This document shows, piece after piece, positions 1-64,000 of a stretch of 64,000 nt of DNA. The notes under the pieces are model-generated. The model saw nothing but the letters and a program-made list of their open reading frames with translations, had not been told where the DNA came from and searched no databases. Origin of the DNA: Clostridia bacterium (GTDB lineage: Bacteria; Bacillota; Clostridia; UBA1381); the NCBI GenBank assembly GCA_017935675.1, contig JAGBHE010000064.1:124001-188000 (forward strand), given 5' to 3'. Numbering within the stretch: the first letter of the stretch is position 1; each line of letters starts with the position of its first letter. Made by a program: the position numbers and the translations under genes.

Positions 1-3
1 TGA

Positions 4-732
4 GTGGAGGATGATATTTATGACCGGCATGTTGTAAGGATTGTGTTGTCTTCGGCAATCTTTGTGCTATGTGACATCAATACATTCGGACATGGTATAA
101 GGCCGCCTGAAAGAGAAGAATTGCCGCGATATACCGCGCTTGCCTACGGATCGTCAATTACTCATGGTGCCGGAAGCGCTGCGGGACCGCTTTGCTATGT
201 TTCCCACGCGGCGGCACTTTTGAATACACAGATTATGAACAAGGGTCTGGGTGGTTCTTGCTTTATGGAAAAGTGTGTTTCAGATTGGTTTTGCAGCATT
301 CCGTTTGATTACATGGTTTTTGAAGCCGGGACTAATATGTATGACGATTACGAAAACACTGTTATTGAGGATAGAGGAAAATATATGCTTTTGAAAATCC
401 TCTCCTCTCATCCTGACAGCTATGTGTTCATGCTTGAACCGCCTATGATTTTCAGACAGAAGCAAAACAGTGATAAATATAAGGCGTTTTCCGAGAGTAT
501 ATATAAAATATATGATTTCGCAAAGTCGGATAAATGTATTTTTTTATCCAATGATAAAATTCAGCTGAAAGGTTCATATGTAAGCTGCGACCTGATTCAT
601 CCAACCCCGCTTGGACATGTGATGATGGGAACGAATCTGGCAGGACTTATAGAACCGTATCTTATGGGAAAAGAGGAAGTTTGGAAAAAGATAAGCGGCG
701 CATCTCACCGCCATCAGCGACTTGAAGTATAA
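4..732 (+). CDS. SGNH/GDSL-type esterase, N-terminally incomplete
   Basis: A serine esterase of the SGNH superfamily, probably a carbohydrate deacetylase or esterase. Visible motifs are the nucleophile block YGSSITHG (Ser51), a GTN block (residues 109-111) and the C-terminal DLIHP block (Asp196, His199). Relatives carry an N-terminal beta-sandwich domain; here only its last part (residues 1-40) is present. An in-frame TGA sits directly before the GTG at position 4, so the rest must be out of frame, beyond the window edge or lost. The last ~14 residues are encoded by the repeat element at 679-788, so the natural 3' end was altered. It lies just upstream of a GH28 gene, which suggests a role on esterified pectin. 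Family confident; intactness doubtful. Confidence 0.75.
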   Translation: MEDDIYDRHVVRIVLSSAIFVLCDINTFGHGIRPPEREELPRYTALAYGSSITHGAGSAAGPLCYVSHAAALLNTQIMNKGLGGSCFMEKCVSDWFCSIPFDYMVFEAGTNMYDDYENTVIEDRGKYMLLKILSSHPDSYVFMLEPPMIFRQKQNSDKYKAFSESIYKIYDFAKSDKCIFLSNDKIQLKGSYVSCDLIHPTPLGHVMMGTNLAGLIEPYLMGKEEVWKKISGASHRHQRLEV

Positions 733-788
733 AAACATACGTCGGCGTCGCCTCTATCGGCAATCTGCTTGCTTCTCTTTCTCCAAAC
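679..788. repeat. Structured dispersed element, copy A
   Basis: This stretch matches 40347-40454. Shared blocks are ATAAGCGGCGCATCT (from 691), an AGTATAAA...ACATACG block, and CTGCTTGCTTCT (ending near 776). It is closed by an inverted repeat: GTTTGGAAAAAG (679-690) pairs with CTTTCTCCAAAC (777-788) at 11 of 12 positions. The other copy is closed by a different inverted repeat in the same place, which fits a structured RNA or an element that inserts into hairpins. It overlaps the 3' end of the SGNH gene and supplies its stop codon. Confidence 0.6.
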
Positions 789-819
789 GGCATTGATGAA
801 AGGAGTTCGGAATATAAAA

Positions 820-2094
820 ATGATGAATAAATACGTTAAGGATTATGGTGTGCAAAAGGATTCATATGAACTGCAGACCGAAAAAATTCAACACGCCATA
901 GATGATTGTGCCGAACAAGGCTTTGAGCTTGTTTTTGAGAAGGGTGTTTACAGAACCGGAACTCTTTTTCTGAGAAACAATTCAAAAATAGTTCTTGAGG
1001 AAAACGCGGTGATATCCGGAAGCGATTGCATTGAGGATTATCCGGATAACGACGCTTCTTTTGTTGATGCCGTGGAGCAAAGGAGAGGAAAAACACTGAT
1101 TCTTGCGCACAAGGCTGAGAATGTTTCCGTAACCGGAAGCGGAGAAATATGCGGTAACGGCGGGGAGTTTAGCGAGGATACCAGACCTTTTCTGGTTCGC
1201 GTCGTCGAGAGTAATCATGTAAAAATAGACGGAGTACGGCTTACGAAAGCGGCAGCATGGTGTCTGCATATAAATAATTGCACACACGTTGACATTAAAA
1301 ACATTACAATCGACAGCCGCGTTAATGATAATAATGACGGAATCGACATCGACAGCTCGGATAATGTGAATGTGGAAAATTGTCATATTATGTCCGGCGA
1401 TGACGGCATATGTCTTAAGGCGACATCAGATCGGCCCTGTAAAAATATTTTTGTAAAGAACTGCAAGGTGTCAAGCGGCTGGGCGGGATTTAAAATCGGA
1501 ACAGAGTCAGTCGGGGATTTTTCACACATTAGAGTGAGCGGATGTTATTTCTATGATATTCTTGGCGGAGGAATAAAAATTGTACCTACCGACGGGGCAA
1601 ATGTAAAGGATGTAAAGATATCGGATATTCAGATGGAAAACTGTACCGGGCCGATTTTTATTGCACTCGGGGAGAGGCTTAGAAGTTATGCCGGAATAGG
1701 AAAAGATACCTTGAGCACCATAGAGAATGTATGTATTGAGAATGTTACGGCAGACGCGGTAAGTGCGCCTGTCAGGGGAACATATCTCGGACAGATATGG
1801 GGCAATGCCAAGGGCGGAATCATAATTTCAGGAACAAAGAAAAACCCTATAAAAAATCTTAGCCTGAGGAATATAAAAGCGTCTTTGCCCGGTGGAGTGA
1901 CGGAAAGAATAAAAGATGAAGTGCCGTATATCGGCGAAAAATATCCTGAATTTCATATGATGGATATTGTTCCGGCAAAGGGTATATATATGCGTGACGT
2001 GGACGGTGCAACTCTGGAGAATATACAGCTTTCGTTTAAGGAGGCTGATAATAGGGATGTGCAGTTCTTTGAAAATGTCATTTATGACTGTTAA
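820..2094 (+). CDS. Glycoside hydrolase family 28 (polygalacturonase-like)
   Basis: A 424-residue right-handed beta-helix glycosidase of the GH28 (pectin) family, which hydrolyses galacturonan or rhamnogalacturonan linkages. The aspartates typical of the family are visible in NNNDGIDIDSS (residues 171-180) and GDDGICLK (193-200; Asp194/Asp195). The usual GHG segment is replaced by SGWAGFKIGTES (219-230), as in divergent GH28 groups. The ATG at 820 was chosen because AAAGGAG lies at 799-805; the 17 upstream in-frame residues fall in the repeat element and look non-coding. No signal peptide is visible, so it may act inside the cell on imported oligogalacturonides. It follows the esterase gene at 4-732. 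Confidence 0.88.
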   Translation: MMNKYVKDYGVQKDSYELQTEKIQHAIDDCAEQGFELVFEKGVYRTGTLFLRNNSKIVLEENAVISGSDCIEDYPDNDASFVDAVEQRRGKTLILAHKAENVSVTGSGEICGNGGEFSEDTRPFLVRVVESNHVKIDGVRLTKAAAWCLHINNCTHVDIKNITIDSRVNDNNDGIDIDSSDNVNVENCHIMSGDDGICLKATSDRPCKNIFVKNCKVSSGWAGFKIGTESVGDFSHIRVSGCYFYDILGGGIKIVPTDGANVKDVKISDIQMENCTGPIFIALGERLRSYAGIGKDTLSTIENVCIENVTADAVSAPVRGTYLGQIWGNAKGGIIISGTKKNPIKNLSLRNIKASLPGGVTERIKDEVPYIGEKYPEFHMMDIVPAKGIYMRDVDGATLENIQLSFKEADNRDVQFFENVIYDC

Positions 2095-2216
2095 AATAAA
2101 TAATATCCCGGAGAGCCGATAATCTTTTAACCTTGGTTATACGAATGCCAAAACTGAGTTTGTAAAGAAATATACCGTAGAGGCAAAGAGGAAATTGCGG
2201 CCCGGGGAGGGAAACA

Positions 2217-2645
2217 ATGGGTAAATATGACGATATCATTAACCGAGAATATGTTAAATCTTCTGCGCGAAGGCACATGACCATGGCAGAACGTGCTGCC
2301 CAATTCGGCGCCTTCAAAGCCCTTTCGGGTCATGAAGAAGCACTGCATGAAACAGCACGGCTTACCGATGAAAAAACGGAGCTTGATGAATATGCAAAGC
2401 AAGAGCTAAGCGGCAGGTTGAATTTCCTTGCCGGACATATTGACGACAAGCCGGCGGTTACCGTCAGATACTTTACAAAGGATGACAGGAAGTCCGGCGG
2501 ATTTTATCAGACTGCCGGCGGGGTTTTAAGCAAAATAAAGGATTTTGAGCGTGTTGTGGTAGTAGATGGGATAGAAATACCTATTGATGATATTTTAACG
2601 ATAGAGAGTGAAATAATCGATAACAGCGATGAATTTTATGAATAG
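2217..2645 (+). CDS. YolD-like family protein
   Basis: A 142-residue protein recognisable as YolD-like from the segment RRHMTMAERAAQFGAFKAL (residues 18-36), followed by the acidic helix ARLTDEKTELDEYAK and a C-terminal beta-rich part ending in IPIDDILTIE. YolD-like proteins are common in Bacillota and often sit beside Y-family DNA polymerase genes; none is seen here. The gene precedes the sirtuin by 11 bases and is probably cotranscribed with it. RBS GGGGAGGG lies before the ATG. The 122 bases upstream (2095-2216) hold no clear promoter. Molecular function is not established. Confidence 0.85.
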   Translation: MGKYDDIINREYVKSSARRHMTMAERAAQFGAFKALSGHEEALHETARLTDEKTELDEYAKQELSGRLNFLAGHIDDKPAVTVRYFTKDDRKSGGFYQTAGGVLSKIKDFERVVVVDGIEIPIDDILTIESEIIDNSDEFYE

Positions 2646-2656
2646 GCGGTAATGTA

Positions 2657-3409
2657 ATGGAAGACGCAATAATAAAATTTGCAGATATGATAAATGAATG
2701 TAACAACATAGTTTTTTTCGGCGGAGCGGGAGTATCCACGGAAAGCGGCGTCAAGGATTACCGCAGCAAGGACGGACTTTATAATACCGTTAAGGATTAC
2801 GGAATACCGCCTGAGGAAATATTAAGCCGCAGCTTTTTCTTCAGGCATCCCGATGTTTTTTATGATTTTTATAAAAAATACTTTATTGTGAAGGTAGAGC
2901 CGAACGATGCACATAAGGCGTTGGCGGAGCTTGAACGGATGGGAAAACTAAAGGCTGTAATCACGCAGAATATAGATGGACTGCACCGGACGGCCGGAAG
3001 CAAAAACGTAATTGAGCTCCATGGAACAACAAGTAAATATTACTGTCATGAATGCAAAAGAGATTTAGAGGATATAAAATCAATCGAGCAGCAGATAATA
3101 AACGGAGAAATACCCAAATGCCCTTATTGCAAAGGAATCGCAAAGCCGAGAGTAGTTCTCTATGAGGAGCCCTTGTATGAAGGCGTTGCGGAAAGTGCAG
3201 TTGGCAGTATTTTAATTGCGGATATGCTGATTGTCGGCGGAACATCTCTTGCAGTGCAGCCGGCAGCGTCCTTTGTTTCATATTTCAAAGGTAAGTATAC
3301 AGTTATGATTAACAAATCCGAAACAAGCTTTGACAGCAGGGCGGATCTTGTTATAAGGGACAGCATAGGCAAGGTGTTCGGTGAAGTGATGAAAAGAGTA
3401 AAGCAATAA
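2657..3409 (+). CDS. cobB: NAD-dependent protein deacylase, SIR2 family
   Basis: A 250-residue sirtuin that removes acyl groups from lysines, consuming NAD+. The NAD-binding motif GAGVSTESGVKDYRS is at residues 23-37, TQNIDGLH at 103-110, catalytic His at 122, and a structural zinc site at Cys130, Cys133, Cys155 and Cys158. The usual FGE following the zinc ribbon is LYEEPL here. Length is normal for bacterial class U/III enzymes. It follows the YolD-like gene closely and ends at a hairpin shared with the convergent L,D-transpeptidase gene. Confidence 0.92.
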   Translation: MEDAIIKFADMINECNNIVFFGGAGVSTESGVKDYRSKDGLYNTVKDYGIPPEEILSRSFFFRHPDVFYDFYKKYFIVKVEPNDAHKALAELERMGKLKAVITQNIDGLHRTAGSKNVIELHGTTSKYYCHECKRDLEDIKSIEQQIINGEIPKCPYCKGIAKPRVVLYEEPLYEGVAESAVGSILIADMLIVGGTSLAVQPAASFVSYFKGKYTVMINKSETSFDSRADLVIRDSIGKVFGEVMKRVKQ

Positions 3410-3427
3410 AACAATTCCATAATGTTT

Positions 3428-3460
3428 AATGGGGCTGTTGCGTTAAGCAGCAGCCCCATT
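3428..3460. terminator. Convergent hairpin between sirtuin and L,D-transpeptidase genes
   Basis: AATGGGGCTG (3428-3437) pairs perfectly with CAGCCCCATT (3451-3460), and the stem can extend with one mismatch. It lies between two convergent genes and probably ends both transcripts, although neither side has a strong U-tract. Confidence 0.6.
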
Positions 3461-3473
3461 CTTAAATTAATGG

Positions 3474-4694
3474 TTAATTTGTTATGTAGACCTTTGAGTA
3501 GAGAGGAACTGTATTAATAAGCCAATTCATATCCTGGGGCTGAAGTCTGACGCAGCCGTGGGATAGTTTCATGCCTACGCGGTTGTCGTAGGGAACGCCG
3601 TTATATCTGAGAAGTGTCGTATGAATGGCATATCCGCCGTTAAATCTCATTATCGGACCTACATAATATGAAGAGTAGGGCCAGATTTTTTCTTTTGAAT
3701 AGTATCTGAACTGACCTGTGCAGGTAGGGGTTGAGTCCTTGCCGATGGCACAGGTAAATTCGTTTATCTGTTCCCAATTGCCGGCATAGCCGCGGTATAC
3801 ACGTAGCTTAAATTCTTTTTTGCTGACCCATATGAGATATTCTGTTTCGCTGCTTATACCTGTTGAATTTATGTAGGCTGCCTTTAAGTGATTGTCAATT
3901 TCTTTTTTAACAACCTTTGACTGTGAAACAACGGCGTTGATGTGATCGCCCTCATCCTGAATTATCACATCGGCGTCAACAATATCGGCAAAGGACAGCA
4001 GTGGAATAAACGGATAGCCGTCGGCAATTGCCGGAATGCCGTCAAGGGTATAGGTGTTCCCGAAGGCGAAGGCTGTCCTGCTTCCGATGCTCATAGAGAT
4101 TGTTTTATCGTAAATTCCGTATGTAATATTTCCGGTCTGCGCGTCATATGTTATATTTGAAACCCCCATGCTTTTTGCGCCTTCGGCGGCGGGGATGTAC
4201 AGAACACCGTCTATATACCGTGCCGGAACAGAGAGAGGGTAGCCTTCAAAATCTAAATAATACTGAACAGGCTTTGACGCCTCAGCCATAGCGTAAAAAT
4301 TAAAGGAGCTGACGGGAACAGGTCCTTCCTCTGTCACATATGTATATGTCCAAAGCTCAATATTTTCGTTTTTGCCGAAATAATAATCATAATACTTTAC
4401 GGTTGAAAATCCGGACAAAATCTGAAGCTTAAAATCCTTGCCGGGTGCAAACGGATCTACATCAAAATGAGCGTAAGCCTCCGATGCACCGGATTTAATC
4501 TGCGCCGTGGCATGATATGTTTTATTGCCGTCAAAAAGAGAAAGCTTCGCTTCACTGTCAGCCGTTCCGATGCTTGGATTAAGTGAAAATGACAAGTCAA
4601 CGCCTGTAAGCATACCTGTGTTGTCGGCAAGAACCGATTGACATGCAAACAGTGAAAACAATATAACCGCAAACAAAATCATCCTTTTTTTCAT
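3474..4694 (-). CDS. Secreted L,D-transpeptidase with copper-amine-oxidase-like stalk domain
   Basis: A 406-residue exported cell-wall enzyme. A signal peptide (MKKRMILFAVILFSLFACQSV) is followed by a beta-rich region, a stalk domain of the copper amine oxidase N-terminal type (about residues 160-260) and a C-terminal YkuD catalytic domain with the SHGCVRLQ motif (His379, Cys381). YkuD enzymes form 3-3 peptidoglycan cross-links or attach proteins to peptidoglycan. The ATG at 4694 has AAAGGGG 11 bases upstream; the 12 upstream in-frame codons lack an RBS. The same stalk type occurs in the LRR protein at 26193 and the putative glycosidase at 48640, so it is a recurring surface module in this genome. 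Confidence 0.88.
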   Translation of the reverse strand: MKKRMILFAVILFSLFACQSVLADNTGMLTGVDLSFSLNPSIGTADSEAKLSLFDGNKTYHATAQIKSGASEAYAHFDVDPFAPGKDFKLQILSGFSTVKYYDYYFGKNENIELWTYTYVTEEGPVPVSSFNFYAMAEASKPVQYYLDFEGYPLSVPARYIDGVLYIPAAEGAKSMGVSNITYDAQTGNITYGIYDKTISMSIGSRTAFAFGNTYTLDGIPAIADGYPFIPLLSFADIVDADVIIQDEGDHINAVVSQSKVVKKEIDNHLKAAYINSTGISSETEYLIWVSKKEFKLRVYRGYAGNWEQINEFTCAIGKDSTPTCTGQFRYYSKEKIWPYSSYYVGPIMRFNGGYAIHTTLLRYNGVPYDNRVGMKLSHGCVRLQPQDMNWLINTVPLYSKVYITN

Positions 4695-4730
4695 TTTTAT
4701 AATTACCCCTTTGTTTTTTTGATATTCCAT

Positions 4731-4895
4731 TTGTACACAGTATTTATATATTTAAATTTTATCATATTTACACCGCTGTGAAAAGATGTTTTTTCAATAT
4801 TATAATATTTGTACAAAAAAACATTGTACGGATAGTGCATTTTATACATTGTTTTTTTGTTGACATTTTGCATAAATATACGTCAAATTGTACAA
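4731..4895. promoter_or_regulatory. Cluster of TTGTAC(AA) motifs in a divergent intergenic region
   Basis: The 316-base region between the L,D-transpeptidase and binding-protein genes carries TTGTACA at 4731-4737, the 8-base palindrome TTGTACAA at 4809-4816 and 4888-4895, and TTGTAC at 4824-4829. Repetition of a palindrome between divergent genes suggests binding sites of an unknown regulator. The rest of the region is AT-rich. Confidence 0.35.
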
Positions 4896-4941
4896 AAATT
4901 TTATAAATCAAAAATATTATATTAAAAATAGTCAAAAAGTC

Positions 4942-4970
4942 TTGATTTTTTTATGTAAAGATGATATAAT
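4942..4970 (+). promoter_or_regulatory. Sigma-A promoter of the amino acid ABC operon
   Basis: TTGATT (4942-4947) and TATAAT (4965-4970) are 17 bases apart with an extended TGA before the -10 box, about 40 bases before the binding-protein start codon. Confidence 0.8.
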
Positions 4971-5010
4971 TTTTACGTTATTTCAAATTAAGAGAAGAGA
5001 GGTAGACAAA

Positions 5011-5832
5011 ATGAAAAAAATACTTGGTTTATTGATGTGCATCAGCATGGGAGCTTCACTGCTTTCCGGATGCGGAAATACTGCAGATGACGCGAAAACA
5101 GACGGCGGCAAGGAGGCTGATGGCGCAAAGGTTGTTGCTTCCGTTGATGACCTTAACGGTGCAAAAATCGGCGTTCAGCTCGGAACAACCGGAGATATCT
5201 TTGTTTCCGACGAGTGCCCCGACGCTCAGGTTGAGCGTTTCAGCAAGGGAGCTGATGCTATTGTTGCTCTTACAAGCGGAAAGATTGACTGCGTTGTAAT
5301 CGACTCTGAGCCTGCAAAGGTTTTTGTTGAGAAAAACAAGGGTCTTAAGATTCTTGATGAGCCCTTTGTTGAGGAGGACTATGCAATTGCGGTTGCAAAG
5401 GAAAATACAGAGCTTAAGGAAAAAATCAACGAGGCTCTTGCTACGCTTAAGTCTGACGGAACGCTTGACAAAATAATTTCCAACTACATCGGCGACGAAA
5501 CAGGCAAAACTCCTTATGAGTCTCCTGCAGATGTCGACCGTTCAAAAGGAAAGCTTGTTATGGCTACAAATGCGGCATTCGAGCCTTATGAGTATCTTGA
5601 AAATGAGAAGATTGTAGGTATTGATGTTGACATGGCTCAGGCAGTTTGCGACATTCTCGGGATGGAGCTTGAGGTTGAGGATATTGAGTTTGATTCAATC
5701 ATTACCGAGGTTCAGTCAGGTAAAGCCGATATCGGTGTTGCCGGAATGACGGTTACCGAAGAAAGACTTAAGAACATCGACTTTACGGATTCTTACGCAA
5801 CGTCAAAGCAGGTTATTATCGTTAAGGAATAA
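5011..5832 (+). CDS. Amino acid ABC transporter binding lipoprotein, circularly permuted
   Basis: A 273-residue lipoprotein (lipobox LLSGC, Cys21) of the polar amino acid solute-binding family. The lobes are in reversed order. Residues 44-160 (SVDDLNGAKIGVQLGTTGD to LDKIISNYI) correspond to the second lobe and C-terminal helix of normal family members. Residues 180-273 (GKLVMATNAAFEPYEY to SKQVIIVKE) correspond to the first lobe. The old termini are joined by GDETGKTPYESPADVDRSK (161-179), and the new N-terminus falls at the crossover after the QVIIV strand. Ligand-site motifs (FEPYEY, GMTVTEER, GTTGD) are intact, so a working periplasmic-binding fold is likely. RBS GAGAGGT precedes the ATG at 5011. 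It is the first gene of a binding protein-permease-ATPase operon. Confidence 0.9.
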   Translation: MKKILGLLMCISMGASLLSGCGNTADDAKTDGGKEADGAKVVASVDDLNGAKIGVQLGTTGDIFVSDECPDAQVERFSKGADAIVALTSGKIDCVVIDSEPAKVFVEKNKGLKILDEPFVEEDYAIAVAKENTELKEKINEALATLKSDGTLDKIISNYIGDETGKTPYESPADVDRSKGKLVMATNAAFEPYEYLENEKIVGIDVDMAQAVCDILGMELEVEDIEFDSIITEVQSGKADIGVAGMTVTEERLKNIDFTDSYATSKQVIIVKE

Positions 5833-5860
5833 GCCTGTCAACTGATTTTTTGAAGATAGA

Positions 5861-5970
5861 AAACCAATTAGGGCGTATCCGAACACTCTGTTTATTCGTT
5901 TGCATACAGGACAGCAATTCCGGTGCAGACATCATAAGAAAACCGGGTATTGGATACGCTTTGGTTTTTT
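5861..5970 (+). terminator. Intercistronic long hairpin with U-tract (partial terminator)
   Basis: AAACCAA...GCGTATCC (5861-5880, with a small bulge) pairs with GGATACGCTTTGGTTT (5952-5967), enclosing about 70 bases and followed by a T run. Placed between the binding-protein and permease genes, it likely reduces read-through so that the binding protein is made in excess. The large loop may hold further structure. Confidence 0.6.
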
Positions 5971-5997
5971 TAAGTTTATAACGGGATGTGATGTTAT

Positions 5998-6705
5998 ATG
6001 AACGGCTTGAAAGAAAAGATTATTCAGAATCTGATTGCTGAAAACCGGTGGAAGCTTTTTTTAAACGGTCTCGGAATTACTCTTGAGGTTACGTTTTTTG
6101 CCGTGCTTATCGGAATAGTTCTCGGTTTTATTATTGCGATAATCAGATCGTCTTCAAAATATACTTTTAAATCCGCGACGGCAAATTTAATTATGCGGGT
6201 TCTTGATTTTATATGCAGGGTTTATCTTACGGTAATCCGCGGAACGCCGGTGCTTGTTCAGCTTATGATTATGTATTTTGTAATTTTTGCATCTTCAAGC
6301 AATAAGGTGCTTGCTGCTGTTTTGTCATTCGGTCTTAATTCGGCTGCCTACGTTGCCGAAATAATCCGTTCCGGAATAATGTCAATTGACGGCGGTCAGC
6401 TTGAGGCGGGAAGAAGCCTCGGATTTAACTATGCTTCAACAATGGTTTATGTTATTATACCTCAGGCGTTTAAAAACGTATTGCCGGCCCTTGCCAATGA
6501 GTTTATCGTTTTGCTTAAGGAAACCTCTGTATCCGCCATGATAGGTCTTTCTGACCTGACATATGGCGCAAACCTTATAAGAAGCCGTACATATGAAGCG
6601 TTTTTCCCGCTTATTTTTCTGGCTTTAATATATCTTGTTATGGTAATGCTGTTCTCGTGGCTTGTTTCAAAGCTGGAAAGGAGGCTGAGAAATAGTGACA
6701 GATAA
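5998..6705 (+). CDS. Amino acid ABC transporter permease (HisM/GlnP type)
   Basis: A 235-residue integral membrane permease with several hydrophobic segments (about 20-45, 80-125, 190-225). The cytoplasmic EAA loop that contacts the ATPase is recognisable as [20 protein letters not shown] followed by [15 protein letters not shown] (about residues 136-172). The family works as a dimer moving polar amino acids through the membrane. It lies between the permuted binding protein (upstream, across a U-tract hairpin) and the ATPase, whose start overlaps its end by 11 bases. Confidence 0.92.
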
Positions 6706-7435
6706 TAATATTCTCATAGAGACGAAAGGGCTTAAGAAAAGCTTCGGTCAGACGGAGGTTCTTAAGGGTATTGATTTGAAAATTAAAAGGGGAGAGGTTA
6801 TTGTTATAATTGGTCCGTCAGGAAGCGGAAAATCAACCTTTCTCCGCTGTCTTAATCTCCTTGAAACACCTACGGGGGGAGATATTTACTTTGACGGAAA
6901 CAATCTGATGGATAAGCATACGAATATTAATCTGCACCGCAGGAAGATGGGGATGGTTTTTCAGCATTTTAATCTGTTCCCTCATATGAGTATTTTGAAA
7001 AATATGACCCTTGCGCCGGTAAAGCTGCTCGGTTTTTCAAAGGCACAGGCTGAGGAAAAAGCAATGACGCTCTTAAAACGCGTGGGGCTTGAGGACAGAG
7101 CAAAATCGTATCCGTCGCAGCTTTCGGGAGGTCAGAAGCAGAGAATTGCCATAGTCCGTGCTTTGTGCATGGAACCGGAGGTTATGCTTTTTGATGAGCC
7201 AACCTCGGCCCTTGACCCGGAAATGGTCGGCGAGGTGCTTGACGTTATGAAAAGTCTTGCCACAAGCGGTATGACCATGGCGGTTGTAACTCATGAAATG
7301 GGATTTGCAAGAGAAGTCGGGGACAGGGTTTTGTTTATGGATGAAGGCGTGATTATGGAGCAGGGAACACCTGACGAAATATTCAATCATCCGCAGAACC
7401 CAAGAACTCAGTCGTTCCTTAGCAAGGTTTTATAA
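6695..7435 (+). CDS. Amino acid ABC transporter ATP-binding protein (GlnQ type)
   Basis: A 246-residue ATPase that powers the transporter. Walker [10 protein letters not shown] is at residues 40-48, with Q-loop MVFQHFNLF, signature LSGGQKQR, Walker B VMLFDEP, D-loop SALDPE and H-loop VVTHEMGF. The length matches the GlnQ/HisP family. The GTG start overlaps the permease by 11 bases (translational coupling). Substrate specificity cannot be read from sequence; the family carries glutamine, cystine, arginine, histidine and others. Confidence 0.95.
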
Positions 7436-7541
7436 TTTACGGAGCCGCTCAGAAATAACCGCCCCCGTTCCGTATTTCAAAAAAATGTTGCTTAAATATG
7501 TGGACGAACAAGTAACGGTTTAATATATAAAATGCCTAAAA

Positions 7542-7572
7542 AACTGTAACGCCAATGTGTTGCAGTTTTTTT
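7542..7572 (+). terminator. Intrinsic terminator after the amino acid ABC operon
   Basis: AACTGTAAC (7542-7550) pairs with GTTGCAGTT (7559-7567), including one G-U pair, followed by seven T. The 106 bases between the ATPase stop and this hairpin show no gene. Confidence 0.8.
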
Positions 7573-7583
7573 ATCTTGATTTT

Positions 7584-7648
7584 GTGTAGCAACAAATCGG
7601 AGTTTGCATTTTTCGGTGTGTAGCTTCGATTGTTGCACACCTTTTTTT
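7584..7648 (+). promoter_or_regulatory. Second terminator with competing hairpin (possible leader switch)
   Basis: GGTGTG (7615-7620) pairs with CACACC (7636-7641) followed by seven T, a short terminator. An upstream segment GTGTAGCAACAAATCG (7584-7599) can instead pair with CGATTGTTGCACAC (7627-7640), which would take the 3' arm away from the terminator. This is the geometry of an attenuator for the small gene at 7727, or the end of a small RNA. Confidence 0.4.
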
Positions 7649-7726
7649 ATTTATGGAAAACTTTAAGGGGGTTACAAATTTTCCGCATGAAAGCGTGTGT
7701 ACTAAAAATACCTAAAAAAGGAGCGA

Positions 7727-8200
7727 ATGAAAATGTTAAAAGGGGAAAAGACACGGATAATCATAGCGGGAATTGCGTTACTTTTCGTTTTAGGAATAAC
7801 GGTATTTGCAGATGGGACTACAGGTGCAGGAGGAACTCTCGTAGGGGGTCCGGTACTAACACTTTTTCCATTGCTAATTATCATTTTATGTAAGTTTATC
7901 AACGTACTAATACAGTATCTTAGAGAGTGTGCAGAGTGTTTTTTTGTTTTATGTAATGTCAGCACATACACATATCTTTTTCATCTGCAAAAAGATATGT
8001 GTATGAAACTGCATCTGCTTAATCTTCATAATGACCTTTACAGGAAAGAATTTCAACAATACCATCCTTCAACCTATAAACAAGTCGGTTCGTTTCGTCA
8101 ATTCGTCTGCTCCAAAAGCTCTGCAACTCACCCTTTAACGGTTCAGGCTTACCAATACCCGAATATCCGCTGCGTTCTACATCCTGTAAAAGCTGATTGA
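7727..8200 (+). CDS. Small exported or membrane peptide ORF of unknown function
   Basis: The frame starts with a good RBS (AAAGGAG) and ATG at 7727 (or 7733) and opens with a signal-like helix (IIIAGIALLFVLGITVFA), a Gly/Thr-rich segment (DGTTGAGGTLVGGP) and a second hydrophobic stretch (VLTLFPLLIIILCKF). From about 7900 onward it runs through the hairpin at 7965-8005 and antisense to the toxin gene, so the later part is probably not native coding sequence. It may be a small membrane peptide gene whose 3' end was replaced when the toxin-antitoxin module arrived. Function unknown. Confidence 0.35.
   Translation: MKMLKGEKTRIIIAGIALLFVLGITVFADGTTGAGGTLVGGPVLTLFPLLIIILCKFINVLIQYLRECAECFFVLCNVSTYTYLFHLQKDMCMKLHLLNLHNDLYRKEFQQYHPSTYKQVGSFRQFVCSKSSATHPLTVQAYQYPNIRCVLHPVKAD
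7965..8005. terminator. Perfect 17-bp hairpin downstream of the toxin gene
   Basis: CATACACATATCTTTTT (7965-7981) and AAAAAGATATGTGTATG (7989-8005) are perfectly complementary with a 7-base loop. It lies 13 bases beyond the toxin stop codon and probably ends the toxin-antitoxin transcript, although no U-tract follows the stem on either strand. Confidence 0.5.
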
Positions 8201-8279
8201 TTTTTTTCAATGTCTTTTTGTCTTGAGATTGCCAATACAGGTAATCCTCCCAAGCTTCATCAAACCATACTTTTCTCAT
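8019..8279 (-). CDS. yoeB: YoeB/Txe-family mRNA interferase toxin
   Basis: An 86-residue toxin of the Txe/YoeB branch of the RelE superfamily. These enzymes cleave mRNA at the ribosomal A site. The N-terminal FDEAWEDYLYWQSQDKKTLK and the C-terminal SRRIDETNRLVYRL...ILSCKGHYED are family hallmarks; the terminal HY pair and the conserved Glu/Arg residues needed for catalysis are present. Its ATG shares one base with the antitoxin stop codon (TGATG), giving translational coupling. In the commonest arrangement YoeB is paired with YefM; here the partner is RelB/DinJ-like. Confidence 0.92.
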   Translation of the reverse strand: MRKVWFDEAWEDYLYWQSQDKKTLKKINQLLQDVERSGYSGIGKPEPLKGELQSFWSRRIDETNRLVYRLKDGIVEILSCKGHYED

Positions 8280-8536
8280 CAGTCTACCTCGATTATTTCA
8301 TGCTCCGTTCCTTTTCCGGCATCTAATGCCTCAATTCCTCGTTTTAAATGCTGCATATTATTATCGCTATAAAACGGATCATAAGATACTTCAAAAGGTA
8401 TTCTGTGTTCTCTGCTCATTTTTTTCGCAAAAATATTAAATGCTGCTGTCATTGTCAAACCCAGTTCCTTACAAGTAAGCTCCATGGCTCTCTTGTCAGC
8501 TTCATCCATTCTTATATTAACATTTAACTGTGCCAT
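8279..8536 (-). CDS. RelB/DinJ-family antitoxin
   Basis: An 85-residue antitoxin. The N-terminal ribbon-helix-helix (AQLNVNIRMDEADKRAMELT) and the following TMTAAFNIFAKKMSREHRIPFEV are typical of RelB/DinJ, which bind DNA as dimers and cover the toxin with their C-terminal region. The ATG at 8536 was chosen because AAAGGAAG lies about 9 bases upstream; an earlier in-frame ATG at 8572 overlaps the promoter -10 box. It is cotranscribed with the YoeB-like toxin and likely represses its own promoter. Confidence 0.9.
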   Translation of the reverse strand: MAQLNVNIRMDEADKRAMELTCKELGLTMTAAFNIFAKKMSREHRIPFEVSYDPFYSDNNMQHLKRGIEALDAGKGTEHEIIEVD

Positions 8537-8570
8537 AGAATAACACTTCCTTTCCTCTGTTAGTATATTC

Positions 8571-8599
8571 ATTATAGCACAATTTATTTACAATGTCAA
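8571..8599 (-). promoter_or_regulatory. Promoter of the toxin-antitoxin operon
   Basis: On the minus strand TTGACA (complement of 8594-8599) and TATAAT (complement of 8571-8576) are separated by exactly 17 bases, a consensus sigma-A promoter. The antitoxin ATG is 35 bases downstream of the -10 box. Confidence 0.85.
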
Positions 8600-8682
8600 T
8601 AAATTTATATATTTTTACGCTAAATGCACGAATATTTTTCTTGATTTATTGCTATTGACAGATAAAGTTTATTAAATTCATT

Positions 8683-8719
8683 TAACAAACTTGACAAAAT
8701 CAAACAAATTTGTTATTGT
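8683..8719 (+). promoter_or_regulatory. Possible additional promoter with inverted repeat
   Basis: TTGACA (8691-8696) and TATTGT (8714-8719) are 17 bases apart and are bracketed by TAACAAA (8683-8689) and TTTGTTA (8709-8715). It could be a second, regulated promoter for the pheST leader. The rest of 8600-8829 is AT-rich and shows no gene. Confidence 0.25.
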
Positions 8720-8829
8720 GGTATTGCCTTAAAATAATTTAAGATTCTAAAAAAACGCTGCATTTCTTACTGAAATCATTTATTTTTATGTATAATATAA
8801 TTTAAAATTCACTAAAATTAAAAAATCAC

Positions 8830-8859
8830 TTGACAATTTTTATTTTTTTGTGATATAAT
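8830..8859 (+). promoter_or_regulatory. Promoter of the pheST T-box transcript
   Basis: TTGACA (8830-8835) and TATAAT (8854-8859) with an 18-base spacer and extended TGA before the -10 box, immediately upstream of the T-box leader. Confidence 0.85.
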
Positions 8860-8870
8860 ACCTTTAATAT

Positions 8871-9143
8871 GTATAAAGGCAGTGAAGAGGCAAAGTAGGA
8901 TTTGATTCTGCGGAAAGAGAGCGGGGATCGCCGGCTGTAAGTTCCCGCGCGCGTGGCAAAATCACGAAATTTCACCTTGGAGCCGCCGCGGTGAAGCATT
9001 ATGTGAGTAGCCGCGGACGTGTGGCATACGTTAAATGCTTCAAATGAGGGTTTGCCCCTGATCGGGGTAAAAATGCGGGTGGTACCGCGGAGCATGTCTT
9101 CGTCCCGGATATGAAATTTTTCATATTTGCGGACTTTTTTTAT
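8871..9143 (+). ncRNA. T-box leader RNA sensing uncharged tRNA-Phe
   Basis: A T-box riboswitch controlling pheST. The T-box motif GCGGGTGGTACCGCGG is at 9075-9090, and an intrinsic terminator (GTCCCG...CGGAC stem with a central TATGAAA/TTTCATA pairing, then seven T) is at about 9100-9143. Stem I spans roughly 8871-8985; the specifier codon is read as TTC (Phe) at 8971-8973, followed by ACC. Uncharged tRNA-Phe pairing to the specifier and T-box would stabilise the antiterminator and let transcription enter pheS. Confidence 0.93.
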
Positions 9144-9201
9144 TGCTTTTGGTTTTGCAGAAATAAAATGTGCCTGAGGCACGGAAAGGATTGGATTTAT
9201 C

Positions 9202-10221
9202 ATGAAGGAAAAAATTCAGAGGATTAAGGAGCTGGTTGAGGAAAACCTCCGCGGCGCGTCTGATCTTGAAGCACTGGAAAATATCAGAATTAAGTTCCTT
9301 GGAAAAAAGGGCGAGCTTACAGCCGTGCTTAAGGGCATGGGAGCACTCCCCGCGGAGGAGCGTCCTGTTATCGGAGCTATGGCAAATGAAGTGAGGGCTT
9401 TTCTTGAACGGGAAATCGACGGCAAGAAAGAGGAGCTTTCAGCAAAGCTCCGTGAGGCAAAGCTGAAAAGAGAGGTAATTGATGTAACAATGCCCGGGCG
9501 TGTACAGGAGACCGGAAAGCTTCATCCTTTGACCTCCGTAATGAATTCCGTCAAGGACATTTTCCTCGGCATGGGCTTTCAGATTGCCGACGGTCCCGAG
9601 GTTGAGTATGACTACTACAATTTTGAAGCATTGAATATACCGCCCGATCATCCGGCACGGGATTCTCAGGATACATTCTATATTAATGACAATGTAGTTT
9701 TAAGATCCCAGACCTCGCCGATGCAGATAAGGGTTATGGAGAAGCAGAAGCCTCCCATAAGAATAATTGCTCCGGGCATGGTTTACAGAAGCGATGCCGT
9801 TGACGCAACTCATTCCCCGGTATTCCATCAGATTGAAGGACTTGTGGTTGATAAGGGAATAACCATGGCTGATCTTAAGGGAACTCTTGAAATGTTCATT
9901 AAATCCCTTTACGGCAGCGAAACCAAGGTCAGATTCCGTCCCCATCATTTCCAGTTTACAGAGCCGTCTGCTGAGGTTGACGTATCCTGCTTTGTATGCG
10001 GCGGTGAGGGCTGCAGAGTTTGTAAGGGTGAAGGCTGGATTGAAATACTCGGCTGCGGAATGGTGCATCCGAAGGTGCTTTCAAACTGCGGAATTGACCC
10101 TGAGGAATATTCCGGCTTTGCATTCGGTCTCGGACTTGAGCGTATTGCAATGAGGAAATATGACATAGACGATCTTCGCTTGTTCTATGAAAACGATTTG
10201 AGATTTTTAAAACAGTTCTGA
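9202..10221 (+). CDS. pheS: Phenylalanine--tRNA ligase alpha subunit
   Basis: A 339-residue catalytic subunit of the alpha2-beta2 enzyme that charges tRNA-Phe. The N-terminal coiled coil (about residues 1-85) is followed by the class II catalytic core with motif 2 ([19 protein letters not shown], residues 192-210) and motif 3 ([13 protein letters not shown], 305-317). A cysteine-rich insert ([17 protein letters not shown], about 260-280) is typical of bacterial PheS. It is governed by the T-box leader and is followed 21 bases later by pheT. Confidence 0.98.
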
Positions 10222-10242
10222 TAAGGAAAGGGTGATATTTAA

Positions 10243-12627
10243 ATGAAATTACCAATGAGTTGGCTTAACGATTATACAGATGTTTCAGGGATTTCCCCGA
10301 AGGAATACGCTCATGTTATGACTATGACAGGCTCCAAGGTTGAGGGAGTGGAGAGCATGGGCGCCGAAATCAATAAGGTTGTCTGCGGCAAGGTTCTGGA
10401 ATGTGAGCCGCATCCGGACAGCGATCACCTCTCGGTGTGTAAGGTTGATGCAGGTACCGGGGAGGTTTTGCAGATTGTTTGCGGAGCACCGAATGTAAAG
10501 GCGGGGATAATTGTTCCCACAGCGCTTCACGGCTCAACGCTTCCGGGCGGAGTTAAAATAAAAAAAGGGAAGCTGCGCGGCGTTGTTTCAAACGGCATGC
10601 TTTGTTCTCATGACGAGCTGGGACTCACCGCGGCAGATCTCGGATATGAGCCGGAGTACGGAATTCTCATTCTGCCTGAGGATACGCCTGTGGGCAAGGA
10701 CATTAAAGAGGTGTTCGGGCTTAACGAGGATGTTGTTGAGTTTGAAATAACCTCAAACAGACCGGACTGCTTCAGCGTCATAGGTCTTGCAAGAGAAACG
10801 GCTGCATCTTTTAAGCGGCCCTTTGCTGTTAAAAAGCCTTGCTTTACGGAAGCCGGCGGAGATATTCACGAGCTTATTGACATTCAGGTTCAGAACAAGG
10901 AAAAGTGCCTGCGTTATACCTCAAAAATGGTCAGAAATGTAAAAATCGGACCGTCACCCGAATGGATGGTAAGAAGGCTGAAGGCATGCGGCGTACGTTC
11001 AATCAATAACATAGTAGATATAACAAACTATGTTTTGCTTGAATACGGGCAGCCGATGCATGCTTTTGACCTGAGGGACCTTGCCGGCGGAAAAATTGTT
11101 GTAAGATCGGCGCATCCCGGTGAAATAATAAAAACTCTTGATGAAACCGACAGAAAGCTTACACCGGATGACCTTGTTATTGCTGACGGTGAAAAAGCAG
11201 TTGCGGTTGCAGGCGTTATGGGCGGATTTAATTCTGAGGTTAAGCCTGATACGCAGACGGTTGTTTTTGAGTCCGCAACCTTTGACGGAACAAGTGTAAG
11301 AAAAACAGCTCAGCGAATTGGTCTCAGAACAGAGGCTTCCTCACGTTATGAAAAGGGTCTTGACGTATATAATACCCTGCCGGCGGTAGAGCGTGCATGT
11401 CAGCTTGTTGAAGAGCTTGGCTGCGGAGAGATTGTGGGAGGAACAATTGATATTTTCGGAAACCGGAAGGAGAAAACAACACTTGCCCTGAGACCGGAGA
11501 AAATAAACGCTTTTCTCGGAACTGATATCTCGAAGGAGCAGATGATTGAAATACTCAGAACGCTGGAATTTGAGGTTGACGAGGCGGCGATGACAATTAC
11601 CGCGCCGACCTTCAGACCTGACATTGAGTGTGAGGCTGATATATCTGAGGAAATCGCAAGATTTTACGGCTACGACCTTATTCCGACAACACTTTTGTCC
11701 GGAGAGACCACAATCGGTATAAAAAATAAGGAGCAGCAGGCTGAGGACAGACTGAGCAGCGTTATGCTTTCTCAGGGCTTTAACGAAATATGCACCTACA
11801 CCTTTACAAGCCCGTCTGTCTTTGATAAGCTGAATATTCCGTCAGACAGCGATATGAGAAATGTGGTAAAAATCAGAAATCCTCTCGGAGAGGATACCTC
11901 CGTTATGAGAACCACAACCCTTGGAAGTATGCTTGAGACTCTTTCAAGAAATCTGAATTTCAGCAATAAAAGTGCAAAGCTTTTTGAAATTGGCAGGATT
12001 TATATCCCCCGTGAGGGAGAGCTTCCGGAAGAGCCTGAGATACTGACTCTCGGAATGTACGGAGACAGCTTTGACTTTTATGATATAAAGGGCGCCTGCG
12101 AAGCGGTTATCAGCGAAATGCATGTCAAGGACGTTTCATATGAGCAATGTACGGATAATCCGACTTTCCATCCCGGAAGATGTGCATGTATAACTGCCGG
12201 AGACAGACAAATCGGCGTAGTAGGTCAGCTTCATCCGTCTGTTGCCGCAAATTATGATATTGATGTTCCTGTTTATGCGGCTCAGATTGAGCTTGAAGGG
12301 TTGATGGCGGCTGCTGAAAGCACCGTTAAATATAAGCAGCTTCCGAAGTTCCCGGCTGTTACAAGGGATATAGCAATGCTTGTTGATGTACAGGTTCCCG
12401 TGGCGGCTCTTGAAGGCATTATAACAGCGGCAGGAGGAAAGCTGATGGAATCGGTTCAGCTGTTTGATGTGTATGAAGGAAAGCAGATTCCGGAGGGTAA
12501 AAAGAGCGTTGCCTATTCAGTAGTATTCAGAGCGGCAGACAGAAGCCTTACAAATGATGAGGTAAATGTTATTTTTGATAAAATGCTTAAAAATCTTGAA
12601 AAGGAAGCCGGCGCTCAGCTGAGATAA
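10243..12627 (+). CDS. pheT: Phenylalanine--tRNA ligase beta subunit
   Basis: A 794-residue subunit of the usual bacterial length. Domains in order: an EMAP/OB-fold tRNA-binding domain (about 40-150), B3/B4 editing domain (about 210-380, including PMHAFDLRDL), B5 domain (about 405-480), a catalytic-like core (480-690) and a C-terminal ferredoxin-fold anticodon-binding domain (about 700-793, beginning FPAVTRDIAMLVD). It edits Tyr-tRNA-Phe and binds the anticodon. It is the second gene of the T-box operon; mtnN starts 13 bases after its stop. Confidence 0.98.
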   Translation: MKLPMSWLNDYTDVSGISPKEYAHVMTMTGSKVEGVESMGAEINKVVCGKVLECEPHPDSDHLSVCKVDAGTGEVLQIVCGAPNVKAGIIVPTALHGSTLPGGVKIKKGKLRGVVSNGMLCSHDELGLTAADLGYEPEYGILILPEDTPVGKDIKEVFGLNEDVVEFEITSNRPDCFSVIGLARETAASFKRPFAVKKPCFTEAGGDIHELIDIQVQNKEKCLRYTSKMVRNVKIGPSPEWMVRRLKACGVRSINNIVDITNYVLLEYGQPMHAFDLRDLAGGKIVVRSAHPGEIIKTLDETDRKLTPDDLVIADGEKAVAVAGVMGGFNSEVKPDTQTVVFESATFDGTSVRKTAQRIGLRTEASSRYEKGLDVYNTLPAVERACQLVEELGCGEIVGGTIDIFGNRKEKTTLALRPEKINAFLGTDISKEQMIEILRTLEFEVDEAAMTITAPTFRPDIECEADISEEIARFYGYDLIPTTLLSGETTIGIKNKEQQAEDRLSSVMLSQGFNEICTYTFTSPSVFDKLNIPSDSDMRNVVKIRNPLGEDTSVMRTTTLGSMLETLSRNLNFSNKSAKLFEIGRIYIPREGELPEEPEILTLGMYGDSFDFYDIKGACEAVISEMHVKDVSYEQCTDNPTFHPGRCACITAGDRQIGVVGQLHPSVAANYDIDVPVYAAQIELEGLMAAAESTVKYKQLPKFPAVTRDIAMLVDVQVPVAALEGIITAAGGKLMESVQLFDVYEGKQIPEGKKSVAYSVVFRAADRSLTNDEVNVIFDKMLKNLEKEAGAQLR

Positions 12628-12640
12628 ATGAGGTGAAGGC

Positions 12641-13318
12641 ATGATCGGAATAATCGGAGCTACTGATTTTGAAATGGAAATCCTGCTGAGGGATATGGAA
12701 ACTGAAAAAAAAACCGCAATAGGCGGCTTTGAGTTCAGGACGGGAAGCCTTTTCGGGGAGAAAATCACAGCCGTAAAATGCGGAATCGGAAAGGTGTTTA
12801 TGGCGGCATGCTGCCAGACAATGCTGCTGAATTTCCCGGTTGAGAGAATAATTAATATAGGAGCCGCCGGTGCTTTAACCGGCGGCCTGCGGCCCGGCGA
12901 CGCGGTTCTTGCCGATGGGGCGGTTCAGTATGATATGGATACAACCGCTTTCGGAGATCCCCTCGGCATGATATCCGGAATAGGAAAGGTGATGTTTGAC
13001 TGCGACATTTGCAGGGGCTTCGGTGAAGCCCTTGGCAGGGCGGGAATACATCATATTGTCGGACATAACGCTACTGCGGACAGATTCTGTGCCGATACTG
13101 CGGTAAAGGATATGCTTGTGTCGCATTTCGGCTGCGTCAGTGTTGATATGGAGGCGGGAGCGCTTGCACAGGTGTGTTATATAAACAGCAAGCCCTTTGA
13201 GTCGATAAAAATCATATCTGACAGAGCCGATGATACATCAGGTGATGATTACAATGAATACACGGGAACCGTCGGCGAACGTGTAATGGAAATATTAAAA
13301 ATCAGGTTCAGCGTTTAA
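12641..13318 (+). CDS. mtnN: 5'-methylthioadenosine/S-adenosylhomocysteine nucleosidase
   Basis: A 225-residue purine nucleosidase that cleaves adenine from methylthioadenosine and S-adenosylhomocysteine, recycling by-products of polyamine synthesis and methylation. The phosphorylase fold is seen in GIIGATDFEMEILL (acidic residues at 11-13), INIGAAGALTGGLRPGD (71-87), VDMEAGALAQVCY (168-180, Glu171) and SDRADD (193-198, catalytic Asp194). It follows pheT closely and is probably in the same transcript. Members of the family can also act on futalosine. Confidence 0.88.
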   Translation: MIGIIGATDFEMEILLRDMETEKKTAIGGFEFRTGSLFGEKITAVKCGIGKVFMAACCQTMLLNFPVERIINIGAAGALTGGLRPGDAVLADGAVQYDMDTTAFGDPLGMISGIGKVMFDCDICRGFGEALGRAGIHHIVGHNATADRFCADTAVKDMLVSHFGCVSVDMEAGALAQVCYINSKPFESIKIISDRADDTSGDDYNEYTGTVGERVMEILKIRFSV

Positions 13319-13421
13319 AAAACGGTGAAATATTGCGCTGTTTTCATAAAATTGTTGTTTTTTCATGAAAAAAGCCGTAAAAGTTCTGTAATATTTCTAT
13401 ACATAAATTTCAAAAAATATA

Positions 13422-13449
13422 TAGACATTTCTCAAAAATATGGTATAAT
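13422..13449 (+). promoter_or_regulatory. Promoter of ppdK
   Basis: TAGACA (13422-13427) and TATAAT (13444-13449) are 16 bases apart, about 65 bases before the ppdK start codon. A short palindrome (TTTTTTCATGAAAAAA near 13356-13371) upstream may weakly end the pheST-mtnN transcript. Confidence 0.7.
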
Positions 13450-13514
13450 TAAATATGTAGGCGTTTCATTATCTTTGTGTGACTGCCGGAGATTATTTTT
13501 TAGGAGGAAAAAGA

Positions 13515-16145
13515 ATGAGTAAAAAGTTTGTATACCTTTTCAGCGAAGGCAATGCCGATATGAGAAACATACTCGGCGGCAAAGGCGCGAATCTTGCTGA
13601 AATGACAAACCTCGGAATGCCTGTTCCTCAGGGATTCACAATTTCTACAGAGGCTTGTACTCAATATTACGAGGACGGAGAAAAGATTAACGACGAAATT
13701 CAGGCTCAGATTATGGAGTACATCGAAAAGATGGAAGAAATCACGGGCAAAAAGTTCGGCGATCAGGAAAATCCTCTTCTCGTTTCCGTGCGTTCAGGAG
13801 CAAGAGCTTCAATGCCGGGTATGATGGATACCATCCTTAACCTTGGTCTTAACGAGACTGTTGTTGAGGTAATGGCAAAGAAGTCAGGAAATGCTCGTTG
13901 GGCATATGACTGCTACAGAAGATTTATTCAGATGTATTCCGACGTTGTTATGGAGGTGGGCAAGAAGTATTTTGAAGAGCTCATCGACAAGATGAAGGAA
14001 GAAAAGGGTGTAAAGCTTGATACAGAGCTTACAGCTGATGATCTTAAGGAGCTTGCAAATCAGTTCAAGGCTGAATACAAGTCAAAAATCGGTGTTGATT
14101 TCCCGTCTGATCCTAAGGAACAGCTTATGGGAGCAATCAAAGCGGTCTTTCGTTCATGGAATAATCCCCGTGCTATAGTTTACAGAAGAATGAATGATAT
14201 TCCCGGTTCATGGGGAACAGCCGTAAACGTTCAGATGATGGCGTTCGGTAATTTGGGAGAAACCTCCGGTACAGGCGTTGCATTTACACGTGACCCTGCT
14301 ACAGGTGAAAAGAAGCTTTACGGTGAATACCTTATAAATGCGCAGGGCGAGGATGTTGTTGCCGGTGTAAGAACTCCGTCACCTATTGCTCAGCTCGAAC
14401 AGGACATGCCTGAGGTGTACAAGCAGTTTGTGAACATTGCCCAGACTCTTGAAAATCATTACCGTGACATGCAGGATATGGAGTATACGATTGAGGACGG
14501 AAAGCTTTATATGCTCCAGACAAGAAACGGTAAGAGAACAGCGGCTGCTGCTCTTAAAATTGCTGTTGACCTTGTTAATGAGGGCAAAAGAACAGAGGAA
14601 GAAGCACTTCTTATGGTTGAGCCGAAGCTTCTTGATTCATTGCTTCATCCTACATTTAAGGCTGCCGCTCTTAAGAATGCGGTTACAATAACAAAGGGTA
14701 TAGACGCATCACCCGGTGCTGCTGTCGGTGCTGTATACTTTACGGCTGAGGAAGCTGTAGCAGCAGCTCAGGGCGGAAATAAGGTTGTTCTTGTTCGTCA
14801 GGAAACATCTCCTGAGGATATTGAGGGTATGGATGCCGCTCAGGGTATACTTACCGCAAGAGGCGGAAAGACCTCCCATGCAGCCGTTGTTGCCCGCGGT
14901 ATGGGTAAGTGCTGTGTATCAGGCTGCACAGAGATAAAGGTATACGAGGACGAGAAGTATTTTGTTGCCGGTGACAAGAAGTTTGTTGAGGGTGATGTTA
15001 TTTCACTTGACGGTTCTACAGGTATGGTTTATGAGGGCGCTGTTGAAACTCAGGAGGCTGACCTCTCAGGATATTTTGAAACATTTATGGGTTGGGCAGA
15101 TAAGTACAGAACCCTTAAGGTAAGAACAAATGCAGATACTCCGAGAGACGCTAAGCAGGCTGCTGCTTTCGGCGCTGAAGGTATCGGTCTTTGCCGTACA
15201 GAGCATATGTTCTTTGAGGAAACAAGAATCAAGGCTGTTCGTGAAATGATAGTTTCCAAGACAGTTGAGCAGAGAGAAGCTGCGCTTGCAAAGATTCTTC
15301 CTATGCAGCAGGGCGATTTTGAAGAGCTTTACAGAGCTCTTAAGGGCTATCCGGTTGTAATCAGATTCCTGGATCCCCCGCTTCATGAGTTCGTTCCCCA
15401 TGCTGATGAGGACATCAAGGAGCTTGCAAATGAAATGGGTCTTACCTTTGAGGAGCTTAAAGCAACTGTTGAAGGGCTTCATGAGTTCAATCCGATGCTC
15501 GGACACAGAGGCTGCCGTTTGGCTGTAACATATCCTGAAATCGCAAAGATGCAGACAACAGCTGTTATTCAGGCTGCTATTGCCGTAACAGGCGAGGGTA
15601 TCCCCGTTGTTCCTGAAATTATGATTCCTCTCGTAGGTTCTGTAGAAGAGCTTAAGTATGTCAAGAAGGTAGTTTGCGATACAGCTGATGCAATTATTAA
15701 GGCAGCGGGAATTGATATGAAGTATCAGGTTGGTACAATGATTGAGATCCCGAGAGCGGCACTTCTTGCTGATGAAATCGCAAAAGAAGCTGAATTCTTC
15801 TCATTCGGAACAAATGACCTTACACAGATGACCTTTGGTCTTTCACGTGACGATGCCGGAAAGTTCCTGGATGATTATTATTCAAAGAAGATTTACGAAT
15901 CAGATCCGTTTGCAAAGCTCGACCAGGATGGCGTAGGTAAGCTTGTTAAGATGGCTGCAGAGCTTGGAAGAAAAACAAGACCTGACATCACTCTCGGTAT
16001 CTGCGGCGAGCACGGCGGAGATCCGTCAACAGTTGAGTTCTGTCACAGAATAGGCCTTAACTACGTTTCCTGCTCACCTTTCCGTGTGCCTATTGCAAGA
16101 CTTGCTGCCGCACAGGCAAAGGTTAAGGAAAATCTTGCTAAATAA
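13515..16145 (+). CDS. ppdK: Pyruvate, phosphate dikinase
   Basis: An 876-residue enzyme interconverting pyruvate, ATP and phosphate with PEP, AMP and pyrophosphate, a common glycolytic step in anaerobes. The N-terminal nucleotide-binding part (about 1-350) is followed by the central phospho-histidine domain with GGKTSHAAVVARGMG (His455, the canonical position) and the C-terminal PEP/pyruvate barrel ending in LGICGEHGGDP (Cys830). The ATG at 13515 has AGGAGG at 13502-13507. Length is that of the full bacterial enzyme. It is transcribed from its own promoter and ends at the hairpin at 16190. Confidence 0.98.
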   Translation: MSKKFVYLFSEGNADMRNILGGKGANLAEMTNLGMPVPQGFTISTEACTQYYEDGEKINDEIQAQIMEYIEKMEEITGKKFGDQENPLLVSVRSGARASMPGMMDTILNLGLNETVVEVMAKKSGNARWAYDCYRRFIQMYSDVVMEVGKKYFEELIDKMKEEKGVKLDTELTADDLKELANQFKAEYKSKIGVDFPSDPKEQLMGAIKAVFRSWNNPRAIVYRRMNDIPGSWGTAVNVQMMAFGNLGETSGTGVAFTRDPATGEKKLYGEYLINAQGEDVVAGVRTPSPIAQLEQDMPEVYKQFVNIAQTLENHYRDMQDMEYTIEDGKLYMLQTRNGKRTAAAALKIAVDLVNEGKRTEEEALLMVEPKLLDSLLHPTFKAAALKNAVTITKGIDASPGAAVGAVYFTAEEAVAAAQGGNKVVLVRQETSPEDIEGMDAAQGILTARGGKTSHAAVVARGMGKCCVSGCTEIKVYEDEKYFVAGDKKFVEGDVISLDGSTGMVYEGAVETQEADLSGYFETFMGWADKYRTLKVRTNADTPRDAKQAAAFGAEGIGLCRTEHMFFEETRIKAVREMIVSKTVEQREAALAKILPMQQGDFEELYRALKGYPVVIRFLDPPLHEFVPHADEDIKELANEMGLTFEELKATVEGLHEFNPMLGHRGCRLAVTYPEIAKMQTTAVIQAAIAVTGEGIPVVPEIMIPLVGSVEELKYVKKVVCDTADAIIKAAGIDMKYQVGTMIEIPRAALLADEIAKEAEFFSFGTNDLTQMTFGLSRDDAGKFLDDYYSKKIYESDPFAKLDQDGVGKLVKMAAELGRKTRPDITLGICGEHGGDPSTVEFCHRIGLNYVSCSPFRVPIARLAAAQAKVKENLAK

Positions 16146-16189
16146 GATAATTAAATAAAAGACCTTTCGGGAGAAAGGATATTTAAAAA

Positions 16190-16234
16190 ACTAAGCGGTG
16201 CATCTGTTGCGGTTGCGCCGCTTAGTTCATTTTT
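16190..16234 (+). terminator. Terminator of ppdK
   Basis: A 12-bp stem, ACTAAGCGGTGC (16190-16201) with GCGCCGCTTAGT (16215-16226), one G-U pair, followed by a T-rich stretch. A smaller hairpin, CCTTTC-GGGA-GAAAGG (16163-16178), precedes it. Its left arm resembles the conserved 5' block of the dispersed element at 679 and 40347. Confidence 0.85.
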
Positions 16235-16264
16235 ACGCACTTTTTTCATTGCGTATTTCATCCG

Positions 16265-17488
16265 TTAAATCATCCAAATAGGTACAATATAATTGTCGCT
16301 ATCAACTGCAGAAAGTGTTTCTTTCATACAAATAATTGCACCTTTACCTCTTGGAACAGATGCTTTATCTAAAAGCTTAAACGGTCTTATAAGTTCTGTT
16401 CCGGGACCGGCAGTTCTCTTAATTTCAATAGGATGAAGCATGCCGTCACTTTCAATTACAAGGTCGATTTCATTACTGTTTGTGTCACGGTAATACCACA
16501 TAAGACATTCTTTTGCATTGTTGTAATACGTTTTGATAATCTCAGACACAACGTAGTTTTCAAGTATTGCACCGTTAATTGCTCCGTTTGCTAAAACCTC
16601 CGGTGATGAATATCTTGTAAGATATGCAACGAGTCCGGTATCAAAGAAATACATTTTGGGAGTTTTTATTGTTCTCTTCAGTAGATTGTTTGAATACGGA
16701 CGCAAGAAAAATACAATGTCAGATTTTTCGAGAATTTTCAGCCAACGCTTTGCGGTATCGTTGGAAATGCCAACATCCTGAGCAATATCTGACACATTAA
16801 GCAGCTGACCTGCCCTGCAAGCTGCTGAACGAATAAAATCACTAAACAGCATCGAGTCGTAAATATCGGCTATCTCTTTGACATCTCTCTCTATATAAGT
16901 TTGAAGATAACTGCTGTAAAACAGATCCCTGTCTGTGTATTTTCCGCTTATATGTCCGGGCAGAGAGCCATTCCATATGCGTCTGTATATTTCCTTAAGA
17001 TCGGCAGGCTTATTTATTTTGCTGCGTTTCTTTAATTTCTCTAAATCAATAGAAAATGGCTCGGTTTTATCATTTCCATAGATTTCATGTTGAGAAAGTG
17101 AGGGCATGTGAATAATGGCAATTCTTCCGGCAAGCGATTCCTGTGCAAGCTCCATAAGCTTAAATGGTTGAGAACCTGTAAGCCAAAACGAACCCGGAGC
17201 AGCGCCTTTGTCTATTGCCAATTTTATATAAGAAAAAAGTTCAGGTGCATATTGAACTTCATCTATCAAAATAGGTAATGAATGTATTTGTAAGAAAAGA
17301 GCCGGATCCTTCGACGCTAATTTTCTTTCTTCCATATCATCCAACAATACCTCTTCACGGTTACCATCCATAAGATGCTTTAGTATAGTTGATTTGCCGA
17401 CTTGCCTTGCGCCTGTTATCAAAATACATGCATATTCTTCAGAAGCGGATTTAATTTTTTCCTCTAAGTCACGGTTTATATATGCCAT
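16265..17488 (-). CDS. AAA-type ATPase with C-terminal DUF4143 domain
   Basis: A 407-residue protein of the common ATP-binding family with a DUF4143 nuclease-like C-terminus. Walker A GARQVGKST is at residues 26-34 and the Walker B region LPILIDEVQYA at about 72-82. The C-terminal part contains NSNEIDLVIESDGMLHPIEIKRT (shown in two pieces: EIDLVIE and HPIEIKRT), the E-D-EIK pattern of restriction-endonuclease-like folds. Biological role is not established; such genes are frequent, often duplicated and often mobile. RBS GAGAGGTG precedes the ATG. It stands alone, convergent to ppdK. Confidence 0.88.
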   Translation of the reverse strand: MAYINRDLEEKIKSASEEYACILITGARQVGKSTILKHLMDGNREEVLLDDMEERKLASKDPALFLQIHSLPILIDEVQYAPELFSYIKLAIDKGAAPGSFWLTGSQPFKLMELAQESLAGRIAIIHMPSLSQHEIYGNDKTEPFSIDLEKLKKRSKINKPADLKEIYRRIWNGSLPGHISGKYTDRDLFYSSYLQTYIERDVKEIADIYDSMLFSDFIRSAACRAGQLLNVSDIAQDVGISNDTAKRWLKILEKSDIVFFLRPYSNNLLKRTIKTPKMYFFDTGLVAYLTRYSSPEVLANGAINGAILENYVVSEIIKTYYNNAKECLMWYYRDTNSNEIDLVIESDGMLHPIEIKRTAGPGTELIRPFKLLDKASVPRGKGAIICMKETLSAVDSDNYIVPIWMI

Positions 17489-17594
17489 GGATATTCACCT
17501 CTCATATTTTAATCCGGATATATTATATATCAAATATACACATTTGTCAAGGTTAATTTACGATTGCATCGCAAAATACATCACGAAAAGAAAA

Positions 17595-17624
17595 GAGGAA
17601 AACCCATTTTACTGAGTTTTCCTC
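17595..17624 (-). terminator. Terminator of the glyA-GHL6-SGNH operon
   Basis: GAGGAAAAC (17595-17603) pairs perfectly with GTTTTCCTC (17616-17624). On the minus strand it is followed by TTTTCTTTT, as expected of an intrinsic terminator about 70 bases after the SGNH stop. Confidence 0.8.
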
Positions 17625-17696
17625 ATCTTCTTACATGGCAATGCTCGTATTCCTGTTTAAAGTCCTTAGGAACACGCCGCAAAATCCTGCAGTTTT

Positions 17697-18347
17697 TTAC
17701 ATTGCTTCAAGGAAGCCCTTTAAAAGTCTTGCTATTTTTTCTGCACCGGCATCGTTGGGATGAAGTCCGTCGGGGCAGTAAGCTTCTTTTTGAACCGGGA
17801 TATCCGGCTGTATGCCGGATACGGAGTACAGGTCAAGAACAGGAATTGAGTAATACTCCGCTATTTCTTTTATTTTATCCACGTATGCTTTAAGAGGCAG
17901 ACCGTTACCGGAGCTGGGATTCCATTCATTCGCGCGGTGAATCGGTGTCATGAAAACTATAACAGCTGTCGGATATCTTTCGATAAGACTGCGCATAAGA
18001 TAATGTATAGCGCCGCAGTAGGTATCCATGGTTCTGTCCTCAAAGCTTCCGAACGGAGCATCACCGTGTCCGTAGTCGTTCGTTCCGCCAAATACTACAA
18101 CAATATCGGCGTCCGGATCAAGCTCTCCATAACGCTCACAGAATGAGTTTATATCATAATTTATGGTTTCGGGCTTGATTTTCTGCTGTTTTGCAATTCG
18201 TGTTCCGCCGATTCCGTAGTTTTTCATTTCCGAAACCTCTGTTATTGCGGTAAACACATCAGTGTATCTTTTTTCCTCTGATGATGTGCCTGTACCTCGT
18301 GTTATGCTGTCTCCGAGAAAGCATATTTTTTTACCTTTTAAATCCAT
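17697..18347 (-). CDS. SGNH/GDSL hydrolase
   Basis: A 216-residue cytoplasmic SGNH esterase without a signal peptide. Catalytic blocks are complete: GDSIT (Ser14), the glycine of NYGIGGTR (block II), GGTND (Asn90) and CPDGLHPND (Asp193, His196). It starts 2 bases after the stop of the GHL6 gene with a GGAGG site, so the two are translationally coupled. The context suggests removal of acyl groups from sugars released by the neighbouring glycosidase. Substrate unknown. Confidence 0.9.
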   Translation of the reverse strand: MDLKGKKICFLGDSITRGTGTSSEEKRYTDVFTAITEVSEMKNYGIGGTRIAKQQKIKPETINYDINSFCERYGELDPDADIVVVFGGTNDYGHGDAPFGSFEDRTMDTYCGAIHYLMRSLIERYPTAVIVFMTPIHRANEWNPSSGNGLPLKAYVDKIKEIAEYYSIPVLDLYSVSGIQPDIPVQKEAYCPDGLHPNDAGAEKIARLLKGFLEAM

Positions 18348-18349
18348 TG

Positions 18350-20314
18350 TTATTTTTCCTCCGCTTCAAAAACTATCATTGCATGGCAGTCGAGCTCATC
18401 TACGGTGACGCAGATGTAACCGTTTTCATATGTAAACGGTATTTCCTTCTTCTGTGGTGCAATATATACTTTTTTTATGCTTGCCGGCAATTTTACGGCA
18501 AGCTTTACATTATGAACAGGATATATATCCTCAATTATTTCAATATTTTTTCCTCGTTTTGTCGGTACTGCGTAAAGCAGATGTGCAATAAATCTGTTTT
18601 TCTGCTTCTGCTCCATAAGTGTTGCAACACCCATGCTTCCGAGGTCCGTTACGAGGGATTTTCTGCCGTCAAGCAGCGTATCAAGAGCCTTGCATACTGT
18701 CTGCTTTGCGATAAGCTCTCCGTTTTCGGCGTAATCACTGAAAATTTCCCATGCTATGTATATTCCGTCGTGTCCGCATATAACGCCGCTTCCGCCGCAT
18801 TTACCGGAGGAGGGGGAATGCTGATGTGAACAGAAATGCTCCGCCGTTCTGTTAAAGTACGGCTCAACCATTTTGGCAAGCTCTCCGCCGCCGTTTTGCT
18901 TGATTTTTTTACATGGGGAATACATTATGTAATCCGTTTCGTCCGCATTATCCCAAAGGGGTCTTATATAGCTTGGTGTGAATTCACTGTCGCCGACGCA
19001 GTCTGCACCGAAATCAAACAGAAATTTGTTGTCTCGGATTGCAGAGCTTCCTGAGGCAAGAATTTTTCCGCCGTTTGCGGTAAAGGCTTTAAGCTTTGCA
19101 ATAACCTCATCGCTGAGTGTAATTCTGTCAGGGAGTATTATAACCTTAAAGGGGCTGAAATCAACGTCCTTGTCAATCATGGAGAACATGTACTTTCCCT
19201 CAAGAAGTATTCTTCCGGCTCCGGTATCCGCCTTTGTGAGGCTTGCGCCGTTCGATTGTCCGCCCGCCTCGTTTATGTTCGACTCAAGAGTAAGCACTGC
19301 TGCATCGCATACGGGAGACACATCATCAAGCCATTCTTCCTTTTGCTCAAGCTCTGCATATGCCGCGCCGATAAGGCGATATGTTGTCATATCCATATGC
19401 CCGTCGGGAGACAGCTGATCGCCTACAGAGCATTTTGCGCCGTGAGCGGCGCTGAGAGCAGCTTCGTATCTGAGAGCGTTCGGGTGCTTGAAGCCGCCGA
19501 ATTCACCCCATGACTTATGGAATTTCCCTGTCATTCCGAGAAATTCAAGACCGAGATTTTGTACGTATCTTGCGGAAACGGGGAAGTGGTCATAGCCCCA
19601 GCCGCCGGTGGGCAGACTTTCAAGCTCAAGATGTGAGTTGGCATATGCAAGATCACGCCTTCCCTGTCTTATATGTCCGCCGTTATGAAAGACGGGGAGC
19701 CCCGGCTTTACACTGTCGATTGTTTCACGCACGCGTTTAAGATAATTGGCATAAACCTCTTCAGCCAGAGCGTTTACGTCATCAGGGTTATCGGGATTCA
19801 TGCCGCGGTCAAGCATTGCTTTCATGCATGTGCTGCAACAGCAGGGACGAACGCCTACAATATCAAGAAAAATTCCGTCTGCGTCGTAGCATTCAACAAC
19901 CTCCTTTATCTGTTCAAGCAGATAATCGAGATACGGTGTATTCATGCAAAGAAGATGGTAGCCCGGTGCTGAAAAATTGTCAAAGCTGTGAGTTTTGTCC
20001 TCATACCGCCACTGGGGATGCCGCCTGACTATTTTTTCGTCAAATCCGGCTGAAAGATATACAGGAGTTTTTACTCCTATCTCATGAGCAGCTTCAATTT
20101 GCGCGCCGAGAAGGTCAAAATGCAGTCCGGGATGCATTTCGTTTGCAAGGCTCGGATGGTATGCATATCCGTGATGGCACTTTGAAAATACTGTGATTGA
20201 GTTTACATGCCCTGCCTTAAGCGCTTCCTGAAACTGCTTTTTGTCAAAGCGGGAGCCGATTCCGTCAATTGCCCCGCTTGTGTGAAAATCAAGATGAACT
20301 TGTCTGAAATTCAT
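18350..20314 (-). CDS. Putative glycoside hydrolase (GHL6-like, with trimerisation-like domain)
   Basis: A 654-residue protein with an N-terminal TIM-barrel typical of the hypothetical glycosyl hydrolase 6 group: HVNSITVFSKCHHGYAYHPS (residues 36-55), YDADGIFLDIVG (about 143-154) and PVFHNGGH. A central flavodoxin-like region resembling beta-galactosidase trimerisation domains follows (about 345-540), then a C-terminal beta domain. The barrel-domain family is distantly related to GH42/alpha-fucosidase-like enzymes, and no substrate can be assigned. No signal peptide, so it should act on imported glycans. It lies 14 bases downstream of glyA and directly upstream of the SGNH gene. Confidence 0.78.
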   Translation of the reverse strand: MNFRQVHLDFHTSGAIDGIGSRFDKKQFQEALKAGHVNSITVFSKCHHGYAYHPSLANEMHPGLHFDLLGAQIEAAHEIGVKTPVYLSAGFDEKIVRRHPQWRYEDKTHSFDNFSAPGYHLLCMNTPYLDYLLEQIKEVVECYDADGIFLDIVGVRPCCCSTCMKAMLDRGMNPDNPDDVNALAEEVYANYLKRVRETIDSVKPGLPVFHNGGHIRQGRRDLAYANSHLELESLPTGGWGYDHFPVSARYVQNLGLEFLGMTGKFHKSWGEFGGFKHPNALRYEAALSAAHGAKCSVGDQLSPDGHMDMTTYRLIGAAYAELEQKEEWLDDVSPVCDAAVLTLESNINEAGGQSNGASLTKADTGAGRILLEGKYMFSMIDKDVDFSPFKVIILPDRITLSDEVIAKLKAFTANGGKILASGSSAIRDNKFLFDFGADCVGDSEFTPSYIRPLWDNADETDYIMYSPCKKIKQNGGGELAKMVEPYFNRTAEHFCSHQHSPSSGKCGGSGVICGHDGIYIAWEIFSDYAENGELIAKQTVCKALDTLLDGRKSLVTDLGSMGVATLMEQKQKNRFIAHLLYAVPTKRGKNIEIIEDIYPVHNVKLAVKLPASIKKVYIAPQKKEIPFTYENGYICVTVDELDCHAMIVFEAEEK

Positions 20315-20328
20315 AAAATCATTCCTTC

Positions 20329-21567
20329 TTAATAAAGCGGATGCTTATCGCAAAGAGCCTTCACCCTTGCACAAACCTCATCCTTACTGTTTTCAAAATC
20401 GCATATGGCAAGCTTTATGAGTTTGGCAATCTCTTCCATATCCTCCTCGTTAAAGCCGCGGCTTGTTGTTGCCGGAGTACCTATTCTTACTCCGCTGGTG
20501 ATAAACGGACTTTTTGTATCAAAGGGGATAGCGTTTTTGTTTACAGTGATTCCAACCTCGTCAAGCCTGTGCTCTGCTTCCTTACCTGTGATATCCATAT
20601 TGCTCAAATCTATCAGCATAAGATGGTTGTCAGTACCGCCCGATACAAGCTTGAAGCCTTCTGCAATCAAAGCCTTTGAAAGAGCTGCGGCGTTTTTGAC
20701 AATCTGCGCCTGATATGCTTTGAATTCGTCCGAAAGCGCTTCCTTAAAGCACACTGCTTTTGCGGCGATTACATGCATAAGCGGGCCTCCCTGTATTCCC
20801 GGGAAGATTGCTTTGTTAAATGCTTTTGCAAGGTCCTCGCTGTTTGTGAGGATAAGTCCGCCGCGGGGACCGCGGAGCGTTTTATGCGTGGTTGTTGTAA
20901 CAACGTCTGCATACGGCATGGGTGACGGATGAAGCCCGGCTGCAACAAGTCCTGCAATGTGAGCCATGTCAACCATAAGATAAGCGCCGACCTCGTCAGC
21001 TATTTCCCTGAATTTTTTAAAGTCAATAATACGCGGATAAGCGCTTGCACCTGCCAGAATAAGCTTTGGCTTATGCTCAAGCGCCAAGCGCCTTACTTCA
21101 TCATAATCGATAACGTTTTCGCCCTCGGTAACGCCGTATGGTACAATATTAAAATACTTGCCGGACATATTAACAGGGCTCCCGTGACTGAGATGACCGC
21201 CGTGAGCAAGGCTCATGCTGAGAACCGTATCACCTGGTGTAAGCAATGCAAAAAACACTGCCATGTTAGCCTGTGCGCCGGAATGGGGCTGAACGTTGGC
21301 ATAACCTGCGCCGAAAAGCTCCTTGGCACGCTCAATTGCGAGATTTTCCGCAACATCAACAAATTCGCAGCCTCCGTAATATCTTTTGCCGGGATAACCC
21401 TCTGCGTATTTATTTGTAAGCGGAGATCCCATTGCCTCCATTACGCTTTCCGAAACAAAATTCTCCGAGGCAATAAGCTCAATTTTGCTTTGCTGCCTGT
21501 GAGTTTCCTTCATAATCGCGTCATAAATTTCAGGATCGCTGTTTTTTACATTCTTCAGTTCAACCAT
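20329..21567 (-). CDS. glyA: Serine hydroxymethyltransferase
   Basis: A 412-residue PLP enzyme interconverting serine and glycine with tetrahydrofolate. Typical segments are [10 protein letters not shown] (near residue 30), [17 protein letters not shown], the PLP-lysine motif [16 protein letters not shown] (lysine at about residue 222) and the C-terminal GIRIGT-like GVRIGTPA. The ATG at 21567 was preferred over one 24 bases upstream because AAAGGAAGAG lies directly before it. It has its own consensus promoter and leads an operon with two carbohydrate-active genes, an unusual pairing. Confidence 0.97.
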
Positions 21568-21609
21568 ATATCTCTTCCTTTCTGAAAGCATAATTCATTT
21601 CTATGTATA

Positions 21610-21638
21610 ATTATAAACCAAAAGAAGAAATATTGCAA
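21610..21638 (-). promoter_or_regulatory. Promoter of glyA
   Basis: On the minus strand TTGCAA (complement of 21633-21638) and TATAAT (complement of 21610-21615) are 17 bases apart, about 40 bases before the glyA start. Confidence 0.8.
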
Positions 21639-21720
21639 GCATTTAGCCTAAATTTTTATTTAATTTGCGAATTTCGGTTAAATTCACATATAAAATGACT
21701 TTTTTTATCATTATTATATA

Positions 21721-23415
21721 TCAATCTTCAATGGCAGCCTTTCTTGAGTTGATTTCACGGATAACTGCCATATCGAATTTCGGAGTACGGTTGTATGTAT
21801 AAAGACCGTTTATTTCCTGTTCGATATCATAAAGCTGTGTATAGCAGAATCCGAACATATCCGGGTTGTCAAGCAGTGTATTTGTAAGGCCTCTGTAGCG
21901 CTCAATAAATTCTTCAACGGTTTTTGGCGCGCTGCCGTAGCCCCAGCCCTTAGTATTGTCATAATTCCAGCAGATTCCGCCGTATTCGCTGACAAAGAAC
22001 GGGCCGCCGGTATAGGTTTGACGTTTTCCGCATTGCTCTACAAGCTTTCCGTCATTCATTCCGACAAAATGCTCTGCGAATTTTTCGGGATCCTGCTCAT
22101 AGTCATGAACGTCAAATATATCTGTAACTGTATGATAGTTTCCGCTTGTGTCAATACACGGACGCGTCATGTCAAGAGACTTTGTAATGTGATAAACCGT
22201 TGAAATCATAGGATCCCATTGCCTTTTTCCTTTATAATCCCAGGTTTCATTGTATGGGCACCAGCCGATGATTGACGGGTGGTTGAAATCACGCTTTACA
22301 GCCTCTGTCCACTCGCTCAGAACAGCGGCAAGGTTTGACGGGTCGGAATAGTCAAGACCCCAGTTGGGATACTCGCCCCAGACAATATATCCGAGCTTGT
22401 CACAGTGATATAAAAATCTCGGCTCAAAAACCTTTTCATGCAGCCGCGCACCGTTGAAGCCTGCGTCAAGAGAAAGCTGAATATCCTTGATTAAATCCTC
22501 ATCGGACGGAGCTGTGTAGATGCCGTCGGGATAGAAGCCTTGGTCAAGGACCAGTCTCTGGAACACGGATTTCCCGTTCAGAAGGAATTTCTGACCCTCC
22601 ATTTTTACATTTCTGAGTCCGAAATAGCTTTTAATTACATCACCGCCGAAGGAAAGCTCAACATCATACAGTCTGCCGCAGCCAACCTCCCACAGATGTT
22701 TTTCGATTAATGAAATTTCTCCGAAAATCACTCCGCTGCCGGAAAGCTCTGTTTCTCCTGTGGGCTTGCCTTCATAGGAGGTGCTGACCTTAAGCTTTCC
22801 GCTGCCGTTTGTAATTACTTTAAAGGAAAGCTTTGTATTTTCGCAGTCGGGATAAAATTCAAAGCGTTCAATATAATTGTCGGGTGTATGCTCAAGCCAT
22901 ACTGTCTGCCATATTCCGGTGGTACGGGTGTAATCGCAGCCTGAGGAATAAAAAACAGACGCTTGCTTGCCTTTTGCTTGTTTTCCCGCTCTGTTGTTGT
23001 CCTCGGCATATACGCAAACTGTGTTTTTCCCTTCCTGCAGAAGCTTTGTAATGTCAACCTTAAAGGAAGTATAGCCGCCGGCGTGGCTTCCCGCTCCTTT
23101 TTTGTTTATGTAAACCGTGCATTCATAATCAACGGCTCCGAAATTCATGAAAACCCTGCCGTTGTCTTTCCATTCGTCCGGAATTTCAAAATCCCGCATA
23201 TACCATACGCCGTTCATGAAATCCTTGTATTCAATGCCGGACAGCTTGCTTTCGGGACAAAATGGCACAAGTATTTTTTTGTCAAAGCCATCTTTCTCAA
23301 AAACCTTTCTGTTTTTGCCTGAACAGCCAAAATCAAATTCAAAATCCCATTCGCCGTTAAGATTTATCCAGCTGTTTCTGAAAAACTGCGGATTCGGATG
23401 CTCATTTCTTAACAT
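21721..23415 (-). CDS. Glycoside hydrolase family 2
   Basis: A 564-residue GH2 enzyme (beta-galactosidase/glucuronidase/mannosidase superfamily) with sugar-binding jellyroll (about 1-185), immunoglobulin-like domain (185-275) and TIM-barrel (275-564). The acid/base Glu390 lies in GWCPYNETWD and the nucleophile Glu477 in PFFVSEYGG, both at the expected places. It is short for the family, with no C-terminal extra domains and no signal peptide, so it is cytoplasmic. It lies 67 bases after the AraC-type regulator gene, in the same direction, and its ribosome site is inside a hairpin (23419-23471). Confidence 0.92.
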   Translation of the reverse strand: MLRNEHPNPQFFRNSWINLNGEWDFEFDFGCSGKNRKVFEKDGFDKKILVPFCPESKLSGIEYKDFMNGVWYMRDFEIPDEWKDNGRVFMNFGAVDYECTVYINKKGAGSHAGGYTSFKVDITKLLQEGKNTVCVYAEDNNRAGKQAKGKQASVFYSSGCDYTRTTGIWQTVWLEHTPDNYIERFEFYPDCENTKLSFKVITNGSGKLKVSTSYEGKPTGETELSGSGVIFGEISLIEKHLWEVGCGRLYDVELSFGGDVIKSYFGLRNVKMEGQKFLLNGKSVFQRLVLDQGFYPDGIYTAPSDEDLIKDIQLSLDAGFNGARLHEKVFEPRFLYHCDKLGYIVWGEYPNWGLDYSDPSNLAAVLSEWTEAVKRDFNHPSIIGWCPYNETWDYKGKRQWDPMISTVYHITKSLDMTRPCIDTSGNYHTVTDIFDVHDYEQDPEKFAEHFVGMNDGKLVEQCGKRQTYTGGPFFVSEYGGICWNYDNTKGWGYGSAPKTVEEFIERYRGLTNTLLDNPDMFGFCYTQLYDIEQEINGLYTYNRTPKFDMAVIREINSRKAAIED

Positions 23416-23418
23416 ATA

Positions 23419-23471
23419 AAAACAACTCCTTATGTATTTTTGAATTAATTTTACACATAAGAAGCTGTTTT
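23419..23471 (-). promoter_or_regulatory. Hairpin enclosing the ribosome-binding site of the GH2 gene
   Basis: Segments 23419-23435 and 23455-23471 are complementary at 15 of 17 positions. In the minus-strand transcript the 3' arm contains the AAGGAG (complement of 23426-23431) that serves the GH2 start at 23415. It begins just after the regulator's stop codon and could lower translation or read-through into the GH2 gene. Confidence 0.5.
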
Positions 23472-23482
23472 TTCAATGATGT

Positions 23483-24262
23483 TTAGTTCGTTAATATTGA
23501 TGTTTTGTCCGCTTTTTTGCTGCGGCGCGGAGCTTTTCCGAAATACTTTTTATAGTACCTTGTGAAATGCTCCGTATTTTCAAAGCCGACCTCGGCAGCA
23601 ACGGCAGCAACAGTTTTGTTGCTGTCGGTAAGCAGAACGGAGGCTTTTTCCATTCTTGCTTTCAAAAGCTCCTGCTTAGGTGATTCTCCGAAATATTTTC
23701 TGTAATATTTATAAAACTGTGTTTTGCTCATGCATACCTTTGCAGCAAGCTCGGCAGCTGAATTTGTGTTTGAGCAATTAGAAAGCATGCGGAAGCGCAG
23801 CGATTCAAAAAGCTCAAGCTGAGCATCCTTGCGTTTATCGGAAATGCTTCTTTTTATCAGAATAAGCAACTCGCACATCAGAAAATGCGTCATTTCGGTG
23901 TGCTTTTCGCCGCCGGTCAGGATTTCCGACTTTACCAGATTTGTTATTTCATTCATTCTTTCAAAACAGTTCGGGTAAAAAAGCTGTCCTGTGTTAAGGC
24001 CAAACTCTTCAATTTCGCCGTTATTTCCTGTAAAATGTATAAAGGAATTGATAAACTCCGGCATACCGCTGAAGCGATGCATGTCGTTGGGGCCCAGCAG
24101 AACGCATGCATTTTCCTCTGTTATTATATCGCCGCCGCCTCCGTCATATTTCATAGGCTTCGGGAAATAAATGAACAAATAATCGCCGCTGCCGTTCGGG
24201 CGATAGATTTCGGTACCTTTTTTTTCTCTTTTAAGACAATCTGCAAGATTTACTGTAATCAT
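23483..24262 (-). CDS. AraC-family transcriptional regulator
   Basis: A 259-residue regulator with an N-terminal cupin-like sensing half (GSGDYLFIYF, LLGPNDMHRFSG) and a C-terminal double helix-turn-helix (about 155-250: AAELAAKVCMSKTQFYKYYR and VAAVAAEVGFENTEHFTRYY). The architecture is that of sugar-responsive AraC regulators in Bacillota. ATG at 24262 has AGGTG 7 bases upstream; a GTG three codons earlier does not. It probably controls the adjacent GH2 gene. It lies 41 bases after the ACT-domain gene. Confidence 0.92.
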   Translation of the reverse strand: MITVNLADCLKREKKGTEIYRPNGSGDYLFIYFPKPMKYDGGGGDIITEENACVLLGPNDMHRFSGMPEFINSFIHFTGNNGEIEEFGLNTGQLFYPNCFERMNEITNLVKSEILTGGEKHTEMTHFLMCELLILIKRSISDKRKDAQLELFESLRFRMLSNCSNTNSAAELAAKVCMSKTQFYKYYRKYFGESPKQELLKARMEKASVLLTDSNKTVAAVAAEVGFENTEHFTRYYKKYFGKAPRRSKKADKTSILTN

Positions 24263-24303
24263 AGATATCACCTGTCAGCTCCGCAGCTGTGCCGGACTGA
24301 AAA

Positions 24304-24741
24304 TCAGATAGCAGCATAAGCATCTTCTGCATCAAGAAGCTCAATGCCGCGTTTTTCCGCAATTTCAATCAGCCTGTCATTATCGTTTACTCTCAGGATA
24401 ACAACTGCGCCGTTATGGAAACGTCCGTTAAAGGCGTACATATATTCAATGTCAATTCCCGTATCCTTAAGCTTTGACATGACGTCTGCAAGTCCTCCGA
24501 CATCAGAGGAAATGGCGGCGGCAACAACCTCCGTGAGCTTAACTGCCATACCGAGCTCTTTAATTATTATGTATGCGCTTTCCGGATCATTTACAATAAG
24601 TCTCAGAATTCCGAAGTCGGATGTATCGGCAATTGAAAGGGCGTTTATGTTGATTCCGCGTTCTGCAATCGCCTCCAGAACCTGTGCCATTCTTCCCGAT
24701 TTGTTTTCAATAAATATTGAGATTTGCTTTACAAGCTTCAT
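24304..24741 (-). CDS. Tandem ACT-domain protein
   Basis: A 145-residue protein made of two ACT domains (about residues 1-70 and 71-145), starting MKLVKQISIFIENKSGRMAQV. ACT domains bind amino acids and regulate enzymes. Proteins of this exact type are commonly encoded next to phenylacetate-CoA ligase and indolepyruvate oxidoreductase in anaerobes, where they probably sense aromatic or branched amino acids. Here it lies 18 bases after paaK. The ATG at 24741 has AAAGGAG 8 bases upstream. Confidence 0.9.
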   Translation of the reverse strand: MKLVKQISIFIENKSGRMAQVLEAIAERGININALSIADTSDFGILRLIVNDPESAYIIIKELGMAVKLTEVVAAAISSDVGGLADVMSKLKDTGIDIEYMYAFNGRFHNGAVVILRVNDNDRLIEIAEKRGIELLDAEDAYAAI

Positions 24742-24759
24742 GGGTAACACTCCTTTCTG

Positions 24760-26070
24760 TTATATGAGCTTTCTGTTATCCTGAACTCTTTTTGCTTTTC
24801 CTTCGCTTCTTTCAATTGTTCTCGGCTCAACAAGACGTACCTTTGCCGAAAGCCCGAGAACACTCTGGAGATTAGCCTTGATTGTTGCTTCAAGGGCTTC
24901 TATGGATCTTACGTTATCCGAAAGGAAATCATCTGACATTTCAACCCGTACCTCAAGGGTATCGGTATTGTTCACCCTGTCAACAACAATAAGATAGTTT
25001 GGAGTTACGCTTCCGCCCATGTTGAGAAGAACCTCTTCAATCTGAGACGGGAAAACATTTACGCCGCGGATAATAAGCATATCATCACTGCGTCCGGTAG
25101 GCTTGTTCATGCGTACAAAAGTTCTGCCGCATTTGCATTTTTCGTAGTTAAGTGAGCATATGTCCCGGGTTCTGTAGCGGATAAGAGGGAAGCCCTCTTT
25201 TGTAATTGTTGTGAATACGAGCTCTCCGCTTGCGCCCTTCGGCAAAACCTCACCTGTGTCGGGATCTATTATTTCCGGAATGAAAAAGTCTTCATTTACA
25301 TGCATTCCCGCCTGCTCGCCGCATTCGTAGGAAACTCCGGGCCCCATTATTTCAGAAAGACCGTATATATCGTATGCCTTGATTCCAAGCTTATCCTCAA
25401 TTGCTTTTCTCATTGTATTGGTCCACGGCTCTGCACCGAATATACCTGCCTTAAGTGACAGCTGGCTTTTAAGCCCTTTTTGTTCCACAGCTTCACCGAG
25501 ATACAGTGCGTAAGACGGCGTACAGCAGAGAACTGTTGAGCCGAAGTCAATCATTGTGCGTATCTGACGCTCCGTATTTCCCGAAGAGGTGGGTATTGCC
25601 GTTGCGCCGAGAGCAATTGCTCCGTCATGGAGGCCGAGACCGCCCGTGAACAGGCCATAGCCGTAGGAAACCTGAACAAAATCGTTTTCATCAACGTCTG
25701 CCGCAACAAGCTGACGGCAAACACAGCGCTCCCAGGTTCTTATATCGTTTTCCGTATATCCCACAACGATCTGCTTTCCTGTTGTTCCGCTTGAGGCGTG
25801 TACCTTTCTTATGTTCTTCATAGGCTCTGCAAACAAACCGTATGGGTAGTAGTCTCTCAAATCCTGCTTATACGAAAACGGCAGCTTATGCAGATCTTCA
25901 ATCCCGTGGATATCAGAGGGTTTAAGACCTTTTTTGTCCATTCTCTTGCGGAAAAGTTCAACTCTTTCATACATTCTTTTTACCTGAGTGCAGAGCTTTT
26001 CGCTTTGAAGCTTTTCAAGCTCTGTTCTGTCCATACATTCTATGGACTCGTCATAGTATTTCACTGGCAT
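24760..26070 (-). CDS. paaK: Phenylacetate-CoA ligase
   Basis: A 436-residue adenylate-forming enzyme activating phenylacetate or related aryl acids to the CoA thioester. Motifs are the P-loop HASSGTTGKQIVVGYT (about residues 91-106), YGLSEIMGPGVSYEC, YRTRDIC and the C-terminal RGVNVFPSQIEEVL with the catalytic lysine in EGKAKRV. A second paralogue lies at 40492 next to iorAB. With the IOR complex the pair would handle aryl pyruvates, aryl acetyl-CoA and aryl acetates from aromatic amino acids. ATG at 26070 follows AAAAGGA. Confidence 0.95.
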   Translation of the reverse strand: MPVKYYDESIECMDRTELEKLQSEKLCTQVKRMYERVELFRKRMDKKGLKPSDIHGIEDLHKLPFSYKQDLRDYYPYGLFAEPMKNIRKVHASSGTTGKQIVVGYTENDIRTWERCVCRQLVAADVDENDFVQVSYGYGLFTGGLGLHDGAIALGATAIPTSSGNTERQIRTMIDFGSTVLCCTPSYALYLGEAVEQKGLKSQLSLKAGIFGAEPWTNTMRKAIEDKLGIKAYDIYGLSEIMGPGVSYECGEQAGMHVNEDFFIPEIIDPDTGEVLPKGASGELVFTTITKEGFPLIRYRTRDICSLNYEKCKCGRTFVRMNKPTGRSDDMLIIRGVNVFPSQIEEVLLNMGGSVTPNYLIVVDRVNNTDTLEVRVEMSDDFLSDNVRSIEALEATIKANLQSVLGLSAKVRLVEPRTIERSEGKAKRVQDNRKLI

Positions 26071-26192
26071 CACATCCTTTTAAAAATTAACTAAGGTGCC
26101 GGATTTTTGCTATAAAAATTATATCATAAATGTGCAGATAAATCAAGTAATTGTAAGAAATGCAACAAAAAACAGTATAATGCACAAAAACA

Positions 26193-27095
26193 TCAATAAG
26201 TGATTGTTATTGTTTGCTGAGAGCCGTCCCATACAACATTCATGCCGAGCTTTTCAACTGCGCGTATGTGCACCATGGTATTACCGCATATAAGAGCCGA
26301 CGGTATGTCAAGCTGCTTCGGACCGGAAACGGAGGTGACCTCAGCCGAACCGATGCGGAAGCCGAGGCTTTCGCCGTTTTTGGAGGCATACGCCGTTTGC
26401 TCCGCGCCGTTCCATGTAACGGTGCATCCGACAGCCTCAAAAATTGTTCTCAGAGGAATCATCGTCATGTTATTTTTCATTACAACCGGATACTTGAGCG
26501 AAAGCTCATTGCCGTTTATAATTATTTTAACATTGTTTAATACATCAATAATCTGATTCTGGCCGCCGTTTATATATTCGATTGGTATTCCTTCCGCCTG
26601 AGCGTAGGTGCGTGCGCATGAGCCTTCTCCGGCATAGATCGTAAGCTTGTCACAGCCGTAAAAAGCGCTTTCTCCTATAATTGTAACGGTGTCGGGTATA
26701 TATACCGAGCTTAAGTTTTTGCAGTCGGCAAAGGCGTAGTTCCGGATTTGCGTCACTCCGTAAGGAATTATTACGCTTGTAAGAGATGTGCAGCCGGCAA
26801 ATGCCTGACTGCCGATATAACGGACAGTTGACGGAAGAACAGCGTCGCCAAGAGCAGCGCAATATGTAAAAGCATTGTTGCCTATTCCCGTGACTCCCGT
26901 CATTGCCATAACAAAGTTTACGTTTTCACTGTCCTCTGTAAACGGGGAGGGAGACGTGTTTGAATAATCCTTCAGATTATCATTCCCGGAAACGGTAACA
27001 TAGCCGTCTTTGTTGACCGCACTGACCTTTTCGCTTGCCGAGGCATATGTGCCGAGCATATTAAGAGCAAGTAAAATGCTGATTATTTTTTTCAT
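26193..27095 (-). CDS. Secreted BspA-type leucine-rich repeat protein with stalk domain
   Basis: A 300-residue exported protein. Signal peptide (about residues 1-20, ending YASA), then three to four BspA-type LRR_5 repeats (about 60-160; recurring pattern VxxIGxxAFxxCxxLxxVxIP) and a C-terminal copper-amine-oxidase-like stalk domain (about 185-300; KNNMTMIPLRTIFEAVGCTV, MVHIRAVEKLGMNVVWD). Such proteins adhere to host or plant surfaces or other cells. No anchor motif is visible. It has its own promoter at 27154-27182 and a leader hairpin. Confidence 0.88.
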   Translation of the reverse strand: MKKIISILLALNMLGTYASASEKVSAVNKDGYVTVSGNDNLKDYSNTSPSPFTEDSENVNFVMAMTGVTGIGNNAFTYCAALGDAVLPSTVRYIGSQAFAGCTSLTSVIIPYGVTQIRNYAFADCKNLSSVYIPDTVTIIGESAFYGCDKLTIYAGEGSCARTYAQAEGIPIEYINGGQNQIIDVLNNVKIIINGNELSLKYPVVMKNNMTMIPLRTIFEAVGCTVTWNGAEQTAYASKNGESLGFRIGSAEVTSVSGPKQLDIPSALICGNTMVHIRAVEKLGMNVVWDGSQQTITITY

Positions 27096-27153
27096 ATTTA
27101 AAACCTTTCTGAAATAATAGTAATTTTTCGTGGGCTTACGCCGCCGTAAGGCT

Positions 27154-27182
27154 ATTATAACATGTCAAGGAAAAAAAGTAAA
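27154..27182 (-). promoter_or_regulatory. Promoter of the LRR gene
   Basis: On the minus strand TTTACT (complement of 27177-27182) and TATAAT (complement of 27154-27159) are 17 bases apart. A GC-rich hairpin (GGCTTACG...CGTAAGCC type, about 27132-27152) begins within the first transcribed bases. Confidence 0.65.
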
Positions 27183-27235
27183 GCCTTTTAACAAAAATTG
27201 TTCGCCGGAACATTAAACAATACGAAAAAAACAAG

Positions 27236-27274
27236 AAGACGAACACAAGGGGAAGGTTCTCTTGTGTTCGTCTT
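27236..27274. repeat. Dispersed palindrome copy 1 (bidirectional terminator)
   Basis: AAGACGAACACAAG (27236-27249) pairs perfectly with CTTGTGTTCGTCTT (27261-27274), loop GGGAAGGTTCT. It lies 8 bases past the integrase stop and has T-rich flanks on both strands, so it could end transcripts in either direction. It belongs to the palindrome family with consensus close to GAACACAAGGGGACGGTTCT plus CTTGTGTTC. Confidence 0.8.
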
Positions 27275-27282
27275 TTTACGGT

Positions 27283-28326
27283 TCAGAGCGCTAAATCTCC
27301 ATTTTTCTCAGCAAGTGTACTTTGTGCTGATTTAATGAATGTATAAAGATATTCATTGTTAATTTGTACGCTGGAATACCCAAGAATATCACATACGTTT
27401 TTAATGTCTGTATTAAGCTCAAGTGCTCTTGCAGCAAAAGTATGACGAAGTGCATGATAGCGTATATCCGGTACTTTAGCTTCCTTAAGCTTTCTTTTGA
27501 AATAATTCCTGTATGTTCGCACGTCAATTGCCTTTTTATTTTTCGAAAGCACAAATTCACATTCATGAGGCATATTCCGTAATTTCTCAAGCAGGAAATT
27601 CGTTAAAGGGATTTTACGATATGAGCTTTTGGTTTTCGGGGGTAAAACTTCTAATCCTTTTTCTGTTCTTACCTGCGTTCCGGCAACAGTTAACGTGGCT
27701 GTTTCAAAATTAATGTTTTCCCATTTTAAAGCACATACTTCACCTATTCTTAAGCCTGCATAGAGTGATAACAGTATTCCGATATCCTCTTTTTTTGAAA
27801 GCATAATATCAAGCCTGTCCTGTTCGGCTTTTGTTAAAATCCTGATATCATTCTGTTGTTTTTGGGGAAGCTTTATATCATCCCATACATATTTGATATA
27901 CCCCTTGTACAATGCGCATTTTAATGCGCTTTTAAGTACGGTGAATATATTTAAAACCGATGCGGGTGATAAGTTCATACTTTCCTTATTGACAAATGCC
28001 TGTATATGCTCGTGATTAAGCATTTTAAGCTTTATGCTTCCCATTTCAGGTATAAGATGATTGTATACTATATTTTTATAGTGTGCTTTTGTATTAGGCT
28101 TAATGTCTTCATGCGTGTTAAGCCATAGCTCCAGCCATTCGGAAAGCGTCATATCTGCATATGGCGCTGCCGACTTGCTTTCCGCAAGCTTTGACTTAAC
28201 CTCGGCATATGTTTTTGCATAGACTGAACCCCATATTGCTTTGCCCTGCGAATCACGACCTTTAATAAAACGCCCCTCATAACGTCCGTCTTTTCTCTTA
28301 TAAATATTTTCTCCTTTTCTTGCCAT
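27283..28326 (-). CDS. Tyrosine recombinase/phage-type integrase, atypical active site
   Basis: A 347-residue integrase with N-terminal AP2-like arm-binding domain (MARKGENIYKRKDGRYEGRF), SAM-like core-binding domain (about 58-145) and catalytic domain (160-347). Arg193 (GLRIGEVCALKW), Lys231/233 and His291/Arg294 (HALRHTFAAR) are in place. The LGH box reads LGYSSVQ, so the second histidine is Tyr317. The nucleophile segment is INNEYLYTF, where Tyr328 or Tyr326 is shifted by one from the usual position and the normal YxH ending is lost. No excisionase, relaxase or phage genes are adjacent. It may be an orphan remnant or a domesticated recombinase. RBS AAGGAGAAG. Confidence 0.88.
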   Translation of the reverse strand: MARKGENIYKRKDGRYEGRFIKGRDSQGKAIWGSVYAKTYAEVKSKLAESKSAAPYADMTLSEWLELWLNTHEDIKPNTKAHYKNIVYNHLIPEMGSIKLKMLNHEHIQAFVNKESMNLSPASVLNIFTVLKSALKCALYKGYIKYVWDDIKLPQKQQNDIRILTKAEQDRLDIMLSKKEDIGILLSLYAGLRIGEVCALKWENINFETATLTVAGTQVRTEKGLEVLPPKTKSSYRKIPLTNFLLEKLRNMPHECEFVLSKNKKAIDVRTYRNYFKRKLKEAKVPDIRYHALRHTFAARALELNTDIKNVCDILGYSSVQINNEYLYTFIKSAQSTLAEKNGDLAL

Positions 28327-28420
28327 TTTTTTCTTCTCCTTTTTATAAATTTTTTTGCCGGCTTACAGATTTTAATTAAATATTGAAAAAGCTTGATTTC
28401 TTGGTTTTTATACATTATAA

Positions 28421-28500
28421 CTAAAAGCAAGATGTCCCCCGCCTCTATAGGCGGCGGGTTCCACTTACTTTTTTCAGTGGGTGTACAATCCCCCACTGAA
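28421..28500. mobile_element. Possible IS200/IS605-type end remnant
   Basis: Two adjacent hairpins, one around CCGCC (28439-28443)/GGCGG (28450-28454) and one formed by TTCAGTGGG (28473-28481)/CCCACTGAA (28492-28500), separated by GGGTTCCACTTACTT. This layout resembles right ends of IS200/IS605-family elements (3' ends of omega RNA), but no tnpA or tnpB is present. The rest of 28501-28846 is AT-rich, with a terminator-like hairpin at 28563-28602, a palindrome copy at 28652 and no gene. Confidence 0.35.
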
Positions 28501-28562
28501 ACGTTGAATGAAATCAGATAAAATTTTCAGTATATATTAAAAATCAGTATTTAAGCCGTTTT

Positions 28563-28602
28563 CAACACTTTCCTATGTGTATTGTTATTGAAAAGTGTTT
28601 TT
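28563..28602 (+). terminator. Terminator-like hairpin
   Basis: AACACTTTCC near 28564 pairs with GAAAAGTGTT near 28590-28599, followed by a short T run. No gene upstream on this strand accounts for it. Confidence 0.3.
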
Positions 28603-28651
28603 GTATTATGCTTATTATAACATAGTATCAGGTGGAAGTATTGTCAATTTT

Positions 28652-28680
28652 GAGCACAAGAGAACCGTCCCCTTGTGTTC
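28652..28680. repeat. Dispersed palindrome copy 2
   Basis: GAGCACAAG (28652-28660) and CTTGTGTTC (28672-28680) with one G-U pair and loop AGAACCGTCCC, the reverse orientation of the loop in copy 1. It lies between the integrase and sigma factor genes. Confidence 0.8.
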
Positions 28681-28846
28681 TGCGTATTTTTTTGTGCAAA
28701 AAAAAATTATTTTGCAATAATTTACGGCTTTGAATTGTATTATATATGTCAGCGGTTGAAAAACATATCCTAAAATACAAAACCATTACACCTCTTATTT
28801 ACAGCCGGGGCATGGGAATTAAAAGTAACAGAAAGGAGCGGATTAA

Positions 28847-29335
28847 ATGACCGACAGTGAAAAACAATATTTTTCTGATATGTACGACAAGTATTCAAAA
28901 TCAGTTTACGGTGTATGTCTTATGTATCTTAAAAATAAGGATGATGCGGAAGAAGCTGTTTCGGAAAGCTATGTGCGGCTTATGGAAAACGCGGCGAGGC
29001 TTGAAAATGAAACGCATGCCAGGGCTTATCTGCTACGTTCGGCGGTAAATATCTGTAAAAATCTGCTGAAATCGGGCTGGAGAAAAAACACGGTGCATGA
29101 TGAAGACATTATGATGTATATGACAACAGAAGAGGAGGAAAGCGTTATGGAGGAGGTTTTGTCTCTGCCTCCGAAATACAGAGCCGTAATGTATATGCAC
29201 TATTATGCGGGCTATACGGCTAAGGAAATAGCGGAAATAATGAATATATCTCAATCGACTGTGCTGTCAAGGCTTTTAAGAGGACGCAGAAGGCTTAAAG
29301 ATATTTTACTGAAGGGAGGCTGTTATAATGTATAA
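28847..29335 (+). CDS. ECF-type RNA polymerase sigma factor
   Basis: A 162-residue sigma-70 family protein with region 2 (YGVCLMYLKNKDDAEEAVSE, about 21-40) and region 4 helix-turn-helix (AGYTAKEIAEIMNISQSTVL, about 121-140). It directs RNA polymerase to a stress- or envelope-related regulon. Its end overlaps the next gene (a membrane DUF4179 protein, likely anti-sigma) by 8 bases. RBS AAAGGAG precedes the ATG. Confidence 0.93.
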   Translation: MTDSEKQYFSDMYDKYSKSVYGVCLMYLKNKDDAEEAVSESYVRLMENAARLENETHARAYLLRSAVNICKNLLKSGWRKNTVHDEDIMMYMTTEEEESVMEEVLSLPPKYRAVMYMHYYAGYTAKEIAEIMNISQSTVLSRLLRGRRRLKDILLKGGCYNV

Positions 29336-30806
29336 TGATGATTTATATGATATGTTTTCAAAAATAACACCGGACAGTTCTTTAAAAAATAAAATAACAG
29401 ACAGAATTGAGGGACGTGAAATGAAAAAATCTACAGTTAAACACACAAGCGGAGCGGTTATACTTGCCGCGGCCATTACGGCAGTTTTGGCAACAACGGC
29501 GTTTGCTATGACCCCGACAGGGCAGGAAACGATATGCAGTATCATAGCGTATTTTCAAAATGACCATGCTACTGAAATGACAAGTATGGAACAACTCGCA
29601 AAATATAACAAGGAAATAGGCAAAAGCTGTTCTAAGGACGGAATAACCCTTACGCTTGACAACGTAGCGGCAGATGACAATTTTATACATGTTTTTTATA
29701 CGGTAAAATCCGACGGTAAACCGTTTTATGACGGAAGCGATCCCAAAGCCACGCTATACAGCGATATTGTGAATATGAGAGCAAATATTCAGTGCGTGAT
29801 AGACGGAAAGCTTGCGGGCTTTGGTACAAATCATAATACGAGGGATGGATATTTTGCTGATAATTACACGTACAAAGCGGCTGAAAAATACAATATTGCG
29901 TCATTGCAAATTCCCGACAGCTTTAAAATTGAACTGTTCGGCGAGGTAAACGAAAGCGATGAAAAGGAGTCCTCCGAAGCATTTCATAAGCTGTACCGCG
30001 ATAAATATTCGGAAATTACGGATGAGGATAAAGCAGGTATATGGTATTTGTCGGCAGATATTGATAAGTCAAAGGTTAAGGTGGAGAGTGTAACAAGGGA
30101 GATTAACACAAAGCTGCCGTGGACAGGCTCAATTGTTGAAAAAGCTGTGTTCTCACCCTTTGGCAATCAGCTTGTCGTTGCAACCGAAACAGATAATGAG
30201 GGCGTTTATCCCTTCAGTGTGGGAGGCTTTGCGCTGTATGATGAAAACGACATTTGCCTTGACTTGCTGAACACGGATTTATGCGGCGTCGGCAATGATG
30301 GTTCTGCAAAAAATGCATTGGAATTCTTAAAGGCTGACAAGGATACGAAGCAGCTTAAATTTGTTCCCGTAAAAATTAACGAAGTCGGTGATTGCGGCGT
30401 AACGGAGAATAAGATAGGGCAGTATCCTATAGTCTATAAGATAAACAATTATGGCAGTGTGGTTGTAACAGACGTGCGCATAAGCGACGGTCAGATTGCG
30501 ATAGATTATTATTGCGACGGCTTTATTTTGTACGACCCCGGTTTCCAGCTTCTTGATGATAACGGAAATAACGCTGAGCCCGGCGGAAAGCTCGGCTGTG
30601 TACTTTATACCGATGTACATTATGATACTAATTCATATACAGCGAGATATGTGTATGATAAGATTGATAAGAACGGTAACCGTGTGCCGCCCGACGAGAG
30701 CGTAAGCGCGGAAAGCCTGAAAAAAAGCTTCACAACGCTCGGGGTATATAACCAGTCATATATTGAGCTTGACTTTGATAATACGGTAACAGTAAATCTG
30801 AAATAA
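29328..30806 (+). CDS. Membrane-anchored DUF4179 protein, probable anti-sigma factor
   Basis: A 492-residue protein with a short cytoplasmic N-terminus (about 1-40, YDMFSKITPDSSLKNKITDR), one transmembrane helix (about 43-62, SGAVILAAAITAVLATTAFA) and a large extracellular domain of the DUF4179 kind. In Bacillota, DUF4179 genes are regularly paired with ECF sigma genes, and the N-terminal tail is thought to hold the sigma factor. The extracellular signal is unknown. Translationally coupled to the sigma factor gene. Confidence 0.85.
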   Translation: MYNDDLYDMFSKITPDSSLKNKITDRIEGREMKKSTVKHTSGAVILAAAITAVLATTAFAMTPTGQETICSIIAYFQNDHATEMTSMEQLAKYNKEIGKSCSKDGITLTLDNVAADDNFIHVFYTVKSDGKPFYDGSDPKATLYSDIVNMRANIQCVIDGKLAGFGTNHNTRDGYFADNYTYKAAEKYNIASLQIPDSFKIELFGEVNESDEKESSEAFHKLYRDKYSEITDEDKAGIWYLSADIDKSKVKVESVTREINTKLPWTGSIVEKAVFSPFGNQLVVATETDNEGVYPFSVGGFALYDENDICLDLLNTDLCGVGNDGSAKNALEFLKADKDTKQLKFVPVKINEVGDCGVTENKIGQYPIVYKINNYGSVVVTDVRISDGQIAIDYYCDGFILYDPGFQLLDDNGNNAEPGGKLGCVLYTDVHYDTNSYTARYVYDKIDKNGNRVPPDESVSAESLKKSFTTLGVYNQSYIELDFDNTVTVNLK

Positions 30807-30818
30807 TTTTTCTATAAA

Positions 30819-30984
30819 AAAACACAAGGGGACGGTATTTAACACCATTTATCATATATAATCGTAACAGTAGCTTCATCAAGCAATCCCCGTTTAGTAT
30901 CATAATACGTTATGTCATTTGTCGTCCACAAAATGCTACCTTGTGTTACTATAGGTATTAATACTAACCGTCTCCTTGTGTTTT
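30819..30984. mobile_element. 166-bp MITE-like element with palindrome-derived terminal repeats
   Basis: AAAACACAAGGGGACGGT (30819-30836) and ACCGTCTCCTTGTGTTTT (30967-30984) are inverted at 17 of 18 positions, the two halves of the dispersed palindrome moved 130 bases apart. The insert reads on the minus strand as an open frame ending ITYYDTKRGLLDEATVTIIY (shown in part) with a stop near 30839, which looks like a gene 3' fragment. No transposase is encoded. Confidence 0.5.
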
Positions 30985-31052
30985 GCGCTTTGCGATTAAA
31001 AAGTAGTATAAACATTTCGGCTTTGCAGATAATATTTTTGAGGTGATTTAAA

Positions 31053-31328
31053 ATGGCAAAGCAAGGAATGAAAAGAATAGACAGGACACACACAAAACCA
31101 AGAAATGATGAGGCGCCGGTTCCTGAAATTCAGGGCAAGGCAAAGCATGGAAATGTACGGGCGAATCCTATAATTGAAGGTACTGTGCCGCCGGCTCAAA
31201 AGGTTTATCACAGCAAGCCGCATTCGGCGGAAAAACCGATGTCATCAGCATATTCTGTGATTGATACTGATCTGGCAAGGGACAATCTTGAAAATGATCT
31301 TTCAGCGGCAGATTTACAGGATTTGTAA
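31053..31328 (+). CDS. Small conserved hypothetical protein
   Basis: A 91-residue hydrophilic, basic protein starting MAKQGMKRIDRTHTKPRNDE and ending SVIDTDLARDNLENDLSAAD plus LQDL. It is rich in proline, lysine and histidine in the first half and acidic in the last 25 residues. A good RBS (GAGGTG) and ordinary codon use support it as a gene. I have the impression that similar small proteins recur in Clostridia, but cannot name the family or a function. It stands between repeat elements. Confidence 0.6.
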   Translation: MAKQGMKRIDRTHTKPRNDEAPVPEIQGKAKHGNVRANPIIEGTVPPAQKVYHSKPHSAEKPMSSAYSVIDTDLARDNLENDLSAADLQDL

Positions 31329-31373
31329 ATGCATGTCGGATAACACAAGAGGATAGCGCAAGGAGATAACAGG

Positions 31374-31437
31374 AAACACAAGGGGACGGTTCTCCTGTGT
31401 TCGGATTTGAACACAGGAGAACCGTCCCCTTGTGTTT
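31374..31437. repeat. Dispersed palindrome, head-to-head double copy with 29-bp perfect stem
   Basis: 31374-31402 and 31409-31437 are perfect reverse complements with a 6-base loop (GGATTT). Each half is itself a palindrome unit (AACACAAGGGGACGGTTCTC then CTGTGTTC). A degenerate partial copy lies just upstream (about 31341-31360). The structure sits about 35 bases ahead of the promoter of the large surface-protein gene. Confidence 0.85.
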
Positions 31438-31471
31438 TGGTAAAAAACTTTTTTGCATAAGAAAAAAATGC

Positions 31472-31500
31472 TTGCAAAGTTAAAATTTTTGTGGTATAAT
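31472..31500 (+). promoter_or_regulatory. Promoter of the large surface-protein gene
   Basis: TTGCAA (31472-31477) and TATAAT (31495-31500) are 17 bases apart; the start codon is at 31542 with AAGGAGG before it. Confidence 0.8.
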
Positions 31501-31541
31501 AGACGCGAAAAAAATAAATTATATCATACAAGGAGGATTTT

Positions 31542-34500
31542 ATGATTAAGAAAAAAATGCTATCCCTGTTTTTGGTATTAACTACACTGATGCCTGCAGT
31601 TGGCTCTATGACAATAGCGGCGTCTGCTGAAAATGAGGATATGTATGCCGGAACAAGTGATGTTGTACTGACTCTTCAGCAGTATGACGACGCTCTTGCA
31701 GCAATTTCCGGAGGCGGAAACGAAGCGGAGTTTGCAAAGGATGAAAAATTTGTGAATATCCTTTTAAGACGTCAGCTTGTCGATAAGGCGGGCTATGAGA
31801 CGCTTATGAAAAAAATGATTGAAAGCCCTGAGTTCAAGGAGTGTATTGAGTGGCTGTTTACCGATACCGAAATGCTTCGGTATTATGTTTACGGCGGCGA
31901 GCCTGAGTCAAACAGCTTAAGGCAGAAGCACAGACCGGTGACTTCAGGTACATATATGAGCAGCTTTAATGTTCTGACAAGTATATATACAAAGCACAAA
32001 GAGGATTTAAATGACCCGGAATTCGCATCGCTTTATAAGCGCATGATGGCGTCTATTGCACTTACGCACAGCGTGACAATTTATGATTGGTTCTTAGTGT
32101 ACGAGTTCGTACTGAGCAGAAAATGGGTTCATACGTCGGAGCCTGTCGGAAGGTATGAGCTTTTTAAAAAGCTGAGAAAACATAATATGTTGGCGGAAGA
32201 GTTTGACAGATACAGCGTGGAGGACATGCGTCTTGTTATGTGCGCGCCGATAGATAATGCACAGCTTGAGTGGATGCATCATTATTACCGCGTGAAATTC
32301 TTAAATAATGCTGATTATGCTACGCGCGTAGTGCCGGCGAGCGGCGCCAATGTCGGAGGTGCCTGCGGTATGCCGTACACTACATACTCACAGGATCCAT
32401 TTCAGCCCGGCAGCGCGGGTATGTATGACCCGGCTCAATATGACAAATGGAACGAAAAATATATGCTCAAGGTTAAAGATGACATATTTGATTATAGTGT
32501 TGATTACGGCTTTAATGAAAAAGGTCTGTGGTATCATCCGCTATGGGGTAATCTTGAACGCGGCGGCGTTTGCTCCAATATCTCGTTTGTAGGCACCATT
32601 TTAAGAAATTCCTTCGGTCTTGCCTGCCATTATTTGTATCAGGCGCCCGACCATATGTCGTTTATGCCATATACTTTAAATACTTCAGGTCAGGTTATAT
32701 GCGGAAACGGATATAATGCATACGGAATGGCAAAAAGCGGACTTTCGGACCGCGGCAACGGATATCTTCCGGGCGGCTGGAGCAATTACAGCTTTGTCGG
32801 GGATATTAATGCCGGATATATGTTTATAGGTGCGGAAGCGGTACATAATAACAGAAACACCGACTATGAAAAGGCGGAAAATCTGATATACCTTGCGCAG
32901 GTAAGAAGTTCAAAGGGCGAATATGAGGCGGCAGAGGCGCTTTATGAAGAGGCTCTCAAAGCTCAGTATTTCAATTTCGGGGTGTATATTGGTCTTTTTG
33001 ATTTATATAAAAAGATGGGCAAGGAGGACAGCGATTATTACAGCCTTGCGAAGCGTGCGGCTGAAAATCTCAAGTGGTATCCGATGCCTATGCACGATTA
33101 TATTATGAAGGTTATTTCACCTGTAATCAGTAATCAGGTTATGAAAGCGGATTTAATAGGAATTGTTTTCGATACCCTTACTGAGGGAACGGGCGCCTAT
33201 GCGAACAGCGGACTTTGGCAGCCGGGTTACTGCCGCGAAATTGCCGGAAGTCTGAGGTGGGGGCTTACAAAAATAGCAAGCTTTTCATTTAATACGAACA
33301 CAATAACCCTGAACGGTGCGTTCCGCACGACGGGAAAGGATTTTCTCTATTCTTTTGACGGCGGAACAACATGGAACAGACAGGAGTATTCCGAGGGGGC
33401 TGCTTCGTTTGCTCTTACGGATGAGGAAGTCGCTCAGATAACCGATGCAAAGGACATATTATATAAATTCGACACCGCCGAAAAGACACATACAATTTAT
33501 ATAGGAACGGCAGGAAGACCGACACAGAACGCAACTACAAACGTATTTAACGATGACGAGGATAAAATTCTAAGGCTTCAGGGAGGACTTGAATATTCAA
33601 TAGATGACGGCACAACCTGGCACAATTTGACGGCGGACTGCATCTTCGAGGGCAACATCACGGTTTTGATTCGTGTAAAGGCAACGGGAGCAAATTTAGC
33701 AGGACCGCATATTACGATGACGTTCACGGAGGCAGTGGGCGAGCCGGAGCGCAGATATCTGAGGCTGAGCAATAACGTTAAGCTTGTGAGCTATCCGGCA
33801 GGAATGAACGGCAAAACTGCTCAAAACGCCTTAGACGGCAATATGGCTACATATTGGGAAAATATGTATACCAGGGCATATAAGAGAGACCCGGATTATC
33901 CCAATGAATATAAATGGATTGCGGATGACAACAATGAATTTGTTTTTGAAATAACCGAACCGCATTATATTTCGGCGTTAGGATATATTCCGGTCAATTC
34001 TGACGGAATGATAAAGGCATGTGAAGTATATTTCAGCAACGATAATAAGGAATGGCATCTTGCCGGCAGCGCTCAGCAATGGACGTATGTTAAGGGCACA
34101 AACGATCCATACCCGCGCGAGCAGTCAATAGATTTCAGCGAGCCGGTATACGCTAAATATATAAAAATCAAAACCACCCAAATTGGAAGAAAGAACTTCA
34201 ACAACTTTCTGTACGGTTATGCTTTGGCAACGGAATTCAGGCTTTATGAAAACGTGACCTGCTCCAAAAAGGAGATTGCCTCTCTTGATTTAAGCACGGA
34301 CAGAACAAGCTATAAGGTCGGTGATAAGCTTGATACCGGCAGCATATCTGCGCGGCTGTTATACGCGGACGGTACAAAGAGTATTGTACCCTCAAGTGAG
34401 CTTGCTTACGGCAAGGATATATTCTCAGAAGCGGGTGAGCTTGCCGTTGACGCGGAATACAACGGCATAAAGAGCAGCTTTGCAGTCAATGTGTCTGAAA

Positions 34501-37500
34501 ACGACCGTACCGCGACAGCTATTTCAGCTGTTACCGCCTCAGACCGCATATATTATGCAGGTGACCTCTTCGGCAAGGAGGACGCAGTTGTAAAGGTGAC
34601 GGACGGCAGTGACAGCTGGTATCTTCTGCCTCACGAATTCACCCTGCAAAACGATCTTCTTGCCGAGGGCAAGAACACTGTAACAGTTTTGCATAACGGC
34701 ATTACATCAACGGTTTCGGTGAATGCCGAAAAGGCAGCCAAGGCTATGCGCATAGATACGGACGAGAGCTTTAGGATGAACTACAGTATAGGCGATGAGA
34801 TAAGCTTTGAGGGAATGAGCGTAAAGCTCATCTATGAGGACGATACGGAGAAAGCCTTAACTGACGCGGATTATAAAACAGAATTGCTTGACGGCGAAAC
34901 CATTGTCAGCGCCGAAGAATTTACAAGGACCGCGGGAATGCGGAAAATACGGGTAACGCTCAACAATAAGAGCGAGATAAGCACGTCGATTGACATAACC
35001 GTGTTCCCGTATATTACCTCCGGTGAATTTTCTTTTGAGGCGATTGAGGGCAAGGCTGAATGCAAAATGACAAGATTTAATCCCGAAACGGATTTGGCGG
35101 GCAGAACCGTTGAAATTCCCGAAACGGTTACCGTAGGCGGTCATTTGTATACGGTTACGGAAATAGCGGGCGGTGCGTTTGCAAGCGCGCCGGAGGTGGA
35201 AGCCGTTTCTGTTCCGAAAACCGTCAAAACAATCGGCTCGGGAGCGTTCAGCACATGTACTGCGCTCAAAAAAATATATATGGTTGATCATACCTCCTTT
35301 GACGGCTTTATCTGCGAGGAGGGTGCGTTTGAAACGGTTGAAAACGGCTTGGTATATTTAGATGACGCGGTTAAACCGGAAAGCTCGCCTATTCCGGGCT
35401 ACGAAATAGCCAACGCGCTTCACACCGCAACGGAAATAGTGGTTACGCCTCCCAAAAAGACGGAATATGTATTGGGGGATGAGCTTGATTGCACGGGAAT
35501 GACCGTTACCGCTATTCTTGAAGACGGCGGCAATTTGCCAATACACGCATACACCGTAAGCGGCTATGAGCCTTACGCAACAGGGGAGCAGACCGTGACG
35601 GTAACGCTTAACGGCATAAGCTTAAGCAATACGTTTACTGTCAATGTGGGCTTCCCGGAAATAATTATAGAGCAATCCCCGACAGGGGCAGTATACGCGC
35701 CGGACAGCGTTAAAGAGCCTATGAGCGTTACAGCATGGGTGCATAATGACAATACGCTTCTCTATCAGTGGTATCGCAGCAACACATCGGAAAAGAACGG
35801 TGCAGCCGTTGAAGGTGCGACGGCTGCGGAATTTATTCCGCAAGAGCCGGGATATTATTATGCAGCAGTATGGGTCAGCGATAAAAACGGCAATGCAAGT
35901 GAGAAAGTATATTCGGAGGCTGCGCGCGTAATGATAGGCGACTTTGAAGCGTCAATCGGAATCACGGGCTACGAAACGTTCAAAGACGCCGCCGCTGCCG
36001 CTGTTGATAAGTCGGTAATATATTTGCGTAAAGACATAGAAATAAATGATGGGGCGCAAATAACGGGAGCTAAAAAGGTTATAATAGACGGCGGGGGACA
36101 TACAATCCGCCGGGGCAGCGGATTTGGTGAGTTCTTTATTGCGGTGAAGGACCAGGGTACGGCCGTTACGCTTCAAAATATTACGTTTGACGGCGGCGCG
36201 GTATGGACCGGTGATGAAGACGCGGTAACAAAACGCGGTATGACAAACAGCGGTCTGCAGGCAGTGTGTCCGCTGATAATCGCGTATGACGGAACCGAGG
36301 TTACGCTGTCAGACGGCGCAGTGCTCCAGAACAACTATAACAAGAGTGGGGCTGCGAATGTGCAAGATAGCTATGACATCAGAAATATTACAGGCGGCGC
36401 GATCTGGACAAGGAGCGCAACAGTTAATTTAAGCGGCGGAATAATACGCAATAACGCATCTGAGATGTTCGGTTCTGCGATGTATATGCGCGGCGCGTCA
36501 GTGCTGACCTCATACGACGGAGAAGTAAGCGGCAATCATGATCCGAATCCAGCAAGCCAATTTAATGCTTCCGCAATTTGTCTTGACAATGATACAACTG
36601 CCACTATACAGAACGGCAGCTTCATAAACAACAAAGGCGGAGCGTATGGAGGCGTGTTCTGGATCGGAAACGGATCGATTATTATAAACGGCGGCTTGTT
36701 TGAGAACAATTATACAACTAAGGAGGGCGGCGTCGGATTCTTCTATCAGGGTGCTAAAGTCGGTACGCTCAATGTAAACGGCGGTATATTCAGAAATAAC
36801 CGCGCGGACGAAAAGGGAGGCGTATTCTACTGCGATAAATACGCTGTCGTTAAAAATGCATTGTTTGAGAATAATTCCGCAGGCCTTGACGGCGGAGTAT
36901 TCCGTACTTTAAACGGAGGGCTGAATATTTCCGAAAGTACATTTAAAAACAATACAGCTAATTACGGCGGTGCAATTTGGGCAGGAAATACTATTTCGCT
37001 GAGCGGCGGCAGCTTTGCGGGCAATACAGCCGCACAAAAAGGCAATGCGGCATATATCGACAACGCCAAAAGGCTGAGTGTCGGGAACGTATGTGACTTC
37101 GGTGAAGAACAGGATATATGTCAAAGAACTTTTGTTCCGGTCAATATAACGGGTATGTCAAATACCGGCAAGGCTATGTATTTGACGTCAGTAACCGAGA
37201 TTGTTACGGGCACAGTAATAGCTAACGTCTCCTATGATCAGAAGATGGATATACGTATTAACGGCTATAAGTCTGTGTATGAGCCATCCGGCACAAAGTG
37301 GGTGTTAAAGGCTGTAGTACCGCCTGCTGCATATCGCGTGGAACGCAAGGACGACGGCGTGCATGTTCTTTCGCCTGAGGCAGGCGAGGTCACTGTGGTA
37401 TTTGCCGCATATAACGAGGATAACTCGCTTGCCGGAATTGAAAGTATTCCGGTAGTGTTTGAAGAAGCCGGCGAGCAAATTGTAAATCCGGCGAACCCGG

Positions 37501-37595
37501 ATATGCTGAGCGGCAAAAAGGTTAAGGTTATGATCTTAGACAGCCTTAACGGACTGACACCGAAGTGTACTTATTATGAGACAACAAGCTTCTGA
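31542..37595 (+). CDS. Giant secreted multidomain surface protein (2017 residues)
   Basis: An exported protein (signal peptide about 1-28, ending AASA). In order: a helical region (60-330) running into a transglutaminase-like segment GGVCSNISFVGTILRNSFGL with Cys344 and a likely His371 (APDHMSF); a TPR-like stretch (about 446-500); an F5/8C carbohydrate-binding domain (about 742-905); bacterial Ig-like domains (about 913-985, 1069-1150, 1298-1370); one BspA-type LRR segment (1161-1270); a further Ig-like region (1370-1465); and a right-handed beta-helix (about 1480-1850) with repeats of the FxNNxAxxGGxxW type. The C-terminal 150 residues are beta-rich. No LPxTG, SLH or dockerin is visible. 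It probably binds and modifies polymers at the cell surface; activity is inferred only from the Cys/His pattern. Confidence 0.85.
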   Translation: MIKKKMLSLFLVLTTLMPAVGSMTIAASAENEDMYAGTSDVVLTLQQYDDALAAISGGGNEAEFAKDEKFVNILLRRQLVDKAGYETLMKKMIESPEFKECIEWLFTDTEMLRYYVYGGEPESNSLRQKHRPVTSGTYMSSFNVLTSIYTKHKEDLNDPEFASLYKRMMASIALTHSVTIYDWFLVYEFVLSRKWVHTSEPVGRYELFKKLRKHNMLAEEFDRYSVEDMRLVMCAPIDNAQLEWMHHYYRVKFLNNADYATRVVPASGANVGGACGMPYTTYSQDPFQPGSAGMYDPAQYDKWNEKYMLKVKDDIFDYSVDYGFNEKGLWYHPLWGNLERGGVCSNISFVGTILRNSFGLACHYLYQAPDHMSFMPYTLNTSGQVICGNGYNAYGMAKSGLSDRGNGYLPGGWSNYSFVGDINAGYMFIGAEAVHNNRNTDYEKAENLIYLAQVRSSKGEYEAAEALYEEALKAQYFNFGVYIGLFDLYKKMGKEDSDYYSLAKRAAENLKWYPMPMHDYIMKVISPVISNQVMKADLIGIVFDTLTEGTGAYANSGLWQPGYCREIAGSLRWGLTKIASFSFNTNTITLNGAFRTTGKDFLYSFDGGTTWNRQEYSEGAASFALTDEEVAQITDAKDILYKFDTAEKTHTIYIGTAGRPTQNATTNVFNDDEDKILRLQGGLEYSIDDGTTWHNLTADCIFEGNITVLIRVKATGANLAGPHITMTFTEAVGEPERRYLRLSNNVKLVSYPAGMNGKTAQNALDGNMATYWENMYTRAYKRDPDYPNEYKWIADDNNEFVFEITEPHYISALGYIPVNSDGMIKACEVYFSNDNKEWHLAGSAQQWTYVKGTNDPYPREQSIDFSEPVYAKYIKIKTTQIGRKNFNNFLYGYALATEFRLYENVTCSKKEIASLDLSTDRTSYKVGDKLDTGSISARLLYADGTKSIVPSSELAYGKDIFSEAGELAVDAEYNGIKSSFAVNVSENDRTATAISAVTASDRIYYAGDLFGKEDAVVKVTDGSDSWYLLPHEFTLQNDLLAEGKNTVTVLHNGITSTVSVNAEKAAKAMRIDTDESFRMNYSIGDEISFEGMSVKLIYEDDTEKALTDADYKTELLDGETIVSAEEFTRTAGMRKIRVTLNNKSEISTSIDITVFPYITSGEFSFEAIEGKAECKMTRFNPETDLAGRTVEIPETVTVGGHLYTVTEIAGGAFASAPEVEAVSVPKTVKTIGSGAFSTCTALKKIYMVDHTSFDGFICEEGAFETVENGLVYLDDAVKPESSPIPGYEIANALHTATEIVVTPPKKTEYVLGDELDCTGMTVTAILEDGGNLPIHAYTVSGYEPYATGEQTVTVTLNGISLSNTFTVNVGFPEIIIEQSPTGAVYAPDSVKEPMSVTAWVHNDNTLLYQWYRSNTSEKNGAAVEGATAAEFIPQEPGYYYAAVWVSDKNGNASEKVYSEAARVMIGDFEASIGITGYETFKDAAAAAVDKSVIYLRKDIEINDGAQITGAKKVIIDGGGHTIRRGSGFGEFFIAVKDQGTAVTLQNITFDGGAVWTGDEDAVTKRGMTNSGLQAVCPLIIAYDGTEVTLSDGAVLQNNYNKSGAANVQDSYDIRNITGGAIWTRSATVNLSGGIIRNNASEMFGSAMYMRGASVLTSYDGEVSGNHDPNPASQFNASAICLDNDTTATIQNGSFINNKGGAYGGVFWIGNGSIIINGGLFENNYTTKEGGVGFFYQGAKVGTLNVNGGIFRNNRADEKGGVFYCDKYAVVKNALFENNSAGLDGGVFRTLNGGLNISESTFKNNTANYGGAIWAGNTISLSGGSFAGNTAAQKGNAAYIDNAKRLSVGNVCDFGEEQDICQRTFVPVNITGMSNTGKAMYLTSVTEIVTGTVIANVSYDQKMDIRINGYKSVYEPSGTKWVLKAVVPPAAYRVERKDDGVHVLSPEAGEVTVVFAAYNEDNSLAGIESIPVVFEEAGEQIVNPANPDMLSGKKVKVMILDSLNGLTPKCTYYETTSF

Positions 37596-37605
37596 GTTAT
37601 CAGAG

Positions 37606-37643
37606 AAAAAAGACATTTTTCCAAGGAAAAATGTCTTTTTTTC
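37606..37643 (+). terminator. Terminator of the surface-protein gene
   Basis: AAAAAAGACATTTTTCC (37606-37622) pairs perfectly with GGAAAAATGTCTTTTTT (37625-37641), directly after the stop codon. Confidence 0.9.
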
Positions 37644-37665
37644 ATCTGATTTTTTTGCAGACAAA

Positions 37666-37787
37666 TAACACAGGGGGACGGTTCTCTTGTGTTCGCAATT
37701 AAATCAGAAAAATTTTTAATTTCCTATAACACAGGGGGACGGTTCTCTTGTGTTCGCAATTAAATCAGAAAAATTTTTAATTTCCTA
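37666..37787. repeat. Perfect 61-bp tandem duplication carrying dispersed palindromes
   Basis: 37666-37726 is repeated exactly at 37727-37787. Each unit holds a palindrome copy (AACACAGGGGGACGG...CTTGTGTT) and an AT-rich tail. The -35 box of the iorA promoter begins at the next base after the second unit. No gene lies in 37596-37962. Confidence 0.9.
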
Positions 37788-37816
37788 TTGACAAGACAAT
37801 ATATTTATGATAAAAT
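37788..37816 (+). promoter_or_regulatory. Promoter of the iorA-iorB-paaK operon
   Basis: TTGACA (37788-37793) and TAAAAT (37811-37816) are 17 bases apart, abutting the tandem duplication and giving a leader of about 140 bases. Confidence 0.75.
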
Positions 37817-37902
37817 AATTAAAGACAAGAAGAGCAGAGATGGGATAGATTAGAATAGACGTGATTGGTATGAGTTTTTTATGTATTACTTAGTTTATTT
37901 GG

Positions 37903-37929
37903 GTCGTCCTTGCGGGATGGCTTTTTTTT
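37903..37929 (+). terminator. Intrinsic terminator inside the iorA leader (attenuator)
   Basis: GTCGTCC (37903-37909) pairs with GGATGGC (37915-37921), with two G-U pairs, followed by eight T. It lies between the promoter and the iorA start, so read-through must be controlled or partial. No known riboswitch class was recognised in the upstream ~85 bases. Confidence 0.6.
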
Positions 37930-37962
37930 GTAATGTGCTGCGGATATGAAAGGTGAGATTAT

Positions 37963-39756
37963 ATGAGAGAATTACTGATGGGTAATGAAGCGATTGCTAT
38001 GGGAGCGCTTGCTGCCGGAGTAAACGTAGTCTGCGGATATCCGGGAACGCCGTCAAGCGAGGTTGTTGAAACCGTTGCAAAGCGAAAGCCTGACGGGGTG
38101 TATGTCGAGTGGTCAATAAATGAAAAAACCGCTATGGAGGTTGCGGCGGGAGCTGCATATTCCGGAAGCCGTGTACTTGTTACCATGAAGCAGATGGGGC
38201 TTAACGTCTGCTCCGATCCGCTTATGTGTGTAAATTATATAGGAATTAAGGGAGGGCTTGTTGTACTTTCCGCAGATGACCCGGGCCCGATCTCCTCACA
38301 GACTGAGCAGGACAGCAGACATTTCGGGAAATACGCCGGAATACCGGTATTTGATCCGGCAACACCGGAGGAAGCATATCGGATGGTGCAGGATGCGTTT
38401 GAGCTTTCCGAAAAGCTCGGAACTCCCGTAATTCTGCGCCCTACCACAAGAGTATGTCATAACTGTGCTTCAATTGAGATTGAGGAAGTAAAAAGCCCGG
38501 AAAAGCCCGAAGGCTTTATTAAGGACAGCCGATGGGTAATATTTCCGAGGCTTGCATACAGTGCAAAATGCAGGTTGTTTGAAAGAGAAGAGGGGCTTTC
38601 CGACCTCCTTTCGCAGTACTGCTTTAATACAACTGCGGGGAAAGGAAAGCTCGGTGTTGCCTGCGGCGGTGTAAGTGCTGCGTATACAAAGGATGTTTTG
38701 GCTGAGCTCGGTGCGGATTGCAGGCTTCTGAATGTTGCAACGCCGTATCCATTCCCGTCAAAGCTTGCGGAAGCTTTTCTTGATGGGCTTGACAGCGTGA
38801 TTGTTTTTGAAGAGCTTGACCCGGTTATAGAGGATGCACTCACTGAAATCTGCGGACGGAAGGGTCTCAGAGTTAAAATCTGCGGTAAGCGCACCGGACA
38901 TACAATTCATGCGGGAGAAAATACACATTTTATTATAAAGAAGCAGCTTTCGGCTTTTCTCGGAATTGAGCTTAAGGAGGAAATTCCTGATTTCAGCGAT
39001 GCACCGGAGCTTCCGGCACGTCCGCCGATTCTCTGTGCCGGATGTCCTCACAGAGCAGCCTTCTATGCGGTAAAGCAGGCTATGAAAGGGAAAAAAGCAG
39101 TATTTTGCGGTGATATAGGCTGCTATACACTTGGAAATGCCATGCCTCTTGATATGGTTGACACCTGCCTTTGCATGGGAGCGTCAGTATCCGTTCCTCA
39201 GGGAATGTATCATAGTGAAAATGACGCTGTGCACTTTGGATTTATAGGCGATTCGACATTTTTCCACAGCGGTATAACAAATGTTATCAACGCGGTGTAT
39301 AATAAGGCGGAGGAAATTGTTGTTATCCTTGATAATTCAACGACTGCCATGACGGGGCATCAGCCTCATCCAGGTATCGGTAAAACGATGATGGGAGATA
39401 TTTCAGAGAAGATTTCAATAGAGAAAATTCTTGAGGCCGTGGGGGTAACCTCTGTGCGTGTTGCCGATCCTCTTAAGCTTGAGGAGGCTGTTGATGCCGT
39501 AAGAGAGGCGGCTTCGGAAAAAGGAGTAAGGTGCATAATTTTCCGCTCTCCCTGTGTGGCTTTGTTTAAGCCGGATAAAAAAATGGCTGTGCAGCCGGAA
39601 AAGTGCAGAAAATGTCAGAGATGTATACGCGAGCTTGGCTGTCCCGCTTTGTCAATCGAGGACGGACGGGCGGTAGTTGAGCCTTCGCTTTGCAACGGCT
39701 GCGGTCTTTGCGCTGAGGTTTGCGGCTTCGGAGCGATTGAGGAGGTGCGCGGATAA
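37963..39756 (+). CDS. iorA: Indolepyruvate ferredoxin oxidoreductase, alpha subunit
   Basis: A 597-residue TPP-dependent enzyme subunit oxidising aryl pyruvates (indole-, phenyl-, hydroxyphenylpyruvate) to aryl acetyl-CoA with ferredoxin. The N-terminal pyrimidine-binding half begins LLMGNEAIAMGALAAGVNVV and contains GYPGTPSSEV. The TPP/Mg half (about 350-530) contains CAGCPHRA, GDIGCYTLG and LDNSTTAMTGHQ. The C-terminus has a two-cluster ferredoxin domain (CRKCQRCIRELGCP and CNGCGLCAEVCG). Full length. Its stop shares one base with the iorB start. Confidence 0.97.
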   Translation: MRELLMGNEAIAMGALAAGVNVVCGYPGTPSSEVVETVAKRKPDGVYVEWSINEKTAMEVAAGAAYSGSRVLVTMKQMGLNVCSDPLMCVNYIGIKGGLVVLSADDPGPISSQTEQDSRHFGKYAGIPVFDPATPEEAYRMVQDAFELSEKLGTPVILRPTTRVCHNCASIEIEEVKSPEKPEGFIKDSRWVIFPRLAYSAKCRLFEREEGLSDLLSQYCFNTTAGKGKLGVACGGVSAAYTKDVLAELGADCRLLNVATPYPFPSKLAEAFLDGLDSVIVFEELDPVIEDALTEICGRKGLRVKICGKRTGHTIHAGENTHFIIKKQLSAFLGIELKEEIPDFSDAPELPARPPILCAGCPHRAAFYAVKQAMKGKKAVFCGDIGCYTLGNAMPLDMVDTCLCMGASVSVPQGMYHSENDAVHFGFIGDSTFFHSGITNVINAVYNKAEEIVVILDNSTTAMTGHQPHPGIGKTMMGDISEKISIEKILEAVGVTSVRVADPLKLEEAVDAVREAASEKGVRCIIFRSPCVALFKPDKKMAVQPEKCRKCQRCIRELGCPALSIEDGRAVVEPSLCNGCGLCAEVCGFGAIEEVRG

Positions 39757-40346
39757 TGAACAGAAGCTTTTTATTATGCGGCGTCGGCGGGCAGGGCACA
39801 GTTCTTGCTTCAAGGGTGCTTGCGCAGACGGCTATGGATCGCGGTGAGTATGCCGGAACGGCAGAAACTATCGGAATGGCGCAGCGCGGGGGCTGCGTTG
39901 TAAGTCATGTGAGAACAGGAAGCGGAATCAATTCAGCACTTGTGCCGGAGGGGGGAGCAGACCTCCTTATCGGCTTTGAGCCGTCTGAGGCTGTGAGGTG
40001 CATGAAATACTTAAAGCCTGACGGCGTGTGCATTGTAAGCTCTAAGGCTGTGCAGCCCGTTACGGCGGCGCTGACCGGGAAACGGCTCGATTCTGCGGAA
40101 ATGATTGCTTACCTTAAAAAGCACATCAGCCGAGTTATAGTGGTAGATACGGAGGCTATATGCGAAAGCTGCGCCTCTCCCAAGGTATTGAATGTTGCCC
40201 TTCTCGGTGCGGCAGCAGAGTCAGGCAAAGCAGGAGTAAGCACTTCCGAAATAGAGGAGGTTTTAAGGAAAAGACTTCCCGAAAAACTTATTGATATGAA
40301 TTTAAAGGCGCTCCGTCTCGGAGCTGAGGCGGCGTCGGAGGAGTAG
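39756..40346 (+). CDS. iorB: Indolepyruvate ferredoxin oxidoreductase, beta subunit
   Basis: A 196-residue gamma-type subunit of 2-oxoacid:ferredoxin oxidoreductases, with the N-terminal CGVGGQGTVLASRVLAQTAM (residues 6-25) and AETIGMAQRGGCVVSHVR (about 36-53) typical of the family. It completes the IOR heterodimer with IorA and contributes to CoA binding. It overlaps iorA by one base (TAATG), ensuring coupled translation. Between it and the paaK gene lies a structured repeat element. Confidence 0.96.
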   Translation: MNRSFLLCGVGGQGTVLASRVLAQTAMDRGEYAGTAETIGMAQRGGCVVSHVRTGSGINSALVPEGGADLLIGFEPSEAVRCMKYLKPDGVCIVSSKAVQPVTAALTGKRLDSAEMIAYLKKHISRVIVVDTEAICESCASPKVLNVALLGAAAESGKAGVSTSEIEEVLRKRLPEKLIDMNLKALRLGAEAASEE

Positions 40347-40454
40347 ATAACGTGAAAAATAAGCGGCGCATCTTGCCTCCTTTCGGGACTCGGAGTATAA
40401 ACATACGCCGTCGCCCCTCAAGAAGGCAACCTGCTTGCTTCTTTCCCACGTTAT
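40347..40454. repeat. Structured dispersed element, copy B
   Basis: Matches the element at 679-788 (ATAAGCGGCGCATCT from 40359; AGTATAAACATACG; CTGCTTGCTTCT ending near 40442). The closing inverted repeat is ATAACGTG (40347-40354) with CACGTTAT (40447-40454), different in sequence from copy A but in the same place. An inner stem pairs TTGCCTCCTT (from 40373) with AAGAAGGCAA (from about 40420) at 9 of 10 positions. It lies between iorB and paaK inside one operon; a further small hairpin GCCGCC-TAAA-GGCGGC follows (about 40463-40478). Confidence 0.6.
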
Positions 40455-40491
40455 GGATTTGAGCCGCCTAAAGGCGGCATGGAGGATTATT

Positions 40492-41730
40492 ATGAAGATG
40501 ACAGAAAAAACCTTTGATATAATAAAAAAGCAGGCAATACGTCTGGCGGCTATTGAAAACGGCTTGTACAGCAAAAAATTCAAGGATATCAGTCTTGAGG
40601 ATATGAATACGCAGGAGGATTTTGAAAAGCTTCCGTTTACTGATAAAAGTGATTTGCGGGACTGCTATCCTCTCGGTATTTCCGCCGTGCCCGAAGAAGA
40701 GATTGTGAGAATACATTCCTCCTCCGGAACTACGGGGACACCGGTCATTATACCGTATACAAAAAAGGATGTTGATGACTGGGCTGAGATGTTCAAACGC
40801 TGTTATGAGATTGCCGGAATAACAAATAAAGACAGAATACAGATTACACCCGGATATGGATTGTGGACTGCCGGAATAGGCTTTCAGGCAGGCGCTGAAA
40901 AGTTAGGTGCAATGGCAATTCCCATGGGACCCGGAAACACGGAAAAGCAGCTTCAGTTCATGATGGATATGGGGACTACTGTTTTGTGTGCAACCTCGTC
41001 CTATGCCCTGCTGCTTGCCGAGGAAATATCAAGGCGGGGAATAAGGGACAAGCTGCGGCTTAAAAAGGGAGTTATCGGAAGCGAACGCTGGGGCGAAAAA
41101 ATGCGCAGTCGTATAAAAAATGAGCTTGGAATTGAGATTTATGACATATACGGACTTACCGAAATTTACGGCCCCGGTATCGGCGTAAGCTGCCAATACG
41201 ATACAGGAATGCATTGCTTTGACGATTATATGTATCTTGAAATTATTGACCCGAAGACCGGCAGGGTTTTACCTGACGGAGAGGAGGGCGAGCTTGTAAT
41301 CACAACTCTGCAGAAGGAGGGCGCGCCTCTTATCCGCTTCAGAACCCATGACATAACGCGCATTATACCCGGAGACTGCCCCTGCGGCTGCAAGTATACG
41401 AGAATCGGCATAATAACCGGACGTTCAGATGATCTTTTTAAGGTTAAGGGCGTGAATATGTTCCCGGCTCAGGTTGAGGAGGTTTTGCAGAAGATTGACG
41501 GGATAAGCAGCGAGTACAGAATTGAAATCGACCATATAGACGGGCGTGACCATATGACGGTTATGTTTGAGTGCAATGCACAGTCAGATACATATGAAGC
41601 GATTGAAAATGAATTCAAAAAGCGCTTTAAGGCAAAAATCGGAATGACACCTGACGCAAAGGCATATGCTGTCGGTGCGCTTCCGAGAAGCGAGAAGAAG
41701 ACAAAAAGGGTTATTGATAACAGACAATAA
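40492..41730 (+). CDS. paaK: Phenylacetate-CoA ligase, second paralogue
   Basis: A 412-residue adenylate-forming aryl-CoA ligase. Motifs: HSSSGTTGTPVIIPYT (about residues 74-89), YGLTEIYGPGIGVSC, FRTHDITR, VKGVNMFPAQVEEVL and the C-terminal lysine region SEKKTKRVIDNRQ. Together with IorAB it forms an aryl pyruvate to aryl acetyl-CoA to aryl acetate module; run backwards, the ligase can make ATP from aryl acetyl-CoA. The ATG at 40492 follows GGAGG (40481-40485); the 19 in-frame codons upstream are in the repeat region. It resembles the copy at 24760 throughout. Confidence 0.95.
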   Translation: MKMTEKTFDIIKKQAIRLAAIENGLYSKKFKDISLEDMNTQEDFEKLPFTDKSDLRDCYPLGISAVPEEEIVRIHSSSGTTGTPVIIPYTKKDVDDWAEMFKRCYEIAGITNKDRIQITPGYGLWTAGIGFQAGAEKLGAMAIPMGPGNTEKQLQFMMDMGTTVLCATSSYALLLAEEISRRGIRDKLRLKKGVIGSERWGEKMRSRIKNELGIEIYDIYGLTEIYGPGIGVSCQYDTGMHCFDDYMYLEIIDPKTGRVLPDGEEGELVITTLQKEGAPLIRFRTHDITRIIPGDCPCGCKYTRIGIITGRSDDLFKVKGVNMFPAQVEEVLQKIDGISSEYRIEIDHIDGRDHMTVMFECNAQSDTYEAIENEFKKRFKAKIGMTPDAKAYAVGALPRSEKKTKRVIDNRQ

Positions 41731-41741
41731 AATTTGATATG

Positions 41742-41779
41742 AATGTGCGATGCCTGCTTGCTTGCGGGAATCGCACATT
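41742..41779. terminator. Bidirectional terminator between paaK and the response regulator
   Basis: AATGTGCGA (41742-41750) pairs with TCGCACATT (41771-41779), and the inner CCTGC/GCGGG segments extend the stem. It lies between convergent genes, with T-rich sequence on the plus strand side. Confidence 0.75.
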
Positions 41780-41784
41780 TGTTT

Positions 41785-43269
41785 TCAGTGATATTTTTTT
41801 CTGAACTGCGTGGGCGTAACGCCTGTGTATTTCCCGAAAACCTTACAAAAATATTTGGAATCGTTAAAGCCGCACAGCCCGGAGATTGCCGCTATGTTTT
41901 TATCTGTGTGAAGAAGCTTTTTTGCTTCCGAGATGCGTATGCTGTTAATATAATGATTAAGCGTGTCACCCGTTATTTTTTTAAAGGTGGTACACAGGTA
42001 ATTTGTATTGACATTACAATGACTTACAATATCAATGATTGATAAATTGGGATTTTGAAAATTGTGCTCTATATAAAACAGGGCCGCCTGCACCATTCTT
42101 TTTTCATCGGTAGCATCTGTATAAAGCTTTATTTTATCAATAAGCGTCAGCATGTAACGGTGCAGCTCAATAATTGAATCCGCCTCAAAAATTCCTGAAA
42201 TATCCTCAAAAATTATGTTGTCATATTCATATGAAATGAAGTAATTCTGGTAGAAGGAATATATTTTTTTTGAAATGTCATAGTATAATTTTTTGGCTGA
42301 TGAGCTAAGGAGCGTTTCGCAGCCCGAAAGAGTGTTAAAAAGCGATTCGGCGGCTTCCGATGCGTTGTCGTATTTTCCCTCTGTAAGCGTTTTGTAAAGC
42401 TCATCCGTAAGCGCTGTGTAATCTGAGCTTTCGGCGGCGGCTTCTTTATAAAAAACAATCGTATTCAGCGGATGAAAAAAAGCTCTGTCTGCGGCGATAA
42501 CAGCGTTCTCATATGACAGATAAGCCAGTGAGGATTTGTTTTCAAAAGAACCCACACCGCATTTAAAATATTCCTCAGAGCCTATTTCCGAGAAAAATCC
42601 GTTAAGGGCGTCATTTACTCTCATTTTGATATCGTTATTTCTGCAATACAGAAGAAGCTTGAAGGTACCTCTGCTTTTTCTTGTGTACATTATCTTCAGA
42701 CCTCTTTTTTCCGATTCAAGGCGGAGAATCTTTTCGGCGTCCGAGGAATATTCGCAGCAGGGAAGAATTATTACAGCCACAATATTTGAATTGCCAAGAC
42801 CGCTTGTTTCCATCCTCCTTTGCAATTCCTCCGGCAGAGCCTTGTTTTTAAATATGTATTCAAGAAGCTGCCCGTCAGCGCTGTTTCCGGAGCCCCGAGG
42901 CAGCGAAGCGATTGCTTTTTCTATTGCCGCGCATAATTCCCCGGGATCAATCGGTTTTTCTATATAATCGACAGCATTGAGTTTTATAGCGGTTTTTAAT
43001 GTCATTTTATCCGTGAATCCGGTGAGGAAAATAATTTTACAGTCGGGGAAAGCCTTGATTATTTCCGAAGCCAATTCCGTGCCTGTCATTTTAGGCATTC
43101 GTATGTCGGTAAGTATAATATCGGGTTTAAAATCCGCAGTAATCTTGAGGGCTTCGGCACCGTTGGCAGCTTCAAGAAGAAGGACATTTTCCTTGAACGA
43201 ATGCTTTATTATATTTTTAATCAGCTTTCTTGAAGGAGTTTCATCATCAACAATCAGAATGTTTATCAT
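41785..43269 (-). CDS. Response regulator with AraC-type DNA-binding domain (YesN-like)
   Basis: A 494-residue regulator. The receiver domain (1-120) has acidic residues Asp8/Asp9, phospho-acceptor Asp55 (IILTDIRMPKMTG), a Thr at FLTGF and Lys in YIEKP. A long middle region (about 150-380) of the kind seen in YesN proteins is followed by a C-terminal AraC double helix-turn-helix (about 395-494, LSIIDIVSHCNVNTNYLCTT and AAISGLCGFNDSKYFCKVF). It overlaps its sensor kinase by 23 bases. The family activates the neighbouring sugar transporter operon, which here starts divergently at 45232. Confidence 0.95.
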   Translation of the reverse strand: MINILIVDDETPSRKLIKNIIKHSFKENVLLLEAANGAEALKITADFKPDIILTDIRMPKMTGTELASEIIKAFPDCKIIFLTGFTDKMTLKTAIKLNAVDYIEKPIDPGELCAAIEKAIASLPRGSGNSADGQLLEYIFKNKALPEELQRRMETSGLGNSNIVAVIILPCCEYSSDAEKILRLESEKRGLKIMYTRKSRGTFKLLLYCRNNDIKMRVNDALNGFFSEIGSEEYFKCGVGSFENKSSLAYLSYENAVIAADRAFFHPLNTIVFYKEAAAESSDYTALTDELYKTLTEGKYDNASEAAESLFNTLSGCETLLSSSAKKLYYDISKKIYSFYQNYFISYEYDNIIFEDISGIFEADSIIELHRYMLTLIDKIKLYTDATDEKRMVQAALFYIEHNFQNPNLSIIDIVSHCNVNTNYLCTTFKKITGDTLNHYINSIRISEAKKLLHTDKNIAAISGLCGFNDSKYFCKVFGKYTGVTPTQFRKKYH

Positions 43270-45010
43270 CCGTTCCGTCCCCCTTTATTTTAATAATTAT
43301 TTTTGTATATTTCCCGGCTTCACTTTCTATATCAAGCCCGCAGTCAGGCCCGAAAAACAGCTTTAAACGCTTGTCGGTATTTGAAAAGCCTATGCCGCTT
43401 ACATTACCCTGCTTTAATGCGTTTACTTTTTCAGTCGGAATACCTGCTCCGTCATCGGTAACATAAACGAATATATCCTCTCCCGTTTTTTCTCCGGTGA
43501 TAACAATTGTTCCGCAGGCATTGTCCTTTTCAAGTATTCCGTGATTTATCGCATTTTCAATAATCGGCTGCAATGTGATTTTCGGCATACGGCATTTTAA
43601 AATATCATTGGGAACGTCAGTTTCAAGGAGTATTGCATTATCATGCTTGAAGTTTTCTATTTCAACATAGTGACGGATATGATTTATTTCGCTTTCAAGA
43701 GTTGCAAGACCTCCCGAATTGTGCAGACTGAATTTATAAAACTGCGATAATGACCTGATGATGCTTGAAATATCCTCTGTGCGGTTATCCATTGCCAGCG
43801 ACTGTATTGTATTCAACGTATTATATAAAAAGTGCGGTTTTATTTGGAGCTGAAGAAGATCAAGCTCATATTTTTTTTCCTGCTTTGTGTAATCCGTATT
43901 GTATTTCATAAGCCTTTTTAATGTTACAAGCATATGATTGTAAGCGCCTATGGCGTCAGCCACTTCATTTTCCTTCGCTTCAAAATCGATAAAGGGAAGT
44001 GATTCGGGAGAGCTGAAATCCGCTTTTTTCATACCGTATATCAAGGCTTCAATCGATTCTGTGAGAGATGAGCTTACATGGCTTGATAACAGAAATGCAA
44101 CGGCAAAGATTATAAGCATAATTACCGAAAGGAGCAAAAGCATAACAATATTTGTTTTGTAAATGCTTGCCGTATTGTACAGCGAAATTATCATATAGTG
44201 GTCATTGCAGAAGCTTTTTTTTGCCGTGCGGTAGGTGTGTTTGTCCGAAAGCCTGAGGGTTACCGGCGAAGAGCCGTTTTCAAGGCTGTTCATAAGCTCC
44301 GTATCGTGCTCGGTATAATTATGACTGTCGGAGGAATATATAATATCACCGTTTTTATTGCACAGAATATTTACGGAATCAATTATGGAAATGTTATCAA
44401 GAGCTGTTTTGAATGCGGAAACATCGGCTGATATTTTTATATATCCCACAATTCTTGTATAGTCTGTTACATCGTAAATGGGGTTGATAATAAATACGCA
44501 GCTGCTTTTATCTGATGTTTCACTGAGATAGTAAAAGGTATTTCCGCAGCTTTTCATGTCATTGAACCATTCCTCACGTTCAATCAAATCACAGCTCAGC
44601 GTAGTGTAGCTGTCAAAATAGATTGATTTGTTATCCTCCGCTGCGTATATCCGAATGTCAACGGGAAAGCTGCAGCTGCTTTGGATTACAGGTATAGTGT
44701 TTGTTATATATAGATAGTTGTGGTATCTTTCAAAGACATCATCAGCCTCGCGGGACGACAGAACATCGGGTATTTGCGTGCTGTAGGATATGTAATAAAG
44801 AATACTTTCCATCTGATTAATGAATTTTGTAACATGAAGCGAGGTTATGTTTGCCGAATACTCCATGTTCCTGACGGTATCATCATATGATTTGAAAAGT
44901 GTATACACGGAGAATATCAGGAAAAACAAGCATGCGCTTATCAATGTCAGCAGGAGCTGAGACGCGAATATCCTTGACCGTATGCCGGACGATTCTTTTG
45001 ACAGACGCAC
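43247..45010 (-). CDS. Sensor histidine kinase (YesM-like)
   Basis: A 587-residue membrane sensor with two transmembrane helices (near the N-terminus, about 15-37, and about 290-312) flanking an extracellular Cache-like domain, then HAMP and a His_kinase/HATPase pair. The phospho-acceptor is His in QLQIKPHFLYNTLNTIQ, and the ATP lid region contains TDDGAGIP and GIGFSNTDKRL. Start: GTG at 45010 has AAAGGGG 8 bases upstream; an ATG at 45028 has no recognisable site. It likely senses an extracellular oligosaccharide or a binding-protein complex and signals to the overlapping response regulator gene. Confidence 0.94.
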   Translation of the reverse strand: MRLSKESSGIRSRIFASQLLLTLISACLFFLIFSVYTLFKSYDDTVRNMEYSANITSLHVTKFINQMESILYYISYSTQIPDVLSSREADDVFERYHNYLYITNTIPVIQSSCSFPVDIRIYAAEDNKSIYFDSYTTLSCDLIEREEWFNDMKSCGNTFYYLSETSDKSSCVFIINPIYDVTDYTRIVGYIKISADVSAFKTALDNISIIDSVNILCNKNGDIIYSSDSHNYTEHDTELMNSLENGSSPVTLRLSDKHTYRTAKKSFCNDHYMIISLYNTASIYKTNIVMLLLLSVIMLIIFAVAFLLSSHVSSSLTESIEALIYGMKKADFSSPESLPFIDFEAKENEVADAIGAYNHMLVTLKRLMKYNTDYTKQEKKYELDLLQLQIKPHFLYNTLNTIQSLAMDNRTEDISSIIRSLSQFYKFSLHNSGGLATLESEINHIRHYVEIENFKHDNAILLETDVPNDILKCRMPKITLQPIIENAINHGILEKDNACGTIVITGEKTGEDIFVYVTDDGAGIPTEKVNALKQGNVSGIGFSNTDKRLKLFFGPDCGLDIESEAGKYTKIIIKIKGDGTDDKHSDC

Positions 45011-45175
45011 AAGCTTCACCCCTTTCATTAGGTAAAATGCGGAATGCGTAATTCGGAATTTAAGAAAAACGCAGTTTTACAATCACCTAAAGTATACCAT
45101 AGCAAAAAAATGTTGTCAAGCGAAAAATAAAAATACATAATATTACACCGCACGTTATAAAAGTACACTTTACAT

Positions 45176-45205
45176 TTGAAAAAGCACATGCTAAAATTAT
45201 ATTAT
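45176..45205 (+). promoter_or_regulatory. Probable promoter of the glycan-utilisation operon
   Basis: TTGAAA (45176-45181) and TATTAT (45200-45205), spacer 18, about 27 bases before the first start codon. The weak -35 box fits activation by the adjacent AraC-type regulator. The rest of 45029-45175 is AT-rich with a short palindromic stretch near 45038-45060. Confidence 0.5.
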
Positions 45206-45231
45206 ATTTAAAGTTATGATGAAAGGGGCAG

Positions 45232-46728
45232 ATGAAAATGTTAAAAATGATGAAAAGACTGTGTGCCGGTATTTTAAGTGTGGCTCTGGCGTCGGCAATA
45301 TGTGCCTGCGGCAGCGAAAAAAAGGAGGGCGGCGAGATAACAAGACTGAAAATGATTCTGCCGGGAGATAAGCCCGCAATTTATGATGAGATATACGGGA
45401 AGCTTAATGAAATGCTTCGTGAGGACATCGGCGCGGAGCTTGAGGTGGAATATTATAATTACAGCGATCTTAATCAGAAATATTCCCTGCTGTTTTCTTC
45501 CGGTGAGGAATGTGATATTGTGTTTGCGGCAGACTGGCTTCAATATAATCAGCAGGCTTCAAAAAACAGCTTCATGGAAATAACGGATGATATGTTAAAG
45601 GAATATGCGCCGAAAACCTATGAGACGCTGACGGAGATAATAAAAAATGAGGCAAGTGTAAACGGGAAGCTGTATATGATTCCGAACACCGCAAAGGAAT
45701 ACAGCGAAAATGTCGTTTTGATACGCGGTGATTTAAGAGAGAAATACGGTCTCGGAAAGCTTAATGATATTAATGATTTTGAAAAATATCTTACTATGAT
45801 AGCCGAGAAAGAAAGCGATATTATTCCTGTTGTGGATCTGGCATTGTCGGGGCTCTGGACGCGTGACGCGGTTATTGCAATACCGCCGTCAACGGAGCTT
45901 GCCTATGACATAGAAAAGGATGAATTTGTTAAAAAGGATTATCAGGACTGGTATATAAACAGCGTTAAAAAAACAAGAGAGCTGGTGGACAAGGGAGTTA
46001 TTCCTGCTGATATATCGGTAAACAAGACTACAGGCAGCATGTTTGAGAACGGAAAAGCGGCTACATATGTCAAAAATCTTGAAACGTCGTCAAGCATGGC
46101 AAAAAAGCTCAGGGCTTCTCATCCCGAATGGAAAATAGAGATGTACAGCTTTAAGAAAGATGTTCCGAAGGTTATAAACTCATCTATTTCAAACGGTCTT
46201 TCACTGAACAGAATCTGTAAAAATCCTGAAAAGGCTTTGCAGACAATAGAGCTTCTGAGAAACGATAAAAGATATTTTGACCTTACATGGTACGGCATTG
46301 AAGGCAAGCATTGGCAGGCGGAGGGTGACAGGGGATATATATCCCTTAATGATTCTTTGCCCGCTGAAGAAAAATATGTTGCAGGAGCTGTCTGGGGCTG
46401 GAAAAATGAAAGCATGCTGAGACGTGACAGCTCGGAAATACCCGAAAAGCAGGAGATTCTCGATGCATGGGAGCAGGTAACCGTTGATTCTGACATATAC
46501 GGCTTTACCTTTGATGATACCAACGTAAAAACTGAAATAGCTACCGTAAAGAGCACTGCATCGCAATACGGCGGACCTCTTTACAACGGAATGGTGGCTG
46601 CCGGAGAAATAGACAAAGCATTTTCGGAGTATCAGAAAAAGCTTGAGCAGGCAGGCATTGATAAAATATATGACGAGGTCACGAGACAGTATAAGGAATA
46701 TCGTGAAAAAAAAGATGCGGGGAAATAA
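45232..46728 (+). CDS. Extracellular solute-binding lipoprotein (LplA type)
   Basis: A 498-residue family 1 sugar-binding lipoprotein with lipobox AICAC (cysteine at about residue 26). It captures oligosaccharides for the two permeases that follow. Typical features are the N-terminal LKMILPGDKP strand, ECDIVFAADW and the C-terminal DUF3502-like region ending YQKKLEQAGIDKIYDEV. RBS AAAGGGG lies 4 bases before ATG 45232 and 10 before ATG 45238, so either may be used. No ATPase gene is nearby; such systems commonly share a distant MsmK-type ATPase. Confidence 0.93.
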   Translation: MKMLKMMKRLCAGILSVALASAICACGSEKKEGGEITRLKMILPGDKPAIYDEIYGKLNEMLREDIGAELEVEYYNYSDLNQKYSLLFSSGEECDIVFAADWLQYNQQASKNSFMEITDDMLKEYAPKTYETLTEIIKNEASVNGKLYMIPNTAKEYSENVVLIRGDLREKYGLGKLNDINDFEKYLTMIAEKESDIIPVVDLALSGLWTRDAVIAIPPSTELAYDIEKDEFVKKDYQDWYINSVKKTRELVDKGVIPADISVNKTTGSMFENGKAATYVKNLETSSSMAKKLRASHPEWKIEMYSFKKDVPKVINSSISNGLSLNRICKNPEKALQTIELLRNDKRYFDLTWYGIEGKHWQAEGDRGYISLNDSLPAEEKYVAGAVWGWKNESMLRRDSSEIPEKQEILDAWEQVTVDSDIYGFTFDDTNVKTEIATVKSTASQYGGPLYNGMVAAGEIDKAFSEYQKKLEQAGIDKIYDEVTRQYKEYREKKDAGK

Positions 46729-46731
46729 TAA

Positions 46732-47688
46732 ATGAGACGAGCAAATAATGTTAAAGCATACAAAGCGCTGAAGAAAAGAAGCCTTTGGCAGGAGATATGC
46801 CGGTATAGGGTGCTATGGCTGATGGCCATGCCTGCCATAATCTATGTTTTGCTGTTTTCTTATACGCCGATGGCGGGAATAGTGCTTGCATTTAAGAAAT
46901 ACGACTATGCATCAGGGATTTTCAAAAGCCCCTGGTGCGGTCTTGAAAATTTTAAATTCTTTTTCAAGAGCGGTCAGGCGGCGGTGGTTACAAGAAATAC
47001 ATTTTTGTATAATATAGCTTTCATATTTCTCGGGAACTTTCTGCAGATGATAACGGCTGTTTTTTTGTCGGAAATGAGGAATAAATATTCTAAAAAGCTT
47101 GCTCAGACGTGTATATTTTTCCCGTACTTCATATCCTGGGTAGTTGTCGGCGCGTTTATATATAACATATTCAGCGTAGATTACGGAGTGCTTAACAATA
47201 TTCTGAAATCCATGGGCGCTGAGCCGGTAAACGTATATACACAGCCGAGGTACTGGCCGTTTATAATTACGGTGATTGACCTCTGGAAGGGAGTAGGATA
47301 CGGCTCTGTAGTATATCTTGCGGCAATATCGGGATTGGATACGTCTATATATGAGGCGGCGGAAATAGACGGCGCAAGTCTTGTAAAGCGCGTTTACTAC
47401 ATAACAATGCCAATGCTTCGCTCTACCATGATAACGCTTATCCTTCTCGGTCTCGGAAGAGTTTTCAGAGGAAACTTCAGTATGTTTTATCAGCTGGTCG
47501 GCAACAACGGCGTGCTGTATAACCATACGGACGTTATAGACACGTTTGTTTTCAGGACGCTTCTGTCCTCAAACGATATCGGAATGTCGGCGGCAGTCGG
47601 ATTGTATCAGTCGGTGTTATGTTTTGTGTTTATAATGATGGCGAACGGTGTTATTAAAAAGATAGATGACAGCAGTGCGCTGTTTTAA
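46732..47688 (+). CDS. Sugar ABC transporter permease (LplB type)
   Basis: A 318-residue membrane protein with about six transmembrane segments, beginning at RVLWLMAMPAIIYVLLFSYT (about 27-46). The cytoplasmic EAA loop is EAAEIDGASLVKRVYYITMP (about 219-238). It forms the translocation pore with the next gene's product for oligosaccharides bound by the preceding lipoprotein. It starts 3 bases after the binding-protein stop. Confidence 0.95.
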   Translation: MRRANNVKAYKALKKRSLWQEICRYRVLWLMAMPAIIYVLLFSYTPMAGIVLAFKKYDYASGIFKSPWCGLENFKFFFKSGQAAVVTRNTFLYNIAFIFLGNFLQMITAVFLSEMRNKYSKKLAQTCIFFPYFISWVVVGAFIYNIFSVDYGVLNNILKSMGAEPVNVYTQPRYWPFIITVIDLWKGVGYGSVVYLAAISGLDTSIYEAAEIDGASLVKRVYYITMPMLRSTMITLILLGLGRVFRGNFSMFYQLVGNNGVLYNHTDVIDTFVFRTLLSSNDIGMSAAVGLYQSVLCFVFIMMANGVIKKIDDSSALF

Positions 47689-47712
47689 ATGGGTCGAACG
47701 GAGGATTTCAAA

Positions 47713-48621
47713 ATGGATAATGAAGAAAATAAATCAATGCCGAAAAATCCGGCGGATAAGGCGTTTGTTGTATTTTCATATGCTTTTTCAATATTTATGG
47801 CGTTGCTGGGAGTGCTGCCGTTTATTATGCTCATATCCGGCTCGTTTACATCCGAGGCATACATAATCAATCACGGCTATTCCTTTTTCCCGGGTGAATT
47901 TTCACTTGAGGCATATAAAGGAATATTCCGGAATTCAGCTAAGGTTATTGACGCATATGAGATTACTGTTTTTACGACGGCAATAGGAATATTGGTGACG
48001 CTGATATTCACGTCAATGACGTCATATGTGATTTACAGGAGAGATTTTCCCTGGAGGAACAAGCTGGCATATTTTTTGTTTTTCACAACGCTGTTCAGCG
48101 GCGGACTGACTCCGTATTATATGCTCATGATGAAGCTTGGTATGAAAAATAATATTGCCGCTCTTATAGTGCCGCACATGCTTTCTGTTTTTAATATTCT
48201 GATAGTCCGGAACTTTATGAACGGACTGCCGTATGAGATTGTTGAGGCAGCAAAGATAGACGGGGCAAACGATTTTCAGATCTACACTACAATAATAATG
48301 CCGCTTATTAAGCCGGTGTTGGCGACAATAGCGCTTTTTGTGGGTTTGGAGCTGTGGAATCAATGGTATCAGTGTATGCTTTTTGTCAGCGATTCAAAGC
48401 TCTTTACATTGCAGTATTATTTATATAATATGCTGAATAACGCCACGGCAATGAAGGAGCTGATGAGCGGCGCAAATGTAGATACCTCGTCAATAGATAT
48501 TCCGCAGGAGAGCACAAAGCTCGCCATGACAATGATTGCCGCCGGCCCTGTGCTGCTGCTCTATCCCTTTGTTCAGAAATATTTTGTAAAAAGCATTACG
48601 GTCGGAAGTGTAAAGGGCTGA
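47713..48621 (+). CDS. Sugar ABC transporter permease (LplC/YtcP type)
   Basis: A 302-residue permease, second pore subunit, with six predicted transmembrane helices and the EAA loop VEAAKIDGANDFQIYTTIIM (about 177-196) followed by PLIKPVLA. Start: ATG 47713 has GGAGG 8 bases before it, whereas the ATG at 47689 directly abutting the previous stop has none. It is followed 18 bases later by the first secreted glycosidase gene, showing that uptake and surface breakdown are in one operon. Confidence 0.95.
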   Translation: MDNEENKSMPKNPADKAFVVFSYAFSIFMALLGVLPFIMLISGSFTSEAYIINHGYSFFPGEFSLEAYKGIFRNSAKVIDAYEITVFTTAIGILVTLIFTSMTSYVIYRRDFPWRNKLAYFLFFTTLFSGGLTPYYMLMMKLGMKNNIAALIVPHMLSVFNILIVRNFMNGLPYEIVEAAKIDGANDFQIYTTIIMPLIKPVLATIALFVGLELWNQWYQCMLFVSDSKLFTLQYYLYNMLNNATAMKELMSGANVDTSSIDIPQESTKLAMTMIAAGPVLLLYPFVQKYFVKSITVGSVKG

Positions 48622-48639
48622 GTGATGAGGGGGTATTAT

Positions 48640-51393
48640 ATGCGTATACTGAAAATTATACTGATTTTTGCTTTGGTGCTTTCATCGGTCACGCCGCGGC
48701 TTTATGCGGAGAATATCGGAGAGGGAATAAATGTGCCGGCGGTTTTCCGCGATGACGCGGCAATGATACCTGTCAGCTGCTTAAGCCGGGCGGGAATTGA
48801 CGTAACTATGATAGGCGCAAGCCGTGTAATGCTCAGCAGACAGGATGTTATGATAATAGCTGAGGACGGATGCAACACCGTTTTTGTAAACGGCGTTGAA
48901 GAAACATGCGACCCGGCTCCGTATTCAGAGGCGTCGGAGCTGTATGTGCCGGCGGAAAAAATACTTCATTATTTCGGATACGGTGTTGAAGCCGATGGTG
49001 ACAGTATAAAGATAAAGGCTGTTTCCGAGCTTGAAAAAATGATGGCGGAGGCAGAAACGGTTGACGGAATGTATCTTGGCGGCGAGCTTTTGGGGAACGC
49101 TTCCTTTGAAGATGATTTTATGCTTTGCGGAGGATGGGCGAACCGTGTAAACTGCCGTGTTTCTCAGACAAGCGAGCAGGTGGTCGACGGGGAGTTTGCC
49201 GGACTTGTTACGGAACGTACAATGGGCTGGTCGTCTATAACTCAGGATGTATGCGCGGCATTGCAGGATAACGGGAAGGGCAAATACCGTATTTCCGGAT
49301 ATCTGCGCACAAAGGATGAGCCGTGTGAAATGAGACTGGATCTTGTAACAACAAATTCCGCATCGCAGAAGACGAGCTTTTATGATGTGAAAACCGTTGA
49401 TAATACGGATTGGACGTATTTTGAATTTGTAAGCGATATTCAGTGGGAGCTTGACCTTGTAGAAGCAATATTTTACGCCGAGGCAACATCGCATACGGGC
49501 AAAGCCTGTGAGGTGCAGGATTATTACATAGATAACTGCAGCCTCAGAAAGCTTATGACCGCGGAGGAATATGCGGAAAATCTTAAAAAGCTGCTTGCGG
49601 CTGATGAAATTGAAGAGAAAAGAACGGCAAATGCTGAAAAATACCGGCAGCTCAGCGAAAAGCACAGCAAGGATAAAATGGTGAGCGTATATCCGGAGGA
49701 AAACAGAGAGGTGCTGATAAATCCATATAAGGGACTTATGATGTATCCGTATTATACAGCTTTGTTTTCGGGTGACATGTCAAAAGGCGCCGGGAAAATA
49801 GCCGGATTGATGTATATGCGTCATGCTTGGTCATTAATTGAGCCTGAGGAGGGTAAGTACAGGTGGGATATAATAGACGCAAATCTGGAGTTTTGCCGGA
49901 AGAACGGCATACAATACGGCATAGGTCTCGGTTCCACCATAAACTTTAACTCGAATACAAACTTTAATCAGGATACTCCCGAATGGGTTTTTGAGGCGGG
50001 CGCAGAGTATACCGTAGAGGATATGGGAAACGGATGCGTTTTGAAAATTCCGGTTTATGAGGACCCGGTTTTCCGTGAAAAAATGCAGAATATGATAGAC
50101 GCCTTTGCCGAAAGATACAATGATAATGAAACCTTTGCATATGTAGATATGAGAAACTACGGAAACTGGGGCGAATGGCATTTTTATCAGCTGCCGGTCA
50201 ACCGTGAGCTGGCGTCAAAAAGAAGTCAGAAGGAACTGTTTGAGCTGATTGATATGTGGAAAAACGTAAGGCTTCCCCTTTTGTCCTTTGTGGCGCGGCG
50301 GGATGTTTCGCAGTATGCCCTTGATACTCTCGGAGCAGGCGTCCGCGCAGACGGTGTAATGAATCCTGAGCTCCTTGATAATCATAAGAACTTTGAAATT
50401 GTTAAAAATAAAGCCATTGCCGTTGCCGAATGGTTCGCGAACAGTGCCGCCGTGTATCTTCCCGGAGGCAAGTATGAAAAATATTACGGTTATATGCCGA
50501 TTTTTTATGAAAGAGTTGTTACCGAGGGGGCGGTAAGCATGATGGCGTTTGCGAACTGGGCGCCTGAAGAGGCATATGAGAATTGGCCCGACTTATACAA
50601 AAGAATGGCTAACCTTATAGGATATTGGTATAAGCCCGTAAAAATAGAGCATTCGGAGGATATTACACATGGTCTTATTAAGATGAGAATAAAAAATGAC
50701 GGAGTTGCGCCGCTTTTTGCCGGACGTGATAAAAATGCGTGTGTAAAGCTGGCGTTAGCCGACAGTGACAACAATATTTTAGATACGGTTGTTCTTGACG
50801 GAGTAGACCCGATAGACTGGCTTGTGGGAGAATATACTGAATGTGCCGCAGAATATAAATTTGAAAACACAGAGGGCGGCATGAAGCTTTTGCTGGGTGT
50901 ATTTACAAGAGAATCAAATGAAAAGCCAAACGTTAAGCTCGGAATAAAGGCTGAGATTACAGACGGATGGTACGATATAAGCTCTATGAGCACAAGCGAT
51001 TTGTCGGATTTGTCGCATAACAAGCTTTACAAGGCCACGCAGCTCTATGCCGATGATGAGTACGGCTTCAGACGTCCGGAGCATGCCTTTGACAGAGACG
51101 AAGAAACCTTCTGGGCAAATAAATGCAGGAGCGGGGAGTATTTGGAGATTGATTTCGGAGAGCAAAAAAGCGTTTCATCCGTGAACATAAAAAGCGTTGA
51201 TACAGCAAAGATAAAGCATTCCGTATGGTATCTTGCCGGTAATAATAAATGGGTAAAGGCCGCGGACGGCGCAAGTCTTGCCGCAAGAGGAGCGACGCTG
51301 AAATTCAAGGCGGTGAATACACGGAAGCTTCGCATAATGATTGACGAAACAAAGGACGCGGTTTTCAGATTGAAGGAAATCACCGTAAAATAG
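48640..51393 (+). CDS. Secreted DUF4832-type putative glycosidase A with stalk, CBM-like and F5/8C domains
   Basis: A 917-residue exported protein: signal peptide (1-24, ending RLYA); copper-amine-oxidase-like stalk (about 27-130); CBM4/9-like jellyroll (about 145-300, starting ELLGNASFEDDF); a TIM-barrel of the DUF4874/DUF4832 kind (about 345-640, NPYKGLMMYP and later MRHAWSLIEPEEGKY); an Ig-like domain (640-770); and a C-terminal F5/8C domain (about 790-917). Two conserved glutamates in barrel positions expected for strands 4 and 7 are Glu512 (YGNWGEWHF) and Glu597 (AVAEWF), as in retaining clan-A glycosidases. Activity is not established for the family. ATG 48640 has GAGGGGG 6 bases upstream. 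Paralogue at 57081. Confidence 0.82.
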   Translation: MRILKIILIFALVLSSVTPRLYAENIGEGINVPAVFRDDAAMIPVSCLSRAGIDVTMIGASRVMLSRQDVMIIAEDGCNTVFVNGVEETCDPAPYSEASELYVPAEKILHYFGYGVEADGDSIKIKAVSELEKMMAEAETVDGMYLGGELLGNASFEDDFMLCGGWANRVNCRVSQTSEQVVDGEFAGLVTERTMGWSSITQDVCAALQDNGKGKYRISGYLRTKDEPCEMRLDLVTTNSASQKTSFYDVKTVDNTDWTYFEFVSDIQWELDLVEAIFYAEATSHTGKACEVQDYYIDNCSLRKLMTAEEYAENLKKLLAADEIEEKRTANAEKYRQLSEKHSKDKMVSVYPEENREVLINPYKGLMMYPYYTALFSGDMSKGAGKIAGLMYMRHAWSLIEPEEGKYRWDIIDANLEFCRKNGIQYGIGLGSTINFNSNTNFNQDTPEWVFEAGAEYTVEDMGNGCVLKIPVYEDPVFREKMQNMIDAFAERYNDNETFAYVDMRNYGNWGEWHFYQLPVNRELASKRSQKELFELIDMWKNVRLPLLSFVARRDVSQYALDTLGAGVRADGVMNPELLDNHKNFEIVKNKAIAVAEWFANSAAVYLPGGKYEKYYGYMPIFYERVVTEGAVSMMAFANWAPEEAYENWPDLYKRMANLIGYWYKPVKIEHSEDITHGLIKMRIKNDGVAPLFAGRDKNACVKLALADSDNNILDTVVLDGVDPIDWLVGEYTECAAEYKFENTEGGMKLLLGVFTRESNEKPNVKLGIKAEITDGWYDISSMSTSDLSDLSHNKLYKATQLYADDEYGFRRPEHAFDRDEETFWANKCRSGEYLEIDFGEQKSVSSVNIKSVDTAKIKHSVWYLAGNNKWVKAADGASLAARGATLKFKAVNTRKLRIMIDETKDAVFRLKEITVK

Positions 51394-51414
51394 CAGGGAG
51401 TTGAAGAAAAGGCC

Positions 51415-53127
51415 ATGAAAAATAAAATTGTTGTGTTGTTCCTCACATGTATAATATTTCATGCACCGGGTGTACATGCCGCGGTTATAGACGATGTAAC
51501 CGAGAATATGAACAGCGGCGCCGTTACCGTAACAGGCAGCGGCATAGCCGGAGGTGATGAGGTTTTTATAGAGGTATTTGATTATGAGGATACAGCCTAT
51601 GAAAAGCCTGTTTTTGCAGGAGTATTTGAGGCTGATGCAGACGGAAATCTTGCGGCTTGCTTTAGTATGCCCGACAGTGTGGAAACGGGTAAAAAGACGG
51701 CGGCGGCAAGAGCCAGGACAGGAGGCGTTTTAAGAAAGGACTTTGACTATTTTTCAGCAGTAAGCATAATAAGCGTAACAGCAGACTGGAACAATGCAAT
51801 TGCCGGACAGGACAGAAAGCTTCTGGAGAATATACTGAATAACGAGGCTTCTCTGAAGGTGCTGATTAATACAAATCTGTCGTCAAAGCTGGCAGCAGAG
51901 CTTATTGATGTAAATAAGGATAAGCTGACAGCGGAGCTTCTGACAATGCAGGAGTCGGACAGCATAGAGGAAATTTCCAAAATGGTTGCTGAGCCGTATA
52001 TCAATTTTGCGGTGAATAATGCATCGCCGGAGACAGCGGCATCACTTACAGGTGAATTTTATGATATTATAGATACAAAAAAAGGTGATATATATAACGA
52101 TATATTGCTCCGTCTTAGTGACGCGCAGAGGAATGAAGTATATATATCGGCATTAAATAAGACAAGGGGAAATCTTACAAATGAGAACATTACCGACTTA
52201 ATATATTCCGAGGCGGTAATGTACGGCTTTAAGCAGAAGGAAAGCTATACAGAGCTAAGCTCTTATATGAAAAAATACAACGGGGAATATTTTAAGGCGG
52301 ATTTCTCCGATTATGAAACGCTGAAGAACACATATCCCGTTGATTCCGGCATGATAAAGCAAAAAGATAATTACAAGACCTTTGATGAGCTACGCGGCAT
52401 ATTTGAAAGTCTTGTAAAGCAGCAGAAAAAAGCTGAAACCGCTGCGCCGAAAAAAAGCTCCGGCGGCGGAGGTGGCGGCGGAGGCGGCGGCATTAAAAGC
52501 CCTGCGGTTGTACCTGCGATAACTCAGGAGCCTACAGAAGCTGAAACCGTTGTTTTTAAGGACCTTAAGGATTATTCATGGGCTGAAAATTATATCATGG
52601 TTCTCTATGATAAAGGTGTTGTGGACGGCGTCGGAAACGGTAATTTTGAGCCGTCGGGATGTGTCCTGAGAGAGCAGTTTGTAAAAATGCTTGCAGCCTT
52701 CATGCCCGCAGCCGAAGCGGCGGAAAAAAGCGGCTTTACCGATGTTGTCAGCGGTGAATGGTATGAGAAATATATAGATAATGCGAAAGAGAGCGGAATC
52801 ATAAAGGGCAATACCGATGGCAGCTTCGGAATCGGCAAAAAAATTACAAGGCAGGACGCCGCCGTAATGCTTTTAAATGCTGTAGTGGCTTATGACAATG
52901 AAATTATTGCAAATGCCGAAGCCGGTGCGCCCGAGTTTTCCGACATAGATGATATATCATCTTATGCGCTTTATTCCGTAAGTGTGCTGGGTAAGCTCGG
53001 AATTGTAAAAGGCGGCGAAAACGGAAAATTCAATCCTCTCGGAACCGCAACACGTGCCGAGGCAGCTGTAATGATAGGCAGAGTAATGGAGCTTATTGAC
53101 GGGGAGGTAGATGCGAATGAGGCGTAG
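51415..53127 (+). CDS. SLH-domain surface anchor protein
   Basis: A 570-residue exported protein with signal peptide (about 1-22), a helical and beta-rich N-terminal half (25-340), a run of ten glycines (about 350-359) as a flexible linker, and three C-terminal S-layer homology repeats (about 380-430, 440-490, 505-560; FKDLKDYSWAENYIMVLYDKG, FTDVVSGEWYEKYID). SLH repeats bind pyruvylated secondary wall polymer. The N-terminal half may be a docking site for the other secreted proteins of the locus, but no cohesin is recognised. The next gene starts inside its 3' end. Confidence 0.9.
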   Translation: MKNKIVVLFLTCIIFHAPGVHAAVIDDVTENMNSGAVTVTGSGIAGGDEVFIEVFDYEDTAYEKPVFAGVFEADADGNLAACFSMPDSVETGKKTAAARARTGGVLRKDFDYFSAVSIISVTADWNNAIAGQDRKLLENILNNEASLKVLINTNLSSKLAAELIDVNKDKLTAELLTMQESDSIEEISKMVAEPYINFAVNNASPETAASLTGEFYDIIDTKKGDIYNDILLRLSDAQRNEVYISALNKTRGNLTNENITDLIYSEAVMYGFKQKESYTELSSYMKKYNGEYFKADFSDYETLKNTYPVDSGMIKQKDNYKTFDELRGIFESLVKQQKKAETAAPKKSSGGGGGGGGGGIKSPAVVPAITQEPTEAETVVFKDLKDYSWAENYIMVLYDKGVVDGVGNGNFEPSGCVLREQFVKMLAAFMPAAEAAEKSGFTDVVSGEWYEKYIDNAKESGIIKGNTDGSFGIGKKITRQDAAVMLLNAVVAYDNEIIANAEAGAPEFSDIDDISSYALYSVSVLGKLGIVKGGENGKFNPLGTATRAEAAVMIGRVMELIDGEVDANEA

Positions 53128-55741
53128 ATTAAGCAGTATTATCTCAGTATTGCTTGCAATGCTTTTTGTAATGAATATGGCTGTATCGGCAAATGATGAG
53201 GAAGATCACGCATACGGCGTGGCAGAAGCGGAGTTTCTAAGAACCCTTGGGATTGTTGATATATCGGAGGATAAGCTGGGAAATGATGTATCTAACGACG
53301 ATTTTGCCGGAATAGCTGCTGTTGTGGGAGGCATTTCAAAGGACCGGTATTCCGAAGGACTGCTTGATATGCTTGTGGGAACCGGACGTATGCCGGCAGT
53401 GTGCAGCTATCCGAACCGCACGATAACCTTTGCGCAGGCGGTAAAAACCTTTTTATCTGTCCTTGGCTTTGACATGCAGGCAGAGAAAAACGGCGGGTAC
53501 CCCGGAGGCTATATTACGACGGCGGGGCAGGTGGGAATACTGTCGGGCATAAAGGCTTCAGGTGACGATAATCTGACGTACGCAATAGCTGCAAGGCTTA
53601 TATACAATATACTTGACTGTGAAATTACTGAGCTTGACATAACCCTTGCAGACGGCACAATCTATCGGAGACGCGGCGGAACTGTTGCGGAGCTTGTTTT
53701 CGATATTTATAAGGGCAGCGGCAGAATGACTGCAAATACAGTTACTTCAATGAGCGACCCTGACAGATTTACGCCGGAGAGCGTTATGATAGAAAGCGTG
53801 GAGTATGAATGTGCCGACAGCAGCTTTGACAAGTTTCTGGGACGGTATATAGATTTCCGGTATAAATACAGCAGCTCCGAAGGTCCTGTTTTGCTGTATG
53901 CGGCTTGCAGCAAGACAAAGGACAGGACAGTTGAAATTAATGATGAAAACCGCGGCAGTATCAGCGGAGGGAGAATTTACTATTCCACCGCGGGAGGAAG
54001 ACAAAAAACCGCGGCGGCAGACGATGGCTGCTGCATTATATTTAACGGCAGAGTGTCAGACAAAGCTTTGTCCGATTTTGACGGTACGGAACGCCTGCTG
54101 GCGCAGCTCACAGATACGGACGGAAACGGAAAATATGACATTATAAATATAAGAAAATATGAAACTGTTTTTGTAGGTAAAATAAGCTCATACGGTCAGA
54201 CTGTTTATGATAAATACGATCCGGAACTGTTCTTTTCCTTCGATCCTGAGGAAAATGACAGCCGTTATCTGGTTGTTAACGAAAACGGTGATGAAGTATT
54301 ATTTTCTGCCCTAAAGGCAGGTGATGTTTTATCTGTTATGATGTCCGAAGACGGAAAGCTTGCCGAGGCAAGGCTCTGCCGCAGCAGCAAAAGCGATGTT
54401 ATAAGAGGATACTCTGCGGATGATTATGACACGGTAATTTCAGTCGGCGATTCGAATTATTCGGCCTCTGATTCATTTGCTTCCGTGCTCGGAAGCCTTG
54501 AGCTCGGAGTGCAGTACGACATTTATTTTGATGTATTCGGAAGGATTGCCGGGGCTTTAAAAAGCTCAGACAGCTTTCGTGCGGCAATGATTGTAAAGAC
54601 CATTCTTCACGAGGATGACAGCAGCGGAGACATGGCGGGAACAATACGGCTGTTTGAGCTTGCGGATTCTTCCGTACACAGCTTGGAGCTTGCCGGGAAG
54701 CTCACGGTGGACGGCGTGTTTTATAAAAACGCCGAATCGGCATATGCCGCGCTTTTTGACGGCAGCGGAAAGCTGAAATCCAGGTTGATAAGATACAGGG
54801 TAAACGGTGATAATGAGATAATTAATATAGATACTGCTTATTACAACAAGGCAGAAGAATCGGATGAAACGCTTCAATTCATCTCAGATTCGGAGCCGAA
54901 ATCCTATGAGCGTGAATCACAGATGTTTTACAACTCAAACGGAAGCGGATTTGTGTGCAATATTTCTGCATCGACATATGTTGTTTATGCGAAGGATGAT
55001 CCCGAGGATGAGACGGAATACAGCATTATTCCGCAGACAACCCTTGCCACATATTCATCATTTTCAGAGGTTACCGGATATTCCCGCAGCACGTCAGGCG
55101 GCGTGGCTGATTATATAGTTATGGGTCTGACGGCAAGCGAGCTTAAAGCGATAAATAACACCGCAGGAGACAGTATATTGTTTGATTCCGTATCGGAGGT
55201 ATGGACGGACGACGGTCTTATGTACAATATAAACGGCTGGGATCTTGTTAAAAACGCAAAATATACTCAAACTGTTGAGGACGCTTCGGAGCTTAGCGCA
55301 AGCAAGCGCGGAGATATAATAAATCTTCGCGTGACCTACAGCGGCAGGCTTGGAAATACGGTTATGATATACAAAAGCGATTCCGGTGTTAATTTCAGCG
55401 ACATAATCGGCGGCAGCGGCGGAAACGCTTCATCTCCCACGAGCTTCAGATGGATATGGGGAAAGGCATTTTTATCGGGAAACGGCTTTATTTACGTACT
55501 TAAGGACAGCCGCACCGCAGATATAGCAAATGCGGCACTTGAAAACTGTGAGATGGTACCGCTCAGGAAAAAAACGCCGGTATATTATGTTTATGACAAG
55601 AAGGGCAGCAGCATGGATCAGATTCTTACAAAGGTAAGCGCTGAGGAGGTAAACGATTATATTTCCGGCGGAGCTAATGCTGACAATGTACTTGTTTATG
55701 CAAGACATTCGCAGTCATCGGTTATAATTATTTTCAGATGA
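53117..55741 (+). CDS. Large secreted protein with divergent SLH-like N-terminus
   Basis: An 874-residue exported protein. After the signal peptide (about 1-25, ending AVSA) come SLH-like units (about 30-180; EFLRTLGIVDI, ITFAQAVKTFLSVLGF, AGQVGILSGI), which lack some of the usual hydrophobic and FxDV positions. The remaining 690 residues are beta-rich repeats of roughly OB/SH3 size (for example VFVGKISSYGQTVYDKYD, VIRGYSADDYDTVISVG) with no family I can name. ATG 53117 is 9 bases after GGAGG; ATG 53111 is too close. It overlaps the SLH gene by 11 bases. It may be a structural S-layer-linked scaffold. Confidence 0.78.
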   Translation: MRRRLSSIISVLLAMLFVMNMAVSANDEEDHAYGVAEAEFLRTLGIVDISEDKLGNDVSNDDFAGIAAVVGGISKDRYSEGLLDMLVGTGRMPAVCSYPNRTITFAQAVKTFLSVLGFDMQAEKNGGYPGGYITTAGQVGILSGIKASGDDNLTYAIAARLIYNILDCEITELDITLADGTIYRRRGGTVAELVFDIYKGSGRMTANTVTSMSDPDRFTPESVMIESVEYECADSSFDKFLGRYIDFRYKYSSSEGPVLLYAACSKTKDRTVEINDENRGSISGGRIYYSTAGGRQKTAAADDGCCIIFNGRVSDKALSDFDGTERLLAQLTDTDGNGKYDIINIRKYETVFVGKISSYGQTVYDKYDPELFFSFDPEENDSRYLVVNENGDEVLFSALKAGDVLSVMMSEDGKLAEARLCRSSKSDVIRGYSADDYDTVISVGDSNYSASDSFASVLGSLELGVQYDIYFDVFGRIAGALKSSDSFRAAMIVKTILHEDDSSGDMAGTIRLFELADSSVHSLELAGKLTVDGVFYKNAESAYAALFDGSGKLKSRLIRYRVNGDNEIINIDTAYYNKAEESDETLQFISDSEPKSYERESQMFYNSNGSGFVCNISASTYVVYAKDDPEDETEYSIIPQTTLATYSSFSEVTGYSRSTSGGVADYIVMGLTASELKAINNTAGDSILFDSVSEVWTDDGLMYNINGWDLVKNAKYTQTVEDASELSASKRGDIINLRVTYSGRLGNTVMIYKSDSGVNFSDIIGGSGGNASSPTSFRWIWGKAFLSGNGFIYVLKDSRTADIANAALENCEMVPLRKKTPVYYVYDKKGSSMDQILTKVSAEEVNDYISGGANADNVLVYARHSQSSVIIIFR

Positions 55742-55753
55742 GGAGTATGCATT

Positions 55754-57079
55754 ATGAAATTATTAGGGAAAACATGTACGGCGGCGATGCTTTTCATAAT
55801 CCTTTCGGCGGCAGCTTGCCGCGCCGAAGAGCCGGTGAATGTCGTATTGAAGGACTATATGCCCCCCGCACGGACTGTGTACGTGGATGATAATTTTAAC
55901 AATCAGCAGGGCGAGGTTCCCGAGGGGGGAACAGATATAACCGGGGTGCAGGCATATGCGTCATCGGATATTACGGTTGCTGCCGACGGAGACAACAAAT
56001 ATTTAAAGCTCAGCAATTTCGGGGGTTACATATATCCCGTCGGTCAGAATACCATTGACAGCGACAGGCTCACAGTGTCCTTTGATGTGAAAAACGGCTA
56101 TGGGGACAACGGAAACTTCAACGCTCCGGTAGTGCTTATCGGACGTATGAAAAGCGCGTATTCGGCGGCGGAATTTGCACGCTTCAATACATGGAATGCA
56201 TCTATTCAGGGGCAGTTCGATTTAAATAATTCCACAGATAAAACCTCCGGCTTTACAGTGCCGAAGGACGAATGGTTTAATGTGACGGTTACATTTGAGA
56301 GAAAGCTTAAGGAGGACGGCTCCGGCTATGAGGTTTTTGTAACCAAATGCATAATTAACGGGAAGATTATCGGGTTAAACACTCTGACGACAGCTTCCTC
56401 ATCTGCTGCGGATTGGTGGAGCCCTAACGAGGGCATGAATACTCTCTCAATAAGAGCGTCCCGCGGCAGCAATGCCGGCGGATATACATGTATAGATAAT
56501 CTGCTTATTTATGAGCCTTTGAATTTTGAGGTTGCGTCCTGCGGCTTCCGCGATGGGGTGTTGATGGCGGAGCTGACCGGGAAATGCATGGCAGATGCAG
56601 ACATAATGCTTGTAGGCGAGAACGGTACATATCAATGTACAACTGAGCTTGCTGACGGAGGTAAAAGCATAATCATCATTCCTCCGGTTGATATTGACCT
56701 TGAAAACAGGTCATATTATGTGGTTATAAACAAGCTTACATCAATAAGCGGAGAGACGGTTTCGGATTATAAAATACTTCTTGAAAAGGAATATTTAAGG
56801 GAGTCAGAGGTTTCGGCATACGTTTCGGACGGAAAAATTGTGGCGTCAGCGTATGTTGAGCCGGTGTCCGGGGGCAGCGTATATATGATTGCAGCGGCCT
56901 GGAAAGGAGAAAAATGCGTTGATATGAAAATTACGGAATGTTCTCTTGCCTCTGCAGGGCAATGTACCGTTGAAACGGAACAGGGCATTTCTGCGGACAG
57001 AGTACAGATATTTTTTATAGACAGCACAGAGAATATGAGGCTTGTATCCGAAGTACACAATATTGAATTGGAGGTTTGA
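55754..57079 (+). CDS. Secreted jellyroll-like glycan-binding protein A
   Basis: A 441-residue exported protein. The signal peptide ends around AAACRA (residues 18-24). A lectin-like beta-sandwich follows (about 36-255) starting YMPPARTVYVDDNFNNQQGE and ending DNLLIYEP, then two smaller beta domains (255-340 Ig-like; 345-441). The first 250 residues match the protein at 59848 along their whole length. The DDNFNN...LKLSNFGGY...FDVKNGYGD...IDNLLIYEP pattern resembles concanavalin-like laminarin/xylan-binding folds. No catalytic residues are evident. Probably a surface glycan-binding protein. Confidence 0.72.
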   Translation: MKLLGKTCTAAMLFIILSAAACRAEEPVNVVLKDYMPPARTVYVDDNFNNQQGEVPEGGTDITGVQAYASSDITVAADGDNKYLKLSNFGGYIYPVGQNTIDSDRLTVSFDVKNGYGDNGNFNAPVVLIGRMKSAYSAAEFARFNTWNASIQGQFDLNNSTDKTSGFTVPKDEWFNVTVTFERKLKEDGSGYEVFVTKCIINGKIIGLNTLTTASSSAADWWSPNEGMNTLSIRASRGSNAGGYTCIDNLLIYEPLNFEVASCGFRDGVLMAELTGKCMADADIMLVGENGTYQCTTELADGGKSIIIIPPVDIDLENRSYYVVINKLTSISGETVSDYKILLEKEYLRESEVSAYVSDGKIVASAYVEPVSGGSVYMIAAAWKGEKCVDMKITECSLASAGQCTVETEQGISADRVQIFFIDSTENMRLVSEVHNIELEV

Positions 57080-57080
57080 T

Positions 57081-59828
57081 GTGAAAAGAATAATCCGTAT
57101 TTTAATGCTTTGTACTTCGCTATGGCTGCTTTCCGTTTCTGTATCTGCATACGGAAATATTGCATGTGAGATTCAGCCCGTGTGGCAGGACGGCACTCCG
57201 GTAAACAGCAGCATCAGCCCCGGCGTTCCTTTTAAGCTGTGCGGCACTGTTACAAACAACGGAAGCAGCGAAAGTGTAAGCTGCAGTGTATACTGCGGAG
57301 TTTATATAAAAAACGAGCTTTATTCTGCATACAAAAGCAGTACCGTAGCCGTAGGTGCGGGAGAAAGCGCAGGCGCTGTATGCAATGCGGAAATACCTGC
57401 GGACATACCGTCAGATAATTATTACATAAAGGGCTTTATTCTTACTGAGGACAATGCATCACCGTTATGCGATTCGCTGAGCTTCAATGCTTCGGGAGCA
57501 TATACTGCTGTTTATGTGTCGGACGGGGTATATCTTGGGGAGAATGTAATAAAAAACGGCTCATGTGAATATGAAAACAGCTTTGCGGACGCCTGGGATT
57601 CGCGTCAAAGCTCACGGCTTGAAAAGAGCGGAAAATATCAGCTTGACGGAAGCTATTCATGTCTTGTAACAGACAGGGAAAACTATTGGGATTCCGTTAC
57701 TCAGGATATAACGGCACGCCTTAAAAAATCAGGACAGTATTATATCAGCTACGCCTTTTGCTCCGATTCCGAAAATTTCGGGGCTTACGGACAGATAAAG
57801 CTTTACGGCGCCGAGAGCGGCACAAAGAGCATATACTGCGGAGCCTCCGCGCCCTCATCGACATCGGGTAACTGGAAGATATACAGCATGGTGAAAACAA
57901 TAGATATATCTGAGGATTTGGTAAGAGCAGAGTTTTATATAGAAAGCGGTGCATCGTTCGCATCGTCTGATTATTATATTGACGGTATATGTATCATGCC
58001 GGTAATCACTCATAAGGAATATATTGCCGATAACGCCGCTGCTGATACAACGGAGAATGACTATGAGGCTCTTGTCCGGAAATATCGAAATCAGACTTCA
58101 AGTGTTTTGTATCCTGCCGAAAGCAGCGATATACTTATAAATCCGTACAAGGGACTGACGGCATATAAGTATAATTCAAATTATGATGATTTGTTGAATT
58201 CAGGTGTGCCCGGGTATTGCGGTACGGTATATACAAGATACAGCTGGAAATATCTTGAGCCGGAAAGGGGCGTTTATAACTTTGAGCCTATCCGTGAAAA
58301 TATCAGAAAGCTTAAGGAAAACGGGCTTATGCTTTGTACGGGGCTTGCGTCAACTCTTAATTATAATTCGCCGTCCTCGTACAATCAGGATACTCCGGAA
58401 TGGCTTTTTTCGGAATGCGGAGCGGAATATGTTCTGCAGCCTATGGGGGACGGAAATTCAATAAAGGTTCCCGTATATAATGATCCGATATTTCTTGAGG
58501 AGTACAAAAAGCTGATTGACGCGTTTGCGGAGGAATTTCGTGACTGCACGGATATTGCATATGTGGATATGCGAAGCTACGGTAACTGGGGAGAGTGGCA
58601 TTTTTCAAATCTCACCGAGTGCAAGGAAAAGGCAAAGGATTATACGCTTGATGATTTGAAAAGGCTTATAGATGTGTATGAAAATGTCAGACAGCCTCTT
58701 GCGGTATTCACGCAGATAGCCGGAATACAGGATTATGCTCTGAAAAAATATAATGCCGGTATCCGTGTTGACGGTACAATGAATCCCGAGCTTTCGGATA
58801 ATCACAGAAGGCTTGCGGCAGACGGCAGAAGCTTTGCCGTCGGTGAGTGGTTTGATCAGCCGACAGCTTTTTACAAAGCGGGATACTATAACGGCACTTA
58901 TTACAGTGACGGCAAGTGGGCGGATTACTTTGACTATATGCCGGTAATGATGGAAAAAACGGTAAAAGAGGGCAGACTCAATTATATGGCAATGGGATAC
59001 TGGGACCCGATACAGTTTTATACCTGCTTCCCCGACTTGTGCAGGCGGCTGGCAAATAAAACGGGATATTGGTTCAAGCCCGTAAAAGTATCTTACCCCG
59101 AGTCCCTTGTAAGCGGTCTGTTTTGTATGACGATGAAAAATGACGGGTATACGGAGCTTTATACAGGATATAAAAGAAACTCGTGTGTAAAGCTTGCTCT
59201 TGCCGATGACGCTGGAAATATTATCGATACCGTAAAGCTGCAGGGTGTGAATCCTGAAAGCTGGAAATCGGGGCAATATACATACGAGGCAGCCGAATAC
59301 GGCTTTTCCTCCTCCGAAAATGCAGGCAAGCTGCTGCTTGGCGTGTTTTCCTCAGAGGATAAGGAAGCTCCTGACATTAAGCTGGGTATAGACTGTGAAA
59401 CAATAAACGGCTGGTACGATCTGTCCTCATGCAGGGAGGCAGGCTCATTATCAGATAACAAGCTTTATACCGAAGCGGAGGCATATGCCGATTACGGCTA
59501 CGGCTACAGAAGTCCGATGTATGCTTTTGACGGCGATGCGGAAACCTTCTGGGCTTGTGAAGCTGTAAGCGGTTCGTATCTGTCGGCAGACTTCGGGGAG
59601 AAGTTTAATATTTCAGCTATTGAATGTAATGCGCCCTGCGCCTCAGGCGCTCCGGTTACGGTATATGCCTGCAGCGGCGGTAAACGGCATATACTTGCAG
59701 AAGGTGTATATCTTAAAGAAGGCAGCAATGTTGTATCCTTTGACAGCATAGAGGCAGACAAAATTATGCTTTGTGTAACCGAAACAGCAGTCGGTGCTGT
59801 AAAAATATCAGAAATTAAGGTAAATTAA
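57081..59828 (+). CDS. Secreted DUF4832-type putative glycosidase B
   Basis: A 915-residue exported paralogue of the protein at 48640. Its N-terminal module is different: a CARDB-like Ig domain (about 26-130, GVPFKLCGTVTNNGSSE) replaces the stalk. Then a CBM4/9-like jellyroll (about 150-315), DUF4874/DUF4832 barrel (about 345-650), Ig-like domain and C-terminal F5/8C domain (about 795-915). The glutamates are conserved at Glu505 (YGNWGEWHF) and Glu589 (AVGEWF). GTG 57081 follows GGAGG (57070-57074) by 6 bases and begins one base after the previous stop codon (TGATGTG). Confidence 0.82.
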   Translation: MKRIIRILMLCTSLWLLSVSVSAYGNIACEIQPVWQDGTPVNSSISPGVPFKLCGTVTNNGSSESVSCSVYCGVYIKNELYSAYKSSTVAVGAGESAGAVCNAEIPADIPSDNYYIKGFILTEDNASPLCDSLSFNASGAYTAVYVSDGVYLGENVIKNGSCEYENSFADAWDSRQSSRLEKSGKYQLDGSYSCLVTDRENYWDSVTQDITARLKKSGQYYISYAFCSDSENFGAYGQIKLYGAESGTKSIYCGASAPSSTSGNWKIYSMVKTIDISEDLVRAEFYIESGASFASSDYYIDGICIMPVITHKEYIADNAAADTTENDYEALVRKYRNQTSSVLYPAESSDILINPYKGLTAYKYNSNYDDLLNSGVPGYCGTVYTRYSWKYLEPERGVYNFEPIRENIRKLKENGLMLCTGLASTLNYNSPSSYNQDTPEWLFSECGAEYVLQPMGDGNSIKVPVYNDPIFLEEYKKLIDAFAEEFRDCTDIAYVDMRSYGNWGEWHFSNLTECKEKAKDYTLDDLKRLIDVYENVRQPLAVFTQIAGIQDYALKKYNAGIRVDGTMNPELSDNHRRLAADGRSFAVGEWFDQPTAFYKAGYYNGTYYSDGKWADYFDYMPVMMEKTVKEGRLNYMAMGYWDPIQFYTCFPDLCRRLANKTGYWFKPVKVSYPESLVSGLFCMTMKNDGYTELYTGYKRNSCVKLALADDAGNIIDTVKLQGVNPESWKSGQYTYEAAEYGFSSSENAGKLLLGVFSSEDKEAPDIKLGIDCETINGWYDLSSCREAGSLSDNKLYTEAEAYADYGYGYRSPMYAFDGDAETFWACEAVSGSYLSADFGEKFNISAIECNAPCASGAPVTVYACSGGKRHILAEGVYLKEGSNVVSFDSIEADKIMLCVTETAVGAVKISEIKVN

Positions 59829-59847
59829 AACGGAAAGGATGATTTTC

Positions 59848-61869
59848 ATGAAACTTTTAAAGAAAATGTGCTTTGCAGGGATGCTTACGTTATGTCTTGC
59901 CTCTGTATGCCATGCAGAGGAGGCTACTCATGTAACGGTGGCAGATTATATGCCGGCTGTAAAAACGGTGTATGTGGACGACGATTTCAATAATCAGCAG
60001 GGCGAAACGCCTGTTGCAGGCGGTTATACCCGCGGGGTACAGGCATATGCCTCTGAAGATATTGCGGTTATGGGGGATGATTCCAATAAATATCTGAAGC
60101 TCAGCAATTACGACGGTTATTTATATCCTATAGCCGGAAATACAATTAAAGGTAACAGGCTGACAATATCCTTTGATGTAAAGAACGGATACGGAGACGG
60201 AGATGTTTTTAATGCACCTGTTATATCGATAGGACGTCCGAAAGACGAAAGCTCATCAGATACGTTTGCAAGACTGAATACATGGAATGATAAAATCCAG
60301 GGACAGTTTGATATTAACAGTTCAGATTACAAGAGCAAAGGCTTTACAGCGCCAAAGGACGAATGGTTCAATGTCACAGTCACATTTGAAAGACGGCTGA
60401 AGGCGGATGCTTCAGCGTATGAGGTTTTTGTGACCGAATGCGTTATAAACGGAAAAAGTGTCGGTCTTAATACACTTGAAGCAAATGCTTCCTCTGTAGC
60501 TGACTGGTGGACTTCAAACGGGGACTTAAGTACGCTTTCAATAAGAGCTGTGAGAAGCAAAGCCGGAGGTTATACATATTTTGATAATCTGCTTATTTAT
60601 GAACCGGAGGACGCTTCAACTCTTGTAACAAAGCCGGACTATATGCCTGAGATAAAGCAGACATTTGCCGATGACAGCTTTGAAAACAGACCTGTTTCTC
60701 CAAAGGATTATAACACTGCTGCTACAAATTATGCAATACCCTATCCCGTAACCTTGGGTAAATATGCATCCGATACCAAAACCGCGACTGCAAGCAATTA
60801 TCAGGGAATGATATTGGAAGAAGAGAGCGGAAACAAATATCTTAAGCATACCTCACGGAGCTACGGACCGTATCTGACAGGCAGCAGCGATACTGACAGG
60901 CTGGCAGTGTCCGTAGACCTGAGCGTTTTGGAAAATGCTTCGAGTAATTGCGATGGATATATATACGTCGGAGAATATGCACCGTTTTATTACAGTATAA
61001 ACAAAACATCAAAGGATATTAATATATTTTATAATAATAATTCCGGAGAGAGTGCGGAATCTTCTTCAACTCATCTTGCATGGAAGGGAACAAGTGCATG
61101 GCATAAGGTTTCATTTGTTTTCAAGCGTGCTGCGGCAGAAAACGGTTATGATGTATATCTGGAAAGCTTCTATGTGGATAACACAAAAATAACAAATGAT
61201 AAATCTGCGGATAAAACAGATATATTAACGGTCAAGTTTTCAAACGTTGATTGGTGGAGTGAGAAAAACATGCTTTTCGGAGTTATCAGTAAAACAGGAA
61301 TTACTATTTCCGACAACATACTTGTTTATGAACCGTCACCTTTTATTGTTAAGGGAATTGAAGCAGCAGACGGCGCGGTTAATATAGAATATACAGACAA
61401 TATAGATACGTCGTCTCTGGGCAGTGTTTCCGCAGCTGTTACCGATGCTGCCGGAAACAGAACAGAACTGAATGTCACAGCCTCAGGAAGGGTTTTAACT
61501 GCCGCATTCGGAAATGCGGAGCCTTGGAAAAAAGGCTACATTCTTACTGTCAGCGGCTTAAAAAATACTGACGGATATACGGCGGCGGATTACAGCACAG
61601 CTATCGGCAGCGGTTTTGTGCTTCTCGAAAATGACAAGCTGTCTGTTGTAAATGGCACCGATACTGTTATGACAGGTAAGATAATGGTTGCCGCGTACAA
61701 GGATGGCAAGCTTATTAATGTATATATCGAAGACGGAAACACAAGTATTCCGGCATATATTACAAGTGAAATCCCATACACTCTTGATAAAACAGATGCT
61801 GATAAATATACAGCTTTTATGTGGGATATGAATTCATTGAAGCCCCTGTTTGGATCAGTAAGCAGGTAA
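59848..61869 (+). CDS. Secreted jellyroll-like glycan-binding protein B, two tandem domains
   Basis: A 673-residue exported protein. Signal peptide ends near SVCHA (about residue 23). The first beta-sandwich (about 33-255) is closely related to that of the protein at 55754. A second, divergent one (about 262-500, starting YMPEIKQTFADDSFENRPVS, ending DNILVYEPS) follows, then an Ig-like domain (500-590) and a C-terminal beta domain (590-673). The repeated YMP...DNxLxYEP framing shows internal duplication. ATG 59848 has AAAGGA about 9 bases upstream. It likely binds the same glycan as protein A with more contacts. Confidence 0.72.
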   Translation: MKLLKKMCFAGMLTLCLASVCHAEEATHVTVADYMPAVKTVYVDDDFNNQQGETPVAGGYTRGVQAYASEDIAVMGDDSNKYLKLSNYDGYLYPIAGNTIKGNRLTISFDVKNGYGDGDVFNAPVISIGRPKDESSSDTFARLNTWNDKIQGQFDINSSDYKSKGFTAPKDEWFNVTVTFERRLKADASAYEVFVTECVINGKSVGLNTLEANASSVADWWTSNGDLSTLSIRAVRSKAGGYTYFDNLLIYEPEDASTLVTKPDYMPEIKQTFADDSFENRPVSPKDYNTAATNYAIPYPVTLGKYASDTKTATASNYQGMILEEESGNKYLKHTSRSYGPYLTGSSDTDRLAVSVDLSVLENASSNCDGYIYVGEYAPFYYSINKTSKDINIFYNNNSGESAESSSTHLAWKGTSAWHKVSFVFKRAAAENGYDVYLESFYVDNTKITNDKSADKTDILTVKFSNVDWWSEKNMLFGVISKTGITISDNILVYEPSPFIVKGIEAADGAVNIEYTDNIDTSSLGSVSAAVTDAAGNRTELNVTASGRVLTAAFGNAEPWKKGYILTVSGLKNTDGYTAADYSTAIGSGFVLLENDKLSVVNGTDTVMTGKIMVAAYKDGKLINVYIEDGNTSIPAYITSEIPYTLDKTDADKYTAFMWDMNSLKPLFGSVSR

Positions 61870-61894
61870 AAAAGTCTGTAATCGGTTTGATAAA

Positions 61895-61930
61895 GCTGCC
61901 CGCCGGTCGAGCCTTCGGCTGACGGGCAGC
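61895..61930 (+). other. Intercistronic stem-loop before the GH31 gene
   Basis: GCTGCCCG (61895-61902) pairs with CGGGCAGC (61923-61930), with an inner GTC/GAC and GCC/GGC stem and a TTCG loop. It has no U-tract, so it is more likely an mRNA-stabilising or processing element than a terminator. Confidence 0.6.
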
Positions 61931-61954
61931 AGTGCAGAGAGAGGATAGATAAGC

Positions 61955-63469
61955 ATGGAAATTATTATGCGGGAAAATGAGTATTGGTGGGGAGGCGCGG
62001 TCTGCGAGGGACATAATATGCCCTACGGAAGAGAAAGCAAGGCGTTCTTTGATTTAAACGGAAGCTTTGAAAATGACCAGTTTGCGCCGGTGTTTCTTTC
62101 AAGCCTCGGAAGATATGTGTGGAGCGAAAGACCGTTCACCGTAAAAATAGAAAACGGAAAAATGGATTTTTGCGGAGCCGGAGATTTTGTTGTATCAGAC
62201 GGTCATGAAAACTTAAAAGGAGCGTACATGGCAGCAATGAAGAAGCATTTCCCGTTTACGGGGAAAATGCCGGACAGGTTATTTTTTAAAATGCCGCAGT
62301 ACAATACCTGGATAGAGCTTGGAACAGAGCAGACAACTGAGAATATTTTAAGCTATGCAAAAAGCATTGTAGACAGCGGCATGCCGCCCGGCGTTTTTAT
62401 GATAGACGGCGGCTGGCAGGAGGACTACGGATATTTTGATTTTAACAGAAGAAAGGTGCCGGACCCGAAGTATCTTACAGACAGCCTTCACAATATGGGA
62501 TTTAAGGTTATGCTGTGGGTTTCGCCGATTGTTGCGTCAGCCGGTGCAAGGTTCAAGGAGCTGAGAAGCAAGGGCTTTCTTGTAAATGACAGCGAGGGAA
62601 GTATAGCCGTAAGGTCATGGTGGAGTGGTTACAGCGCTGTTCTGGATTTTACAAACCCGGAAGCGGTTGATTGGTTTCATTCAAAGCTTGACCGGCTTAT
62701 GGATATTTACGGAATTGACGGCTTTAAATTCGATGCTGGGGACAGAGGATTTTACCGGGATGATGACATGATATATAAGCCTATGCTGGCGCGTGAGCAT
62801 ACAGGCGCCTTTAATGACGCTGGGGAAAGGTACAGCTTCAATGAGTTCAGAGCGGCATATAAGCGAGGCGGCAGACCAATTGTGGCAAGACTGCATGATA
62901 AATATCATTCATGGAACGACAGAGGGCTCAATACCTTGATTCCACATACAATTTTGCAGGGGCTTTGCGGATACGCCTATTGCTGTCCGGACATGGTAGG
63001 AGGCGGTATTCTTGACTGCTTTGCAAAGGGAGCGGCTCTTGACGGGGAGCTGTTTGTGCGCTGGGCTCAGACAAATGCGCTTATGGGAATGATGCAGCTT
63101 TCTGTTTCGTCAAAAAGGGTTCTTAAGCCTGAGAATTTTGCTCTGGCAACCGATGCCGTAAAGCTGCGCATGAAATATTCGGACTATATAACAGAGCTTG
63201 CCGAAAAAGCGGCGTTGTCGGGAGAGCCTATTGTTCGTCATATGGCGTATGAGTTCCCGGGTGAGGGCTTTGAAACCGTAAACGATCAGTTTATGCTCGG
63301 AGGCAGAATCCTTGCCGCACCTGTGCTTGAAAAGGGAAAAAGCATAAAAAACGTAAGGCTCCCGAAGGGACAGTGGAAAGCAAAGGACGGAAAACTCTAC
63401 AGCGGCGGCAGCTATAAAATACCATCGCCGCTTGAGGACGGGGTTCTGTATTTTGAAAAAATAAAATAA
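61955..63469 (+). CDS. Glycoside hydrolase family 31
   Basis: A 504-residue GH31 enzyme (alpha-glucosidase/alpha-galactosidase/alpha-xylosidase superfamily). The nucleophile is Asp260 in GIDGFKFDAGD and the acid/base Asp346 in CCPDMVGGG. It lacks the long N-terminal beta-sandwich and C-terminal domains of many members and has no signal peptide, so it acts in the cytoplasm on imported oligosaccharides. The KFDAGD motif is closer to the MYORG-like branch than to YicI-type xylosidases, so alpha-galactosidase activity is possible. It is the last gene of the locus; a palindrome copy 6 bases after its stop may terminate it. Confidence 0.92.
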   Translation: MEIIMRENEYWWGGAVCEGHNMPYGRESKAFFDLNGSFENDQFAPVFLSSLGRYVWSERPFTVKIENGKMDFCGAGDFVVSDGHENLKGAYMAAMKKHFPFTGKMPDRLFFKMPQYNTWIELGTEQTTENILSYAKSIVDSGMPPGVFMIDGGWQEDYGYFDFNRRKVPDPKYLTDSLHNMGFKVMLWVSPIVASAGARFKELRSKGFLVNDSEGSIAVRSWWSGYSAVLDFTNPEAVDWFHSKLDRLMDIYGIDGFKFDAGDRGFYRDDDMIYKPMLAREHTGAFNDAGERYSFNEFRAAYKRGGRPIVARLHDKYHSWNDRGLNTLIPHTILQGLCGYAYCCPDMVGGGILDCFAKGAALDGELFVRWAQTNALMGMMQLSVSSKRVLKPENFALATDAVKLRMKYSDYITELAEKAALSGEPIVRHMAYEFPGEGFETVNDQFMLGGRILAAPVLEKGKSIKNVRLPKGQWKAKDGKLYSGGSYKIPSPLEDGVLYFEKIK

Positions 63470-63474
63470 ATTCA

Positions 63475-63503
63475 GAACACAAGGGGACGGTTCTCTTGTG
63501 TTC
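63475..63503. repeat. Dispersed palindrome copy at the end of the glycan locus
   Basis: GAACACAAG (63475-63483) pairs with CTTGTGTTC (63495-63503), loop GGGACGGTTCT, the best match to the consensus. A truncated half copy (CCCTTGTGTCA) follows at 63507-63517. It lies between the convergent GH31 and RhuM genes. Confidence 0.85.
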
Positions 63504-63541
63504 TTCCCTTGTGTCATGAAATGCTTCGCATTTGATAGTGA

Positions 63542-64000
63542 TTAATTATCAGATTCGATTTTGTCATTCTGTTGTGCAAACATTTTTACGGCACGGTCAA
63601 AATCACTTTCATACAAACGGTCTTGAATAACTCGGTATTTTTCAAATTCGCTTTCAGCAAATGCTTTTGCTATTTCTGCCGTAACCTTACCCTTGTCCTG
63701 CAATATGTCAGCATCATTGAATTTTAAGAAAGCATCTAATTTACTTGACCAATCAGCCATTGTCATTGGTATTTTTCGTCTTGCTTGTCTTATTGCGTAG
63801 TCAAGATACATTGTTACTATCTCATTAAGCTCTGTTATTTCTTCCATCGAAAGATAGTTTTTCGCAACCGAAACATCAGCCTTTACGATTTTTCCGTCGG
63901 GAGCATTTTTCCAAGTGGTAAGTCCCATATGTTGTTTTTTGTGATTTGCACGGCTTACAATAACTTCAGCTGCTGTTTGATGGTGAACGGCAAAGTGCAT
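63542..64000 (-). CDS. RhuM-family protein, C-terminal part (cut by window edge)
   Basis: The last 152 residues of a RhuM-like protein; the 5' end lies beyond position 64000. Diagnostic segments are HFAVHHQTAAEVIVSRAN, KQHMGLTTWKNAP, VAKNYLSMEEITELNEIVTM and MADWSSKLDAFLKFND. RhuM was first named in a Salmonella pathogenicity island, but the family is widespread in commensals and often near mobile or defence genes. Function unknown. Confidence 0.88.
   Translation of the reverse strand: MHFAVHHQTAAEVIVSRANHKKQHMGLTTWKNAPDGKIVKADVSVAKNYLSMEEITELNEIVTMYLDYAIRQARRKIPMTMADWSSKLDAFLKFNDADILQDKGKVTAEIAKAFAESEFEKYRVIQDRLYESDFDRAVKMFAQQNDKIESDN

Follow-up and report, generated by a model that had tools for sequence, protein, structure and literature searches.

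A candidate Gram-positive polysaccharide utilisation locus with a recurring SLH-anchored surface pair and predicted clan GH-A enzymes

Sugar use by Bacteroidota can be read from sequence thanks to the SusC/SusD pairs. To our knowledge, no comparable sequence marker has so far been available for Gram-positive gut bacteria. A run of genes in a gut or rumen Clostridia bacterium, located at positions 41785–63469 of the 64,000-nucleotide stretch of DNA analysed here (the window) and made up of intact open reading frames throughout, raises the question of what glycan such a cell might use and with what surface machinery. We read the run, with a probability of roughly two in three, as a Gram-positive polysaccharide utilisation locus (PUL) in which a SusCD-like recurring surface pair is combined with new clan GH-A-type enzymes that would cut a branched β-glycan, with import of the products by LplABC and trimming by a GH31 enzyme. 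A first-pass annotation had proposed an uncharacterised glycan-utilisation system with an SLH-anchored surface complex at 43247–63469; the run is real, but its left edge had been drawn short by the YesN gene, which adds 1.5 kb.

The regulatory genes encode a YesN-type response regulator (41785–43269, minus strand; Pfam Response_reg, 1e-27, and HTH_AraC, 7e-20) and a YesM-type membrane sensor histidine kinase (43247–45028, minus strand; His_kinase, 5e-23). The plus strand begins with the lipoprotein solute-binding protein LplA (45232–46728; Pfam SBP and DUF3502; orthologues 64–65% identical) and the permeases LplB (46732–47688; orthologues 68–69% identical) and LplC (47689–48621; 63–67%), each of the latter with a BPD_transp_1 match at its position. 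Downstream on the same strand lie the secreted protein D1, an SLH anchor protein, the secreted protein SCAF, the secreted protein JR1, the D1 paralogue D2, the JR1 relative JR2, and GH31. From LplA through JR2, neighbouring genes are separated by -17 to +21 nt and GH31 follows after 85 nt, so that the run is as tight as had been described, and Pfam backs the original calls of YesM/YesN, the solute-binding protein, the three SLH repeats, and GH31.

Conserved synteny, the absence of which had been set beforehand as grounds for abandoning the proposal, was found in three other genomes (L035, L036, and G050), where the order D1-SLH-SCAF-JR1-D2(-JR2) accompanies LplABC and YesMN and the proteins are 26–69% identical to those of the window. 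In the Oscillospiraceae MAG SUG37 (L035), YesM, LplABC, D1, SLH, SCAF, JR1, and D2 are followed by the end of the contig; the uncultured Ruminococcus MAG RUG11189 (L036) holds the set from YesN through JR2; and in the Clostridiales MAG SUG1652 (G050), D1-SLH-SCAF-JR1-D2-JR2 is followed by YesM-YesN-GH31 and then by LplABC with the cytoplasmic enzymes GH39, GH30, and GH3. Identity across the genomes is 63–69% for LplABC, ~50% for D1, ~41% for SLH and D2, 34% for SCAF, and 26–29% for JR1. Because the order is kept at such divergence, it points to selection on the gene set, and its recurrence in three other genomes argues that the arrangement did not arise by chance.

The regulators travel with the set. 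YesN orthologues are 41–44% identical in L036 and G050, and those of YesM 36–39% identical, in the same position in L035 and L036 and adjoining GH31 in G050. The divergent promoter region contains a block at 45143–45173 (TTACAC-N3-A-N2-T-N-A-N-AAA-N4-CACTTTAC) that sits just upstream of and over the -35 element of a predicted σ70-like promoter reading from LplA onward (TTTACA-17-TAAAAT, 45169–45197, plus strand; called by consensus match only). This block is kept in all four loci, and a search of the window's own genome allowing up to 3 mismatches returned no other copy. It is likely a dedicated YesN site, since it is common to the four loci and unique in the genome. Judged by their families and this conserved block, YesM would sense a sugar signal and YesN would activate the divergent operon. 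The kept gene order and the unique divergent promoter block together support the earlier suggestion that these genes form one co-operating set.

Which proteins would cleave the glycan? The first-pass annotation assigned surface cleavage to two DUF4832 putative glycosidases, here D1 (48622–51393, plus strand) and its secreted paralogue D2 (57081–59828, plus strand). A longer alternative reading frame for D2 begins at TTG 57042; the start is most likely the GTG at 57081, which follows a GGAGG site, and D2 therefore does not overlap JR1. The family label proved loose: D1 scores 18.7 bits against DUF4832 (PF16116; cut-off 29.2) and D2 gives no match, while C88, another copy in the same genome, scores 36.7. 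The glycosidase role fares better, with GH42 Pfam scores of 32.9 bits for D1 and 23.8 bits for D2 (cut-off 21), although these matches cover ~110 of 376 profile positions and extend over the first part of the catalytic barrel only. D1 comprises a Cu-amine-oxidase-N-like domain, a CBM22/CBM4_9-like domain (residues ~155–312), a TIM barrel (residues ~350–665), a β-sandwich, and a C-terminal F5/8-type domain; D2 comprises CBM4_9, a GH42-like barrel, and an F5/8-type domain.

An AlphaFold2 model of D1 (pLDDT 88) places strand β4 (residues 505–510) just before Glu518 and positions Glu603 on strand β7 (residues 600–604) of the TIM barrel. Across an alignment of 28 homologues (Clostridia, Bacteroidota, Spirochaetes, Verrucomicrobiota, and others), Asn515, Gly517, Glu518, His520, and Glu603 are among the positions that never vary, and Arg575 and Asp577 are nearly invariant. 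The predicted barrel with Glu residues at the ends of β4 and β7 corresponds to a clan GH-A retaining layout, in which Glu518 is the candidate acid/base and Glu603 the candidate nucleophile. The nearest families in this clan are GH42, GH35, and GH10. Foldseek matched the D1 model to GH10 xylanases with CBM22 domains and to GH35 β-galactosidases. The multidomain architecture of D1 depresses the whole-chain TM-scores; taken alone, the CBM22-like domain aligns closely (target TM about 0.8). When a profile of the D1 family was searched against the PDB, it recovered GH42 β-galactosidases (best E 3.5e-7). D1 thus resembles the GH42 and GH35 β-galactosidases and GH10 xylanases in its barrel and the placement of both Glu residues, but differs from them in that the sequence similarity is weak and confined to the first part of the barrel.

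That the CBM22-like domain is partly responsible for the best structural matches, and that both proteins contain several binding-type modules, would also fit binding proteins that have lost catalysis, with cleavage taking place elsewhere. We consider this improbable, as invariance of both candidate Glu residues together with Asn515, Gly517, and His520, and nearly of Arg575 and Asp577, among 28 divergent homologues would be unusual for a pure binder. The reading of D1 and D2 as enzymes agrees with the earlier assignment of surface cutting to them. Clan GH-A enzymes cleave β-glycosides or α-L-arabinosides, and given this specificity D1 and D2 probably cut a β-linked backbone or side chain; as modelled, they can supply the endo-cleavage that the run otherwise lacks. 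A literature search returned no paper giving an activity to DUF4832. In Bacteroidales, a DUF4832-type gene stands in one run with a GH31 gene whose product is 40–42% identical to that of the window (L046, L061, and L065, the last two being close relatives of each other), along with GH3 or GH2 and esterase genes.

The GH31 enzyme (61955–63469, plus strand; Pfam GH31, E 2e-31) lacks a signal peptide and should therefore act on imported sugar in the cytoplasm. It is closest to the α-galactosidases of PDB entries 8j50–8j53 (E about 1e-134; 5e-135 for 8j50), with MYORG at E 2e-58. Residues Trp119, Asp151, Lys258, Asp260, Arg299, Arg312, and Asp315 align with MYORG Trp321, Asp353, Lys461, Asp463, Arg504, Arg517, and Asp520, and on the residue roles established for MYORG (PMC9491548) the alignment contains the nucleophile (Asp260), the acid/base (Asp315), and the galactose-selecting Trp (Trp119). 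The enzyme is thus like the GH31 α-galactosidases and MYORG in overall sequence, in both catalytic residues, and in the Trp and Arg of the sugar site, but where the MYORG type has an Asp contacting the 6-OH of galactose (MYORG Asp354) it has Gly152. Gly is likewise found at this position in G050 and in the closest relative from G003, Asp in the Bacteroidales relatives, and Glu or Ala in other Clostridia GH31s. Because Gly152 replaces the 6-OH-binding Asp, the natural sugar may lack a free 6-OH (for example β-L-arabinopyranose, the same ring minus C6) or be substituted at that position. An obligatory link between D1 and GH31 was considered and rejected, as close relatives of the GH31 occur without D1/D2. 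The CUT1-type transporter, the GH31, and the GH42-like D1 and D2 are all consistent with the glycan-utilisation role proposed at the outset.

JR1 (55754–57079, plus strand) is specific to this type of locus: orthologues 26–29% identical are found in L035, L036, and L037, and no match to it was detected at the other scaffold loci of the same genome. JR2 (59839–61869, plus strand) is a secreted two-unit relative that is 65% identical to JR1 over its first 255 residues. The label of "jellyroll" that had been given to both found no support, as neither has a significant match in Pfam or the PDB. The JR proteins are tied to the enzymes by G050, whose D2 counterpart carries a JR-like domain at its N-terminus as part of the same polypeptide (E 3e-7).

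The remaining two genes encode the surface pair. The SLH anchor protein (51415–53127, plus strand; Pfam SLH ×3, E 1e-34) consists of a signal peptide, a variable head of ~340 residues, a poly-Gly/Ser linker, and three C-terminal SLH repeats. SCAF (53111–55741, plus strand; ~880 residues) carries a divergent N-terminal SLH trimer followed by a long remainder that is probably β-rich. The description of this protein as a divergent SLH-like scaffold was confirmed by a profile of 41 scaffold relatives, which matches the solved SLH trimers of Sap and P. alvei (E 1e-16); the SCAF of the window lacks the TRAE motif, no Pfam family matched it significantly, and its predicted model (pLDDT 44 from a four-sequence input) gave no usable fold. 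The two proteins are not special to this system, the pair being one copy of an arrangement repeated ~70 times in the genome. The SCAF profile finds 85 matches there, ~71 of which are long paralogues (open frames of at least 720 residues). Of 44 SCAF loci inspected, 36 have an SLH gene immediately upstream of SCAF in the same orientation, with a gap of -23 to +86 nt, and three have it immediately downstream (L087, L103, and L104). In two loci a single polypeptide contains both SCAF and a canonical SLH trimer (L083 and L094), and in the other three the SLH gene is a divergent neighbour (L081), lies two genes upstream (L088), or lies two genes downstream in the adjoining stretch (L031/L030). The short SLH proteins of these pairs share one plan, in which a signal peptide and a variable head are usually joined by a Gly/Ser linker near residue 350 to a conserved SLH trimer.

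These pairs could be ordinary building blocks of the S-layer, variants of which are merely carried by substrate operons and take no part in glycan capture. SCAF is itself an SLH-type wall protein, the genome is very rich in SLH proteins, and several other Clostridia carry the pair by itself, in head-to-head orientation, with no transporter or GH neighbours. The distribution within the genome of the window argues otherwise, with about one SCAF (71) for each ABC permease cluster (72) and a spacing closer than random: for 59 of the 71 SCAFs an ABC permease of any kind is no more than 15 kb away, against a random expectation of 42.9. The observed count was reached in none of 1000 draws, and confining the random positions to contigs with matches makes the test conservative. 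The SLH head is also far more variable than its own anchor, and pairwise distances between heads follow those between SCAFs (Mantel r 0.45, p 0.0002) more closely than those between their own anchors (r 0.23); the existence of SLH-SCAF fusions speaks in the same direction. We therefore regard a purely structural role as rather unlikely. Proximity of YesM kinases to SCAF was not significantly enriched at 10–15 kb. The 85 proteins neighbouring SCAFs include 20 permeases and 8 solute-binding proteins, and families appearing among them are, for glycosidases, GH39, GH42, α-L-rhamnosidase, GH88, GH130, and α-L-fucosidase.

SCAF is present in 95 of 95 genomes of the order and in 115 of the 245 genomes sampled class-wide, where some matches are weak and may reflect the SLH part alone. 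Since examples without transporter or GH neighbours exist in other Clostridia, the pair may not in itself be a glycan device; its solitary state in relatives suggests that it was probably a general S-layer pair at first, with recruitment to sugar loci coming later. A bolder proposal is that SLH-SCAF is the Gram-positive functional counterpart of SusCD, with ~70 wall-anchored, co-varying pairs per genome whose variable heads are tuned to the glycan of the neighbouring enzymes, serving as a sequence marker for the PULs of SLH-bearing Clostridia, and that D1/D2 form a new clan GH-A family; we put this forward tentatively and would sooner doubt it than rely on it.

In the PUL reading that we favour, secreted D1 and D2 would use their carbohydrate-binding domains and predicted activity to cut a branched β-linked glycan at the cell surface, where SLH and SCAF would act as a wall-anchored pair holding the glycan and/or the enzymes near the transporter. 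JR1 and JR2 would be substrate-specific accessory binding proteins that keep substrate or enzymes close to the wall. LplABC would then import the oligosaccharides, from which the cytoplasmic GH31 would remove α-galactosyl-like caps. Our best guess for the substrate is a branched β-glycan with such caps. A commitment to galactoglucomannan, xylan, or arabinogalactan was dropped, as the enzyme hints conflict: GH130 in G001, GH10 beside GH31 in G003, acetyl esterases in Bacteroidales, and GH39/GH30/GH3 in G050.

The glycan could also be the cell's own, the locus then remodelling or recycling a surface polysaccharide. SLH domains bind secondary wall polymers, which fits such a role. A DUF4832 protein is moreover an accessory component of Gram-positive Pel exopolysaccharide clusters (PMC7112168). 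Yet the LplABC importer with its own YesMN and the cytoplasmic GH31 point inwards, G050 adds cytoplasmic GH39/GH30/GH3, and no glycosyltransferase or synthase gene is found in the run (41785–63469). Self-directed use of the locus thus has little probability in our view.

If SLH-SCAF does serve as a marker, the glycan diet of many uncultured rumen and gut Clostridia would become predictable and testable. D1/D2 would add an enzyme family spread across several phyla. Gut Bacteroides repeat SusC/SusD pairs, and the likeness to them lies in a repeated, co-varying two-gene surface signature beside varied enzymes. It is a likeness of organisation only and implies no transport role: the two pairs have no sequence relation (no protein in the run has a Pfam match to SusC or SusD), and SLH-SCAF is anchored in the wall whereas SusC/SusD reside in the outer membrane. 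Another related arrangement is the xylan system of Paenibacillus JDR-2, in which an SLH-anchored GH10 works with an ABC-import and aldouronate-utilisation cluster and 29 of 77 SLH proteins have carbohydrate roles (PMC4765114). Both systems would combine wall-anchored surface depolymerisation, ABC import, and cytoplasmic trimming; in Paenibacillus the SLH repeats are on the enzyme itself, whereas in this locus the enzymes lack SLH repeats and anchoring falls to a protein of its own, the partner of SCAF. Gram-positive PULs (gpPULs) are defined by a carbohydrate transport system, a transcriptional regulator, and at least one polysaccharide-degrading enzyme (PMC5320581). The locus supplies the first through LplA, LplB, and LplC and the second through YesM/YesN; for the third it has the cytoplasmic, exo-type GH31 and, by prediction, D1 and D2 with the fold and conserved Glu residues of a retaining glycosidase. 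It shares with the gpPULs of Roseburia and Eubacterium rectale the union of transporter, regulator, and carbohydrate-active enzyme in one locus; for those gpPULs, no SusC/D homologues were reported and CBMs were credited with binding (PMC5320581), whereas here an SLH and SCAF pair recurs and the main enzymes fall outside characterised families. The gpPUL is thus a known kind of locus and the pair may already have been described in SLH-rich Clostridia such as Monoglobus; what appears new is the recurrence of SLH with SCAF and a clan GH-A enzyme group outside the characterised families.

The window's own genome encodes approximately 71 long paralogues of SCAF, the secreted protein of about 880 amino acids with a divergent N-terminal SLH trimer, a number almost equal to that of its ABC permease clusters (72), and an SLH protein directly adjoins most of these paralogues. 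Examples are located on contigs C3 (74732–77347), C15 (68494–70857), and C24 (61956–64271). At two SCAF loci of this genome, the SLH protein and SCAF are fused in a single polypeptide, of 1335 amino acids at L083 (8411–12418) and 1367 amino acids at L094 (8462–12565).

The Clostridiales MAG SUG1652 (G050) contains two partial copies of the candidate β-glycosidase D1, both situated at contig ends (C81:1–2076 in stretch L025 and C2:26219–27583 in L024). Their matched regions overlap at D1 468–686; the two copies are either separate D1 genes or the result of a break in the assembly.

Outside the glycan run, the window encodes a phage-type integrase (27283–28326). Genes for an ECF sigma factor (28847–29335) and a DUF4179 protein (29328–30806) lie just upstream of that for a 2017-residue protein (31542–37595) containing both F5/8-type and bacterial Ig-like domains. 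At 37963–41730, a two-subunit TPP/POR-type oxidoreductase pair is followed by a gene that, as read by eye, is phenylacetate-CoA-ligase-like. Directly after the window GH31 gene, a RhuM-family gene is located on the opposite strand (63542–64000, cut at the window end).

In genome G003, stretch L135 (1545–4455 and 4462–5939) carries a GH10 gene and, after it, a tandem pair of GH31 genes. The product of one of these two is 61% identical to the window GH31 and shares its MIDGGW motif.
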